DNA of 64,000 nt from Trichobilharzia szidati (taxonomy: Eukaryota > Platyhelminthes > Trematoda > Strigeidida > Schistosomatidae): positions 22,578,804 through 22,642,803 of the forward strand of contig OX235277.1 of NCBI GenBank assembly GCA_944472155.2, in the 5' to 3' direction. Each line of letters begins with the position of its first letter. Positions within the stretch are counted from its first letter, which is position 1. Under the pieces are notes generated by a model that saw nothing but the letters and a program-made list of their open reading frames with translations, was not told where the DNA came from and ran no database searches. Made by a program: the position numbers and the translations under genes. Positions 1-64,000 of the stretch are shown piece by piece.

Positions 1-1992
1 TAACAAGCAACATCAACATTTCTCCTACAACAACAAGTGAGTAAATGTTCGTTCCCTCTTGAATGAAGTAAAATTCTGCTATTTTCCAATGAATTCAATG
101 CGTTTCCTTTCAACCATCAATCACTGTTATTATTTCAATTTCAGTTATCAAAGTCTGCGAAAACTAATTCATCAGCGAGATTTATTTCACATTGTCGCTT
201 TTCGTTTCGTCTGAAGCAAAGATATTAATTAACAACTGATTTCACAATAACAGCCAGCTTTAATGCGAGAGATTTATTGGATGTCCAAATCCATGATAAA
301 AAATACACATTCGTTTGTTAAAATAATTCGCATTTATTTCGTTATGACATTATTAACACAAACAAATTAAAAATTTATGGAGAGAACGAATGGAGAACGA
401 ATTATAGTATGAGCGGAAAACGCAAGAATCACACATTTAATGAACCAGAAAATGTCAGTGTAGATCAATTATCACTTGAGTTTGTGAAAAATTTAGTGGT
501 AATTTTATTGTGAGAAAGCGTCCTTCCCGTGACCTAAAAGACAAATCAGAATATTTTTAGGGAGGAGTGCAAACAGTTGTAACCATAGTAATACAAAAAA
601 TGAATGTGAGAATTTCACGTGGTAAATAGACTTATGTTTCTCGTTATTCATTTTGCAGTACAATAACTCAAATTACCCTCCAGTGAACTGTTGTCCTCAA
701 TTTCTCTTTTTATAATTAAGTCACCAATTGTTTACCTAGACTCTTGATCACAACTCTGTGACTGTAAAACGTTACTTGTGATACACAAAGGCATTAATTT
801 ATCGTATATTAAGGTAGAAGCCGTGATATTCAATAATACGTGTGCATATGGTTTAAGAAGAATGCATTAAAAAAACATTCTGTTTCGATATTTGATTGTT
901 GGCATTTTTTCAAATATTTGTTGAAGACAGTGATGAAGATGTCACGCAACTTGGCAAAACATTATCCAGGATCTGTTGTAGAATGTCAGGGAGCATCAAA
1001 CAGTTTTCATTCCTGAATTATGTTACACAGTGATACATGAATGTGGCAGGTATTGTCAACATGGATAACCGAAACTGTAAATCACTCATAGATATTCACT
1101 TCGTCGAGTAAATGTTTAGTGTGTACAACACAAACCATGTGACGAAACAACCTACCGCATCAATTGCTTCAGGTTAATTGCGACAAGTTATTTCTAGAAA
1201 TAACGAAACTATTACTGAGCAGATTATCAGTTCATGAGTGTATATTAGACAAAAGAATACTATTTGACATGGATATTCATTTCAGTCTATAAAAACGTGT
1301 GATCACAGATTCCTCTTTTAGTCGTGCCTGATTCCTTATATTAGTAGGGCTTAACCCTAGAACATTTATCATTAGACTATAGAGCAGTGAAATACACACG
1401 GAAGGACATATGCTACTTAAAATTCTATTTGAGGTTAAATATGAGTATTTGAAGGGACTATTTATTCTAGAAGGAAATTGGACACTAAGTTGTATCAGTT
1501 ATTTCAATAAAATTATGTGTATTTAGTAAATATTACTTTAACACTGGAATCGCAGCTTTTAATCTGAGATTTTGAACTATGTAATAGCATTTTCGTGGTA
1601 TCATTTCCCTGTGCAATACTTGTTTATAATAACTGACACCAAACATGCATGAGAACGTTTATGTGGTTGTTTGGATACTTTTCGTTTTTATATTATCTTG
1701 AGGTTACTTTACTTCATTTCATGTATTAGGCTTAGATGCAAATGTACAATAATTTGCTCAGTGAATGTATCACACAATGAAACGATATCATGCACTGTGT
1801 AGTATTATTTACTTCTGTTATATATACAATCAGGAATTAATATGAAATCTTGTATTACTATGATGTACAATAATTATCTACACATTATTAACTATGATAT
1901 TGAAGTCGAATTCAATTTCCTTAAATGTTATTGTCTAGGGTGATTGATATCATGGCTTCAGTAAATGATATATATCTTTATGTTAGACTTAC
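1..1992. other. no gene seen
   Basis: AT-rich sequence without a supported gene or recognised repeat. The first 40 bases end in a possible plus-strand splice donor (gtgagt at about 37), but no exon can be defined at the window edge. It lies beyond the last candidate exon of gene B. Confidence 0.4.
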
Positions 1993-2019
1993 GTTTCCCA
2001 TTGGGTAGTGTAATGATAC
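1993..2019 (-). CDS. candidate 27-base micro-exon of gene B
   Basis: On the minus strand this 27-base block is preceded by an acceptor ending in ttccaaattccag and followed by gtaagt. It is a multiple of 3 and is open in phase 1, reading about IITLPNGK. It is the most distal candidate exon after the 9177 signal-peptide exon. It could be a chance pairing of splice signals. Confidence 0.45.
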
Positions 2020-2907
2020 CTGGAATTTGGAAAAGTAATGTGTGGAGCCAGATAAGAATTGCTCTGAATATGTGGAGAGAATTTTTTTGCATGGAAAGTG
2101 TTAATGCCTGCCATGTCATTTCTTTTCCATTATTTCTCTTTCTGTGTTTCGCAAAGTGGCAGAATCACGCTGCCATAAGAAGGAACTATTAACTGATGAT
2201 GTGAATTACCTTCACCATGAAATGCTCATAATGTACACAAACGTTGTTTGAATTTCAGACATCTGTTGTGATTTCTGACGTACATTCATATATTCAATAG
2301 CTTAAATGTATATTTTTGCATTTGTTTAAAGCTTGGCTTTTCCATGATGATAAAAGTGATTTGATGATATCAGCAGACGATGACTGAACTGACTCAGATC
2401 AATCAAATGCAAATTTGCCAGGTGTCCAGAAGTTTTGTCAGTTTTCAAACGTAAAATCCAGTGATTACTGGTTCTTAGAGCTCATACCGTTGGATGTCAA
2501 CAATGCCTTGGGAAATTGGTGTCATGAGGGGGAGAAAATGTGTGATAACTATCATTGACCCACTGATTTCACTTATTATTTGAGCTTTATCGACTTAGTA
2601 GATACCAAGAAATTCATGATAACAGTGATATGCAGCGATTTTAACATCCCAGTGTTCACGTGGTGCGTTCAAAACACTGATGTTATATATAATGCAGTAT
2701 ACTACAAGTGATTCAATTGTCCCGATTTCACAGCACTGGTTAAATTTCACTCGATTTCATCAGGTAAACTTATTGTGACATAATCTCAATCATGACGTTT
2801 GTATAAATGTGTACGCGATACAATCCACAATTTATATTGAGAAGTATAATATGCTGGGAGTAGAAAAGTGTGGTTTAGTTAGTGTTGAATAACTGAAGCA
2901 GAACAAG
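2020..2907. other. no gene seen
   Basis: Non-coding sequence upstream of the assembly gap. A strong plus-strand acceptor-like tract ends at about 2158 and is followed by a 31-codon open stretch, but nothing else supports an exon there. Confidence 0.35.
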
Positions 2908-3407
2908 NNNNNNNNNNNNNNNNNNNNNNNNNNNNNNNNNNNNNNNNNNNNNNNNNNNNNNNNNNNNNNNNNNNNNNNNNNNNNNNNNNNNNNNNNNNNN
3001 NNNNNNNNNNNNNNNNNNNNNNNNNNNNNNNNNNNNNNNNNNNNNNNNNNNNNNNNNNNNNNNNNNNNNNNNNNNNNNNNNNNNNNNNNNNNNNNNNNNN
3101 NNNNNNNNNNNNNNNNNNNNNNNNNNNNNNNNNNNNNNNNNNNNNNNNNNNNNNNNNNNNNNNNNNNNNNNNNNNNNNNNNNNNNNNNNNNNNNNNNNNN
3201 NNNNNNNNNNNNNNNNNNNNNNNNNNNNNNNNNNNNNNNNNNNNNNNNNNNNNNNNNNNNNNNNNNNNNNNNNNNNNNNNNNNNNNNNNNNNNNNNNNNN
3301 NNNNNNNNNNNNNNNNNNNNNNNNNNNNNNNNNNNNNNNNNNNNNNNNNNNNNNNNNNNNNNNNNNNNNNNNNNNNNNNNNNNNNNNNNNNNNNNNNNNN
3401 NNNNNNN
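2908..3407. other. assembly gap, 500 N
   Basis: Exactly 500 consecutive N. The round number suggests a scaffolding placeholder, so the true length is unknown. Any exon of gene B falling here would be invisible. Confidence 0.95.
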
Positions 3408-3611
3408 AGGGGTAGAGTCACTCGCTTGCCTCATGCCCCAGTCTTCCTTTGTTTTCTTAGATAGTAATAGCATAAACGTCCGCAGGAACTTCAAGGAAAC
3501 GAGTGACTTAATCCAGAATGGCTTCACAAATAGAAATGGTAAGAGAATACTATGTGATAGCTTTTTAGGGATTTCATTGGTTATTATTTTGTTCAACTCT
3601 ACCTTTTTAAG

Positions 3612-3629
3612 GTGACCAAGTTACAAGTT
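3612..3629 (+). CDS. isolated 18-base candidate exon, plus strand
   Basis: An acceptor with a good pyrimidine tract (caactctacctttttaag) precedes 18 bases that run straight into gtaagt. The block is open in phase 1. No plus-strand signal-peptide exon is visible upstream in the window, so it has no parent gene here. It may be a chance pairing. Confidence 0.25.
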
Positions 3630-3754
3630 GTAAGTAGCTACAACACATAATGTGAACCTTTCTTACACTATGTTGTACACAATAATGCTCGAGATTTTCT
3701 GATACAAAAGCATTAGTAGATGCACATATTCTGAAGAGATAAAATGTGAAAGAT

Positions 3755-4060
3755 TTGTGGCTCAGCTGGATGATTTTGGTGTAATTGTGTTGTCTGGATT
3801 GGATGGTCTATTTGTGAAGCTTTCATTACCCTACTAGGTAACACTGTCAGTGGATGCTCCAATTTGAAGTGAGCTTCATGAACTATCTACGAGTTTTTTG
3901 GACATCCCACCTGATGACCAAGGAAGTGATTAGTCACTTTTGTCTGTCATTACATCTTCTGGTCTACGTGTATTGGTATTGATCCTTTCCCTCACCTGAA
4001 ATTCGAATTTATGTGTATGAGATTTTCATCTTATGGATGGCGCGATTTTATCAATGTCAG
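3755..4060 (-). mobile_element. Penelope-like element, 3-prime end fragment, degenerate
   Basis: The minus strand matches the 3-prime end of the PLE copies at 29.2-30.4 kb. It shares the hairpin segment containing acctagtagggt and atgaaagctt and a decayed C-terminal coding tail. No catalytic domain remains. This is an old 5-prime-truncated copy inside the proposed gene B region. Confidence 0.6.
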
Positions 4061-4558
4061 AGTGCCTGTTGAGTGCCAATTTAACAACTGTAACCAATAA
4101 TGCTCAATGTCACCCTCCAGTGCAAGTATGTTGAAGACAAGAATATTTCCAATTATTGAATTATTGAACATAACATCACTCCCACCATATGTGATGAGTT
4201 CTACAAATGAACACACCGACGCCGCAGAAAATATTATTCCTTGAAGTCTGTTAGATTTTGAAGTTCAAAACGAATCAAGAGATTTCCTAATAGTTTTGCA
4301 ATTTAGTCACTTTTTCAGACAGAAAATGTCAACTGAAGTCAAACGTATAAACTGATAGCGCATAAATGGTCTAAAAATACTTTTTAAAATTTCGACACAA
4401 AAAGTTTGCTCAACTTAACCGGTTAACATTTCTCTCTCACACATGAAGACTAACTATTTCAAAATTAGGCTGATTGACTTCCCTGTCTATCAACATACAC
4501 AAAGTTCATTATGTACAGAACATAAAAGAATATTGACGGAAATATCCATGCCACTTAC

Positions 4559-4567
4559 CAGCATCTT
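4559..4567 (-). CDS. candidate 9-base micro-exon of gene B
   Basis: The minus strand reads AAGATGCTG between an acceptor ending ctgacacgtgaaacag and the donor gtaagt. It is in phase 1 and encodes about EDA. The donor is excellent and the pyrimidine tract moderate. Confidence 0.45.
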
Positions 4568-4856
4568 CTGTTTCACGTGTCAGTAAAAAACAATTTTCAT
4601 CTAACTGAATACACATCCTGTCAGCAAATGGCAAATACTCCAAGATATTATAATTGTCAGAATTATGTTTTCTTGGTTTTTGATTCTCCATAAATGACAA
4701 TTAACAGATGCTTTTTGTATGAGCTTATCGTCGAGTTTCCCATCCGAGAAATGAATTGCACTACCTGCCAATTCTTTTTGGATTAATACAGTCTACACAC
4801 ATGTCTACTCATGTGTGCAAGGTTAACTTCATGAGATTATACGTAGCATAATTATG

Positions 4857-5109
4857 CAATTAGTGCGTCGGTGGCACAGCGGTAGACTGCTCGTCGACCA
4901 TGCATATGGTCCTGGTTTCGATCCCTGGTCGATGAGGCACACCTTTCCATCTCCAAGTCAGTAATTGGATACTGTTAAAGAGGGAAGGTTGTACATGAGG
5001 TTAACCACCGTATAACTGCACCACTGCACTTGAAACTTCAAGCATCTACACTGAAGCCATGTGTTTCACTGGGAACGTAAAGAAGTGAAAAAATATTACA
5101 CAATTAGTG
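4857..5109 (+). mobile_element. tRNA-derived SINE, body type A, with target duplication
   Basis: A tRNA-like head has an A-box-like stretch (tggcacagcgg) and a B-box-like ggtttcgatccc. The type A body follows (gaaacttcaagc, then ctgaagccatgtgtttcactgggaacg). The 9-base repeat caattagtg lies at 4857-4865 and 5101-5109 and looks like a target-site duplication. It is not a functional tRNA, because the cloverleaf is not maintained. Confidence 0.75.
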
Positions 5110-6950
5110 AACTTCTTTACTATACTTATTTATTCCTAGTGGAAGCGGAAATTTCTGGCTTGTATTGGCTTTGAAATTTCCGGGTACTGGCACATCTACT
5201 GCTTTTTTTACAACTGTTTTCCAGTTACAGAATGCAGCTGAACTACCTACCTATCAGTTGGATTATTTGCTGGGCAAACATTCATGGAGATGTGTACACG
5301 AATCATCTTCCCTTACACAGTGGAATCAATGTAGGAATTAGATTCTCCTTATTTTTGCTACGTTTTCTGTGTATCATTGGGATAAAACACTGACTGATTC
5401 ATGCTTCTTATGTTAAAGTAGCAGTGAAGAGGGAAACTGACTTAGACAAATGAAAATATTATTGATATTTGTGTGAATAAAATCTCAGTAACCTACTGTG
5501 ACAACCTGTAAAATGTTGAAAATAGTTCTTGTGAAAATGTGTGAGTAGATTATGCAATCAAAATATTTCGACTTCCGAGAACTTCTGAGACGAACGCAAA
5601 CTTGCTCTTGTGTGTTTCTTTTTTATAAAACGAACTGCAAAAACCCAGCTTAGATCTATAGCATGACTGTGTGTCTCAGATTCAGCCTTGATAGGATACC
5701 GTGAAAGTTGCTTAATTTTTTACACTTGAGGTTTGTTTGTTCAACTTTCAAGGAATTAATTAATCTCAGTGAAGTGTAGAATAAGTTATCTTCAGTGCAT
5801 GTCCACTATGGCGTATACTTTACACAAGTTAATTCTTTAGACTATATGCAGTCAAGCCTGACAGTTGTTAGTCATTCCCACTGTAATGTACACAGTATGT
5901 ATTCCAGAATTAGCAATTCTGTTCACTTTGCAATTAGGCTTTCGCTTGACAATGAATTCAGACAGATAATGATAACAGTATGTGATGTGTTGAGCGCAAA
6001 AAGAGGAACTATTTGGTGACATCACTATTTGTTCATCAGTGGTTAAAATGATCATTCACAGATTAACCGTCATCACTTGCACTGTTTGTCTAGTTTGTCT
6101 TTTCCAACCACCAACATTCAACACTTCAAATAGTCATGAAACTTTGGAGCTCACTCACAATGACTAACAATATAAGAACAAACTTACTGCCTGTCGATTT
6201 CACTGTCAAGGTAAAGATTTCAACGATAACAATTAGGAGTTCCTTACTGCATGGAACATATCTGGAACTCTTATTAGTTTTCTCAGCTAAGCATCAGTTG
6301 GAATAAGATAAATAACTCAATTTGAACTGAACACAAACATATCCATTATGTATCATTATGTACCACATCACCCGCTGAGTATCTTCCAAAGTATAATAAC
6401 ACAAATTGATCACTCACTAAAAATTTGAAACTTTTGCTTGTGTATGATTGCTTCAGCAGAGTGCAAGCACTTATTCTCCAAATATTTTTTCCTCTCAATC
6501 GTCAACATCGTTAATGCATTAAAACCTTCTTGATGTTAACCGAATGAGAAGGAAAACGACACTGTGCAATGATGCTCTGTGAGTTAATGTACACACAAAA
6601 GAGGAAGATGGCCACCATTGAGGCTTTTACAGTGTTACATGTATCCGTCACATTCTGTTAAATCACTAGGCCCACCTACTTCAAATTATATCTGAATCAT
6701 TTTGCACTTGTGACACTTGTGACAGTCTGTCACGAGTGATCATCTGAATGTCAGTGTAATGCCTCCTAATGGCACTCAGGAGACATTGTAGTGTTTATTT
6801 CAATGCTTTTTAACAAATGAGTGTTTTGTAAATAGTTACATTTTCTTTTATACTACAAATCTATGTTGTAAACTATGCTTGCTTTTCAAGAAACTATATA
6901 TCCACTGAGGGAAGTGAATCATAGGGATGGATGAAAACAAAATTGATAAT
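5110..6950. other. no gene seen; intron-like
   Basis: No supported gene. A very strong plus-strand acceptor-like tract ends at about 5225 (acaactgttttccag) and is followed by a phase 0 open stretch of 36 codons, with no partner exon. On the minus strand this would be intron of gene B. Confidence 0.35.
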
Positions 6951-6956
6951 AGTACT

Positions 6957-7170
6957 TTGAAATGCAATTAAATTGTTTGTGATTATTATAATCATAGTTA
7001 AATGTCAAATGGGAAAACAGTTCATGTCATATATATAGAATTATTCATAGGATCTATAGAACTTGGAAATATTTTCTTGAACTTGAATTATTCTTCATAG
7101 GACATCAATTGTTTTGCCACTTGACATTTAATTATGATTATAATCACAGACATTTTAATTGCATTTCATA
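6957..7170. repeat. inverted repeat, MITE-like
   Basis: The arm at 6957-7020 is an imperfect reverse complement of 7110-7170; both contain tttgacattta or its complement and an attataatca core. The spacer is about 90 bases. A third diverged arm stands alone at 22872-22939. Together they suggest a small non-autonomous inverted-repeat element. Confidence 0.5.
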
Positions 7171-7421
7171 CAACTATTATTTTTTGAATGTATTTACACC
7201 TTTGATTCAATTTCCTTATCGGATAAAATTTCTTGAAAACCGCATATATATATACACGATTGTACAGCTTGATAATAAATTCGTTGTTGATAAGAGTCTC
7301 TTCGCTGAATCATCATCACTTGTTTCGATTTTCGGTATGTTACAATGGGAAATCTGTCCATATTATAAAACTACATACTATGGGACTAGTGATACGGATA
7401 AAGAAAAAAGGTTCAACATAC

Positions 7422-7442
7422 GCAGATCACTCATCTGTTTGT
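7422..7442 (-). CDS. candidate 21-base micro-exon of gene B
   Basis: On the minus strand a good acceptor (ctattttaattatccag) is followed by 21 bases and then gtatgt. It is open in phase 1 (about KQMSDL). It joins the 7893-7922 exon upstream and the 4559-4567 exon downstream without creating a stop. Confidence 0.4.
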
Positions 7443-7892
7443 CTGGATAATTAAAATAGGTAGGTATCAGTCAGTCCCTCATTATCTCCCCCGTGTACTT
7501 ACTGAAAATCCAACTTTCATTAAGAAAAAAACTAGTAACATAGTGTAACTCATTTAATAATGAATCGTTGGAACATATCAGCTTAAACAGCAGTGTTCAA
7601 AGAATGACGACTTTTAGCAGCGTCATGAGTAAATAATACTGTATCATGTACCATGTTATTTTCATCAAATAAAATTGTTACATAATGCTTAGCTTATCAC
7701 CTTCATGACTAACATGCAGGTTGTCATTTAAAGGTCAATAACTCAGAACTTTTGAGTTTAATTCTCCATACTGCATCCTTTGAGAAATTTGCATCATATT
7801 TAACTTTTCGTCGCTACGCTATTTTTAACATATCCTGGGTCATTTGTTTCATTTTAATGCAGGGGTTAAACACAATTTATAATGAAACTTAC

Positions 7893-7922
7893 TTAAAGGT
7901 GTACAAGTTCGATAACGACCAC
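7893..7922 (-). CDS. candidate 30-base micro-exon of gene B
   Basis: On the minus strand the acceptor tttgcttaactctgtag is followed by 30 bases and gtaagt. Phase 1 reads about GRYRTCTPL after joining to the signal-peptide exon. Both splice signals are strong. An alternative is that gene B ends in the overlapping acceptor-to-stop stretch just upstream (7955-8106). Confidence 0.5.
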   Translation of the reverse strand: MVVIELVHL

Positions 7923-7954
7923 CTACAGAGTTAAGCAAATGTATGATGCAACGA

Positions 7955-8106
7955 TTACTCTACCGAAGTGTATTCAAGCGGAATTATCAAACAATATAAT
8001 AATAATAATTGACAATATGTAGTCTTAAACAGCGTTGTTCCAAGTGAAGCTTGATGCAGTACTATTTCACAATATTCTTCCTTCATTTTCCTAAAACACT
8101 TCCTGG
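7955..8106 (-). CDS. alternative terminal exon of gene B
   Basis: The minus strand has a pyrimidine-rich acceptor (tgtttctcctcctcaacag) followed by 50 codons open in phase 1, ending in TAA at 7955-7957. If used after the signal-peptide exon it would give a small basic secreted protein. No AATAAA follows closely. It competes with the micro-exon chain below it, and a 50-codon open stretch can occur by chance. Confidence 0.25.
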
Positions 8107-9116
8107 CTGTTGAGGAGGAGAAACATACTTGAAATAGCGGGCGAGTATGGATAGCGATCCCTTGTGGTGATTATATATCGTTAAGACAAAATGAAATGGA
8201 ATAAACACAAAGTAGGTAGGTAGGTAACCCAGTGGTTTTATTAGGCCAGTGATGCATAACAGTGACAGATGTTTTGTATATAAAATGTAAGACAACCAAA
8301 ATGAAGCATTCAGATAGAATGGCGTATCGGATTCAATGAATACAAATTCCAAGTGATGCTTTCAGTGTGCAATCTCAAATTGCAAATTAGACACTGGGTG
8401 GATTTCATACTTTGATTTGATTCGATGTTAAAGTCTCTTATCCATCATGTACAAAACAAAGTGCTTCTCTCTGGACATAATACCATTCGATTTCAGCTAC
8501 TTAAACCTTGTTTACTCTTCACTGTAAATATCCCGCTTACACTCCAGTTAGTGCTTAGGAATACAATAACATGGTATACTGTAGAATTTAGAACAAACGT
8601 GTCCTTCTCTTCCTTGATTAGCTGGTGAGAAATGGTCTGACTATTCTAATGGATTTGTACCAATTTGAGTGTTTTAATAAAACAGCCGGATAGGAAAAAA
8701 TTATCGAAGCACAAACAACTTAATAGTTTGATATAATATGCATTGCAATGAATCATCAAGCTCTAAGCATTCTGTCGATGGCATTTGTTCCAGTGTTACA
8801 GTTGATAAACATAACTTTTAATTCATGGTGAGAAATCAAATCCCTTTTAACACAGTTGATATATGATGAAGTTTATGTTTAAGCCAGTTAGCAGCATACC
8901 GGAAATTACTTTTTTGAATGGCTGTCGATTCTTTTCCCTATAAACCTACGTTCTTCTCCTTATTTAAAATTCATTTGCCTGTTTCTTCTTTAATAAATGG
9001 GCTGTAATGGGCTGAATCGAACATCCCATTCAACATGACAGTAGTGAGGTATAACAATTAAAATATGTTTTGCAATGAAAAGTATCCGAGTAACTAATAA
9101 AATAAATGCTGCTTAC

Positions 9117-9177
9117 CACCAGAGACAACTGCACTGAAGACGATGTACAATGTCAATATTATCCAAACGTGTGACAT
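9117..9177 (-). CDS. gene B exon 1: signal peptide, MEG-like
   Basis: On the minus strand ATG at 9177 opens 20 codons reading MSHVWIILTLYIVFSAVVSG, then one G and the donor gtaagc. The peptide has a short polar start, a hydrophobic core of about 14 residues and small residues (A-VV-SG) suited to signal peptidase. The exon is 61 bases, so it leaves phase 1, as do the first exons of genes A and C. A TATA-like stretch (9209-9229) lies 35-50 bases upstream. This layout is that of schistosome micro-exon genes, which make small secreted proteins; family membership is inferred from structure, not from a sequence match. The gene would run leftward through exons at 7893, 7422, 4559 and 1993. The gene C start is 2.5 kb away on the other strand. 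Confidence 0.65.
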
Positions 9178-9208
9178 TTCAAATGAAACCTTCTGCGAAT
9201 GTACAAGT

Positions 9209-9229
9209 ATTTATGCATATATATTTATG
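9209..9229 (-). promoter_or_regulatory. TATA-like box of gene B
   Basis: The minus strand reads ataaatatatatgcataaat about 35-50 bases before the ATG at 9177. Such AT-rich words are common here, so the support comes mainly from position. Confidence 0.4.
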
Positions 9230-11599
9230 TTTGTACGAACAAATACAGACATGTCAACAGAATATGTCAAGATGTAACTTCAGACCTCCTTAAACTATTC
9301 CACGGGTATGTACGTGTGTGTCACTCCCAGGCTTAAAAGACATCTGAAATGTATTTGCTTACAATACTCAATTGAAAAAAATAAGAATTGTTAAAATTAC
9401 GGCAGAGTTTTGAGGTAAACAAAAACACTAAATGATTCTGAACGCCTCATGATTTTTTATGACGTACTTATTACTTTTCACTGACTTTGATTTTGATAAA
9501 GTTGAGTATGCTCAAGCAAAAGATTACACGTTCTTGGTTTCAAATACATGCAGGGGCGTTTTTCAGCAGTTGTCATATACGCCTGCTTTCTTTTTTTCAT
9601 GTGCTCATTTTATTGACGAATTATTGATAAATAACTCATTAATTTGACGTTTTAGTTTCTACGACGAGATGTGCCTTCAACACGGATGCGACGACATATA
9701 TTAAAACTCGGTTTCATATGGGAGATAGATATGTGTGTGGTGCGGGTTCTTATTTAGAACACATGATTGACTTCTGTCACTTTGCCAACCCTGATCACAA
9801 ATTTAACTTCATATTTCGAAGTCATTTTAACTTGTCATTGTTTCTCCACCTGCAACTTCTGAGGGCAGAGGACACTTTGATTATTCATAAATGCAAGCCA
9901 CAGGGTTTGTGTACACTAGTAAGTGTGTGTAGGGTTCTAAATTCTACATTGATTGTAGAGGGATGAAACTTTTTATTTGCTTACTTTTTGATTTACTTAA
10001 CTGCATAACTATATAAATAATCATAGTGTTCTTTAAAAGTGCAAGTAATGGATTTTTATTCATTAAACTGTATTGCTTATCCACTCTATCCACGGGTTCA
10101 GTGGCTGATTGTGAGTTTATCTTGGTGTGTCTTTAAGAATATCCAAACACGATTTGTGTAGATGACGAATTACTTACCAGGCATACACCTAGCCATGCAA
10201 TCGATGCTTAGCTTGGAAATCCCGGAGACCGCATTATGTACGATCGTTAGACTTCCGTTCAATCGTTGTCCTGTATTACCAGATAACTTGTTCGGTTGTA
10301 GACAACCTTGATAACTGACTTGGAAGTACAAAATTCTCAAGGAATTCCTCAGTACATTTGAATTCTATCATTCACAAATCCGCCAAATGGTAAGTTATAC
10401 CTTTTAATACTGCGATTGCAAAAGGCCAAAATATTAAAATTTGTGTATGACGAGATAGACGTTATTAGGGATGTTCTATCAGAAACAATTATTAGGGAAA
10501 TAAACAATTAATCAGATAAAACCTAATTAGAAATTTTCTAATTATAAACAGGAGGTTACTTGTGTGACAGAGGCACCAACGACATCCTGAAATGTTAGGT
10601 GAAATCTTATCCAAGCATAATTTATGTACACACTTAATTATTTCCAGATCGCTTAGCCATCTTTATGTGCTTCAGTAAGCTTCACCCATTGAGGTTCTTA
10701 GCAAGGTTGGGGTATTACATACACTATTATATCTGAGACAGTCCCTTCGCCCAATTCTTTCTGATTCGAAACCGATTCTGATTCTGAATTATTCTACTCC
10801 ATATATAGTGCATCTTTCCAGCTAGTGTTGTTTGAGAATGAACAGTTGTCATCTGGAGAACTTCATACTCTCTGATGTTCCAACATCAGGTAATGACTGT
10901 TGTCATGTACGACGATTCCGCTTTCACTTGAATTTCACATGGTTCTATCCTATTAAAAGGCTTTTACACACTATTAGCTCGCCAGTGAAGCACTCGCAAA
11001 TGGATATGAAGACGCAATTACCATGCCACGAGGAAATGTCTTCGTAGCTATCGCCGTATATGAAAACGTGATTTGATAAATTGGTTGTTGTTAGTGAACG
11101 TGTAGTATACTACTAATTTAAGTAGTCTGCACTTGAAGAAATCAACAATTAATGAGATCATTACAAATACGTTCATATTTACACACAGAGTTTATTGTTT
11201 TCTCTGATATACGCTCAAAGCAGAAGCCCACTGACTGTAACAATCGTAAATGTTTTTTTCAAATTTTAGTGTTTACATGAAACAATAAATGACATTGAAT
11301 AGTATAATTGAAGGCATAATTTCTTTACAAAGACACAATTTAAACATTTCTCTGTTTTTTCCTCACATATTTACATCTTTTGTTTGGAACAATGTGATTG
11401 TTATTATTACTAATATAGTTTTAATTTGCTCACCTCCTACCTGATTAGAATACAAAGGTTTCTGATTAAGCATTCTTGTTTATCGCTCACTGTTTTCAGC
11501 ATGGTGTCAATTCTCATACAAAAGCAATTTAACCATGTGTTTGCATTAATTTAGATTAGGGAACAATAAAAATTTGTCACGTAGGCTTCTTCGTGGCTG
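9230..11599. other. divergent intergenic region between genes B and C
   Basis: No supported coding sequence. It separates two divergent signal-peptide exons and may hold their promoters. It contains one minus-strand 9-base exon-like block at 10401-10409 (TATTAAAAG; acceptor ccttttgcaatcgcag, weaker donor gtataa) and one plus-strand 15-base block at 9904-9918 before gtaagt. Neither has a clear parent gene. Confidence 0.35.
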
Positions 11600-11607
11600 T
11601 ATAAGTA
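11600..11607 (+). promoter_or_regulatory. TATA-like box of gene C
   Basis: TATAAGTA lies 44 bases before the ATG at 11644, at a plausible core-promoter distance for a short 5-prime UTR. Confidence 0.45.
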
Positions 11608-11643
11608 GATACAGTCACTTTGTGGATGCAAATTATTGTAAAA

Positions 11644-11707
11644 ATGTTGAAACTGTGGATTTGTTTGACGTTCTGTCTAATTTTCGTTGGAAATTATTAT
11701 GCTGCAG
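11644..11707 (+). CDS. gene C exon 1: signal peptide, MEG-like
   Basis: ATG at 11644 opens 21 codons starting MLKLWICLTFCLIFVG and ending NYYAA, plus one G, followed directly by gtaaat. The peptide has a lysine near its start, a hydrophobic stretch of about 13 residues and a small-residue end, as expected for a secreted protein. The exon is 64 bases and leaves phase 1. A TATA-like box sits 44 bases upstream. The next good plus-strand exon is the 12-base one at 14622, which fits the phase. I read this as the first exon of a micro-exon-type secreted protein gene. The main alternative is a chance short ORF next to a donor-like word, which the hydrophobic pattern makes less likely. Confidence 0.6.
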
Positions 11708-11879
11708 GTAAATTTGCCATTTTTACACTGCACAAAGTAATCAGTGTTTCTCCGAATGTATGGGTAATTGCTTTCTGCCTAAATGGATGCCCTTGAAGTG
11801 CCTTCAAGTTGATTGTAAACTATGAAATATGGAATTCTTCTCTGTGATCAATATCGGAGTGATTAATCAGTAATACAAC

Positions 11880-12133
11880 TAGATTCGTGCGTCGGTGGCA
11901 TAGCGGTTAGGACACTCGCTGACCACGCACACGGTCCGAGGTTCGATCCCCGGCCACTGGACGCACTCCTTTACCTCGTTGAGCCAGAAATAATGTTGCC
12001 AAAGAGGAAAGGTTAGGCATGAGGTTACCAACCCCATCCTTTAAAATGAACACTGCTACAGAAACTTCAAGCCACTAACTTGAAGCCCTGTGTTCCCCCT
12101 GGGGAACGTGAAGGAAAAAGAACGAATAGATTC
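11880..12133 (+). mobile_element. tRNA-derived SINE, body type A, with target duplication
   Basis: The head starts tgcgtcggtggcatagcggt and carries a B box (ggttcgatcccc). The type A body follows (ggttaggcatgaggttacca, then cttgaagccctgtgttcc). The repeat tagattc at 11880-11886 and 12127-12133 looks like a target-site duplication. It lies in the first intron of gene C. Confidence 0.8.
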
Positions 12134-13440
12134 ATATCAATGAAGCTTCCATAGTTGTTTTCAGCCTAGAAGAATGGTCACTACAATCATGTCTTTAGGG
12201 TTATTGCTGCTGAGTGTCTAGAGAAAATCGTGTTCACTACCATAGCACGGGATACTGTGTCTCTAAATTCAATTACACTGGTGTCATTCTATTCAGAGTT
12301 CAGAACTCTTGATATTCAGTGACCTAGTAACTGAGCTACTCATATGTAGGCAAGATATATCTAATCTGTAATGATCATTAAGATACCTAAAGTATAATGT
12401 TTCATGAAATTACATTTGTTATATGTTCATTCAGTCGAACCGCTAATGTTCTAAAAGGATGTTCACGTGAATTCGTTCTGCAGTGAAATGACTTACAGTA
12501 TGATTGTTCACAATATATATTACAATCTTCAGTAAAATAACTAGAATGGATAGCATAAACGTTTTTGTAGTTGTTACCTTGTATAGCGATTTATAGCACG
12601 CTAACAAAATTGAACTTTTCCTTATTTCATTGCATTGGACCAAAGTGCTCTTGGATGATGGATGCACTGAAGTCAGCATACTGTTTCGTTGACAGAATGT
12701 TTCTAACAGTAGAATCAGAGGAATGTTTTCATCTTGTATATGACCAAGTTGTCCTGATGCACCAGCAACTTTGTATTCCTTTTGAAATTCGAATCTAACA
12801 CCAATAGTTCATGCAAATGTGAGTGTTGCCATTTGGCCTACTGAGAGCCAGTGAAATGACACCGTGGACGCCTAAGGACGTCAATAGTTAGCTAAGACAA
12901 AACGATGTGATATTCTCTACATTTTGCTTAATAAATAATTTATCACAGAATTAATTGATAGTCAACGCAGAACAGTTCACCTAATTTTGTACAGCATTAT
13001 TACATACATGAGAGTTGAAAGTCATCATACCACGAGATGTCAGTCAGTTCATCAGTGCTTTTCATTTACTGTACTTCGCGGGATTTTTATTCTGTATGAC
13101 ACGCATGCAGAAATGACTTGAATTTGTTTTAAGCTACTCATCAAGTTAAATGCAACTTGAATATTTAGCTCTCGAAACTTAATCCGTACATCTGATACAA
13201 AGTTTCGCTATCTAGTGTACTGCTTTTACCAACTGGGAAATATGTGAAGTAATTTCACCAGTCCGATATAATGCGTAACCCGTTGTAGTTCCTCATTTAC
13301 GACTAATCTATGTTGTATCTGTTGCAATACAGGGGAAATCTCTCTCCTGTAAACATAAACTGTTACTTCTATTACAAATTTATTTTGAAGTGCCTGTAAT
13401 GTATCTTACCTATTCTACTTTAATGCTCCCTGTTAGTCTT
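12134..13440. other. no gene seen; intron-like
   Basis: No recognised repeat or exon. It lies between the first two candidate exons of gene C. Confidence 0.35.
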
Positions 13441-14553
13441 TCCTGGTCTACTGAAAAAGGACTATACGAACCTGAGAAGGATGTTGAAGGTAGTCAGTAT
13501 GACTAGTGGTGTAAAACTCAGTCAGCTCGTCACTACTTTAGTTGATAGGCATCTGAATACATGCAAAAAACGGTCAAAAACCATACTCTCCGACCCCGAA
13601 CACCCCCTCTTTTCCCAACTCTCGCCTTGTATCTCATCAAGTAAAACCAGAAATCAGTATAAAATAATTTATGCTCGTACAACCAAGTACAGGAACTCAA
13701 CGATACCATACTTGGCCCGTGTTCTAAGTGACAGAGACAATGTTAAGTGCTAAACATATGACTTGCTTTGTTGTTAATAACGTAATTTCAGGCTCTTTTA
13801 TTTCTCTCTTACTTTGTATTCTATAGTGAACTCCTTCTTAAATATACTTAGCTACCTAAATTATTAACATTGGCTTACTTTCGTGTACTCTACTCTATTC
13901 CTTCTTTTGTGTATCTACTGGTTCCGACTATATTAGCACTATGAGTATTGCAAAATTGTCCTGTCATTAAACACCATGTAATTATTAGTTTTGTGTTTGT
14001 TTTTTTATTTTTTTCGGCAATATTAGCTGACAATCTTGGTTGTGAATGCCAATATCACCATCTTAAAATTTTGTATTATGCAGGATTACTCACACTACCA
14101 CTACAAACACTGCATTAGACCTGACAATAAAAAACAAAACAACAACCCTGAAATGTTATTTGATGATTGTTTAGAGTTGTTTCAACCAAATTAACTGACC
14201 ATCTTGGCGATAAACATTCTCAAATATCATTTCATAACTTCTTGTATGACTATAGGTTTACTGTCACCATGCATAATCATATCATAGCTTCCACTACCCA
14301 ATACTGAGTTATTATTATATGATGTTTATTGTCCTTTCTACTTCTTGGTACTTTTTCGCATTCATAATTATTTTGTGTTTATCCCGTTTCTTTTTTTGCT
14401 GTTGGTGTCTTTAGATTTATTTTTGTTTGTTTGTTTAATACTCCTTTTAAATGTTTGTGAAATTAGATGCAAATATTGTAGATATGTGCTGAAAATTCCA
14501 CACTGTACCACTAGTACTGTTTCTGGAATAAAGCAAATTATTATTATTATTAT
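13441..14553 (+). mobile_element. CR1/Jockey-like LINE, 3-prime end
   Basis: A short ORF up to 13753 contains ILSDPEHPLF and, further on, YRNSTIPYLARVL. This pattern (DPxHPL, then a basic stretch, then NSxIPxxxRxL) is typical of the extreme C-terminus of Jockey/CR1-type reverse transcriptase proteins. About 0.8 kb of 3-prime UTR follows, ending in ggaataaagcaaattattat and a short ATT repeat. The element is 5-prime truncated and carries no catalytic domain. Clade assignment is from memory of the motif and is not firm. Confidence 0.55.
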
Positions 14554-14621
14554 AAATGAAATGTTATTTCTACACGGTAAACATGATTTCATTGAATAGT
14601 GTTAAACTTCTTCTTTTTTAG

Positions 14622-14633
14622 GCGAAAAAGCAG
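14622..14633 (+). CDS. candidate 12-base micro-exon of gene C
   Basis: A strong acceptor (cttcttcttttttag) is followed by GCGAAAAAGCAG and then gtacgt. It is a multiple of 3. Joined in phase 1 to the exon at 11644 it adds GEKA and again leaves one G. It has the best acceptor among the plus-strand candidates. Confidence 0.5.
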
Positions 14634-15911
14634 GTACGTTCACACTGTTATTCATAAAAAATTACTTTAAAACATTTGGCTTCGCATAATCATGTAAAAC
14701 TGGTGGGCGGAGATTGTAGCATTCAGAAATTGTGCCGTGAAATATTCAGCAATAAAGAGAAATATCATTAAAATATAAAATTATCGTTGTATGAAGATTG
14801 TTCATGCTGCTCAAGCTTTAACAAACTTTCCAAAATGAAATGCGGTGACAAATTTCCATGCAAAGTAATCGCCAATTGGCGCAATTCTAGAAGATTTTTC
14901 AGCAGGATTTCCTCATGAGAGTGGTGTTAGCACTCAGAGACAGACATTTTAAATCTACTTTGCGGAATATCTGTAAATATACTAAAAGCTGATGTTTAGT
15001 GATGTAATAGTTAAATGTGTAACGTTTTCAGTTAAGTGAAACCATACAGTTTAGAGATATATTCAGATTAATTTGTTCTGGCGATATTATGATTTATTCT
15101 GAAATTATTCACAAAACTACGAGACAGATAAGATTTCAGAAAAATGTTTTGTCTCCCCTAGTACTTTTATTTCTAGTATAGGACCCCATACATCGTATCT
15201 TGAAGTCATCATATTATTTGACTGTTCATCACTAATGGCGGAATCCAAGAGGAATCTTCTTCATATGCAAGACCTATTAGTGGAATAGGCCTATTCACAT
15301 CTCAGTGAATGATAATTTTACCTTTGAAACTCGAACTTACGGCCCTTCATTTAAAAAAAACAACATAAATTCTGAATTAACGAGAAAAACGTTCCTTGAT
15401 TATGTGATTTCCAGATGAGATGTCTTATTATGTTCACAGCTATTCAAACAGCAGCAAACATTCGTGTTCTGTGCAATAGCCAATAGACACAACAATGTTA
15501 AATATACTTTTGATTGCACGTTAGTCAGTAACTAGTGTAATGCATCTAGTCCTGTCTTCGCTGCAGACTGAACTCTATCAGTCCAGCTGGTAATGTGGCC
15601 ATCATGCTATTAGGTGGCTCGCCATTACGGTGCACTGTAAGTAAGTACCGCAACATTTTACTACAACTGTTGTTTATGAGCTGTATAATTATTGTTAGTT
15701 GACGCCACCCCGTTTCTATACCTACCTATCTATATCTATAAAATACCTATGTGAGATTTAAGGTTAGGTAGGTAGCAAGTAGGCTAGCTTCATTTCAATG
15801 AAGTATTATTTTTGTATTTCTGTAGTTGTAGTAGTAATTATCCCAGATTAGTAGTTAATGTCAGTAAAATGTGTTGTTGTTGAGCATTACATTACATAAT
15901 AATAATAATAA
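14634..15911. other. no gene seen; intron-like
   Basis: No supported feature. At 15607-15633 a 27-base block lies between a weak acceptor and gtaagt, and at about 15567 there is a good acceptor without an in-frame exon length. I do not call either. Confidence 0.35.
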
Positions 15912-16210
15912 TAAAATAGGTAGTGTGATGGCTATAGGCTTGTCGACAGGTCAGAGAATTACATTACACATTAATGATGGTGTATGATTGGTCTATTCGA
16001 ACGAATAAGATTAGTAGTTTTTATCACAGTACTAGGTAAAGGGAGGGAGGGAGGGATGACAAATAACTGTCACAGACGGAGGGGGTGGTGGGTGATAAGT
16101 AGTCTATTATTATTATTATCAATTATGAAAAGCTAAAAAAAATTTACAAACAATATATAGAGAGAGGGTGTGGTGGTGTGGAGTGACGGGGTTAATGTAG
16201 TGACGGAGTA
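15912..16210. repeat. diverged repeat block, copy 1
   Basis: It shares ordered segments with 20801-21260: aaaataggtag, ggcttgtcgac, aataagattagtagttttta, a gggagggaggga run followed by tgacaaataactgtcacaga, and ggggttaatgtag. Copies lie about 4.9 kb apart in the same orientation. No coding potential is seen. It could be a local duplication or two copies of an unrecognised dispersed repeat. Confidence 0.7.
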
Positions 16211-16553
16211 GGATTTGCAGCTGAATGAATAATGAATGCATAACGCCGCCGCCGCCTTGGTGGATATCAACAACAACACCTTGCCAACGCTTGTTTATTA
16301 CCACACCGGACGGAACCGGATATGAATTATGTATATCATTGGCGAAATGCAGATATATAAGAGATATATTTTAAAGATATAATCTCTGATGCTTATATTC
16401 AAGAGAGAGAAGTGAAACAACAATTGCTGGTTTTGAACCCGATAGTAATTGCTGACAACATTTTTTATTAATCCTTTCTCACTCAGCTTAATTTCTGGTT
16501 ATGGTATGAGCGGAGATTTTCTTTATCTTATATCTCTTTTTTTCTTATTTCAG

Positions 16554-16619
16554 GATATTTACGCCAACGGATCTTCCTTACTTAACGGATTTGCAGCGAC
16601 TCTTCTCTGTAATATTAAA
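16554..16619 (+). CDS. possible terminal exon of gene C
   Basis: A very strong acceptor (atctctttttttcttatttcag) precedes sequence that reads GYLRQRIFLT in phase 1 and stops at TAA (16583-16585). ATTAAA, a common polyadenylation variant, lies at 16614-16619. With exons 11644 and 14622 this would give a small secreted protein of about 35 residues. Another strong acceptor ends just upstream at about 16488, so the true last exon is uncertain, and further micro-exons may have been missed. Confidence 0.3.
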
Positions 16620-16666
16620 ATATAATATTCTCTGAACAATACACACTCTTTTCTCTTTCTACAAAC

Positions 16667-16999
16667 TCAATGAATTTTGTCAGGACAGGATAGGATAGAG
16701 TTCCTGATATTTTGCAGGAGTTCTCCTATAATGCGTTGATTGAGTTTCTTGACATATTCAGAAGGAGATTTCGGCATTTCTGAACTAATGTTGTTCCTGA
16801 ATTCGCATTCCAGAATACGCATAGGCAATGATGAAACGATGCTAGTCAGTGCTAATTGAGGGCTTAATACTATAGCACTATTCGCTGACCTAAGTTTGGT
16901 TGTTCTAAGGTAATGCGAGTCAGCGCTGGGCTGCATCTGGGCTGAAATAAGGCCGAAAAGCAAACCCTGTAGGTTGTGAACTACCTCTGAAAATGCCTA
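16667..16999 (-). CDS. unidentified ORF, possibly exon or element remnant
   Basis: The minus strand has a strong acceptor (gggctcttctttttctag) at 17000 and an open frame of about 110 codons ending at TGA in 16667. The predicted protein has no motif that I recognise, is not strongly hydrophobic, and ends with a helical-looking stretch (EYVKKLNQRIIGELLQNI). In phase 1 the same acceptor gives only about 25 codons before a stop. It may be an exon, an old transposon protein piece, or chance. Confidence 0.25.
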
Positions 17000-17000
17000 G

Positions 17001-20000
17001 AAAAAGAAGAGCCCACTTAAGAATAAGAAGTGCTAGTCTTGCTGAAAGCATGCACTGAGGGCAAACAAAGTGAAAGTATCATAGCTAAGACCAACCAAGT
17101 TCTTCAGACCACTGATCTTCAAGAACTAATCACATACAGGAATCAATGATATGAAAGGTGATTCCGAATCACTCCTGCCTGCCTGTCTGCCTGCCTTTCT
17201 GAACCTAGAATGGGCAGAAATAGACACAGTATTCCACTTATTCTCCTGAGAGAGGGACTGTTTCTGTAAATCAATCTGTTTTGTGTGGTCGAGTTATGGC
17301 TTTTAGATTAGAAATATCAATAGATCTCAAAGAACCTTAACCCACAGTCACCTGGATGAGTGAGTGCATCTATCATCGTGCATTCTAAGACTTCTCTATA
17401 CATCATCAGCTGTGAATTTCTCCCGAAAGAAATCTGAAACGATAATCCAAACTATAGATTTCACCACACGTAGAGTGACGGACGCGTAAAGTCCGAAATA
17501 CAGGATATTCTGCAATACCATACTTCATTACATAAAAATAGATATACAATATACAAACCTCAAAATGTGAGGTGTCTGTGGCTAAATGCCGTCAAATGCA
17601 CAACCACTGTGCAGTCAATAAGTAAAAACAGCAATGTGTCGGTTCAAACGGCCTGCGAATGCCAAGCAAAGAATAAACAAATATGAACAAACAACTTTCA
17701 ATAGTAAAGCATACACTATAATAGGGTAAGGTCAGCAAATGATGATGTTTAAGGAGAAGAAAAATAAGAAGTATACATTAATAGAACAAGTAATTAAACT
17801 GCAGTTGTAAGCAAATGTCATTGTTATAAATTAACATATACAATTAATCATACTACTTACTAATTGATGGCAAGTAGTATAATGTTGAGCAAAGGAAAGA
17901 TTGAGAATGAACAGGTAGGAAGGGAATTAACATTAGCTTTGTAGGGAGGGACTGGGAGACATTCTTACAACACATAAGCTAAGCTCCAACCATGAAGTAT
18001 AATATTATGTTTGCAATGGTTTTCAGTGTATTGCAATGCTAGTCAATTTATGTGTGATGTATCGAAAACGATGGGAATACTTTTAGCGAATATTTTCCCA
18101 TTCGTTGGGTTATTTGAATGAATTATTAATCAATCATGAATATGATTGTAGCTGTTGTGCTCCTCTCTTCAATGCATAGAAATAACCGACAATTCACACT
18201 TTTTGCAGCATTGGCTTTATCAGTCAGACTGAACTTCGTTGAGATACGCAATATCACAAAGTGTTCTAAACGCAGGGAGAAGACGATTATTCTGATATGT
18301 TTACACACAGTTCTATTGAACAATATTAAAATGAAATTCAAATTTACCTACCTACTATGAGGCAGCCATAAACACATTTTATGTTTTATCGAAACACAAT
18401 ACAAGTACTGTAAGAGAAAATTAGTTAACCGAACGAAGTTCAACTGTAGTAAAACGTACGCACCTTAAGATAGAGGAGAATATTCCCCGTGAGGTGGGAT
18501 CAAAATCTATGTCCACAAGAATCACACCGACACTTCCCGCAGACAGTCCAGTCTAGTCTAGTCTAGTCCGAATGATCTTCATTCACTCAAACAAACTTAT
18601 GTTGTGTTGTTGAACAGCACATTGTCAATGTGGGTACCACAACCACAAAAAGAGACTAAACACGGAGGGAACTATTAGAATCGGCTAGTGAACAGGGAGG
18701 GACAAAGGCGGCGAATAGGAAAAAGCTCAAAATCAATCAACATGCGATTTGGAAATGTCAAACTAATGGTACACGGTCTAGAGGAAACACATGTTATAAA
18801 TGCAGCGTTGGTTGGAACGTCTAAATAAGCATAGATATTGGTAATAGGTCGTCCAGCAGGGAGGGATTTTCCAAACAATTTGCACATCACACTATATTCA
18901 TTCATATCAGAAGGAATAGAGACACAAATCTACGCCCTGAAGATCATTTTGTCTTATGAGACAGTCTAATTGAAATTCTCAATGTTCTGTCTGCAAGCAT
19001 TTAAAGAAATTTATTAGCAACCGTGAGGCCATTAGTGAATGACAAATACTTGCTAGTCCCATAATAAGATTACAGTATTTATTTTTGTGCAGTAATAGTA
19101 CACTGACAGGAATGTTTCACTGACTGTAAAGGAAAAAGAAAGAATAGAATTCAGCTGGTAAGCAACAACATATCCAACATCCCAAGGTATTCACTCGTCG
19201 AAACGAGAGAAAAAACGGGACATTAATTAGTAAATAAATAAGTAATGCATAAGTAATGAGGAAACGTTAATGCCATGCAAATTCAAGATGATAATGACTA
19301 CTACTGTAACACTAATCAATAATTTCAGATGACCTGATGTACGTACACTAACCCGTCAGAAGGTGTCTATGCATGTAGTAAAACCAGAGAAGTCTTTGAG
19401 ATCATTCGTTAACTGAAATCTACTGATGACGGAGATATCGTCGTTTGTTGTCTCGAACTGAACAAAATGTTAAAAGGAAACGACACTGGAAGAAACATTT
19501 TTCGAAATCATTATACTACTACTACTACTATTATACACAGATAAGTAGCTCAAGTGTTTGTGAAGAAATTGTCAGATGCAGTCACCAGTAGTCGGTACTA
19601 TTCATGTTATCCATGTTATAGTCAACCTCATTAATTCAGATAGAAGTGAACGGTTGACGTAATTGATCTATTCGAAATGTACCTTATATGGTTTTTAGAA
19701 GCAATAGTGATTCAAGTGAGAGTGAGTTGTGGAAACATGGGATGTTTTAATCATACAAATTGGTTCATTAGAATCACAAATAGTAAAAGAAAACGGGAAT
19801 AAAAATATTCACTTCAAAACAATGAGAACTTATACATTTTATTATTTACTATGAAGTGAGTGACACAGTATAATTATTTCCTAGTTGGACATCTTGAACA
19901 TGCCTTTTCAATTCAATTCATCGTTGTGGCTGGATATGTATGAGGTGGCGGCAGGAGAGAAGGAGGAGGAGAGATGTCACAAAAAACTAGTGGAGAATTT

Positions 20001-20800
20001 CAAAAGCTCAGGACAAATTGAAGTAATCAGGGTGGTGAAGATGGTGTGCAACAGCCCAAACAGCCCAATGAGAGCTTCATAAATATACACACCATCGAGA
20101 TCGAAGTAAGTACACGAGTACACGAGTATATTCAGATCATCTACCTGAGCTAAAAATCTTCTGCATTTTGCATCTACATAATAAAACGTAAAGCTAGCTA
20201 ATAATTGCCAGCTGTATACTTAAAAATGTCTGTCATTTCGTCAACAAGCGTCTGTCTCTTAGATGTCTCTCAGAAAAGTCATTACTTTTTGCACATTTGC
20301 AAAGATGATAGATACCCCGATGAATACCGGTAAATACAAAAGCTGCTCTTTCAAGCTTCTTCCCAATACTTCTGGCTGGTTATTAGGACATGAATGTATG
20401 AATCGTAGGCTGAAGAAGGCAAGTCAGGTAGTAGTAAGTAATATTGGAAAACGCGCGCCTACTAACTGCTATATAATTAATCCGACAATACCCACCAACC
20501 AACCAACCAACCAAGCTTAAAAATAGGATTTGCAACAGAAATAATGTCTTTAGTGGTGAAATGAAAGTAAACAAGCACTGCAGTAGCCTTAACTAGTGAG
20601 TGAGTGAGTGATTAAGTGCAGTGAATACTGAGAAATCGCATTGTAAGCCAAGTGTAAGGATAAAAGCAATAATTCCGTCTTTGGGGTTGATGTTAGTAAA
20701 TTAAAATAGACAGACAGACAGACAGACCTACGTACCTACCTACCTACCAATTAATCGACCAGCGAACGTGTACCTTTTACACAGGAGAATGATAACAACA
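17001..20800. other. no gene seen
   Basis: Non-coding sequence with short simple repeats (ctgcctgcctgt at 17.18 kb, agtctagtct at 18.55 kb, actactacta at 19.51 kb, gagtgagtga at 20.6 kb, gacagacaga at 20.71 kb). Weak plus-strand exon-like blocks such as ATCGAA before gtaagt at about 20.1 kb are not called. Confidence 0.35.
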
Positions 20801-21260
20801 AAAAATAGGTAGGGTGATGGTTACAGGCTTGTCGACTAGTCAGAGGAGAATGACACACATAAATGATGGTGTGTATGATTGGTCCATTTGACCGAATAAG
20901 ATTAGTAGTTTTTATCACAGGTGTGATGTGATAGCAGTACTAGGTAAATAAGACTACTACTAATTGCAGTATTATGGAAATATAAATGAACCCACCCCTA
21001 CCCACCCTGATAGGCAGGGAGGGAGGGAGGGAGGGATGACAAATAACTGTCACAGACGGAGAGAGTGGTGGCGACTCAATTATTATTATCATCATCATCT
21101 TGTCTAGCCTTCTCCCTAATAAGTATGATTACAGTTCAGTTCAGTTCAGTTGAGACAAGCGAGGTCAAATATGAAAGGTGACAGTGACATAAATTTATAA
21201 ACCAAATAGAGGGTGGGATGGGGGGAAGGGGGTTAATGTAATGTAGTGTAGTGTAGTGAG
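20801..21260. repeat. diverged repeat block, copy 2
   Basis: This is the second copy of the block at 15912-16210. It is longer because of insertions around 20925-21010 and 21075-21200, including a catcatcatc tract and a cagttcagttcagtt repeat. Both copies are flanked by short tetranucleotide and trinucleotide repeats. Confidence 0.7.
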
Positions 21261-21606
21261 TGTATTGTAGTATAATGCATTCTACTAGCGAGTGAGGAAT
21301 TAAATATGTATCTCGTCAGTGCAGTGTTACGAAATTTGATGACAACAGTTCAGTAGTTAAAATAATGAGGTCGAAAATGTAAAACAATGCAAAAATAAAA
21401 TTTATGAGAAATAGAACATATCAGACAGACATGTTTAATAGTGAGTGCACTGTCGGTAGAATACAGTTGTCTTGACTTTCATGTAAGAATATTTGATGCT
21501 GATGATTTACATGACGATTCACATAGGCTGATAATGATGACAAGCCTGTTACACTGAAAATGAGAAACAAAACAAAAAGAGATATTAGAATACAATTTCA
21601 GTTACA

Positions 21607-21607
<1 letters not shown>

Positions 21608-21648
<41 letters not shown>

Positions 21649-21661
21649 CATAACTACTACC

Positions 21662-21707
<46 letters not shown>

Positions 21708-21808
21708 TTACTACTACTACTACTACAACTATTACTACTACTACTATTACTACTACTACTACTTTTACTACTACTACTACTACAACTATTACTACTACTA
21801 CTACTGTA
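21608..21808. repeat. TAC/ACT trinucleotide microsatellite
   Basis: About 200 bases of imperfect tac/act repeats, broken by ttttac and acaactatt interruptions that themselves repeat. It is open in several frames, giving threonine, valine or serine runs; these are repeat artefacts and not genes. Confidence 0.95.
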
Positions 21809-22076
21809 GATGGTAACACATAATGTGCTTTTCATGAATGAATGAATGAATTAACGAAATGTAACGAAGAATTTAGATTGTATTAAGCTAAAAATTAAAA
21901 TGAACCAAACTGGGGTCGGCGGGGTTGGGGGAGTGGAGTGAAAACTGAAATATCACACAGAGGTGAAATAGGATACTTTTCATAATTAATAGTAATAGGT
22001 AAAATGTTATATATGTGCAAACCAAGTTGACTTTGAACAGTTTGAAAAATTGGGCATTGGGTATATGCTATTCATT

Positions 22077-22165
22077 ATAATAAAGGTGTTTTGTATTTCC
22101 AAATGGATGAAAAAACAATATCGTTTTGTTTTACATTCATTGGGAAATACAGAAACCTTTATTAT
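22077..22165. repeat. imperfect hairpin, about 40-base arms
   Basis: The left arm (ataataaaggtgttttgtat..) pairs with the right arm ending in agaaacctttattat. The loop is short. Nothing suggests a transcription terminator; it may be a small foldback element. Confidence 0.5.
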
Positions 22166-22871
22166 ACTGTGAAGTAAAATGTTAATAGATGTTTCATTTG
22201 CAGACCACCACCACCACTACCGTCACACATATCAGGTCACATATATGCATGTGTATGTGTGTGGGGAATACGCATACAACTTCCAATGTGATCAGCTCCA
22301 CAGAAGCATGTGAAATAGTGATAATGTTAATTAATCACTTTATTCCAAACAACAACAACAGCAATAATAGTTATACAGAATAGAATTTTGAGCGTCTTTT
22401 CTTCACATATTGCAACAATTTGGCTGGCTCCTTTTGTAATTTTGTACTTACATAAAATTTTTGTCACGTTAATCGATTTCACGCATTTCATGTCAATGTT
22501 TGTCATCGATCAATCATTCACCATCGAACATTTCATGTCTCCAAATAAGATAGTATGCCACCACACCAACTGTACACATAAGCCTCAGTGTTTCTTCATA
22601 ATGAAAACATTGATGAGAATGTCTGCCTGCCGTGTTTTTTCCAGCTGTGAATGAATACTAGAAGTCAGTACTATTCTCACTCTGAATCTTTTTGCGCTTG
22701 TTCCACTTGTCATTCTAAATGAAAAAATTAATGTTTTCACAATACTGAATTCTATCTTATCAAATTTCACACCATGTTATATAACGTTGTATATCAGCCT
22801 ACTGATCACATAATTGTACATCCCTTTCTAACATACATACACCTTATGAATTCTCCTATGTATATAATACT

Positions 22872-22939
22872 AATTGTTTTGCTATTTGACATTTAACTAT
22901 GATTATAATCACAAATATATATTAATCGCATTTCATACT
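22872..22939 (+). repeat. single arm of the MITE-like inverted repeat
   Basis: It matches the arm at 7110-7170 (ttgtttt, tttgacattta, attataatcaca, gcatttcata). No partner arm is nearby. Confidence 0.5.
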
Positions 22940-23649
22940 ATTATTGACAGGTCAATTCAAGGTTATGAAATGTGTCAGGTGAATAGCTAGTACAAAGTGG
23001 TATGTATTGAAGAGGAGATAGTAAGTCTGCAATGAGAGGTTCATCATTAAATAACGAATGTGTGAAATGAAACAGGTGGAGGCATATTTTATTGAGAAAA
23101 CAGATAATATCACTAATGATAAGTCCGGACGTATTAATAGTGAAATTATATGCACAGTCATCATGCAACCTATTTGGCAACCATGATCATAACCGGTTAC
23201 TCATGAAGTGATGTTTATTTGCCACTCTTTAGAGGTGAAAATAACACCGCACAAATCACGACCATTAGATGAAACTCAAAAAAAGGTATTACGATTTGTT
23301 CACATGTCTAAGCTTGCAATGGGTAGTTTGAAAATAACAGATTGATGTGAAGTTTAATGATGCCCATTCAGCAATAAAATTTACCATAGAGAAAGAAAGT
23401 AACGGGAATTCGTCATCATGGATAGATAGATACCAGTGAAGCAGATTTGTACTTCGATGCAGATACTTCTGAAATATGCTTAGTTCGGCAGAAAAGAAGA
23501 TCGAAGTGAGTCAAATAAATTTGAGTCTTTACAAGTGAAATGAAGAGACGGAAACACAGTAGAGGTCTCACCATACAGTGTGGTATAGATGCACTGTCAA
23601 TATTAATTTCACATGGAGAGAAACATAAATTCCAAATTTTTCACGGTAC

Positions 23650-24365
23650 TCTTAGCTAAAAGTGCAACACATAAGACATCGTTCTCTTCAGATATGCTCA
23701 GAAGAAGTAATTGAAGATGAATTAAGCCTTGTATATGATACTTTGATCGAAAATGGCTATCCAGACAAATTTATCAAGAAATGCATGACAAAGAAAACGG
23801 AAAAGGACTGCTCACTGTCTGTAAACGAGAAGCCTTTATATATACGACTACAATTCAAGGGCGATATACCAAACGAGATAGTTACGAAGAAATTAAGAAA
23901 ATCAGTTCAAAGAACTTTTAATGCTGGCGAACTACACGTATTATTCTCTACACGACCGATGGTGCTATGTTGACTGAAAGATGAAGTACCTAGACTAGCT
24001 AGCCAGTTCAAATTGTATCTACCAATTCAACTGCGCTTTTGGAGCGAGTTATATTGGCCGTTGCTCTAGGAACTTGATTTTTCGTGCTTGAGAACATATC
24101 CCACTATGGCTAAGTAAAGGTGTAGTTAAAACTATTAACAGCTCGATATTAGGCCATCTTGTGCAAACAGGTCACAAAGCCAGTGGGTGCCTAACAAATT
24201 ACCAAAATCATCGAAGCACAGCATGCTCCAAACAGCAGAGGCTATTGCAATTCGCCTCAAACAACCAGTGCTCTGTGTTCAAAAGAAACAAGTCCAGCCC
24301 CTACTACTGCCCTGGCCGGCCCTCAGTAGAGACTATAAACTCATGAATTTGTATTACTATTATCT
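23650..24365 (+). pseudogene. Penelope-like element, C-terminal region with GIY-YIG remnant
   Basis: Pieces in several frames fit the C-terminal part of a PLE protein. First come NGYPDKFIKK and LYIRLQFKGD, from the region between the reverse transcriptase and endonuclease. Then comes a GIY-YIG endonuclease remnant (CIYQFNC-like, SYIGR-like, then a histidine and ILGHLVQTGHKA). The end reads AEAIAIRLKQPVLCVQKK and a stop at about 24370. Frameshifts at about 23975 and 24010 break the frame. It is a 5-prime-truncated dead copy of the same broad family as the one at 58.3 kb, followed by a hammerhead-like motif at 24505. Confidence 0.7.
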
Positions 24366-24504
24366 TTCCTAATTCTTCTGATATTCAGCTTATTTTATTT
24401 TGATGCTATTCAGCTGTAATCTATCAAATTTATTGATTCGATGTTATTTAAACAACATTAATGTCGTTCATAACACTAATTCATTCATTCACTATAATGT
24501 ATTT

Positions 24505-24565
24505 GTAACTGTAGAGCCTGATGAAGAAGAGGTTATCGAAAAGAGTACTCTTTGTTCAGCATCCA
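24505..24565 (+). ncRNA. hammerhead-like ribozyme motif in PLE 3-prime region
   Basis: CTGATGA (24518-24524) and GAAA (24538-24541) are spaced as in a hammerhead. A stem III hairpin AAGAG/CTCTT follows (24541-24545 with 24548-24552), with U at the cleavage position 24553. Stem I can form between 24510-24517 and 24554-24561 with one mismatch. Stem II is poor. Hammerheads near PLE ends are established for some eukaryotic PLEs; activity of this copy is doubtful. Confidence 0.5.
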
Positions 24566-25312
24566 TTCTTTTGAGAATTTACAAGCGTTTATTTTGATGT
24601 TTTCTTTACGTCAACTGGAAATTGCTGTTGCCTTCTATTTCTTGTGACAAATAACGTAATGAAGGCAAAAGAAGATTGCACATGAAAGTTTATTGCGCTA
24701 AACAGGAGCATATGATAGTACACTATGAGAGATAACTGTTAATTTACTTGTTAGTTTGGACATATAATGACAATGAAACGAAAACTGATTTCAAGACATA
24801 AAGTTAGGAGTAAAAAACAAGAAGTATGAATAACACGTGGTTTTGAGCAGGAAACTACTCAATTTATGTGTCAAATAAGGTACACATTATCAGTTCAGTT
24901 TGTGGACATCTTGTTTAATGAGGTTTCAGCCTCACTACATTTCCATTCAATGACCTGTAAAAGAGAACGGAATATTTTAAATGGTATGGTGAATGACCTA
25001 AGCCAAGTTGTTGAGATCATAGCAGTACAATAAAAGATATGGAGATTCCCTTTACTGAAGCAAACTCTCACTGTGTTATTTCGATCATTAATTTTACCGA
25101 ACAACGATGTAAATGGTTTTCGTATAAGTCTTTATTCCCCCATTTCTTCCGCTTATTACCACCTGCAATGCTTAATTCACCCATTACGTTTTCTTATATA
25201 CATATAAACATATCCATATGGTGCGCATTCTACAGCTAATACAAAGTATCTCAGAATTCGTGCATTATTCTATTTCTCATTTAAACGGCTATCAACCATA
25301 ATAAACTGATTC
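24566..25312. other. no gene seen
   Basis: Non-coding, no recognised repeat. Confidence 0.35.
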
Positions 25313-25613
25313 ATGCTAACATAGGAATAGGCAGGGAGAAATAGAGATGGATTGGCTATACTCTGAGGAAACCATCAAGTGACATCACTAGACAAGCCAT
25401 TACTTGAGTGGAACCCGAAAGGGAAGCGGCGAGTTTGTCGTCAGTGCAAGGGTGACTTGGAGGTCATGTGAAGGGGAGATGAAAACGTGTGGGCACACTT
25501 GGAAGCAGGTGAAAACTCTAGCAGAGAACCGAACTCAATGGAGACGCACGGCTGAAGCCCTATGTTCCTCTAGGAATTAAAGGAAACAATAATAATAATA
25601 ATGCTAACATAGG
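25313..25613 (+). mobile_element. RTE-clade LINE, short 5-prime-truncated copy with target duplication
   Basis: The body (25326-25600) matches the last part of the RTE element on the minus strand at 34.1-34.5 kb: a decayed WRWIGHTLRR-type segment, then gaagccctatgttcctcta and an aataataata tail. The 13-base repeat atgctaacatagg at 25313-25325 and 25601-25613 is a target-site duplication. Stops and frameshifts are present. Confidence 0.85.
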
Positions 25614-27097
25614 GAAGGCATAGCTAAAAATATCTTAGTTATCTCTAAGTTTCATAAAGCACAGTCATATGCATACTTTCTGCATTTCATATATGACTTC
25701 TATATGCAACTTGACTACTTCTTGAGGATATGAGTGATTCAGATATCATCAACCTGAAGGTATGCTATTTGCACAGCAGTGTTAATTTCACGCTTTCTCT
25801 TTTCGAATGATTCAACTGAAAATTATGAAAATTGTTCATCATCCCTGTCAACTAACACTAGTGTAATAAACTGAATTAATTTAATAGTACTTGTAGTAGT
25901 GGACAGTAAATTGGTCTAAATTTCACTGGTAATTTTACCATCAAGGAAAATACTGTAGTTCATAACTGTAGAGTTACGAGTAGTGTCAGATGTGTGTGTG
26001 TGTGGTTGGTGCTAATTGGACAGGAAGCGGAATATGCCAACACAAATTCTCGTCAACAGATACATGTAGTGAATTTTAAACAGCGGATGCATCGTTAAGT
26101 TGTGAACACTGTTCGCTCCTGTTCAAAAGGAGGATGAAATGTTGACTGACACATTCAAAACTAATATTACTTACTGGCAGATTTTTCATATTAGAGCAGC
26201 TGCATTCGGCCCCACCCCACATTTAGGTAAGTTTATTCTTTCATAATTTTGTATCATAAACCTTTCGAACCGGCAGTGCACACAACTTGTGTATGTACAG
26301 TGAAAATTGAAGAATGAAAGCAATTGAATGGCAAGAATGTGAAATGTCACAAAGCGTCACAGCCAAAGGATCCTGACTTCTGCAAACGTGGATCTTGAGT
26401 GGGATGCAGGTGGTTTTCAGTGATTTGGAAGTACTAAGAATAAACTAGTCTTCGAAGTGTTTATCACCTAAGAATCTGAGGGATGAAATAGCTAGACTTC
26501 ACGTTAGCTACATACTGACATCAATACGCGAAAGCTGCTCCATTTAGACATTATCAGGATTTATTTACAAATTCCTTCACGATGTCAGTAAATAGATCCA
26601 CTTCAATAATTTGGGAGAATTTCATCTTAGATGTGTTGTAGGAGTCCAGCCCTGAGGATACTCTTTGAATAATTTCGCATTTTCTTGATGAAAATCTACC
26701 GGGTGAATATCTCAAGATGAAGGTGTACCTGTATATGATATCTCACACGATATAATAGCCGTAAATCTTTATGGGTAGTTCACATAGTTCTTGTTTTCTG
26801 CAGAAATGAACAGCACATAAATCTCAGCGGAAGTAGAATGTCAAGAATGTCCATTATTTCATACATGTTCTGCATATGTTTACAATCTGTGTAGTATCAA
26901 ATTTGTGCTAATTACAACATTTAACGAATGGTAACAATAGTGAGTGATACGGATCATGTTTATGAAGCAGAAAACATCTAATCAGCCATCTCTGACAATC
27001 ATTTCAGTTGTCTGGAATGATGAAAATTGATGTGTAGTATCTACCCTAGACTAGAACTGGGAAAATGTATGTTAACTGATATATGACGTTGGTTACA
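25614..27097. other. no gene seen
   Basis: No supported feature. A plus-strand block of 30-32 bases before gtaagtt (26190-26224) has a fair acceptor but no consistent frame or parent gene. Confidence 0.35.
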
Positions 27098-27131
27098 GAA
27101 CCATTCGAAAACCTGGGAGTACTGGATAGCT

Positions 27132-27161
27132 GATTCATCCCAGTTTGGGACTCTTTATCAG
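27132..27161 (-). ncRNA. degenerate hammerhead core
   Basis: The minus strand reads CTGATAA, then a GTCCC/GGGA stem II, then ATGAATC in place of the canonical ACGAAAC. Both core strands carry substitutions, so it is probably inactive. Confidence 0.45.
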
Positions 27162-27336
27162 TACACGCCCATCAGCTGGGGGTTCGAACCCAAAACCTTC
27201 TGGTTACTAGGTGAGCTAGCTCGTAGACCATTAAGCCACTGGGACCCGTTACAATGGCCCATGAATTCTAACTTTTACCAATTCACGACATAGCGCAAAG
27301 GCTAGCCAATGTCTTCGGCAAGTATTTGTCCTCAAA

Positions 27337-27366
27337 CTGATGAAGAGTCCCAAACGAGGACGAAAC
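27337..27366 (+). ncRNA. hammerhead-like core
   Basis: CTGATGA (27337-27343), a GTCC/GGAC stem II with three extra bases (AGA) on its 5-prime side, then CGAAAC. The conserved core bases are intact; the extra bases are shared by all four copies of this element type in the window. Confidence 0.6.
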
Positions 27367-27605
27367 AGCTCTCCAGTACTCCCTAGTGGTTTTCCAATGG
27401 TTCTCTAACCAATGTCAGCTCATGATGAAATCCCTACAAACCAATACTTGATACATGACGATTGGTTAACGCGTGAATATACATGTCAACATCCGTGATC
27501 TGTTTCTGTGAAAGGTGAGAGCTCCTTGTGTTTACTTTTCTTATGCCTAATAACAGGAACATATGTCAACTGATATAAATGAATTTGATTGGTCATCATT
27601 CTTAC

Positions 27606-27617
27606 AGTGTGTGTTAA
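27606..27617 (-). CDS. weak 12-base exon candidate downstream of gene A
   Basis: The minus strand reads TTAACACACACT between an acceptor ending tatttcaaag and gtaaga. It lies after the in-frame TAA of the 27872 exon, so it would be 3-prime UTR or chance. Confidence 0.2.
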
Positions 27618-27871
27618 CTTTGAAATACCTAAGAAATAGTTAACTTTTCTTCGCGCTCTTCATTTGCAGAAGTTTCATTATTTATGATAGATGTTTCCGT
27701 TATAATATCTGACTGCTTTCACAACGTATTCAAACTCTCATCGTTTTAACATGAAGATTTTGCAATTTCTAGTGCCATACCGGTAGGCACAAGACACAAC
27801 TATTATTATTATTTCTACAGATTATTTTCCTTCAATAGAAATAAAAGAATATGTCCATGGGTGGGACTTAC

Positions 27872-27898
27872 CTGCGGTTTATGAAGTTGTAGAAGCAC
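27872..27898 (-). CDS. candidate 27-base exon of gene A, with in-frame stop
   Basis: On the minus strand the acceptor cggttttcaaatcttcag is followed by 27 bases and then gtaagt; both signals are strong. In phase 1 it reads ASTTS or similar and then TAA, which would end gene A. In phases 0 and 2 it is fully open, so it could instead be an internal exon of another transcript. Confidence 0.5.
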
Positions 27899-28080
27899 CT
27901 GAAGATTTGAAAACCGCCTACTGTAATTAGTTGAAAATGAACGATGTTTCCAAATGATGCAACTACTTGTAGAGCAGCAGTTGCAAAGGGTTTTGTCCAT
28001 ACTATGTTGTCTTCAATAAGTATACAAGAGGGAAAAAAATGGATTATCAATTCATTGAAGATTCCTCCCAGTGACATCAT

Positions 28081-28290
28081 ACGCCAGGCTCACTGAGTGG
28101 AAGCCTATGAAAACTGACGACTTCAGGGTCTGAGAGTGAAATTCAGAATATCATGTGAAGAGAAGAAGAAAGCATGCAGGCGGCCCTGAGACGACCTGCA
28201 ATCGACTACAGAGAATCAGATGCCGCTAAAGACCTGTCTCGCACTGCGAAGACAAGAACTGAGTCATTATGCAGGTTATAATAATGATCT
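28081..28290 (+). mobile_element. very degenerate RTE-like 3-prime fragment
   Basis: Segments such as atcatacgccaggctcactg and gcaggcggccctgagacgac resemble the IxRQAxxxVEP...GRP stretch near the end of RTE proteins seen at 59.8 kb. The match is loose and the frame is broken throughout. Confidence 0.3.
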
Positions 28291-28690
28291 TTTCAGAAAG
28301 GCCTTTGTAAGTCTTCACACTGACATTCCATTCTGACACAGTTTCTTATAAGCGTCTGATAATTGTCAGTCAGTTAATCGTTACACTTAATATGGGGTTG
28401 AATCTTTTAATTTAAATTTAAACAATATAAGCTGGCCACCATACTGAATTATGTGTCAGCAGTTACCTAGTCATCACTGCAAATATCAACCTGTTAGCAA
28501 ATATCAAGTATCAGTCTTATCATGTCACGTTACTGTGACCATTCTTAATATAACTACTAATTTGCGATTGCCAAACGTGGGTCTCAGTTCACAAGATAAA
28601 GTTTGTTAGCTTGTGATAGCCTTCCACAAGGAATATAATGTGTAATTGTATAGTAAACATATAAAAACCACAATCAAATACTTTACTCAC

Positions 28691-28714
28691 TCTTTGGTTT
28701 AAGTTTCTGACTTA
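28691..28714 (-). CDS. candidate 24-base micro-exon of gene A
   Basis: The minus strand has an acceptor ending gtgctgtgacactttag, 24 bases, then gtgagt. In phase 1 it reads about SQKLKPK, a basic stretch. The pyrimidine tract is only moderate. Confidence 0.35.
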
Positions 28715-28719
28715 CTAAA

Positions 28720-29169
28720 GTGTCACAGCACATTGTTAATTTATGTGAAACGTAGAAAATGAGATTGCAATTAGAAATTTATTCTAACATTTATACAAAT
28801 GTGAAAGCCTCTACTGAGAACTCAGAAAGTCTTAGCTGGGTCCTAGCAGAAAATTGTCCAGAAGGTCATGAAAATTTGAAAGGACGTTAGCAAACATTCA
28901 AGCACACGAAGAACTAACAACAAATGGAAATACTGTCAGTCTCCTACATATCCCTCAGCGATAATGGCGTGTTATCTGCATGCAGCATGACTACATGAAC
29001 CGACCACTCCAAAATTGCTGCAACCGAAAAGTATCACGCAAAGTATACAAATGAGAAAATGTTATGCTTTCTGATAACTGACTTCAGTTTATGTAGCATT
29101 TTTAACCGTGGTTAATAATCAAAGTGATTTTATCCTTAATTTATTTCATGTAATATTCTGCGAATTTCA
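28720..29169. other. no gene seen
   Basis: Intron-like sequence next to the PLE pair. Confidence 0.3.
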
Positions 29170-29555
29170 AGAATATGATGGAGAAGGTTTGTAGCTCAGG
29201 TGGATGATTTTGATGTGGTTGTATTCTCTGAGCTAGCTGGATGGTTTATTTGAGAAGCTTTCATCACCCTACTGGGTGACATCTTCAGCGCATACTTCTA
29301 TTTGAATTGAAGTGAGCTTTTAGATTTCTCCACGAGTTTATTAGTTATCTCTCGTGGTGGCCTTGCACGTGATTAGTTGCTTTTGTGCGTTTTCATACCT
29401 TCTAGGCTACTTGTATTGGAAATGATTGTTTTCTTGACTTGAACTTTCACCTTTTGTGCGTGAGATTTCCTTCTTATCAGATGGTAAATTTTGCCTGTGT
29501 CGATGTGTCTATTGATTGATGATTCACTGAAATGCCAAGCTTCACTCCCACCTGA
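29170..29555 (-). mobile_element. Penelope-like element 3-prime end, inverted partner
   Basis: The minus strand encodes a decayed C-terminal tail (SEAWHFSESSINRHID, then QKVKVQVKKTIISNTSSLEG) clearly matching the plus-strand copy at 30.05-30.29 kb. It is followed by the same 3-prime hairpin and UTR. It lies tail-outward against that copy, forming an inverted pair. Confidence 0.75.
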
Positions 29556-30360
29556 AGGAAAATTCAAGAGAGATATCTCATGGAGGTCTTCCAAAAAATG
29601 GATATCCACGAAATTTCATCAAAAGACATATACCCCCAAGCCAACCTATCAAACCAAAAGCCCCCAAGGAAAGCACAAAGAAAGTTGCCCTGCCATATAT
29701 AAGGGATATATCAGAAATCACTGCAAGACTCGTCAAACCCTTAGGAATTGACGTTGCACACAAACCAACAAAATCACTTCACTCAGTTCTATGTCAACCA
29801 AAAGACTCAACAGCGAAAGAAGATAAAACCAACATCATCTACAAAAAAAATTGTAACAACTGCGAAAAACATTACATTGGTCAAAGTGGACGTCCCCTTC
29901 GTCTTCGTATCCACGAACATAAGCTAGCCGTCAAAAGACATGACATCCACTCCCTCATATCACTACATACAGGCAACCACGGGCATCAATTCGATTGGGA
30001 CAATGTTCAGATATTAGACAGAGGAAACAACAAAAATGCTAGAGAATTTTTAGAAGCTTGGCATTCCAGTGAATCATCAATCAATAGACACATCGAGATT
30101 GACAAAATTTATCAACCGATAAGAAAGAAACGTCACACACAAAGAGTCAAAGTTCAAGTCAAGAAAACAATCAGTTCCAATACAAGTAGCCTAGAGGGTG
30201 TGAAAACACGAAAAAACAACCAATCATGTCCAAGGTCACCGGGAGAGATAATAGATAAACTCGTGGAGAAATCTGAAAGCTCACTACAAAATTGAAGTAT
30301 GCGCTGAAGATGTTACCTAGTAGGGTGATGAAAGCTTCGCAAATTAACTATGCAGCTCAG
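29556..30360 (+). pseudogene. Penelope-like element, GIY-YIG endonuclease end
   Basis: A frame from about 29680 to a TGA at 30292 encodes a GIY-YIG-type domain. It shows IIYKKNCNNCEKHYIGQSGR, then LRLRIHEHK and an EFLEAWHSS helix followed by SSINRHI. The conserved tyrosines, the HYIGQ segment, the arginine and the terminal glutamate region are visible. The CxxC near the start is typical of PLE endonucleases. The reverse transcriptase part is missing, and the join to upstream sequence at about 29.57 kb is an inversion breakpoint with the minus-strand copy. The 3-prime UTR continues to about 30360 (gttacctagtagggtgatga). The copy is 5-prime truncated and cannot move by itself. Confidence 0.8.
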
Positions 30361-33300
30361 AGAACACAACCACTTCAAAAAAGTTCAAGAATAAACTGAG
30401 TGGTGAAGACGTTGTTGGATATATTAATTTATGATATCTTGAAATGTGAGACGCTGCAGAGCGAGGCGACTAATTTCAGTCGGCTAACTTAACACTGACT
30501 TACACTCTTGAACTAAAATGATAAAGTGTATCAATGAATCCGGTTGACAATGGTGAGTAAACTTCAAATAGAAAATCGCATGAATTATTTTACGGATTGT
30601 TGAAATATTCACTTCAAACTTCCTCCTGACAAAAACGTGGACGCCATGAATGATATTCACTTAGTGACCTAATTGTCCGAGGTAGATGTATCTGTATGTA
30701 ATGTATTTATGTATAATAAGGGTCTGTTGTTCTTACTGACTGAGAACAATCTCTCTTCTTATGTTCCTGCTTGTGCTTTGAAGCTCGGGGGTTGTTTGAG
30801 ATTCTGTGATGTTATTCCTCCTTCAGACGAGTTACTTATTGCCTTCCCTTAGCAAACCATGGTCCACGTGCTATTATTATTGGTGCCAGTTATATCATAT
30901 CAATAGTGTTGAAGTTATCGAACTCAAAAAAGTGTTTAGAAGGGAATATTCATTTCTGTTAAATGAGAGTAATTTTTCATACTTGTTCTCCCTGAGAAAT
31001 AAAAAAGTTCTGAAAATGTTTAGAGACAAATGAAGTTGTTGACATACTGTGAAAACGAGCTTCTAGACTGATGATATGAAATCTCTGACAGAAATGTGAA
31101 GAGGACAAAAGAAGTTCGTATTCAGTAAATGAATTTAATGATTAGTTGTGACTAAACATGCTAATCTAGTTAAGATTAGTGTAACTTGTACCGAGTGAGT
31201 TTAGAATTACATGACTTGACATCACACTGAAAAATAACCAATTTGCATGACAATTTATGAACAAAAGTTGGTGTCTTTATTTTCCTTTGTCGGTTAAGCT
31301 CCTTTGGTATGGAAATAAACTTTCTAATTTCTAAGGTTGTTTCAAGAAACAGAGAAGCAGAGATGTTTACTACGTATGAAGAAAATATTCACCTTGAAGA
31401 AACTGGTAATTTCCTCAGCGAGAATTGTCTCTCAGATTTGGAAATCAGCTTAAAATCGTCACTAAAATTTTTGTCTGATTTTTGCGTTCTGAGTGGAAAT
31501 CAGGTTTACCGCAGCGCATCTCACTTGTGGTCTGGTTTGTATCATCATTTCTGATTAGTTCTACAACGGCCTACAAGCTTTCACCCCTTCTTCACATGAT
31601 ATTCTCCATGTCCCACTCAGACATATGACATGTCCTTTTGTACTGAGGTTCCACTTGAATGTCTAGTGTGTTATGCTTCGCTCAATGATCTTCTTTGTCT
31701 TTGTCCAGTCCATCTTTGCTTTATTTTTGTAGACTGAATGACCAATAAGTTATCTGCTAGGTCACTTTTTTTGTCAGAGTTCTACAGTGTTTATCCTTTT
31801 CAGTCAGAAATCCGATCCAAAGCAACTGCAGTCTGTCGGAAAACCCTTTCAAAATGCGTGCACTGAATATCTAGAGCATACAGAAGTGATGACTTGACCA
31901 TAGTATTGGAAATTTGGATCTTGTTCTATGTGTTGAGTTCTGCAGGTTTCCTCACTGATTTCAGGGTATATCCATTAGATAATGAATTATATAATATATA
32001 GAAAACTTCAAAGCATATACATACTTATGAGTTCTAAATTAATACAAAACGACCAATTTGTTAAAATTAGAAAAAAAGGGAACATCAGGAAAAAATGAAA
32101 GAAAAGAAACTGAAGATGCGCCGCATCGTGAAGTTAAATGTGAACTTAAATATTAAACAGGTTGTCTCATACAGGATAAGTTTTAGGCTGTATGAAAATT
32201 AGCGGAAGCCTGTTGTCAATGTAAGTGAACATTGAACGTTGGTTCATTGGCCTTGGTCGCCATTGGCGGGCGACTGGAAGGGGCAAATGGTTCAGTCGTG
32301 TACAAGTTGGGAGAAGACGAAAGAATACGAATAAAAGTACAGCATATTTATTGTAAAACATTTGTTTACAGACTATGTACTAACCTCGATTTTAATTGCC
32401 AAATAATACAACTTCCTCCTTACAACCACTGGTGTTTTGGAGTTAAAGTCGAGTATCAGTCGTAGTAATTATAGGTTCGGAGCGTCTTCGTAACAATAGG
32501 AACTTAAGGTTAAGTTCCTTGACACCTGTTATTGACCGGTTTTCCAGCATTATTGCTGTGTCATTAACAGCCTTTTCCTGAGAAGTTTACCACTCACGGC
32601 ATCTAGGTTTTCTTGAGTGATGTCACGTTTTACCATTGTTATTCTTATAAAGGAATATTATGACCACTTTTCGCATACATCTCACATAGCAAGTCCACTT
32701 GGGCTTGTGACGAATTATAGCGGAAATAATTCACATTACTCGCTCCATTATATACATGCATCAATTACATAATACGGGGATAATTCAAAATATAAATACG
32801 CTCATGAATTTTCTGAATTAACGTAACGTAATGTTCAGGTTGATAAAATTAGGATGAAAATGAACTGAAAGAGAACGTCGGAGGGTAGCAAATTAAAAGC
32901 CGAAATGGAATGTCCAAACATTAACAGAGACCAGCAATTTATGTCCGTACTGCTGTCACAAGTAGATCAGCTGGAAGATTTTCAGGGTTTACCGGCCGAT
33001 TTGTTGAAAACTGTACCCGAACATTATAGGTTCTGAGAAGTCATGTGGCTAAACATATGAGTGATTTTTCTATTGAATAACTGTATCGTCTGATATATAT
33101 TTGTGATAATGCCGAATTAAACATTATAGAAGCAGTATTATCAAAGAATCTGTTAAGCGGGGAAACTTTGAGACGTACATTTAATGTTTAGTTTAAATAC
33201 AACATTGCAGTTTAATGCCGTACTGTGTGAAATCGTATGCGGTATCACTTAAGGCCTCTATTCGCTGGTGTCTTTGTGGAGAGAGCTGTCTGCAAGCCAA

Positions 33301-33376
33301 AACTGTAAGCAACAATTCACGTCAATGTTCACGTCCCGAATCCGAGCCAGGAGAGAAAATGAGGACAAAGCCTCAC
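30361..33376. other. no gene seen; intron-like
   Basis: No supported gene. A 44-codon plus-strand stretch (32905-33040, starting MECPNINRDQQFMSVLL) and nearby open pieces up to 33560 could be remains of an element protein, but I recognise no motif. A plus-strand 12-base block before gtatgt at about 30.68 kb is not called. Confidence 0.35.
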
Positions 33377-33385
33377 CTTGAACAA
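33377..33385 (-). CDS. candidate 9-base micro-exon of gene A
   Basis: The minus strand reads TTGTTCAAG after an acceptor ending ttattggttgttgag and before gtgagg. Phase 1 compatible. The acceptor is T/G-rich, so support is moderate. Confidence 0.3.
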
Positions 33386-34020
33386 CTCAACAACCAATAA
33401 CAGCAGATTTAACCTGGGCAGATACTATTCGCAGACCAGACTGTCTAAGAAACAGCCACCAAGAGATGAAAGAATTGTTTTCAGCAAGAAAACAACCCAT
33501 CAGAATACGTTGCTTCTTTTCCAACCAATAACGAAAAGTAATACACATAAAAATCGATAAATATCTCTTGATTTTCTTAATAAAAGACCTGTTGCCTGCC
33601 CCTTGTCTTCTGTCGATTCATTTGTATTGTGAGCTGAGAGAATTGTGAATATAGTGATGTTTTTTCCTCTTTCACACTAAAGATAAGTAGATGGTACTTC
33701 TATAGTTTGTAATTAAAACTGTTCGATGTTTAATCTCCTCGAAGATTTAAGGTTGACATTCACATTATGCATTTTTGTCTCTTATGCGTATAACGTGCTG
33801 TTTTACCTGAGACCTTCGTGTTCAGATACTACTTATTATCATGGGAAGTGCTTCAGTACTATTGTATATTGCATCATCTGCCAGCTGCTAAATATGACGT
33901 CTGCCAATGCGAATAATGGTGATTTTATGAGAATCATATTGAAGGGAATTTAATGTTGTGTCGTATTTTGAAAAAAAATGAGCATGAGAAATGCTTTCAT
34001 AGATGTTATCTTCAACTCAC

Positions 34021-34029
34021 TTTGATTAG
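34021..34029 (-). CDS. candidate 9-base micro-exon of gene A
   Basis: The minus strand reads CTAATCAAA between a strong acceptor (atcgttttctgcattctag) and gtgagt. Phase 1 reads NQ plus flanking codons. The RTE element begins about 100 bases upstream and does not touch it. Confidence 0.5.
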
Positions 34030-34133
34030 CTAGAATGCAGAAAACGATTGAATGACAACACTCAAAGCGTCAGATTCAAATACAGTTATACTGTTTTCTT
34101 AAGGATCTTTTACCATACACAATTCCGCTTATA

Positions 34134-35312
34134 TAATAATAATTATTATTATTCTTATTATTATTGTTTCCTTTAATTCCTAGAGGAACATAGGGCTTAA
34201 GCCGTGCGTCTCCATTGCTTTCGGTTCTCTACTAGAGTCTTCACCTGGCCCCAAGTCTGACCACATGCTTTCATCTCCTCTTCACATGTCCTCCTCCAAG
34301 TCACCCTTGCACTGACGACAAACTCGCCGCTTCCCTTTTCGGCTTCTACTCGAGCAATGCCTTGTCTAGTGATGTCACTTGATGGTTTCCTCTGAGTATG
34401 GCCAATCCATCTCCATTTCTTCCTGCCTATTTGTTGTACAATCGGTTCCTGGTTGGTTCGCTCCCAGAGATCCCTGTTACTGATCTTTTCTGGCCGGCTA
34501 TCTGATCTTGAGTGTTGAGCGAAGACAAATGTTAATGAAGGTCTGTAGTTTGTTTGAGATGCTCTTTATGATGAGCAGTGCAAGTCTCTGATCCGTATAG
34601 TAGCACCGACTGGCTTCACATTGGAGTTGAAATTCCGGATAATATTTTTGATGCTGAGTGCTGTTGACCTCCACACAGACTTGAGAGTAGTGAAAGCTTG
34701 TCTTGCTTTTCCGATTCTTGCTTTGATATCCTCGTCAGTTCCGCTTGTAGTTGAAACGATGCTTCCCAGGTAAGTAAAGGAGGTTGCTTCTTTCAGGTTC
34801 CTCCCATTTATGCTGATCGTTGTCTGTTGTTGTTGTTCTTGTCGAGGAGTCTTCATTACCTCTGTTTTCTCTATGTTCACCTGAAGTCCTATGTTTGATG
34901 CTTCTTCTGCCAACTCGTTGCTTTTCACTTGCATATCTTCCAGTTTTTGGGAAATCAGACATATATCATCGGCGAAGTCCAGATCCTCCAAGTTTTTTGT
35001 GTGAGTCGATTTTATGCCTGTTTCCTCATTGCCCGCTGTTTGTCGCATTATCCAGTCTACTGCGATCAGGAAAATCATTGGCGATAGTAGGCAGCCAGCT
35101 TGTCTTACTCCTGTCCTCACTTCTTTGAAGGATTCCGTTAGTTTCCCGTTGTGGATTACTTGGCATGCAGCATTGTCGTACAGCTGTTGGATGAGATGTA
35201 TAATTGTCGGTAGCACCCCGTAGTAGCGAAGTAGTTTCCAAATCACCTCTCGATCGACGCTGTCAAAGGCTTTCTCAAAGTCGGTGAAGTTGAGATAGAG
35301 AGATCGGTCGGC
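34134..35312 (-). pseudogene. RTE-clade LINE, reverse transcriptase half, truncated
   Basis: From 35312 leftward the minus strand encodes the middle and end of an RTE reverse transcriptase. It shows FTDFEKAFDSVDREVIW (motif A aspartate), a GVRQAGCLLSP segment (one extra residue compared with the usual GVRQGC) and DLDFADDICLIS, the catalytic motif with both aspartates. The TYLGS and KARQAF segments follow. Near 34618 an extra two bases break NVKSVLLYGSET, and the last part continues in another frame (WRWIGHT, then ARVEAEKGKRR). The 3-prime end is ggaattaaaggaaacaataa with ATT-rich tail. The 5-prime half with the endonuclease is missing. It is a dead copy lying wholly between candidate exons 34021 and 35479 of gene A. 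Confidence 0.9.
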
Positions 35313-35478
35313 CGCTTATATAAATATTTCACTTAGTAGTAGTAGTAGGATTCAGTCAGTACATGTGTATATACATATTTCTGTTGTACAGTCGGAGTTT
35401 CATGCTGTTTTACAGATCCACAAGGGTAAACTTCAGTGAATAACGTGATCAAGAAGTGAAAAACAAATATTCACATAC

Positions 35479-35484
35479 CCTCAG
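35479..35484 (-). CDS. candidate 6-base micro-exon of gene A
   Basis: The minus strand reads CTGAGG after a strong T-rich acceptor (tttattaaaatttatctag) and before gtatgt. Phase 1 compatible. Confidence 0.45.
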
Positions 35485-36104
35485 CTAGATAAATTTTAAT
35501 AAAATAATAGAAAAAATACATATTTAGTAACATCTGGAAAATATGAAATTGTTTCACTCTGAAAAGAGCCCATTATTTCCAGTTACAAGGAAATTAGCCT
35601 CAGATTTAGACATAAACACATTAGGAAGTAAACAAAACTTATCTAGAATTTATGATCTTCTTTATCTGCACCTCACACAAATCTGAATTCTTAGCACCAT
35701 GTAGCGAAGAAACCACTGTACTGATTTTGGTATAGAAATAACACAATTATATCGGAAGTGCTAACTCACGATTGATGGATAGACCATACGCTACATCATT
35801 GGAAAACATTCATAGCACAAGTGAATGATTTGATGTAATCAGATGAAATATGTGACAACATTTAACAATTTTATTGACCCACAACAGATCACCTTACTTA
35901 GTTAGTGATAATTTCAGATATATTCAAGATGATGTATATCGGAGTGAAGCAAGTGAGCAAGTTTCATTTGAAAACAGTTGGTTTCATTTATGGGTTATTT
36001 ATTTAGTAAAACTAAGAAATGTTGGTTATCTACGATTTTCCCGGGAACAATCAGAACTGAAGTTTGCTTTTCTCTAGTTTTACTTTATTATTCTTTTATT
36101 TTTG
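35485..36104. other. no gene seen; intron-like
   Basis: No recognised repeat or gene. Confidence 0.35.
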
Positions 36105-36283
36105 ATTACTGCTTGATTCCACACAGTACATTTTGTTAGAAGTTTGGAATTTTCAGCATATGATATCAGTAGCCCAAATTTTGCAGACGGACCATTGATA
36201 TCAGGTGTGCGTCGGCAGAGGATCGAACCCCGGACCATGTGCATGGTCTGCAAGAGTCCTAACCACTGTGACACTAACGCACA
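36105..36283 (-). mobile_element. tRNA-derived SINE, body type B
   Basis: The minus strand has the same tRNA-like head as the other SINEs (gtgcgttagtgtcacagtgg, B box ggttcgatcc). Its body is different: it contains gggctactgatatc and ends tgtggaatcaagc. The same body is found at 46605-46775. Confidence 0.75.
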
Positions 36284-36874
36284 CATAAAGGGACGACCGT
36301 GAGGCCGCCCAACTGGCAAAAATACTACGCGTCCGAAGGCACCTAATTAGGGTCCGTTGCGAGTTTCAACCCATCGAGGTGCAGTGGTCAGCCTCCACCC
36401 GTGGTCAGAGCACTCTTGATCACCCTGAACCCGGCACCAGTTGATTTCATAAAATTTCCTCAAAATATTACTCTACGGAAAGAGGATATTTTTGATTTTC
36501 AGGTTTGTGATTCAGAGTTTATAGCTCCTACTTCTCACATTTGATTACTCTAATGTACTAATGCTACACCAATTTTTTTTAACTACTATCCGTGTTCATT
36601 TCAACTATGTAATGTTGCCTGAAATTGATTATCCACTTGCTAACGTTCACATCCGATGAGCTAAGCGTTTTGAATAATGCTCGTCATCCACTCTCTGATG
36701 TTATCATCCTTCTGACAACACGATGAATGGAAATAATTCGAATGATTTTCAGAAAAACTAAGAAGGTTGATCACTATTTCATCAGTATTTTGTATTTAGT
36801 GGTTACATGATATGAGTCAGTTTGATTAGTGAAAGACGGTGAATAGTTCTAGTTGCAATCATTTTGCCACACAG

Positions 36875-36910
36875 TATTCAGTATTGTATTCTCAAAACTC
36901 ATACACCGAG
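36875..36910 (+). other. isolated 36-base exon-like block, plus strand
   Basis: It has a fair acceptor (caatcattttgccacacag) and donor gtatgt, a length divisible by 3 and an open phase 1. It is the best plus-strand candidate inside the gene A span and serves as a reminder of the false-positive rate. Confidence 0.2.
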
Positions 36911-38229
36911 GTATGTGAGACACAGCTAATAAACAATATGTCATCAGAAGTATCCTGAATAGGCATTCTGGTTGAATGAAACTCACAACTTACTTTTCGT
37001 CTCTGATATGATGAGTGATGTAAGTAAAAAAAAAACAGGCAAATTTGCGATCATACTTTGTGATCCCGAATCACATAAATTGTTAGAGGAAATAAAATGA
37101 TACTAGACACCACTTTCTTTTATCGAAATCATTTGACAGTGAGTTTGGAATTCCTCACCAAATTGACTTTGTAAGTCGATAGTATTTCTAGATGGAGAGG
37201 TGTTTTGCTACTGTGGGTTTGGAATTATTGAGATCATTACTATGCTTAGCCATTTTCGGGAATCAATATTCTCCTTGAAATGACTTTTATTAACTACCTT
37301 GATTGAACAACTGCTCTATAGTTGTTTTGTTCACAATTCTATTAAGACCTCCTTGATTGCTCTCACCTTTTTGATATTTTCAATTTCAGTTGTTTAAATT
37401 TGCGAGCAAACATGGCTACATGTGATATCTGATGGCAGCGCACTCACTCCAGGTCCAGGTATTCAAAGAGCTTGAAACCATGAAAGTATTGAATTCAAAA
37501 TTAACAGCTGCTTCATGGTGACACTGCTTAATGCGTCATCTAAGGGGTTCTCTGATCGTTCTTTTGATAATTGTGGCCACAGTGTTGGAAACGCGGCAGA
37601 AATATATATCTCCATGTCTGCACGATCTCCTGTAATCATCATAGATGTCGTTCGGTTTCAAAAAATGACTATGAATTGGATGTATTTTTTGTATTACTCG
37701 GTTGGTTGAGTTGTTATCAAAAGTAATACAACTGAATGTCATCTCAATGTTATGCGAAAGTAAAATTCACCTTCGTTTGCACTGAGTACTCTTAGATGCA
37801 AACGCGGCTGACGTTTATGCAGGATGTAATCAGTATAAGAGAACTTTGGTTTCTTAGCAAAACTTCACTTTTGCAGCACACTTTGGAAATTTCAATTTTA
37901 AAAGTTTTTTTTGGAATTCTTTCAATAAACCATATGATAAGTCCTTAATCTTTTCGTAGTCTGTCATGTATTTTGATTTGATAACGTTCCATAATTCAGA
38001 CTTACCAAATTCCCCTGAATAGATGTAAAATTTACTGATCAATGAGATTATTGTCTAATATGAGCTGTCTGGTAGTTTTTCACTGACATTCAATTGTGAT
38101 GAGAACCAGAATGACAAAACGAAATTTTCAGTGCTGACTCCAATGTTTTCAAACAGTATGAATTCGGTATTTTGCTAATGTCATAGAGTGTTTTAGGACA
38201 AAGAGATTTCACCAAAACCATCAACTCAC

Positions 38230-38235
38230 ATGAAA
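38230..38235 (-). CDS. candidate 6-base micro-exon of gene A
   Basis: The minus strand reads TTTCAT between a strong acceptor (gaatatctctgttttgatag) and gtgagt. Phase 1 compatible with the exons at 40260 and 35479. Confidence 0.5.
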
Positions 38236-38439
38236 CTATCAAAACAGAGATATTCACAGACTACACTACACAGTTAAGTAATAATTAAGAATCTAAACTC
38301 TTGGGTGAATTAGCTTATTCATCAAATGCTTCTTTGTTTTGACCCTTCTACCTACTTAAAATATTATTTTCGAATATCCAGTGAACAAACAGATGCAAAA
38401 CACATGACTAATAATCTGCTGCAACAATTTTTAATATTG

Positions 38440-38960
38440 AAAATAATTAGTCATATACAGCATGTGAGGAAAAATACAGGGCTCAGCTACGAAATACCTA
38501 ATGTTAGGCTGCCAAGTGCAATCAACTTTGGGACTAGGTCCCGTGCTATTCGGCACTTACCAGTCAGCAAGGCCTACCTGCAAACTTGAAAGAACTCATG
38601 TCAGTCATGAGATTTCAGCCGGCATCATCCAGTGCTGCGATCATAGACCTTACCACGGAGCCATTCGGTCTGCCGACTGACCTCCGGTAGGACTGTACTG
38701 GATACTTTGGTTTAAATGTAGTTGATAAGCAGTGTGACGTGTCTAGTATTTTGTTTGGTGTAAACTGATGCAGATACGCCTTGCTGATGAGCGCCAACTA
38801 GTACGAAACCCAGGTACAGACAGGGTTTCCTACCGATTGTCTCCAACCATCTAACAGAGTCAAGTTTGAAATGTCTCGAATAATAATCACCTGAAATTGT
38901 GCCTTCTGTCAACAAGCAGCTAAAATACTCTTCGGGAGTAAAACAATTGGTGTGGTACTT
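38440..38960 (+). mobile_element. repeat-like unit carrying a type I hammerhead
   Basis: A less AT-rich stretch than its surroundings, with several inverted words (gtcagtcatgag near 38.6 kb) and a hammerhead motif at about 38.78-38.83 kb. No tRNA-like boxes are obvious. It is probably a retrozyme-like or satellite-derived short element; the boundaries are approximate. Confidence 0.45.
38775..38840 (+). ncRNA. type I hammerhead ribozyme motif
   Basis: CTGATGA (38784-38790), a GCGCC-AACTA loop with a shortened 3-prime strand of stem II, then CGAAAC. Stem III is a perfect six-base hairpin, AAACCC (38806-38811) with GGGTTT (38823-38828), and C38829 is at the cleavage position. Stem II has lost bases and stem I is weak, so activity is uncertain. 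Confidence 0.6.
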
Positions 38961-40259
38961 CAAAGCGAATGAAGTCATATAGCTGATTACACATCGGTTG
39001 ATAAAGCCATGAAAATTCTAAGCACATAGTTTTGCGATTAATTAGTACTTGCAGATAAACGCCTATAAATATTTTCACACCATACTTATCAGTTTTAAAA
39101 ACTGAATAATGTGGTCAGCAGTAGAATATTAGACATGGTAGATAGAATACAAGTGAACTGTAAAGCCTGTCAGTAGTTATTATAACTTGGACAAGCTGAC
39201 ATTGAGCTTTCAGAAGGAAAGTACGGAAGTGGATCTTCGAAGACCACAAAAATTAATACAAATAGTGACCAGAGTATAAGCAACTTATGTGACTGAATTA
39301 AAGACCATATGAACTGAACAAGAGAGTGAGCTAATCCGTTTTCAAATCTGAAAGACAGAGAAACAACCAATCCATTCGGTACTGCAATTATGGAAATAGG
39401 GAGGGAATATAACTAAAATACTAGTGGAGGTTTCTGTCAGAATGGGCGGAAAACATTCCTCAACAAAACACTTTCTTTAAAATTTTTCGCCCCTTGTACT
39501 ATTGCAATGCTAAGTCCAGTAAATTCAGTGTGCATGTGCAAATTGAACTGGTATAGTGGAGACAGTTGCATACGTAGAACGAAGTGGCAAGTGCACCATC
39601 ACCTTTCTACGTACTGTGATTAATTAGGAACTCCATGGTGGAATAGCTGGTAGTCATGGAGCAGAATGTCGATATGCATACAGACTTTCTAATTCTACGC
39701 GAGTGTTGTAGTTTAAAAGCTGTCAATTGCTGAACATATTTGAGGAAGTTAACATCAAGCAATTGTGTAACCTAATCTGTTGGATTTGCTTGTTAATAAG
39801 TAGCTTGATTATGAAAAAGCGTCCGTTTGCTGAATTCTTCGTCTTAATTTTCAATATGACCTCATGAAATTATTTAATATACTTTTTATGATTATCATAA
39901 TGGGAACTTTCTGAATTGTAAAATGAAGAGATGGCTAGTAGCTAACCAGTGGAAGTACTAATTACGACGACATATGTTAAATATTGATGAAAAGCGTATT
40001 TGAAGATTATTGTGTAAGCGAATTGTTTTGCAGACAGGTTAGAGTATAAAGACATGCAGTGTCGACAACAGTAATAAGAATTCAAGGTTCAGGGTTAAAC
40101 CCTATCTTAAAGCAGTTGAAATTAAACTACTGTGCAACATAGTTCTTGGAAAACATCAACACATAAGAGGAATAGTTAGCTCAACTATATCTTGTCAATA
40201 AATATGATACAGTAAATTGCTTAAATAAAATAAAAACTGTAGAGCAAAATATGACTCAC
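38961..40259. other. no gene seen; intron-like
   Basis: No recognised gene or repeat. Confidence 0.35.
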
Positions 40260-40268
40260 GTTGTTTCA
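40260..40268 (-). CDS. candidate 9-base micro-exon of gene A
   Basis: The minus strand reads TGAAACAAC after a strong acceptor (cttattaacctggttatttcag) and before gtgagt. In phase 1 the TGA is split and not read as a stop; it reads KQ plus flanking codons. Confidence 0.5.
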
Positions 40269-40839
40269 CTGAAATAACCAGGTTAATAAGATTTTTGACG
40301 TTTTCTTCAACGAAATAATGTTGATTTTGATAGTCACGAGATGGGCGATCAATACATACTCCACAGTAGAGAAGATTAGAATTGCTTTCAGCAAAATCGA
40401 ATATTGTAGTCGAAAAACTTCAGCCATTTGGACCCTATTCATTTGAATGGAATTCGTTCACTGGCATAGTGGACAGTAAATACACTGGGTTATTTATCTG
40501 CACTGATGCTGGAAAAAGTATCATTAATGCCATCGAAACTAATACGTGTTCCAAATAACTGCGTCATAATAACTAGTTTAAGTGCATTTCACATCCTGAA
40601 AATGTTCGAATCAGTGAGAAAAGTGAGAAAAGAAGTCTCATCTTATGGTTTTAGTGTGCTGCTAAGTTTACAAGACATTCTAGTTTGAATGACTAGCTGA
40701 ATCTAATCGAAGGTGAATATATATGCAGACTAATTTCAAGTCAGTGCTTCTAAGTGGTTCACAGTCTGGGTACATGCGCCACTGACATCATTTTTAATGG
40801 CTTGCAGACCTTCATCTTCACCTGCTCACGCTGGACCAA

Positions 40840-41120
40840 TAGTAAAATTCAAATGGCTGGCCATAAAGCATAGCTGACAAACAGCTCTGGTTGTGTAGCG
40901 ACAGACAAATATCCATAGGGAAATGTAGATGGATTTGACATACACTGAGGAGTCATTCAAAGGAGATGTCACGTCGAATCTCGCACTTGAAAGGGAAGTG
41001 AAAGCTAATAGGCTAGCTTCGAAAGATCTCAGATGATAGGATAAAATAAATATTTGCTGTTGAAGTCCCATGTGATACTGGAGGCCTAATGAGGAATGAT
41101 AATAACAATTATAACAATAT
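40840..41120 (+). mobile_element. degenerate RTE 3-prime fragment
   Basis: It follows the order of the 25.3 kb copy: gatggatttgacatacactg, then a gacatcac-like stretch, gaaagggaag, and a tail with aataataac. It is heavily mutated, with no intact frame. Confidence 0.5.
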
Positions 41121-41431
41121 ATAGTGTTACAGACTGATTTTCCACCATTCCGGAAGTTCAAAACACAGTTCTGTTTATGAAGATTCGCTTTCTACTATAA
41201 TTTAGAAAACTTATTTTGAGGAATGGTGTAGTTTTCCTACAAACAGCGGATTATTTTAACTGTGATTACGCATTCAATGGATAATTCACACGAATGATTC
41301 AATTTCCAATAACGTCTGGCATGCGAATAAAATGGACACAGCATCTTAGATATTATATGCGTTTTCCTTTATTTGTGAATATGATTACAAGTGAATTTTT
41401 TGTTTACTTCACATTTTAAAATCATCCTTAC

Positions 41432-41440
41432 TTATTTGTG
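41432..41440 (-). CDS. candidate 9-base micro-exon of gene A
   Basis: The minus strand reads CACAAATAA after a very strong acceptor (ttaatctttttacattttag) and before gtaagg. Phase 0 would end in TAA, while phase 1, the phase of the other exons, is open. Confidence 0.45.
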   Translation of the reverse strand, partial: HK

Positions 41441-42092
41441 CTAAAATGTAAAAAGATTAACATCAAAACCACCAGATAGAAATAAAAGTTACTCATGGTA
41501 TTCGCGCAAAAATCACAAGTATAAATTGTTGAAATAACCAAGGTATATAAGCAAATGTTTTATGTGTGAGAATCTCGAACATTTGTTGACTGATGAATAA
41601 ATTAATATGAAACAGGAATTGTATAGAATAAAGGCGAATGTCACGGGTGTAGCTGCGACTAACACCTCTCATGCTTCGAATTATATTCACACTGACAAAT
41701 AGGAAGTCTCCAACCTGGTGCCTTTTCCTCAGTGGACTTCAACCTTATTTCGAACGCTGTGGTCAAAATAACCTTGCGACGAATTCTTAGGAAGAAGGAT
41801 GTGTAACCAACTTGACCAAACGAGTTGTCATGTTTCCGGTTATACGCAAATCTCACCAGTAATAAAAGACGCTTGCTGTCTATGTTTTTCACATGGATCA
41901 GCTGAAAGAACATCTAGTTTGAATCCTACTTCGTCGCTTCCACAGACTACAATATATATGCTAGGAGAAGTAGACAACGAGAGTATACATAATAAGTCCA
42001 TTGTTATTACTACTATCCCTATCAGAATAGATCTATATTTAATGTAAAAGTATGTGAAACAAAAGTTTTAGATTCTGAAAAATGAGACTTAC

Positions 42093-42101
42093 CCAAGATT
42101 T
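42093..42101 (-). CDS. candidate 9-base micro-exon of gene A
   Basis: The minus strand reads AAATCTTGG between a strong acceptor (gtgctttccatcacttcag) and gtaagt. Open in phase 1. This is one of the clearest single micro-exons. Confidence 0.55.
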
Positions 42102-42109
42102 CTGAAGTG

Positions 42110-43465
42110 ATGGAAAGCACACCATTGTTATGAACTCGGATTCAATGTAGGGACGAATTCACGAATATATGTGGAAATAAACTTATTTTGTTAATCGCCT
42201 GAAATCGTGGTAAGTGATTCAGGTTAAAATTAAACTTCTCTGGTGGTAGCATTCACCGTTACGATGAGTCTTAGAGGCACATGTTAGCACAAACATTCCT
42301 AGTTATAACTAAGAGTAGCTTTTGTGTAAGTGTAGAGTAGTAGGCTGAGAACATTTTCCTAATCGAATGTAGAATTATCAAACATCTGTGTGATAAAACT
42401 TGTTTAGTTAATTACCAATTCCGTTTCAAGTAAATTAATATTTCCTCTTGCAGTTCTTAACCATTTGTAGTGACATAATACACCGCAAATTAAGTGAAAC
42501 TAAGTGGGCACAGATTTAAGCGTGTCGAGACGCATTTTGCTAGTTGCAAACAGGAGTTTTTTTTCATTAGTTTACACTGGAACACTTTAATTCCACCAGC
42601 AGTCAACACTGGCCACACACAGTGGATGAAATGTGGAAAACTGATTTGCCAACCACGCATTTAACTGGAGGAGGAAGCCGTCTTCATTGCTGTCACTGTT
42701 GTGAAGATGCTCGCACTCCCACTCTAATTTTAAAAATAATAATTGGTCAGAGATTATCTGATTGATTCCACTTTAGTTTGCTTTTTAGATATAACACACA
42801 GTGAAACAGTCTCTTGGATGACATTTTGAAAAAAATTTATTCTTCATAATCATAGCACTTATAATCACACGACTTCGAAGTCCTGTGCCCAAGTTTTACA
42901 CATATATTATCACCTCATTGACCGTCTAAAGAGTGTTATTCAACAATGAATTACATTTAATTCAGTGACATTAAAATATTGAGTAGCCTATTATGATTGC
43001 AGTAAAAATATTAACCTGACGGGAGATAGGTCTTCTCCCACTCCTGGTAGAATGCCATACTGGATGTTCACTGGTTTGAATCCTACTGCTCCCCTGGTTC
43101 TGCCTGTAATCATCAACTGTTACTTCATTGTTACATAAGCATAAGCATAATACTTTCATCCATTTGGTTATGATTTCGAATCTCGTTCCACCCATTTCAG
43201 CTAGTGGAAATGAATGAAGTCATTAAGCCTCATGAACTAGGCATAACTGCTGGCCTGGCATACTGAAATCCATTCCAGATTGCTGAGTTTTAACATCACG
43301 TTTTTCAGGACAAATGGCTGTTCTTATTGAGTTGATGAGGTTTGCATTGGGCTTCACTGGTTCCAATGAAATCTGATTTATTGAATATGCATGCGCAGAA
43401 TACTGCAGCTACATTTCTACTTCAAATTATGACTATTTAAATATTAACTGAGAATTTTTACATAC
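42110..43465. other. no gene seen; intron-like
   Basis: No recognised repeat. A 12-base block before gtgata at about 42.9 kb on the minus strand has a stop in phase 1 and is not called. Confidence 0.35.
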
Positions 43466-43474
43466 CTTTCTCTT
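43466..43474 (-). CDS. candidate 9-base micro-exon of gene A
   Basis: The minus strand reads AAGAGAAAG between a strong acceptor (aattctgttaatttaatcag) and gtatgt. Phase 1 reads EK plus flanking codons. It lies only 85 bases from the next candidate at 43560. Confidence 0.55.
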
Positions 43475-43559
43475 CTGATTAAATTAACAGAATTAGATGA
43501 CTTTATTGAACACTCAGATAGGTTCGCAACTGTAGGATTGACAGTGAGACAAAGCTCAC

Positions 43560-43580
43560 CTGACATTAATGTTATAAATC
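43560..43580 (-). CDS. candidate 21-base micro-exon of gene A
   Basis: The minus strand has an acceptor ending ttatcctttgaggtttgag, 21 bases, and gtgagc. It has a stop in phase 0 but is open in phase 1 (about FITLMS). The acceptor contains an earlier AG, which weakens it. Confidence 0.35.
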
Positions 43581-44331
43581 CTCAAACCTCAAAGGATAAA
43601 CAGTTGCTCGCTGAACGAATCATATAAAATGTACCAATATATACTCGAAGATCCCTGTTGATTGACAAAGCTGTCTTAATCATCGCAAAATATTTGCACG
43701 CATATATTGTTGACCACACGAACGAAACCGAGATTTGTGTATGGTAATCCCTCATCGGTACAAATAACAATGTCTCTGACTTAAATTATTTAGAATAATT
43801 GGAGCAAAATCGGTTTCCCAAGGGTTTCCGATGTGTTCTACTAATGAGTTTTGACATATGTGGATTTGATTCCTGAAGAGTGTCACAGTTGATTGTCTCC
43901 TTCTTGTATCTGTGTAGCTTAACTTAATATTTTGCAGTAATAGAATCGCTAAAAACGAAAGATACAGAATCCAGGCAGTTTTTGTTCAACTTCCTCGTTT
44001 TCTCATATATATTCGAAACCACTTCTGAGTGGGCGAAAGTCCCCGTTGGTTATGGTGTTATTGAGTCGATGCTTGCATGAGCGCCTCAGTATTCCATCAG
44101 TATTTCGAGTAATGTTTTGGAGTGAGCTAAGTCCTCTGAGATTTGGAATGACATTACCTGAGTCTCGTAATGAATGGTGGTATAAAAAGGAACGGATACT
44201 CTATGTTCTTTCTGTGAAAATTGATTAGCCATATTTTAGATGTAATCGGTTGTTTCTGTTGAGAGATTTTCATAGACATATTTCAGGAGAAAGTCATTAA
44301 TTTTGCCGAAACAACAATGTTTGAAACTCAC

Positions 44332-44340
44332 CTTTAGTAA
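44332..44340 (-). CDS. candidate 9-base micro-exon of gene A
   Basis: The minus strand reads TTACTAAAG between an acceptor ending caactccctaatccttaag and gtgagt. It sits right at the edge of an old RTE copy, so its acceptor tract may derive from element sequence. Open in phase 1. Confidence 0.4.
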
Positions 44341-46170
44341 CTTAAGGATTAGGGAGTTGTAGAGATACTTTAGAGACATCAGTTGAAAATTGCATGTGTT
44401 GTTGATATTTCCTCGTTTTCCTCGTAGAATATAGGGAGGGCTTCAGTAGCACAACGCCATCCCACTCTACACTATGCATGTCACACGACTGACAAAAAGT
44501 CCCTATCGACTCTTCACACTTTCTCTTCCATGTGATACTTGGATTCACGACCAACTCTTCGTTCACCATTCGAGTTCCACTCGGGACACTGAATGTGAGA
44601 TCACTCAGTGATCTCCTTATAGTGTGTACCATCTGACTTAATTTCCGTCTACATATTTGTTGGGCAGTTAAATGTTGGTCTCTTCGTTGCCAGAGTTCTT
44701 TGTTCTTAGAACGTTCTGGTTGGCTATCTGATCTTCGGTCTTGAACGAAGGCAGCGGTTGACGAAATTTTGTGGTACCCATTCCAAATGTTTTTGGTGGT
44801 GTATGCGCCAAACCTCTGGAATATATAGAATCACTGACTAAGGATTAGTGTTGATGATGCTATTCCTGTTCATTATATACTGAGTGCGGCGGATTTCCAC
44901 ACTGATTTTGGAATAATGAAGGTCAGTCTTGCTTTTCCGATCCTACCTTTGAATTCCACATCCATTCTGTCTATGTTTGAGATGACGTTAACTAGCCAGG
45001 TAAGTGCAAGAAGCAACTTTCTCTATATTCCTCCGATGATAGGGGCTGTTAGTTAGATATCTTCACCACCACTGTATTCTCTGGGTTCAGGTGAAGTCTT
45101 CATTCCGCTGCCTCTGCTACACACTTGTTTGTTTTCGCCAGTAGACCTACGAGTTTATGTAAGATTATACATAAATCATAAACCATATGCAGATTTTCTC
45201 TTGTTGTCAGTTCAGTCAATGCCCGTATCCTTACTCCTTCACGGCGTAATGTATGAACAAGTCCACCACAGTCAGAAAGATTATCGGTGATGATGGAGTT
45301 TCAGAATTACTTCGGGATCGATGCTATCGAAGGTTTTTTCAAACCAATGAGGTCTTTCGGGGTTAGAAGTTGGTGACATTCTGTGCCATGTTCGATGATG
45401 ATATGAACTGCTACAACCTAGCCATTGACTGACTTGTTTCTCCTGGATCCACCTGCTGTCGGATGGAATTATGAATCTTATACATACTTCAGTCTGTCCA
45501 GGAAGACTCAATTTGTTGTTTTACTTTGGGTGAACATGTGACCTTCCTTGGTCGTTTCACAATGTCGTTTTCGTTTCGATCATAATATAGCTTTCCTTCT
45601 TTCCAAATCCTCTTCGCTATTAGCATGAGCATACCGGTTAGGACCTCTGGATCTGATTCAGTGTTTCTTGAAGGGATTGCATCTTGTCATGCTGATTTCC
45701 TGGCTTTCAGTAGTTCTATTGCTTTAAACATATCTGCTACTTTAGGCGGATTGCTGTTCACTGGCATTTCTGTGAATGTAGGTGATGTATCTGAGTGATT
45801 TGCAGGTGGTGTTTGATCTAAGGGTTCATTGACGCGACGCAGTTATTTAATACAGTCCTCCGAGTCTTCAGTTATCTGGAGGCTGTTCTGATTCAGTTGT
45901 TAGTGTATTTACTGGTAAATCGTCTTCACTTCTTTATTCAATGCGTTGCGGACTGAAATCATCTCCATAAGTTTTCCATCTTTGAACTGATTTCTCTTCC
46001 ATTTCACCATACTTCTCCTCTCTGTAAGTCTCCATGTGACTGAAGATATTTGTTCTTTGTATTTTCTTTTCTGCCTCTCGTAAGATTAATATTCAGGTTT
46101 CCTAGTATGCCACTTTCAGAGGGTCCCACTTTCATTAGAAGCAGTTTCCCACGTTAATGCTGCCTATTGG
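44341..46170 (-). pseudogene. RTE-clade LINE, old degenerate copy
   Basis: The minus strand shows remnants in order: the pre-RT linker (NPPKVADMFKAIELLKAR), motif A (FEKTFDSIDPEVILKL), a decayed motif C region in place of FADD (position about 45.18 kb), TNKCVAEAAE-like helix, and finally SLSDLTFSVPSGT and a WKRKCEESIGTFC tail. Many stops and shifts are present. It is the same family as the copy at 34.1-35.3 kb but older, and it lies inside one proposed intron of gene A. Confidence 0.75.
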
Positions 46171-46239
46171 ATGGAGGATATCATCATGAGCTTACATCAT
46201 TTAGAGAACCACTGGAAAACCTGGGGATAATAGACAGCA

Positions 46240-46268
46240 GTTTCGTCCTAGTTTGGGACTCTTCACAG
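46240..46268 (-). ncRNA. hammerhead-like core, minus strand
   Basis: The minus strand reads CTGTGAA, an AGTCC/GGAC stem II, then GAAAC. The first core strand is mutated (CTGTGAA for CTGATGA). Confidence 0.45.
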
Positions 46269-46327
46269 TACGCATCCACCGGAGTTTGAACCAGTAGGTC
46301 CTGGGTTCGAACCTCGGTGGATGGGCA

Positions 46328-46357
46328 CTAATAAAGAGTCCGAAACTAGGACGAAAC
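46328..46357 (+). ncRNA. hammerhead-like core, plus strand
   Basis: CTAATAA, an AGTCC/GGAC stem II, then GAAAC. The first core strand is mutated (CTAATAA for CTGATGA), so it is probably inactive. Confidence 0.4.
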
Positions 46358-46604
46358 TGCTGTCTATCATGCCCAAGTTTTCCAGTGGTTCTCCAACTAA
46401 TGTCAGTTCATGATGATATCCTCCATCCAATCAAAATAAATCCCTACAAAACCAATACTTGAAAATTCTGCCTATTGTCTCCAAAGTCTTTCTGAAGACT
46501 GACGTGTAGGTGTTCTTTCTCATTTTATCCTTCAGTTTCTGGATGATAAATCTGATTTGCGATCCATCTATGGGTTCTCTGAAGGCTTTAGTTGAAGTTT
46601 GATT

Positions 46605-46775
46605 TACAGCTTGATTCCACACCGTATTTTCAGTACAAGTATGGAATTTTCAGTGTGGATATCGGTAGCCCAAATTCAGGCCGACCATAGATATCGGGTG
46701 TGTGCCGGCAGGGGATCGAACCCCGGACCATGTGCATGGTCGGCGAGAGTCCTAACCACTGTGCCACCGACGCAC
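46605..46775 (-). mobile_element. tRNA-derived SINE, body type B
   Basis: The minus-strand head has tgcgtcggtggcacagtggt and B box ggttcgatcccc. The body has gatatctatggtcgg, then gggctaccgatatcc, and ends tgtggaatcaagctgtaaat. Same family as 36105-36283. Confidence 0.8.
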
Positions 46776-46799
46776 GAAAGATTTATCCGCAGATGAGGA

Positions 46800-47440
46800 G
46801 ACACCAGAGTTATGAACTTGAACTTGAAGGTCCGTTACACCAGATATAGTCTGAGCCTACAACTTCTCCTCTTCTTGATTTTATGTATACTTTCTTGAGT
46901 TTTTCGTGAAATCTATCTGATTTTTGTAGCAAACATCAAGAAATCAATGAAGATACAGAAGTCTGCAGACGTTTCACCGTTCTCATTCATTTCAGTGAGA
47001 GCCTATCGAACCATGATGGGTTCTCTTTTTGTGCTATCTGATCTCAATTCGGTCAGCATTCATAACACCTATTAATATTTCGATTTCTCCACTAGTGAAC
47101 AAGTTAACAAATCAAGGTTAAAAATTATATGTACAGATGTCTAGGTTCCGATTAAGTTTACGTGATGATTGCTATGTTTTGGTAAGGGCAAACTGATGCA
47201 CTTCAAAAGCTGAGAGCATTATATGGAAGCTGCAGTGACTTAGTTTATGTTTAATATAAGGCCAATACCGTGCTATCTATACAATTCCAAATATTTAGGC
47301 TTCCGCAAATGTTGAATACATAAAATATATACGAAATGAAAGCTGACATTCACAAGGACTGAAATAATCCGTGAGGAAGAATAAAACTCTGATTCACAGA
47401 AACTGAAGCAGAAATAACTACATAACATACGGTATCATGA
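46800..47440. other. no gene seen; intron-like
   Basis: No recognised feature. Confidence 0.3.
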
Positions 47441-47460
47441 CGACTGACCTGCCGGACAAT

Positions 47461-48030
47461 AGTCACTGAAGCTACAGACATCAGTCGGAAAATTTGCCTC
47501 TACTTATGCTCATTCGTGCAGAAACAATTCATTTTCACAAGTGTGTTCGTCTGTATATTCGAAAGACTTCCAACAAAATCATCATGAACACCGATTGAAA
47601 TGAAAAGATTGTTCCTGTTGGCGCTACATAATGTGACATGTCGTCGAAATAAATGCCGATTACGCCTTCACAACATACAAAATCTTATGAAAGTTGCTCG
47701 ACTGTTTGTACTGCAAGCTCATATTGTTATTTCAGTAAACCGATTATCTACAGAAGCATGACTATCGCTCTGAGAAGCAGAGATTGTTTCAACATCAGTA
47801 GCACATAGTTTACAATTATTTGAGATGAGTATTATTGTATTGCAAAACACAAAGTATGGATTCCACTTTTAGAAAGTATGCAGAAATTTTCGCTCTATTT
47901 TTAGATGGAATTATTCATGCCATGTCATTGAATTTATGTGATTATCAGAGTCTTACGAAATGCACATGTCTGTTTATGTAACTTTGTACTTACGATATTC
48001 TCCAAAGTGACAGATAAAAATGAATATTGA
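47461..48030. repeat. segmental duplicate, copy 1, with micro-exon
   Basis: Several ordered stretches match 52836-53265: tgaagct-ca-atatcagtc, atgctcattcgtg/atgcttatccgtg, gattatcagagtc, and the micro-exon with its flanks. The copies are about 5.2 kb apart in the same orientation, so an exon-plus-intron unit of gene A has been duplicated. Confidence 0.6.
47994..47999 (-). CDS. candidate 6-base micro-exon of gene A (duplicated unit 1)
   Basis: The minus strand reads AATATC after the acceptor catttttatctgtcactttggag and before gtaagtac. Its splice flanks match those of the exon at 53232, while the six coding bases differ. Phase 1 compatible. Confidence 0.5.
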
Positions 48031-48039
48031 ATTTGTTGT

Positions 48040-50304
48040 TTTAAATTTTGCGATTGAAGTAAAATATTATCAGGAAGTGAGTGTGTTTGTAGGAGTTCCC
48101 TTATGCCTGTCATTGCTATAGATACTAATCATAATAGAATATAGACAGATGCAGTGAATAACTTTTAAATATGTCGCTGATTTCAAACTCCTACTCTTCA
48201 TTTTCCATTTTATGCTGAATTTCATTGCATCAACTCGTATGCATATCGATCTATATGAATGTGGCCTATGTGTCCCTTCAAATGATATGATATGGTTGCT
48301 ATCGAGTACTCTTACCGACTGATTACCTCTCAAGTTTTGCATAGATACCAGTAGCCACTTTGAAGTGCTTTGATGTAATGACGAATACACAGAAGTCATT
48401 TACGAACTTCATGGAACGTCTCATGGAACTTATCGTTTGAAGAAGAAGAAGAAGAGTGTGAGCATAAATTGATCACTTTATTGGAAAAACAAAACATATA
48501 TAAAGGGAGAACTCTTCACATTAAAATAATACCAGTAATTTCCTATGCCACCGGGGCGTCAAGCAGATGGAATTCGGTTGATAAGCAGATGGTTATAATA
48601 AGCGAATGCAGCTGACAACACAGTTTTCTGCTAAGCTCTTATACGTAATTTAGCAAAACTAAAAACATAAAGAATCCAGAAGAAATTTTTCTTTGTTAAA
48701 TCTCACGCGCAATATGATTCATGTTTCAGCTTACTTAAAGAAACTGCAAATAGTGAAATATAGAGGGAATTTATATAGCAAAGCATTGTATCATACCATA
48801 TATATGTTGAATGCGTTGACTATCCTTCATTGCACTGTAGCTTCTTGGATTAATGCTTTGACATTCATCCGTTTTTCGTTTTGATACTTCTGTTTGATGG
48901 ACGCCATCTTCAGTATGCCGTGGTGTCGTTAGCTGATTCTTCTTGACGGTATATTATAAGTGTGAAAAGTTGAATAAAGTGGAAAAGTGTATGCGAAAAT
49001 CTTGACGAATCTCGATTGAGCCTTCATCATACTACTTGAAATGCCCGAAAACCGTGTCATAAGATACTGTTTTCATGAATACACAAGCCATTCAGACAAA
49101 AAACACCACACTCATTTAACTACGTGTGAACTGATCTTCAGACGATAGTGGTTTGTCTCAGATTAGAGTTTGAAGAGTGAAAATATGAATTAGTTACCAA
49201 CTGTCTACTATTTAGGACACTCACATAAACACACTGGAATGTATTGCTTATTCAAGTGACATTGTTTAAATTAAATTATTAGTATTCAACTTCGTAAAAA
49301 TTCATTTTGGTGAGGTAATCACCTATTAAATGAATGCAAAAACCGTCTAATATAAAAAACATGCTTTGAAATGAAACTGGCGCGCGGTGCAACAAACAAA
49401 TCCTTTTCTAAGTAACCCGTGAGAGAGAGTGAGGCGGGGCAATAAGGGAAGTAAAGGAGGAATACAAGAATTAACAAACTGTAACAGTCAGTGGAGACGG
49501 AATGATACCAGATGGTTTTAACTTCATCATTTAGAAGGTTAAAGGAAATATCTTTCTGGAAATATATCTGATGTGGGAAGACCAGGAAGCTTGATCAGAG
49601 GAAATACACTGTTCAAGGTATTTAACATTCGATTAAGTTTCAACTGCTGCAGCATCTGTGGTAGTTAAACTGTGCCAACTAACCAATCCACGCGTGTTGC
49701 GCTGGCGTCTGAAAGGGAAATTAACCATCTGACTGGTATTTGGAGTGATTAAGCTTAAGACGGCTTGACAAGGACCGCTGACTGATTTCTGATGAAAAAT
49801 GATTCACTTGAGAACAGTCTGACTGAGAAGCGACAGATGTAGAAACGGTCAAATCATAGACATGCTTAATAAAATTCTCTCCATCAGGATGAAATCAAGT
49901 CATGTAAGAAGAAGGAAAACAGAAAAAAAGAGAAGGAACGACTCCTTGAGAAGCATCAGCTAGAGTAAGTGAAGCAGTGGGGGACAGTGTACTGCTTCTC
50001 ATCAGAAAAGTGTGAATGTAACCGTTTATTAGTTCAACATCTGCCTTGTATCATGGTAAGCTTGTTAGGCAGAAAAGGATTGGATACATATTGGATGGAC
50101 GATGTGTAGTCATGGAAGGCACACTGAACATATTTGGCGTCTCTGACTAAACTACAGAGAATATTATGGTGTGAGACCTCATTGGCATCTAGAATAAAAC
50201 ACCTTTTGTGGGTTCATCAAAAGCCCTGAATGTAGGTTCAAGACTAAGTAAAGAGAGTTTTTCCATTGTTTCTGAAAATGATGATGTAATAGACAGTTTT
50301 ACTT
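48040..50304. other. no gene seen; intron-like
   Basis: No recognised gene. A 9-base minus-strand block at 49225-49233 (TGTGTTTAT before gtgagt) would create a stop when joined to the 47994 exon and is not included in gene A. Sequence around 49.5-50.2 kb may be old element DNA without a motif I can name. Confidence 0.35.
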
Positions 50305-50528
50305 TATGCCCTTCACGTTCCCAGTGTTACATAGGGAGGGCTTCAAGCTAGAGCCCTGAAATTTTGGTAGCAGTGATATTTATTATTCCGGGATGGCCTT
50401 GCTAGCCTCATGCCCAACCTTCCTTATTACTTACTGGTTTAGCGAGGCAAGTGAGTTCATGGGCCGGGGATCTAACCCCAGACCACATACGTGATTAGCG
50501 AGTATTCTACCGCCGTGACACCAACGCC
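50305..50528 (-). mobile_element. tRNA-derived SINE, body type A
   Basis: The minus strand has the head (gcgttggtgtcacggcggt) and a B-box-like ggggttagatcccc. The body contains ggttgggcatgaggctagca and ctagcttgaagcc-like sequence and ends in gggaacgtgaagg. No target duplication was identified. Confidence 0.75.
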
Positions 50529-50539
50529 AGTAGCCATAT

Positions 50540-50800
50540 GACTAAACCTAAGAATGATTCCATTAGATGATTCAGGCACACGGATAATTTTATCATTTAT
50601 TCAGGAAGCAGGCACAACATTAGTGGAAAATGATTCTTTGGAAATACCAGTGAGTGAATGACACCAAATGTCCTCACATTTTCTGAGGATCATAGCAGCC
50701 ACACACCATCTAGGCCAAGGGATTGGGTAGGTTTCAAAGACTGCAAACGCCAGAGGACGTCATCTATATTAAATCCATAGATGCAGTCCTTATATACACT
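50540..50800 (-). mobile_element. CR1/Jockey-like reverse transcriptase fragment
   Basis: The minus strand carries, with frame breaks, a stretch like VLWRLQSLKPTQSLGLDG, then a WLLWSSENV-type segment. This resembles the region just before the reverse transcriptase core in Jockey/CR1 proteins (LxxLxxxKSxGPDG). It is short and degenerate; the clade is tentative. Confidence 0.4.
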
Positions 50801-50894
50801 TGTAGCATGAGAGGTCATAATAAATTCTGAACGGCATATGCAGCACCTTTTAGGCATATACCACCATCAACTGAAGAATGGATTATTGTTTATT

Positions 50895-51014
50895 TGTTTC
50901 CCACCGGTGATTCTGATTTAGCACCGGTTCTCGTCCGATCGCCGAAGTTAAGCAACGTTGGGCCCGGTTAGTACTTGCATGGGTAACCGGTTGGGAATAC
51001 GGGGTGTTGCCGGC
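50895..51014 (+). pseudogene. 5S rRNA-like sequence
   Basis: Clear 5S rRNA segments are present in order: tctcgtccgatcgccgaagt, taagcaacgttgggcc, ggttagtacttgcatgggt, and ttgggaatacggggtgttg ending gccggc. The first 35 bases diverge from a normal 5S. The pol III internal control region is largely kept. It runs within six bases into a SINE head and lacks a good T-run, so it is better read as a 5S-derived module than as a working gene. Confidence 0.75.
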
Positions 51015-51020
51015 CTTTAG

Positions 51021-51235
51021 TGCGTTGGTGGCACAGCGGTTAGGATGCTCGCTGACAGTGCACATGGTCCGGGGTTCGGTCCCCGATCGACGCACTCCTT
51101 TGCGTCACTGAACCAGAAAGGTTAGGCATGAGGTTAGTAACCCCATCCTGTGAAAATAATCACCACTGCTACAGAAACTTCAAGCCTCCAGCTTGAAGCC
51201 CTATGTTCCACTGGGAACGTGAAGGAATAATAATA
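51021..51235 (+). mobile_element. tRNA-derived SINE, body type A, fused to 5S-like module
   Basis: The head tgcgttggtggcacagcggt begins directly after the 5S-like sequence. The B box is ggttcggtcccc, and the type A body ends cttgaagccctatgttccac. No duplication flanks the SINE alone. A loose pair, agaatggatta before the 5S and agaatagtgatta after the SINE, suggests they inserted as one unit. Confidence 0.75.
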
Positions 51236-51239
51236 ATTT

Positions 51240-52213
51240 TAAAAAAATAAATAAAGAATAGTGATTAACTCTATTATTTCAACTATGCCGTCCGTTTCCA
51301 TTTCAAGGGAATTATGTCAAGTGTGAGATGCAATGGACATTCATCTATAATCTCTATCGCCTTCGTGTTGGAATCAGTACATGCTTGCTGATATGCCCAA
51401 AACGGGTCTACTCAATTTCACCACATCAATTTAGTCCTTGGCGGATTAGTAGAAATGTAGTTACTCATGAAGTGTAAATATCTCGTGAAATCACCAAAGA
51501 TTATTTTACATTAGTCTGTTTAAGTTGACGTGACACTCAATCACTTTGTGTTGCATTCAATAAGCGAACTAATTGAATTTTAGCTACTTAATGTTTTTTT
51601 TTAACTTCTTGTGTATTCCTGGTCATCACAAAATTTTCTCTTCTTGTGTAAGGAATCGGTGGTCATATTGACTATGGCAGGTTGGCAGATACGGGTCTGA
51701 AAGGAATCCATTTCACCGATCCAAATAGAACACACCTTGATGACTGTTTAGATTGACTAATTATCACTCAGGTTTCGGCTTATGCACAACACAGAAAGTG
51801 ATCCTGAGGAAATGACTCATCATCTGGCGAGTGCAATTTCAGTAGTCAATAGCTGTAACGTTTGTTTGCGAGTTACATCAAACTATGCTCTAGGAGAGAG
51901 ATTTTATCGACTGCTTGCAGTGAAGAAGAAGAGTGTAGGTGAACACGTTTCAGTTCTGTCTCAAAATGTTTTATTTCACACTCGCAAAAAAAAACTTTCA
52001 CTTTTTATAAATGCGCACTTTCAAATGACTGTTTGCAAGTCTGTTCACCAAAATATGTAAAATGAAAATGCCTTTTTATAAATAATAATAGTCAGAAATC
52101 TGTAAATCTGCTTGCACCAAACAGATCTAGTAAAAGTAAAGTCAACATTTTGAAGAAGAAGAAGAAAGTGCATTTATTTACATGTTTCTAGATACTCTAA
52201 GTTGTGAACTTAC
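51240..52213. other. no gene seen; intron-like
   Basis: No supported feature. Confidence 0.35.
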
Positions 52214-52222
52214 CGAGACTGC
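52214..52222 (-). CDS. candidate 9-base micro-exon of gene A
   Basis: The minus strand reads GCAGTCTCG between an acceptor ending aataacttcattatacaag and the strong donor gtaagt. Phase 1 reads SL plus flanking codons. Confidence 0.45.
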
Positions 52223-53177
52223 CTTGTATAATGAAGTTATTTTTTGAAAATTTCATGGTTATGGTTTTTTACACAATGAATTACCAGGTTAAAACGTGCA
52301 TTTTCCTCTGCTTATTGGATATGTGTATGTGCTTCCTGTTTCCACTTTGCTCATCTGTCGATTGATTATTGTACACTGAAATGTCAACCTTGAAATGCCG
52401 CCTATGACTCAAGAGTTATTTAAGTCTTCATGAACTCTGTTTGAGACGTGGAAGAGAACGTGACTGTCATCGACTGTTTGCATTTCACATAGGAATATTA
52501 CTCAAATTGGTTTCAAACGACGCTTGAAAATCACTTGCAGTGTTCTAAAATCTAAATTCCTTAAAGTCACTTACTATAATATTATTCACCTTATGGCTTC
52601 CTCAGAAATGTGGTTGTTCCCCCTGGAGGGACGATGCAGTGTGAATCGATATTTAGAAGCCACTTGGTAACAAGTTTGACGCAAGTCAATCTCACACTCT
52701 CATTCACAACTGAAGAGGATACAAGCAGCATCAAGTGACTGACAAATGTCAAAGTATGTCCTTGAAAAGCTGCTTCTACAGCGCATTGTTATAAGGATTT
52801 TCAAATTATATATTTGTCACTGTCGGGTAACAGCAAATGAAGCTGCACATATCAGTCAGAAATTACGCTTTGTTGTATGCTTATCCGTGAAGCAACAACT
52901 GCAGAAAGCATGATGATGATGATTGCTTGAGATACGTGTATTTTTCCTATGTGCACCGTATAATGTTCCACTGCGTCAAAACATTCGCTGATTCGGCCAT
53001 CATACTATTCACGCACTTATGAACAGTGAGTGTTTGACCATCAAAAGAACAGGTATCATGATTATGTGTAGCGAAGTTGAATTTTGGAATAAGAGGTATG
53101 CTTTGCACTTTACGATGAAACTTGAAGTTTCTGTTTTCTGTTTGAAAGAGACATTGATATCATTTCATTTAGCTTAC

Positions 53178-53207
53178 AGGATCATCAGAGTCATCAGAAA
53201 TGCGTGT
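53178..53207 (-). CDS. alternative 30-base exon, phase 0
   Basis: The minus strand has an acceptor ending acatttcctcaacaag, 30 bases, then gtaagc. Phase 0 reads TRISDDSDDP, acidic; phase 1 has a stop. It starts only 24 bases after the exon at 53232, too close for an intron, so the two can only be alternatives. Confidence 0.25.
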
Positions 53208-53231
53208 CTTGTTGAGGAAATGTGTACTCAC

Positions 53232-53237
53232 TTGTCG
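53232..53237 (-). CDS. candidate 6-base micro-exon of gene A (duplicated unit 2)
   Basis: The minus strand reads CGACAA after a strong acceptor (catttttatttgtcactttaaag) and before gtgagtac. It is the counterpart of the exon at 47994. Phase 1 compatible. Confidence 0.5.
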
Positions 53238-53299
53238 CTTTAAAGTGACAAATAAAAATGCGAGTTCATTTCGATATCGAAGAGGTAGATGGCTATATG

Positions 53300-54639
53300 A
53301 GATTCTTACAATTCATATATATATATATATATATGTAGGCTTTAGTACGGAAGAAATGTTCCTACAGTGTACAGGATTCTCGAGGTAGTTAACCGCCTAA
53401 AATTTCCTCTTCACCAAGAATCTTCATGTAAGACAGCAATCTAAAGTATATGCCATTTGACGTAATGCCACTTGATCTGAATCATAAACTAACCCCTAAT
53501 GATATGTTCCATTGGTCTTTGAAAACCATGTACCAGTAGTTTTAAGGTCAATTAAAAATACACGTGAGTGAGTACACTGTGCATTTAAGTAGCATATATA
53601 AATAGTTAAAGCAATCGGAATTAGAGAAAATGTGAGTTATTGCAATGGATTGATAATCAGGTAGCTCAGTTCTGTGTCGCCTATCATCTATTTAAATTTA
53701 TTTCCAATCAAATTAAACAAAGCAGTTAGACGGCTGCAGCGAATATTGCATGTGATGAACTGAATGCTTTTTCAAGGTGGTTCATTATACTCGCTGAATA
53801 CATGAATATTTCAGGGTGTTTTGATTCTTGATTCTTCAGCGAAATCAGATTTATCTCATGCCTGACCTACAATGAAATGATTCACTCTCAAGTGTACTGA
53901 TGCCGTAGTTTCCTCGATCCCATCAACCTAAACAGATTAACTCAGGAAACGCAAACATTCTATACGAATTCTGTAGAGATGGAGTATTGCCACTCCAGTT
54001 TCAAAAAAGGGAATAGTTGGTGTCACTATAAACTTAGGAAAATATCTGACTCTTACAAGCAGAGAAACAGTCTTTCCTTCTCCAGATGAGAAGAGGTGTG
54101 TTTAATTATTATTCCATTGAATCACTGTCACCAATTCATATGAGAATCGTAAGAAGCCAGACGAAATTCTTTGGCGAAACGCGATAAATTGATGAGCTTA
54201 ACTGAAAAGTTCAACAATTAGTCAGACAGATCTAGCTACAGTCTGGTGTGATGATGAAAACCATTTCAAACTGCTGTCCTGATTACATAACTTTGGTACT
54301 ACTGAATAAATCAGACCATGGTGATGGACGTCCAGTAATTCTGTCTACCTAGTGACGAGAAATTCCCTCAGCTGAAATGTGAGATAGATTCCACACAGGA
54401 TAAAGCGAGGAACAACTGACATGAGCGAATTTGTGTATACAGTTTTACAATGTCGCTTATGCACAGCCTACCTGGGATACACAAACATGACGTTCCATTT
54501 CACCCAATACCAGATATGGTAAATTCTCCAGATCACTCAACTGTCAGGTGGTTGGTTAATATTCTTGAGTCAGTGAAGTAGGAGCTGTGGAGACACAATC
54601 CTCGGGATCAATACACTTTAGTCGATACGATTAGGAATG
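53300..54639. other. no gene seen; probably decayed LINE in part
   Basis: Includes a TA repeat (53317-53335). The part after about 53.9 kb may be the degraded 5-prime half of the RTE copy that follows, but no endonuclease motif could be recognised. Confidence 0.35.
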
Positions 54640-56480
54640 TCAATCTGGTCGACTCATCATCCACTCTTGGGTTTCACTAGGCTTATCAGGGAAACAGGTG
54701 GTAAAAGGCAAATGATAAGCGAAACAATCTCTGAAAAAAAATGGCACCATAATTAGCTCCCAGGATAGACGTCTGGAGCGCTGGAAAGAACACTATGAGG
54801 AGCAGTTTAATTGGCCCACAGCCACACTTAACCTGCCGGACATCCAACACCTCCTTGAATGGGAGATAGACACAGGTCCTCCGTCCTTAACTGAGGTTAC
54901 TAAAGCTGTCACCAATCTGAAGCAAGGCAAAGCAGCGGGACCTGATTTATTAACTCCAGAGGTATTTAAGTACGGTGGAGACAGTTTACTGTCTGCGTTA
55001 ACGGAGGTTCTAGGCAGCGTCTGGGAATCAGAGGAAGTCCCATCGAGTTGGTGTAAGTCACTGATCATCCCGATATACAAGAAGGGAGACAAGTCTTCTT
55101 GTGATAATCACAGAGGGATTAGCTTGACTAATATAGTATCTAAAATCCTAGGCTCAATAATACTGCGTAGACTAAGTGGTGCTCGAGAGACACAAACACG
55201 AGAAAACCAGGCAGGTTTTAGGCCAGGTAGAGGGTGTATTGATCATATCTTCACCCTTCGACAGATTCTAGAACATAGGCATTCCTACCGGCGTCCGACA
55301 ATCGTTATATTTCTTGACCTAAAGGCGGCATTCGATTCTGTCGACCGGGAGGTTCTCTGGCAATGCTTGGCTGTAAAGGGAATGCCGAGAAAATACATTG
55401 CACTAATTAAGGCACTCTACTCGTACTCATGCAGCCAGGTGAGGGCTTATGGCGAGTTGTCATCTGAAGTGGTGACGACTAGTGGCGTCCGTCAAGGATG
55501 CCCATTATCCTCATTCCTATTCAACTTCATCATAGACGTACTAATGGACTTAACCCTAAAACACTTCAGCGACTCAGGGATTGACTTGCTACCAGAGAAT
55601 AATCTCGTTGACTTAGAATATGCAGAAGATATAGTCCTTCTAGGCGAGGACTCTGACGAAATGCAGAGTCTACTGAACACCTTGAGCAACAATCTTCGTA
55701 TGTTTGGCATGCGATTCGCCCCTGTAAAATGTAAGATGATGCTGCAGGATTGGACTTCACCAACCCCTAGATTAGAAATAGGAAGTGAAGTGGTGGAACA
55801 CGTTGACCGCTTCAATTACTTGGGAAGTACCATCAGCCCCAACGGGTTGATCTCAGACGAAATTTCAGCACGAATACAGAGGGCTAGGTTCGCATACACC
55901 AGTTTTCGCCGTCTCTGGCGTAGACGCGATATCCGACTATCGACCAAAGGGCGTGTGTACTGCTCAACAGTCCGCTCCGTCCTCCTTTATGGCTGTGAGA
56001 CATGGCAATTGAGAGCAGAAGACATGAAAAGATTAGCTGTGTTCGATCATAGGTGTCTGCGTTCTATCTCCCGCGTGAAGAGGTATAATAAGGTGAGCAA
56101 TATTGAGGTTAGGCGTCGAGTGCTAGGTAAGACGGGGAAATCAATCGACGAAACGGTGAAATTACTTCGACTGAGATGGTTAGGACATGTGCTACGTATG
56201 CCTAGTCATCGCCTTCCTCGACGGGCAATGTTAACTGATATAGGGCCAGGCTGGAAAAGAGCTAACGGCGGTCAAACGAAAACATGGCACCAGTCAATGA
56301 AATCCACAACTGTTAGTTTAAGCCACGTTGGAAGGTGTAGACTTCCTGGTTGGAGTCCTCGGGGTGGTAAAAACCAATAGTTGGAAACAATTGGTGACAT
56401 GGCTCAAAATCGCTCTCAGTGGCGCAGATGCATCCACTCCTTGTGACTTATGATTTCCAATTAAACTGTTTTGTTCTCCG
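54640..56480 (+). pseudogene. RTE-clade LINE, near-complete reverse transcriptase
   Basis: A second, different RTE family. A pre-RT linker is readable from about 54650 (RLIRETGGKRQ), is shifted by one extra A in the run 54734-54741, and continues as EHYEEQFNWP and KQGKAAGPDLLTPEVF. The frame is then open to 56380. It contains IPIYKKGDKSSCDNHRGISL, FRPGRGCIDHI, FLDLKAAFDSVDREVLW (motif A), GVRQGCPLS (motif B) and LEYAEDIVLL (motif C). Motif C has Glu in place of the first catalytic Asp of YADD. The thumb-side segments FNYLGSTIS and VLLYGCETW follow, then RLRWLGHVLRM. Near 56340 another shift separates the usual WRRCIHSL end. No N-terminal endonuclease is visible. Inactive, but the best preserved element in the window. 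Confidence 0.9.
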
Positions 56481-57074
56481 TTATTACTATTCCTTTGTCT
56501 CACACCTCTGTTTACTGCCTCTAATATGCATTTCTTCTACTTTCTTCTCTTGCTTTGCGTGCTACATGGATTGTGGCGACTTGAACTGCCGCACATATGT
56601 GCAAAGTTCTATGTCGAAAACCGACCGACAGACCTTGGGTTTCACTTCATTAGTCACATGTTTTCTTTATGAACTCATCTAATCTGATTGTCTCAGTGTT
56701 TGAATAGCTGCTATTCGCTGTTTTGAAGTAGTTCTTACTGCGATGTACATTCATCGCCTACCTCAGATTCGAAAGTTTAGTCTATGGGCAAATAGATGGC
56801 GTTGCAATGGATTTTCAGCTAGGAACCTTTTAGGTCGGTTGTTTTATGTCAACCTGATTAAACACTATTTTATCAAGAACAATCTTTTAGCTTTATCTTT
56901 ATATGAAATTCATTATTATGCGATTGTGATGCGAATTCGAATCTCAACAACCTCTTCAAAATTCTGAAGAATACACACACACACCCACACAGATTAGATT
57001 CACTTTATAACCAGAATGAGACACAACATGCCATTTTCTTAATGTTTAACTTACTGCAAAAGACGACAACTTAC
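56481..57074. other. no gene seen; LINE 3-prime UTR or intron
   Basis: Sequence after the RTE copy, partly pyrimidine-rich, possibly its 3-prime UTR. An acacacacac tract lies at about 56.97 kb. Confidence 0.3.
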
Positions 57075-57083
57075 TGTGTTCAC
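57075..57083 (-). CDS. candidate 9-base micro-exon of gene A
   Basis: The minus strand reads GTGAACACA between an acceptor ending tgatgcatttttataaag and gtaagt. A competing reading uses the next gtaagt 24 bases on. Phase 1 compatible. Confidence 0.35.
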
Positions 57084-57710
57084 CTTTATAAAAATGCATC
57101 ACAGAAGGAACAGTACATTGATATTCAAAGTTTTTTTTCACTGTAAAAAGAAGGAGAAATTCCATGCATTTGATCTCGTCATAAAACTGGGAAATATGCA
57201 CGGAGGTGTGTGTTAAAGAGAAATTTATCAATCTGCAGGTTATCCTGATGGAAGACAATTCCTCAATCGGATTCGTCCATAAGGACCTGAAACGAAACGA
57301 CTGAATAAGACAGGTCCAGGTAACCACCCTGAAGTTTGTTTTAGACTAATCTTCTATCTAAATGTGATGTTGGTGTAGATAGTCTTCGAAGAGACTTTCA
57401 AGATTTATCAATGAGGCGTAATTCGTCTCACCACCCTATGAAGTAAAGTCTGTTGTGAAAGAGCTATTGACCAGTGTGTGAACGACAACTGAGTGCACTG
57501 GACCACATGAACGTGGACAAAACGGTTTATTATTATTTCATGTAGAGGTGAACACATTAGCCATATCATACTTCGGTTTGCTTAACACCTTTGAGAGAAA
57601 TAAGCCAACCTGGCTAGTAAAATGATAGGGAGAATCTGTTTTAAATTCCATCAAAGAATTCATCAACATTAAGATTAACAATGGAGTTAGCGATGATTCC
57701 GTACACTTAC

Positions 57711-57719
57711 TTTTACATA
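57711..57719 (-). CDS. candidate 9-base micro-exon of gene A
   Basis: The minus strand reads TATGTAAAA between an acceptor ending gaaacttatgcgaatccag and gtaagt. In phase 1 it adds CK plus flanking codons. The acceptor is moderate. Confidence 0.35.
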
Positions 57720-57899
57720 CTGGATTCGCATAAGTTTCAAAATGAATTCATGCACATCAGATTATTATGGCTGAATATTTCAGATTTGTGTATAGGTATA
57801 TTAGAACAAGACGAATATAAGCGAACAATATTGTCGTCTTCAAGTAGATCTTCTTCAGGCTTTACTCTAATTTACATAGACTTATATTTAAAGACATTT

Positions 57900-58260
57900 T
57901 AAGCAATGACGGTGATTTTGGGAATCAAATAATAATAATGACAATAATGATAATGTGGTAAATGTTTTAAACGAAATTAATAACGATGATTATAATGATA
58001 ACAAAATATTGATAATAAGGTTTATGCATGTGATAAGAATGACAAAGGTACTAATATAAATAAATAAATTACGTCAAATCTTAAAAGGTGAAGTGGAACG
58101 ACAATCAGAGTTTAAATAGATATTATAAAAGTACGAAGGAGATGGAAGATAAGAAAGGGTGGGAGGGTTTTGAACAGAATTCACCTAGGCAAGCAAGGGA
58201 GAGACAAAGGTAGAACAAACTTCTTTTGTATGCAAAGGCACTAGGATTGTTCTCTCGAAT
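57900..58260. other. no gene seen; simple AT-rich repeats
   Basis: aataatgataat-type low-complexity sequence followed by the PLE end. Confidence 0.4.
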
Positions 58261-58269
58261 TAATTCCCA

Positions 58270-58920
58270 TAGCTTCAGCTATGTGTAAAAGATGGATTCA
58301 AATTCCGTTCGAAAGGCTCGATGGAATGCGATAGATAACTTTGAAGGCACTATTTTTGTCCACTTGGTGACCGCTATCAATCATATGAGCCAAAATAGAA
58401 CTTCTTATAGATTTTATGTGACCTTTTCCGAACCATGAAGGAAGATGCTCATTAATGCGTTTGTTAAGCTGTCTCGTTGTTCGCCCCATATAATTTTCTC
58501 CACAGGAACAGCTAAATTTATAGATACACATCGAAGTCGGTGGTAAAGCGGTTAGGACGCTCGCCGACCATGCACATGATGCAGGGTTCAATCCCCGACT
58601 GACGCACTCCTTTACCTCGCTGAGCCAGAAATAATGCCGGTAAAGAGGAAAGGTTGGGCATAAGGCTAGCAACCCCATCCTGTAAAATAAACACTGCTAC
58701 AGAAACTTCAAGCCACTAGCTTGAAGCCCTATGTTCCACTGGGGAACGTGAAGGAAAAAAAACAAAAAAACATCGAATTGGCACAGCTAGTTAGCTTGTC
58801 TTTCACTTGAGCAATCAAAATTGGTCGGCTGTATATCTTATCTAACCGATAATGAAATACCAAGATATTCCAAAGATTTACTCATACAAAATCACAAGGG
58901 AAAACCAATTAGGATTTTAT
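58270..58920 (-). pseudogene. Penelope-like element GIY-YIG region, split by a SINE
   Basis: The minus strand reads RPILIAQVKDKLTSCANSM before the SINE. After it come CIYKFSCSCGENYMGRTTRQ, then LNKRINEHLPSW and SSILAHMIDSGHQV. Together these form the start and core of a PLE GIY-YIG endonuclease, with CxC cysteines, a YMG in place of YIG, the conserved Arg and the EHLPxW histidine segment. The reverse transcriptase part is absent or unreadable upstream. The SINE insertion at 58536-58769 interrupts it with a target duplication. Confidence 0.8.
58528..58777 (+). mobile_element. tRNA-derived SINE, body type A, nested in PLE
   Basis: The head is agtcggtggtaaagcggtta and the B box ggttcaatcccc. 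The type A body ends cttgaagccctatgttccac. The duplication acatcgaa at 58528-58535 and 58770-58777 brackets it, so the SINE is younger than the PLE. Confidence 0.85.
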
Positions 58921-59552
58921 AATTACGTCTGAATAATGGTGCAGAAACACTATTCCGTGTGGTTAAGAAGAAGTAGTGTAAGTGGGGCTTTCAGAGGCTC
59001 AACAATTGATCATCTGTTCGATAGTTGTCACATGATTTCTACAATCCCCTCACAAACAAAGCAAGGAATATGTTGCCTAGACCACTGCATACTCAACTCT
59101 TCTGTGATGCCGAAGCTTTGGTCATCGAAATAGAGAGAGGCCAAATGTTTGTATATGGAAGCAGCAGCTTTTCAACCACTCCTTCTTTCATATTTCTTAC
59201 CTATCATTTGACGATAAAGTATGCTAATAATCCCTGCTGACACTTTGGTCCCACATATTCTTCTTCACTTTCTTCACTCAATATTTTGTATCACATTCGC
59301 TTATTGTGTCAGCTGTTATCAATAATTTCACTTTGAACAGTTTCTTATATCATATTTCGTAGTCACCTTTATTTATTTTGATTCAATATATTTAATTTAT
59401 GCAATGTCTTATCATCACTACCACCTTGTTGCGTTATGTTTTAATCACTCAAATTGCCTTATTACTCCTATACGCCTATGAGATTTATGCATTTCATGAA
59501 GTGTATTGCAAAGCACATTGAATTATTTTTGTCATAATTCACACTACTAATA

Positions 59553-59557
<5 letters not shown>

Positions 59558-59583
<26 letters not shown>
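59558..59583. repeat. TA dinucleotide repeat
   Basis: About 26 bases of ta repeat directly before the truncated LINE at 59585. Confidence 0.9.
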
Positions 59584-59584
<1 letters not shown>

Positions 59585-59586
<2 letters not shown>

Positions 59587-60050
59587 TTGAGAGCAGATTT
59601 TTCTTCTATACGGATCAGAAACTTGGTGGGTCACAAAGAATATTTCCAACAGCCTGTTGCAGACCTTTATCAACAACTGTCTTCGTTCTATACTGAAGAT
59701 CAGATGGCCGGAAAGAATCACCAACAAGAAACTATGGGAACAAACAAAGCAAGAATCAATCGCTCAACAAATATACAGGAGAAAGTGAAGATGGATTGAA
59801 CACTCGCTGAGGAGGTCGTTGGGTGGCATCGCGCGTCAGGCCATAGCTCGAGTGGAACCCGAAAGGAAGCGGCGAGTGGGACGTCCGAGGGTGACATGGA
59901 GGAGATCGTGTGAAGAGGAGTTGAAACAGTATGGACTAACATGGATGCAAGTGAAAAGTACAGCAGAAGACAGAAGCAGCAAGTGGAGACGTGCATTTGA
60001 AGCCCTATGTTCCACTAGGGACCCAAGAGAACAAAAATAATAACAATAAT
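59585..60050 (+). pseudogene. RTE-clade LINE, 3-prime end, one stop
   Basis: One frame runs from FLLYGSETWWVTKN to the end of the protein, with ILKIRWPERITN, then WIEHSLRRSLGG, ARVEPERKRRVGRPRVTWRR and EALCSTRDPREQK at the stop (60040). A single TGA at 59786-59788 replaces the Trp of RRKWRW. No other damage is seen, so this is a fairly young 5-prime-truncated copy. It ends gaagccctatgttccact, then an aataataacaataataa tail. Confidence 0.85.
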
Positions 60051-60987
60051 AAGATTCTTCAATGAATCACTGGTTTCCCTATTCTACTCATTGTGTTATA
60101 TTGCTAAGTAGAGAAACTTAAGTGAATTTCGCCAACTAAAGCTGTTTTACATCTACTCCTGTGTTACTTATCATCAAACAATTTCACTTACGATATAAGG
60201 AATCATCATGAAATAAACTGACACTAGCCAATTAGCAGATCTGGGGTTCTAATGACATCTATTGTACTAATTAAAACATTAGACACCTTGATGGCTCTGA
60301 TCAGATTTACTGATGATCATCACAAAGTTTCCCGTCTACGTACAGAAAGTGGTCTCAAGACAATTGCTTATCATATGGTGACACAAACCCCAGAAATATT
60401 CATCTCTGATGTTGAGAAAATGAGAAAACCAGCCTGCCACATGTCATCTGCACGAAAAAGAAGGCAAATAGACATGATAAGATGATGTATTCGCATAGTG
60501 GCATTTGACACGGTATCCCTATTGATATGAAGAGAGAAGATACATGTCAATTGAAATTGCATCATAGCAAAAAACTTCACTGGTGCTTGTTTGAGGATAC
60601 AGTGAGCAACTGGATGAACTACAGTTAACATGAAGGGAAATGAGAGGAAACAAACAGAAGTAACATGGAATAAAGGAAGAATTAAGGAAGTTTTGACAAT
60701 CAGATGATAAAAATTTCGAACTGAAGAAAGCGGTCCCATATATTCCTTTTGTCCGCTTATGTTATGTTATGGAATGCCGAGACTTCAGCTATGCAAATCA
60801 AATGCAACAGTGAACTTGGTATTTTAATCGTTATACTGAAGAAATACAATCTCTGACAGGAAGTGATGGTCGTGGTGAATCTGTTTGTTCGCTTTCAGAG
60901 AATAGAATCTGGAAAAACTAGAACAAATATTTTGAAAAGAAATAAAGGTGAACTTATATTTCTAGATATTTTAAGTACTGGACTCAC
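60051..60987. other. no gene seen; intron-like
   Basis: No recognised feature. A 26-base block before gtaagt at about 60.2 kb on the minus strand is not a multiple of 3. Confidence 0.35.
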
Positions 60988-61014
60988 TCCTTTCCTCTTC
61001 ATCAATCAAATCAC
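60988..61014 (-). CDS. candidate 27-base micro-exon of gene A
   Basis: The minus strand has an acceptor ending actactcaaaaaatacttcag, 27 bases, then gtgagt. Phase 0 and phase 2 contain TGA, while phase 1 is open and reads about DLIDEEER, strongly acidic. That only phase 1 works, and it is the phase left by exon 1, supports it. Confidence 0.5.
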
Positions 61015-61644
61015 CTGAAGTATTTTTTGAGTAGTTTTGTGATTTTACTAGGTGAATTGAAACAGTTGATAGTATTTAAACGTTGCACTTCTACAGCGCG
61101 AATAGAATCAATCTTCTGATTGATTCGATCGAAAATATCCCTGATTTCTATGAATAGTAGTTATTATGAGATTAGTTTTTTCAGCAGCAATTACAGCGCA
61201 ATGTCTATCATCCCTCCGCCTCATCCACCTCGTTTCATTCGTTTAAGACGAAGAGGTGTAAATAAGGTTTTGACAATTTTACTCTACGTTTGATAAATAC
61301 TAATGGAGGAAGGAGCTAATTTACTGTTCCTACATACAACACCAGATAGAACAGAATAGAACATACAAGGCAAAACTAATGCTAAATCTGTCGACATATT
61401 TTTTCTTTAGTTTTGAGAAAGTAAAGTAGCAGGTTCGCTTTATCCATACTAGTTGCTACCATTCAGTTTGTCACAATTTTTATCTGAAATGAAATAGTTA
61501 ATTGTTCATATTCATCACATAGGGTGCCGCTCATAGCTTGAAAAGTCGTTGAAAACTAATAGTGTTGACCGAAAACTTATGGTTAACCTCAGTAACAGCA
61601 TTTATTCGACTAAAACAAGATACAAAACACTTTAAAAGACTCAC

Positions 61645-61653
61645 GAGGTATAA
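61645..61653 (-). CDS. candidate 9-base micro-exon of gene A (exon 2)
   Basis: The minus strand reads TTATACCTC between a strong acceptor (atactctttcgtacactgtag) and gtgagt. Joined to exon 1 in phase 1 it adds IIP. Confidence 0.55.
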
Positions 61654-61734
61654 CTACAGTGTACGAAAGAGTATGAAATTATATAGGTGAGAAAAGTTAG
61701 CGATTAAAACGTTAAACCTCATCTGAAATGTATG

Positions 61735-62795
61735 TTGGGGTATGTAGTTGACACATTCACTGTACTTAGAACACAGGACATAAATAGAATTTTCGAAGAC
61801 ATCAACTCGAAGGTAGACAATCCAGTTCACTTATGAATTCGAAAGTCAGGAAGGAGAGCTCCCAGTGTTGGATTGTAGCGTAAAACAGGAAGAAGATGGG
61901 AAGTTAAACACTAGTGTTTATAGGAAACCCACACATTCCAGCAGATATTTGGACTTCCGATCGTCCCATCGTATGTCAGTGAAAATAGGATTGGTGAAAT
62001 GTTTAAGTAATAGAGCACAACAGCTAAGTAGTACCAAAGAAAATCTAAGACAGGAAGTGAGGCATATAAGGGAAGCTTTTAAATTCAACAATTACCCTGA
62101 TAAATTATTCAGGAAGTATGTAGGGAAATGTAAAAATAAAATAAATAATAATATTGATATTAATAATATTATTGATGTCAAACATGCCTAAGATAATAAC
62201 AACACCAACAATAAGGAATCTAAAACATCAGTAGTAATTCCATACAAGGAAGGAACCTCCGAAACCTTACGCAGAATTCTTAACAAGGCAGGAATCAAAG
62301 TGGGTGGCATTCAAACCAACCACAAACTCAATTAGAAACAAGCTTTGTCGGTTAAATGATCCTGCCAGTGGAGCTAATTAAACAAAACAATTTAGTTTAT
62401 CTAACCCCCGCCTGCAATCATTGTCAGGTCAAGTATATAGGTCCAACTAGTTGAACAGGGGCAGTCAGACTAGCTGAACGTAAAAACCTTGCAAAATCTA
62501 GATTAGTCGACCCGAATAAGATAAGAAATCTAGAGAATAGTTCAGCTATAGCACCCACTAGATACAATCACACACAACCATACAATAGGATGGGATAGGA
62601 TGACAGTTATAAAATCTAATGTCACAGGGTATAGGGAGAGATTGATATCAGAAGCTTTGTTTATCGAATCAACTGCAAATACGTGTAATAGGAATGACTC
62701 AACATCTGTCCCAGATATCTGGAAAATTTTACTGCCAATTCAAGAAATATGGAAGCATAAAGAAAACTATAAAATTGAAGTTTAGGAAGTCGTGT
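61735..62795 (+). pseudogene. Penelope-like element, RT motif to C-terminus, degenerate
   Basis: It begins at YVVDTFTVL (61741), matching PLE motif C YVDDTF with the first catalytic Asp changed to Val. A one-base loss near 61820 shifts into a frame reading LPVLDC, then VYRKPTHSSRYLDFRSSH, RQEVRHIREAFKFNNYPDKL. After a stop comes a degraded endonuclease part (YLTPACNHCQVKYIG). A last open piece reads LISEALFIESTANTC and ends at 62785. This belongs to a different PLE branch from the 29.5 kb copy, judging by its divergent end. It lies between exons 1 and 2 of gene A. Confidence 0.8.
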
Positions 62796-62925
62796 GATTA
62801 TAACTGTTGCAATGATTATGAACAATAAATTTTGTTCAAAACTTTGTCATCCAGTAAATAATACTGTTTCACTGACTGTGTGATACATCTAATAAACAAA
62901 CTAATATGGAAGCATCAAAACTTAC

Positions 62926-62986
62926 TTGGTGAATTTTCAGTGTCAATGGCTAAGGTGAGCAAGACAAACAGAAGGCTTAGTAGCAT
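62926..62986 (-). CDS. gene A exon 1: signal peptide, MEG-like
   Basis: On the minus strand ATG at 62986 opens 20 codons starting MLLSLLFVLLTLAID and ending TENSP, plus one A, followed by gtaagt. The leucine-rich core of about 12 residues and the polar segment after it fit a cleavable signal peptide. The exon is 61 bases and leaves phase 1. A clean TATA box (63043-63051) lies about 60 bases upstream, leaving a short 5-prime UTR. The next exon with the right phase is at 61645. The layout (signal-peptide exon, then many tiny phase-1 exons) is that of schistosome micro-exon genes, which produce secreted proteins at the host interface. I cannot name the family, as I recognise the architecture and not the sequence. 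Confidence 0.7.
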
Positions 62987-63042
62987 CTCTCTATCTCCGA
63001 ATAGTCCGGGCGAACAAATGTGAGGATGAAATATTCGCATGA

Positions 63043-63051
63043 CTATTTATA
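63043..63051 (-). promoter_or_regulatory. TATA box of gene A
   Basis: The minus strand reads TATAAATAG about 60 bases before the gene A ATG. It is close to the canonical TATA consensus. Confidence 0.5.
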
Positions 63052-64000
63052 CTGAATGTGTTTAGCGATAAGAAAAATATTAGAAAAAAAATTCATTTCA
63101 CACTCGTTTGACAGCTGAATGTGATCAACTACATTCGTATAGCAGAATGTTCTACTGTTATCAAACAGTAGAGAGATAGTGTGCATGTACAGACATGTAT
63201 TCTGGTTAAAAGTTTCATGTGCTTGAACAGTTTTTGGGTTGGTTTTTTTTCTTAAGTTTTAACTGAAGGGAGCATATGAAATAGGCTTATGGGCTGAACC
63301 TTGTATTTGATATATATATCGCAGATAAAGAAAATAATCAATTGGCGATGAGGGTGTTATCAAGTTAGCATACTTTTTTTAGGAATTATAGAGAGCTCTG
63401 TGGTAGACTGTAATTCTATCACACACACAACCATTTTATTCGATATACAACATTTGACCATATTACTGTGTTATATCAAATAAGGCTAGGCAGCACAGAA
63501 GTCATCAATAAAATTGTTTCACTTTTTTGTGGAATTCATTCAAATTTGAACAAAGCAAGAACAACGATTGTGCCAGGATAATATGAGCTCATCTTTTATT
63601 ATTTCGAGGATTCTTCTCAACTGGTTACAACCTGAACGATAAAAAATATGAATTACATTACACTTAAGATTTGAACATACTTTTCCAAGATCACAAGGAG
63701 TAATTGGTGGGAAGTAAAAGTAGCATTAGTCCGGAATGATTTAACTAATTAAGAGTTACAAACACTGACTATTTATAGAACAATTAGGCAATTAGGCTTG
63801 GAAACAAAAAACAGAGTTGCGTATATATGTATGTGTATAGAAAAAGGGTTTAGCTAGAAAAAGCATAACAAAAAGGTAGATTACGTAACTAAAGAAAATG
63901 TTTTATCTAATAGCCAATAGAAAAAGAAAAGAACAAGGTAGGGTGAGTAGAGTTTTCTAAACAAGAAAAAGGGTGAGAGTTGACAAATAATTCACAGATT
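63052..64000. other. no gene seen; upstream of gene A
   Basis: AT-rich sequence upstream of the gene A promoter. No recognised element. Confidence 0.35.

What the first reader, a model, noticed from the sequence alone, without database searches (positions are those of the whole stretch)
27872..62986. A large minus-strand gene made of a signal-peptide exon and about 19 tiny exons
After the signal-peptide exon at 62986 I find 6-27 base blocks on the minus strand, each between a pyrimidine-rich AG and a good donor. Joined in order in phase 1 they stay open until a TAA at 27.88 kb, giving about 91 residues from 35 kb. Schistosome micro-exon genes are known to look like this. Standard gene finders miss such exons, so this gene may be unannotated.
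Basis: partly seen in the sequence, partly recalled or inferred. Interest (0 to 1): 0.9.

Follow-up and report, generated by a model that had tools for sequence, protein, structure and literature searches.

The report
Gene built from nine-base exons
A likely blood-fluke chromosome carries a 35,000-base gene made of one signal-peptide-like exon and about twenty exons of 6 to 27 bases, most of exactly nine, and relatives elsewhere in the same genome keep the splice sites and reading frame, so the pieces are predicted to be spliced into one short secreted protein that gene finders would likely miss.

Summary
The finding holds up. On the minus strand of 62.93-27.86 kb, 13 blocks of exactly 9 bases sit between acceptor-like and donor-like sites; 795 other spacings average 0.83 and reach 4; the plus strand has 1. 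The same 1.11-Gb genome holds 16 further exon-1 matches. Five of those loci, read for 40 kb each, carry the same micro-exons. I model exon 1, 20 internal exons of 6-27 bases (14 are 9 bases; all symmetric, phase 1) and a last exon with the stop near 27.88 kb. Between window and relatives, micro-exon bases differ at 38-40%, introns at 17-18%, splice positions at 4-6%; dN exceeds dS. Among the five relatives there is little such excess. The window copy has an in-phase stop and lacks the next acceptor, both intact in the five relatives, so it is shortened or decaying. By architecture it is a micro-exon gene, in a genome that looks schistosome-like but not like S. mansoni. Splicing is inferred; no RNA was available.

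The parts
63043..63051 (-). TATAAATAG box upstream of exon 1 (predicted promoter)
   Evidence: read; in the relatives TATAAATAG lies 57-59 bases before the exon start in 15 of 16 (absent in L025)
62926..62986 (-). Exon 1, 61 nt, signal-peptide-like (MLLSLLFVLLTLAIDTENSP + 1 base), donor GTAAGT, phase 1
   Evidence: 17 copies in the genome counting this one; donor kept in 16 of 17
61645..61653 (-). Exon 2, 9 nt
   Evidence: conserved 5 of 5
60988..61014 (-). Exon 3, 27 nt
   Evidence: length and splice sites conserved 5 of 5
57711..57719 (-). Exon 4, 9 nt
   Evidence: conserved 4 of 4 mapped; P13 unmapped there, but the block is listed for it
53232..53237 (-). Exon 5, 6 nt
   Evidence: conserved 5 of 5
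49225..49233 (-). Exon 6, 9 nt
   Evidence: conserved 5 of 5
48735..48743 (-). Exon 7, 9 nt
   Evidence: conserved 5 of 5
44332..44340 (-). Exon 8, 9 nt
   Evidence: conserved 5 of 5
43466..43474 (-). Exon 9, 9 nt
   Evidence: conserved 5 of 5
42093..42101 (-). Exon 10, 9 nt
   Evidence: conserved 5 of 5; its 301-bp surroundings have 10 places in the genome, itself included
41432..41440 (-). Exon 11, 9 nt
   Evidence: conserved 5 of 5
40260..40268 (-). Exon 12, 9 nt (weaker acceptor in relatives)
   Evidence: AG, GT and length kept 5 of 5, but below the mean-score threshold
38230..38235 (-). Exon 13, 6 nt
   Evidence: conserved 5 of 5, mean score 10.3
38006..38014 (-). Exon 14, 9 nt
   Evidence: conserved 5 of 5
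36994..37002 (-). Exon 15, 9 nt here; the relatives appear to have 6 nt
   Evidence: acceptor kept in 4 of 4 mapped, donor 3 bases nearer (read by eye; P10 unmapped)
35770..35790 (-). Exon 16, 21 nt here through an acceptor 12 bases upstream; 9 nt in relatives
   Evidence: donor kept 5 of 5, acceptor moved
35479..35484 (-). Exon 17, 6 nt
   Evidence: conserved 5 of 5
34021..34029 (-). Exon 18, 9 nt
   Evidence: conserved 5 of 5
30983..30991 (-). Exon 19, 9 nt
   Evidence: conserved 5 of 5
30504..30512 (-). Exon 20, 9 nt
   Evidence: conserved 5 of 5
28691..28714 (-). Exon 21, 24 nt
   Evidence: conserved 5 of 5; exon letters strongly changed between near-identical flanks
27872..27898 (-). Exon 22, 27 nt; in-phase stop at 27881-27879 in this copy; 18 or 27 nt and open in the relatives
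27746..27780 (-). Coding part of the family's terminal exon; acceptor dinucleotide absent in this copy, present in 5 of 5 relatives
   Evidence: read by eye

Best explanation
This is a micro-exon gene: a signal-peptide-like exon and 20 internal exons of 6-27 bases, 14 of them exactly nine, all in phase 1, that are predicted to be spliced into one secreted protein of about 98 residues. Shown: the blocks, their statistics, the conserved splice sites and frame in five colinear relatives, and the high divergence of the micro-exons. Inferred: transcription from the TATA promoter, joining of the exons across introns of 0.2-4.5 kb, and secretion. Because every internal exon in the model is symmetric and in the same phase, almost any exon could be dropped, lengthened by three bases or rewritten without breaking the frame, so the gene would work as a string of exchangeable two- to nine-residue pieces; duplication, exon change and possibly exon skipping would give a set of variable secreted peptides. 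By analogy with schistosome micro-exon genes these likely face the host. The window copy would end early, at a stop in exon 22, and has lost the acceptor of the family's last exon, so it is either a shortened variant or at the start of decay.
For: Nine-base spacing 13 against a mean of 0.83 and a maximum of 4 at 795 other spacings, plus strand 1; 12 against 0 on the plus strand with a scoring-free rule. The five relatives read have 9-12 nine-base blocks on the sense strand and 0-2 on the antisense strand; other spacings reach at most 4-6 on the sense strand. AG, GT and length are kept for 17 of the 20 internal exons in every relative mapped; two change length in steps of three and exon 12 is kept but scores low. 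Exon 1 plus 18 conserved exons join into a stop-free phase-1 frame in 6 of 6 copies. Exon-1 family of 17 with a kept donor in 16 and a TATA box at near-fixed distance in 15 of the 16 relatives. Micro-exons differ at 37.6-40.3%, 30-base flanks at 15.6-17.1%, introns at 17.4-18.2%, splice positions at 4.1-6.1%; dN 0.56-0.64, dS 0.34-0.39.
Against: No transcript, protein or annotation was available, so splicing, secretion and exon skipping are untested, and no signal-peptide predictor was run. I chose symmetric blocks for the model: of the 33 conserved candidates of at most 36 bases, 23 are multiples of three and 10 are not. The divergence excess is seen only between the window copy and the others: among the 10 pairs of relatives, micro-exons differ at 1.6-10.0% and introns at 3.8-6.3%, with 2 of 10 at p<0.05. 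dS is also above the intron rate, on only about 35 sites. Stops made by exon skipping are not significantly avoided (2 of 171 junctions in the window). The core peptide is not unusually amphipathic. Two protein searches found no homologue. The window copy carries two defects at its 3' end.
Confidence: 0.9

Rival explanations
1. The window copy is a pseudogene of a working micro-exon gene family: it once was spliced as described, but loss of the 3' end has silenced it or will.
For: In-phase stop in exon 22 and missing acceptor of the terminal exon, both intact in 5 of 5 relatives; a 9-nt block present in all five relatives finds no significant match in the window.
Against: The other splice sites of the model and the frame are kept, and the micro-exon bases differ more than intron bases, which decay alone does not give. 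The stop costs only the C-terminal end.
Confidence: 0.3
2. The exons are real, but their high divergence reflects homogenised or constrained introns rather than positive selection on the peptide.
For: Flanks near exons can be held by splicing signals, unalignable intron is left out of the intron rate, and pairs of recent relatives show little excess.
Against: The alignable intron, 18.5-22.7 kb per relative, gives the same 17-18% as the flanks, and random windows put through the same exon-minus-flank test against P14 average -0.002 (sd of mean 0.035), the exons +0.258.
Confidence: 0.2
3. The blocks are chance matches picked by eye in AT-rich sequence.
For: Two of the nine-base blocks do look like chance (40830 not conserved; 32033 without a counterpart), and single blocks of other lengths score as high or higher on the plus strand.
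Against: Excess at exactly nine bases on one strand only and conservation of the same blocks in five relatives.
Confidence: 0.01
4. The blocks are conserved non-coding elements that only resemble exons.
For: No RNA evidence is available here.
Against: The conserved parts are the splice sites, not the blocks: block letters vary most, while block lengths stay multiples of three and phase 1 stays open in 6 of 6 copies.
Confidence: 0.03

Closest known systems
Schistosome micro-exon genes as a class (MEGs; PMC4671649 one section and passages, PMC10526429 parts 1-3 of 5, PMC8293314 passages)
   Same: Signal peptide in the 5' exon, central exons mostly under 36 bases and symmetric, introns of 0.1-5 kb, small secreted product, family expansion with transposable elements around.
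   Different: S. mansoni exons are described as mostly 15 bases; in my model 14 of 20 internal exons are exactly 9. All 20 are symmetric, partly by my choice of blocks, against 26 of 33 for MEG-26 to MEG-32. The genome is 1.11 Gb and unnamed.
MEG-8.2 of S. mansoni (PMC12998952, passages)
   Same: 17 exons of which 15 are micro-exons, about 20-residue signal peptide, frame-preserving exon skipping seen in 1 of 10 cDNA clones.
   Different: Its micro-exons are 12-33 bases. No MEG-8 sequence was at hand to compare.
[quoted passage not shown])
   Same: Mature part with dN/dS above 1 and a more conserved signal peptide.
   Different: Reported values are 1.10-1.14 between species; here paralogue dN/dS in the micro-exons comes to about 1.4-1.8 from the values, with introns as a second yardstick.

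Membership tests
Micro-exon gene (architectural class) | 5' exon carries most or all of the signal peptide | tested here: met
   Exon 1 encodes MLLSLLFVLLTLAIDTENSP, a hydrophobic N-terminus; read by eye, no signal-peptide program was run
Micro-exon gene (architectural class) | Central coding part mostly of exons below 36 bases, symmetric | tested here: met
   The 20 internal exons of the model are 6-27 bases and multiples of three. I picked symmetric blocks; without picking, 23 of 33 conserved candidates of at most 36 bases are symmetric and 12 are nine bases long
Micro-exon gene (architectural class) | Long introns, 0.1-5 kb | tested here: met
   21 introns of about 0.2-4.5 kb, computed by hand from the exon coordinates
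Micro-exon gene (architectural class) | Long 3' flanking exon | tested here: inconclusive
   A terminal exon with stop is read in 5 of 5 relatives; its acceptor is absent in the window copy; its 3' end is unknown
Micro-exon gene (architectural class) | Spliced transcript, often with exon skipping | not testable with these tools
   No RNA reads available
Micro-exon gene (architectural class) | Occurs in a schistosome | tested here: inconclusive
   A GST exon of this genome (L048) matches 28-kDa class GSTs at 97-100.5 bits (46 of 69 identical in the best, by eye; the chains are Schistosoma from recall) and the next, a sigma-class GST that is Fasciola by recall, at 66.3 bits. Two other GST-like exons gave no such pointer.
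Numbered S. mansoni MEG families | Motif FL-phi-phi-F-x6-W-p-(K/H/R) after the signal peptide, given for all S. mansoni MEGs in PMC10526429 | tested here: not met
   Read by eye in the six joined products; absent, so no numbered family is claimed
Numbered S. mansoni MEG families | Sequence homology to a known family member | tested here: inconclusive
   Two searches of 5.8 billion proteins gave no homologue, but whether that set holds schistosome proteins is unknown, and both queries were incomplete models

The most novel reading that the evidence does not exclude
A secreted-protein gene family built as an array of exchangeable nine-base cassettes, each adding three residues in one fixed phase, in which splice sites are frozen while the cassette letters were rewritten at more than twice the intron rate when the window gene split from its relatives: an exon-by-exon device for diversifying a host-facing peptide, outside the genus Schistosoma.
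Probability: 0.45. Interest if true: 0.78.

Novelty: new member of a known kind. Interest (0 to 1): 0.62.

Why it matters
Gene finders tend not to see coding exons of six or nine bases, so whole secreted families of this sort may be missing from blood-fluke annotations; here one was supported from genome sequence alone by a spacing statistic plus paralogue alignment, a method that could be run on any fluke genome. A long run of exons near the lower size limit asks how a spliceosome finds them. Exons that differ more than their introns, between splice sites that hardly change, make selection on the encoded peptide directly testable.

Tried and rejected
Blocks rejected as exons: 40830-40822 (stop in phase 1; donor not usable in 5 of 5); 32033-32025 (no counterpart in 5 of 5); 38577-38561 (17 bases, kept in 5 of 5 but not a multiple of three and with a stop in phase 1). 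Kept in 5 of 5 but low-scoring and not adopted: 52709-52698 (12 bases), 38905-38891 (15), 48318-48316 (3). Of the 67 candidates I adopted 18; most of the rest are longer blocks that share a boundary with an adopted exon, and they were not tested one by one.

Ideas that failed: tandem duplication as the source of equal lengths (flanks of the 9-base blocks are not alike beyond short matches and one 75-base stretch at 72%); an unusual amphipathic helix (best 18-residue moment p 0.63, whole core p 0.06); selection against stops made by exon skipping (window 2 of 171 junctions, relatives 0 of 171 each, order-shuffle p 0.17-0.41); protein homologues. A text search for pieces of the signal sequence found no paper. 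A first, stricter scan gave 10 blocks on the minus and 6 on the plus strand at score 8 over the whole window, with 3 and 0 of nine bases; it was replaced by the relaxed scoring, and the scoring-free rule was run later as a check. Homology to the relatives ends at 27016; P14 has two weak further pieces at 14.5-13.4 kb, which I take as unrelated, so nothing is claimed below 27016. DeMarco et al. 2010, the founding paper, is not held and is cited only through reviews. Passages of PMC13155389 and PMC12582326 did not settle the organism.
Full report
What was checked. The window lies at C7:22578804-22642803 of an unnamed assembly of 1,113,721,179 bases in 907 contigs. Exon 1 is at 62986-62926 on the minus strand: a TATA box, then an ATG that opens MLLSLLFVLLTLAIDTENSP and runs into GTAAGT after 61 bases, leaving phase 1.

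Is the array more than chance? I scored AG-block-GT combinations on both strands. At a combined score of 4 or more, the minus strand of 62.93-27.86 kb has 13 blocks of 9 bases, 1 of 8 and none of 7 or 10; the plus strand has 1 of 9 bases; 100 random sequences with the same dinucleotide statistics average 0.57 and reach 3. The strongest control keeps the real acceptors and donors and looks at other spacings: 13 at +9, against a mean of 0.83 and a maximum of 4 at 795 spacings from -400 to +400; 11 of the 13 lie between 44.4 and 30.4 kb. A rule without weights gives 12 against a mean of 1.26 and a maximum of 4 at other lengths, 0 on the plus strand, and a maximum of 5 at nine bases (7 at any length) in 500 random sequences. 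The flanks of the blocks are not copies of each other. A stricter first scan was less clear and is superseded. Phase 1 is open in 14 of 15 blocks, phases 0 and 2 in 11 and 12; since 380 of 429 AG-9-GT blocks anywhere are open in phase 1, this alone says little.

Relatives. A search of the own genome with exon 1 and its promoter found 16 further places, 8 at 85-88% identity and 8 at 69-80%. The 17 oriented loci give a signal-peptide-like exon each; the donor is kept in 16 (lost in L025) and TATAAATAG lies 57-59 bases before the exon start in 15 of the 16 relatives (absent in L025; for the window locus the script picked an earlier copy of the motif). By the end of exon 1 they fall into three groups: TENSP (9, with the window), ADNLS and kin (4), TGNIS (4). 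A search with the surroundings of exon 10 found 10 places: the window, eight that lie downstream of the eight close exon-1 relatives, and one, C3:131690376, without an exon-1 match of its own. So the micro-exon array itself is shown in six copies, not in seventeen.

The five relatives carry the same array. Blocks of 9 bases on the sense strand number 10, 11, 9, 12 and 10, on the antisense strand 1, 1, 0, 2 and 2. They are colinear with the window from 63108 to 27016 (P10, P12 and P14 printed, P13 in part, P11 through the map). Asking for blocks of 3-120 bases whose AG and GT are kept in every mapped relative returned 67 candidates, 33 of them multiples of three, with 12 at 9 bases; at up to 36 bases, 23 of 33 are multiples of three. 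The model takes 17 internal exons and exon 22 from these, plus 40268, 37002 and 35790. The 17 keep splice sites and length in every relative mapped; exon 12 (40268) keeps AG, GT and length but scores low in the relatives; exon 15 is 9 bases here and appears to be 6 in the four relatives mapped; exon 16 is 21 bases here and 9 in the relatives. Length changes thus come in threes. P11 and P13 have additional micro-exon-like blocks in an extra stretch, and P11 has one 6-base exon twice.

The reading frame. Exon 1 and the 18 exons of equal length join into 82 codons, stop-free in phase 1 in 6 of 6 copies. The window product begins MLLSLLFVLLTLAIDTENSPIIPRDLIDEEERICK. With exons 15, 16 and 22 the window model has 98 residues; this was counted from coordinates and its frame read by eye, not run as one join.

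The 3' end. In the five relatives exon 22 is open and a further exon follows about 90 bases on, with a kept acceptor and a stop after about a dozen codons. The window copy has an in-phase stop in exon 22 (27881-27879) and lacks the acceptor dinucleotide of the last exon (read by eye). Intact copies exist.

Rates. Over 18 exons (exon 1, 15, 16 and 22 left out; exon 4 of P13 unmapped), window against each relative P10-P14, micro-exon sites differ at 70/186, 71/186, 71/186, 71/176 and 74/186; 30-base flanks at 15.6-17.1%; all aligned intron at 17.4-18.2%; splice positions at 4.1-6.1%; exon 1 at 8.2-9.8%; Fisher p against introns 8e-11 to 2e-12. Random windows in the same exon-minus-flank test against P14 average -0.002 with sd of mean 0.035; the exons average +0.258 (17 of 18 usable). 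In micro-exons dN is 0.56-0.64 and dS 0.34-0.39; the intron distance is 0.20. Against this, the ten pairs among P10-P14 show 1.6-10.0% in micro-exons and 3.8-6.3% in introns, with only 2 of 10 at p<0.05. The burst of change therefore belongs to the split between the window gene and the others, and the five comparisons are not independent. Sites with alignment gaps were not counted, and unalignable intron is left out.

What it is and how it would work. The architecture is that of a micro-exon gene. By the papers read, such products are secreted, several from the oesophageal glands, and vary between copies. A cell making this protein would have to define exons of 6-9 bases, far below the usual size. 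Symmetric phase-1 exons let single exons be skipped or changed without a frameshift. How much skipping happens is open: for MEG-8.2 only 1 of 10 clones skipped an exon (PMC12998952, passage). I tested two further ideas and neither held: an unusual amphipathic helix and avoidance of stops at skip junctions.

Which organism. A GST exon of this genome (L048) matches 28-kDa GSTs best (100.5 bits), the next kind of structure at 66.3 bits; the chain organisms are from recall (Schistosoma, then Fasciola). Two other GST-like exons did not bear on the question. At 46 of 69 identical residues and 1.11 Gb it is unlikely to be S. mansoni. Sub-threshold hits to hammerhead type I and mir-3492 fit a schistosomatid, from recall. 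A bird or mammal schistosomatid outside Schistosoma is my guess, not a result.

Comparison with print. PMC4671649 (one section and passages) gives long flanking exons, micro-exons under 36 bases and 26 of 33 symmetric; PMC10526429 (parts 1-3 of 5) gives a majority of 15-base exons; PMC8293314 (passages) mentions a 9-base exon in MEG-3.1; PMC4350168 (outline and one section) gives dN/dS up to 1.14; PMC5825161 (outline, one section and passages) reports MEG-4, MEG-8 and MEG-9 in Trichobilharzia regenti. Searches for nine-base exons in micro-exon genes (1 paper, 20 of 46 listed) and for micro-exon genes outside Schistosoma (25 of 109 listed) showed no such array in titles and abstracts; beyond the passages named I did not read those papers, and only open-licence papers are held. 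I file it under the class by architecture and under no numbered family.

Noticed in passing
50903-51236 (+) and 36448-36101 (-): Two copies of a roughly 230-bp repeat whose head reads tRNA-like by eye are directly preceded by another small-RNA sequence: a 5S rRNA (63.4 bits, above the Rfam cut-off) ending 1 base before, and a U1-like sequence (47.5 bits, below the cut-off) ending 4 bases before. Looks like composite SINE heads. Five further copies in the window have no Rfam match beside them.
   Followed up: partly
46265-46233 (-) and 27336-27377 (+): Sub-threshold hammerhead type I matches (25.5 and 24.4 bits, cut-off 34) inside a repeat shared between the two places; a mir-3492-like match (41.5 bits, cut-off 44) at 55885-55808 (-) inside a reverse-transcriptase ORF.
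   Followed up: no
38577-38561 (-): A 17-base block with strong splice sites kept in 5 of 5 relatives, not a multiple of three and with a stop in phase 1: chance, or an exon that would end the protein early if included.
   Followed up: partly
L030-L031 (relative P11, about 5.7 and 11.8 kb): The 6-base exon with its flank occurs twice, a micro-exon duplication inside one gene.
   Followed up: no
G000:C3:131690376-131690655: A tenth copy of the exon-10 region without an exon-1 match of its own: a partial copy or one with a diverged exon 1.
   Followed up: no
62911-62800 (-): The start of intron 1 is a high-copy repeat: 39 further places at 90-98% identity and one short piece, with only 40 of 1771 candidates scored.
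   Followed up: no
2908-3407: A run of 500 N, an assembly gap.
   Followed up: no
54719-56380 (+) and 34566-35315 (-): Reverse-transcriptase ORFs (RVT_1) inside introns of the gene, in stretches that do not align to the relatives.
   Followed up: partly
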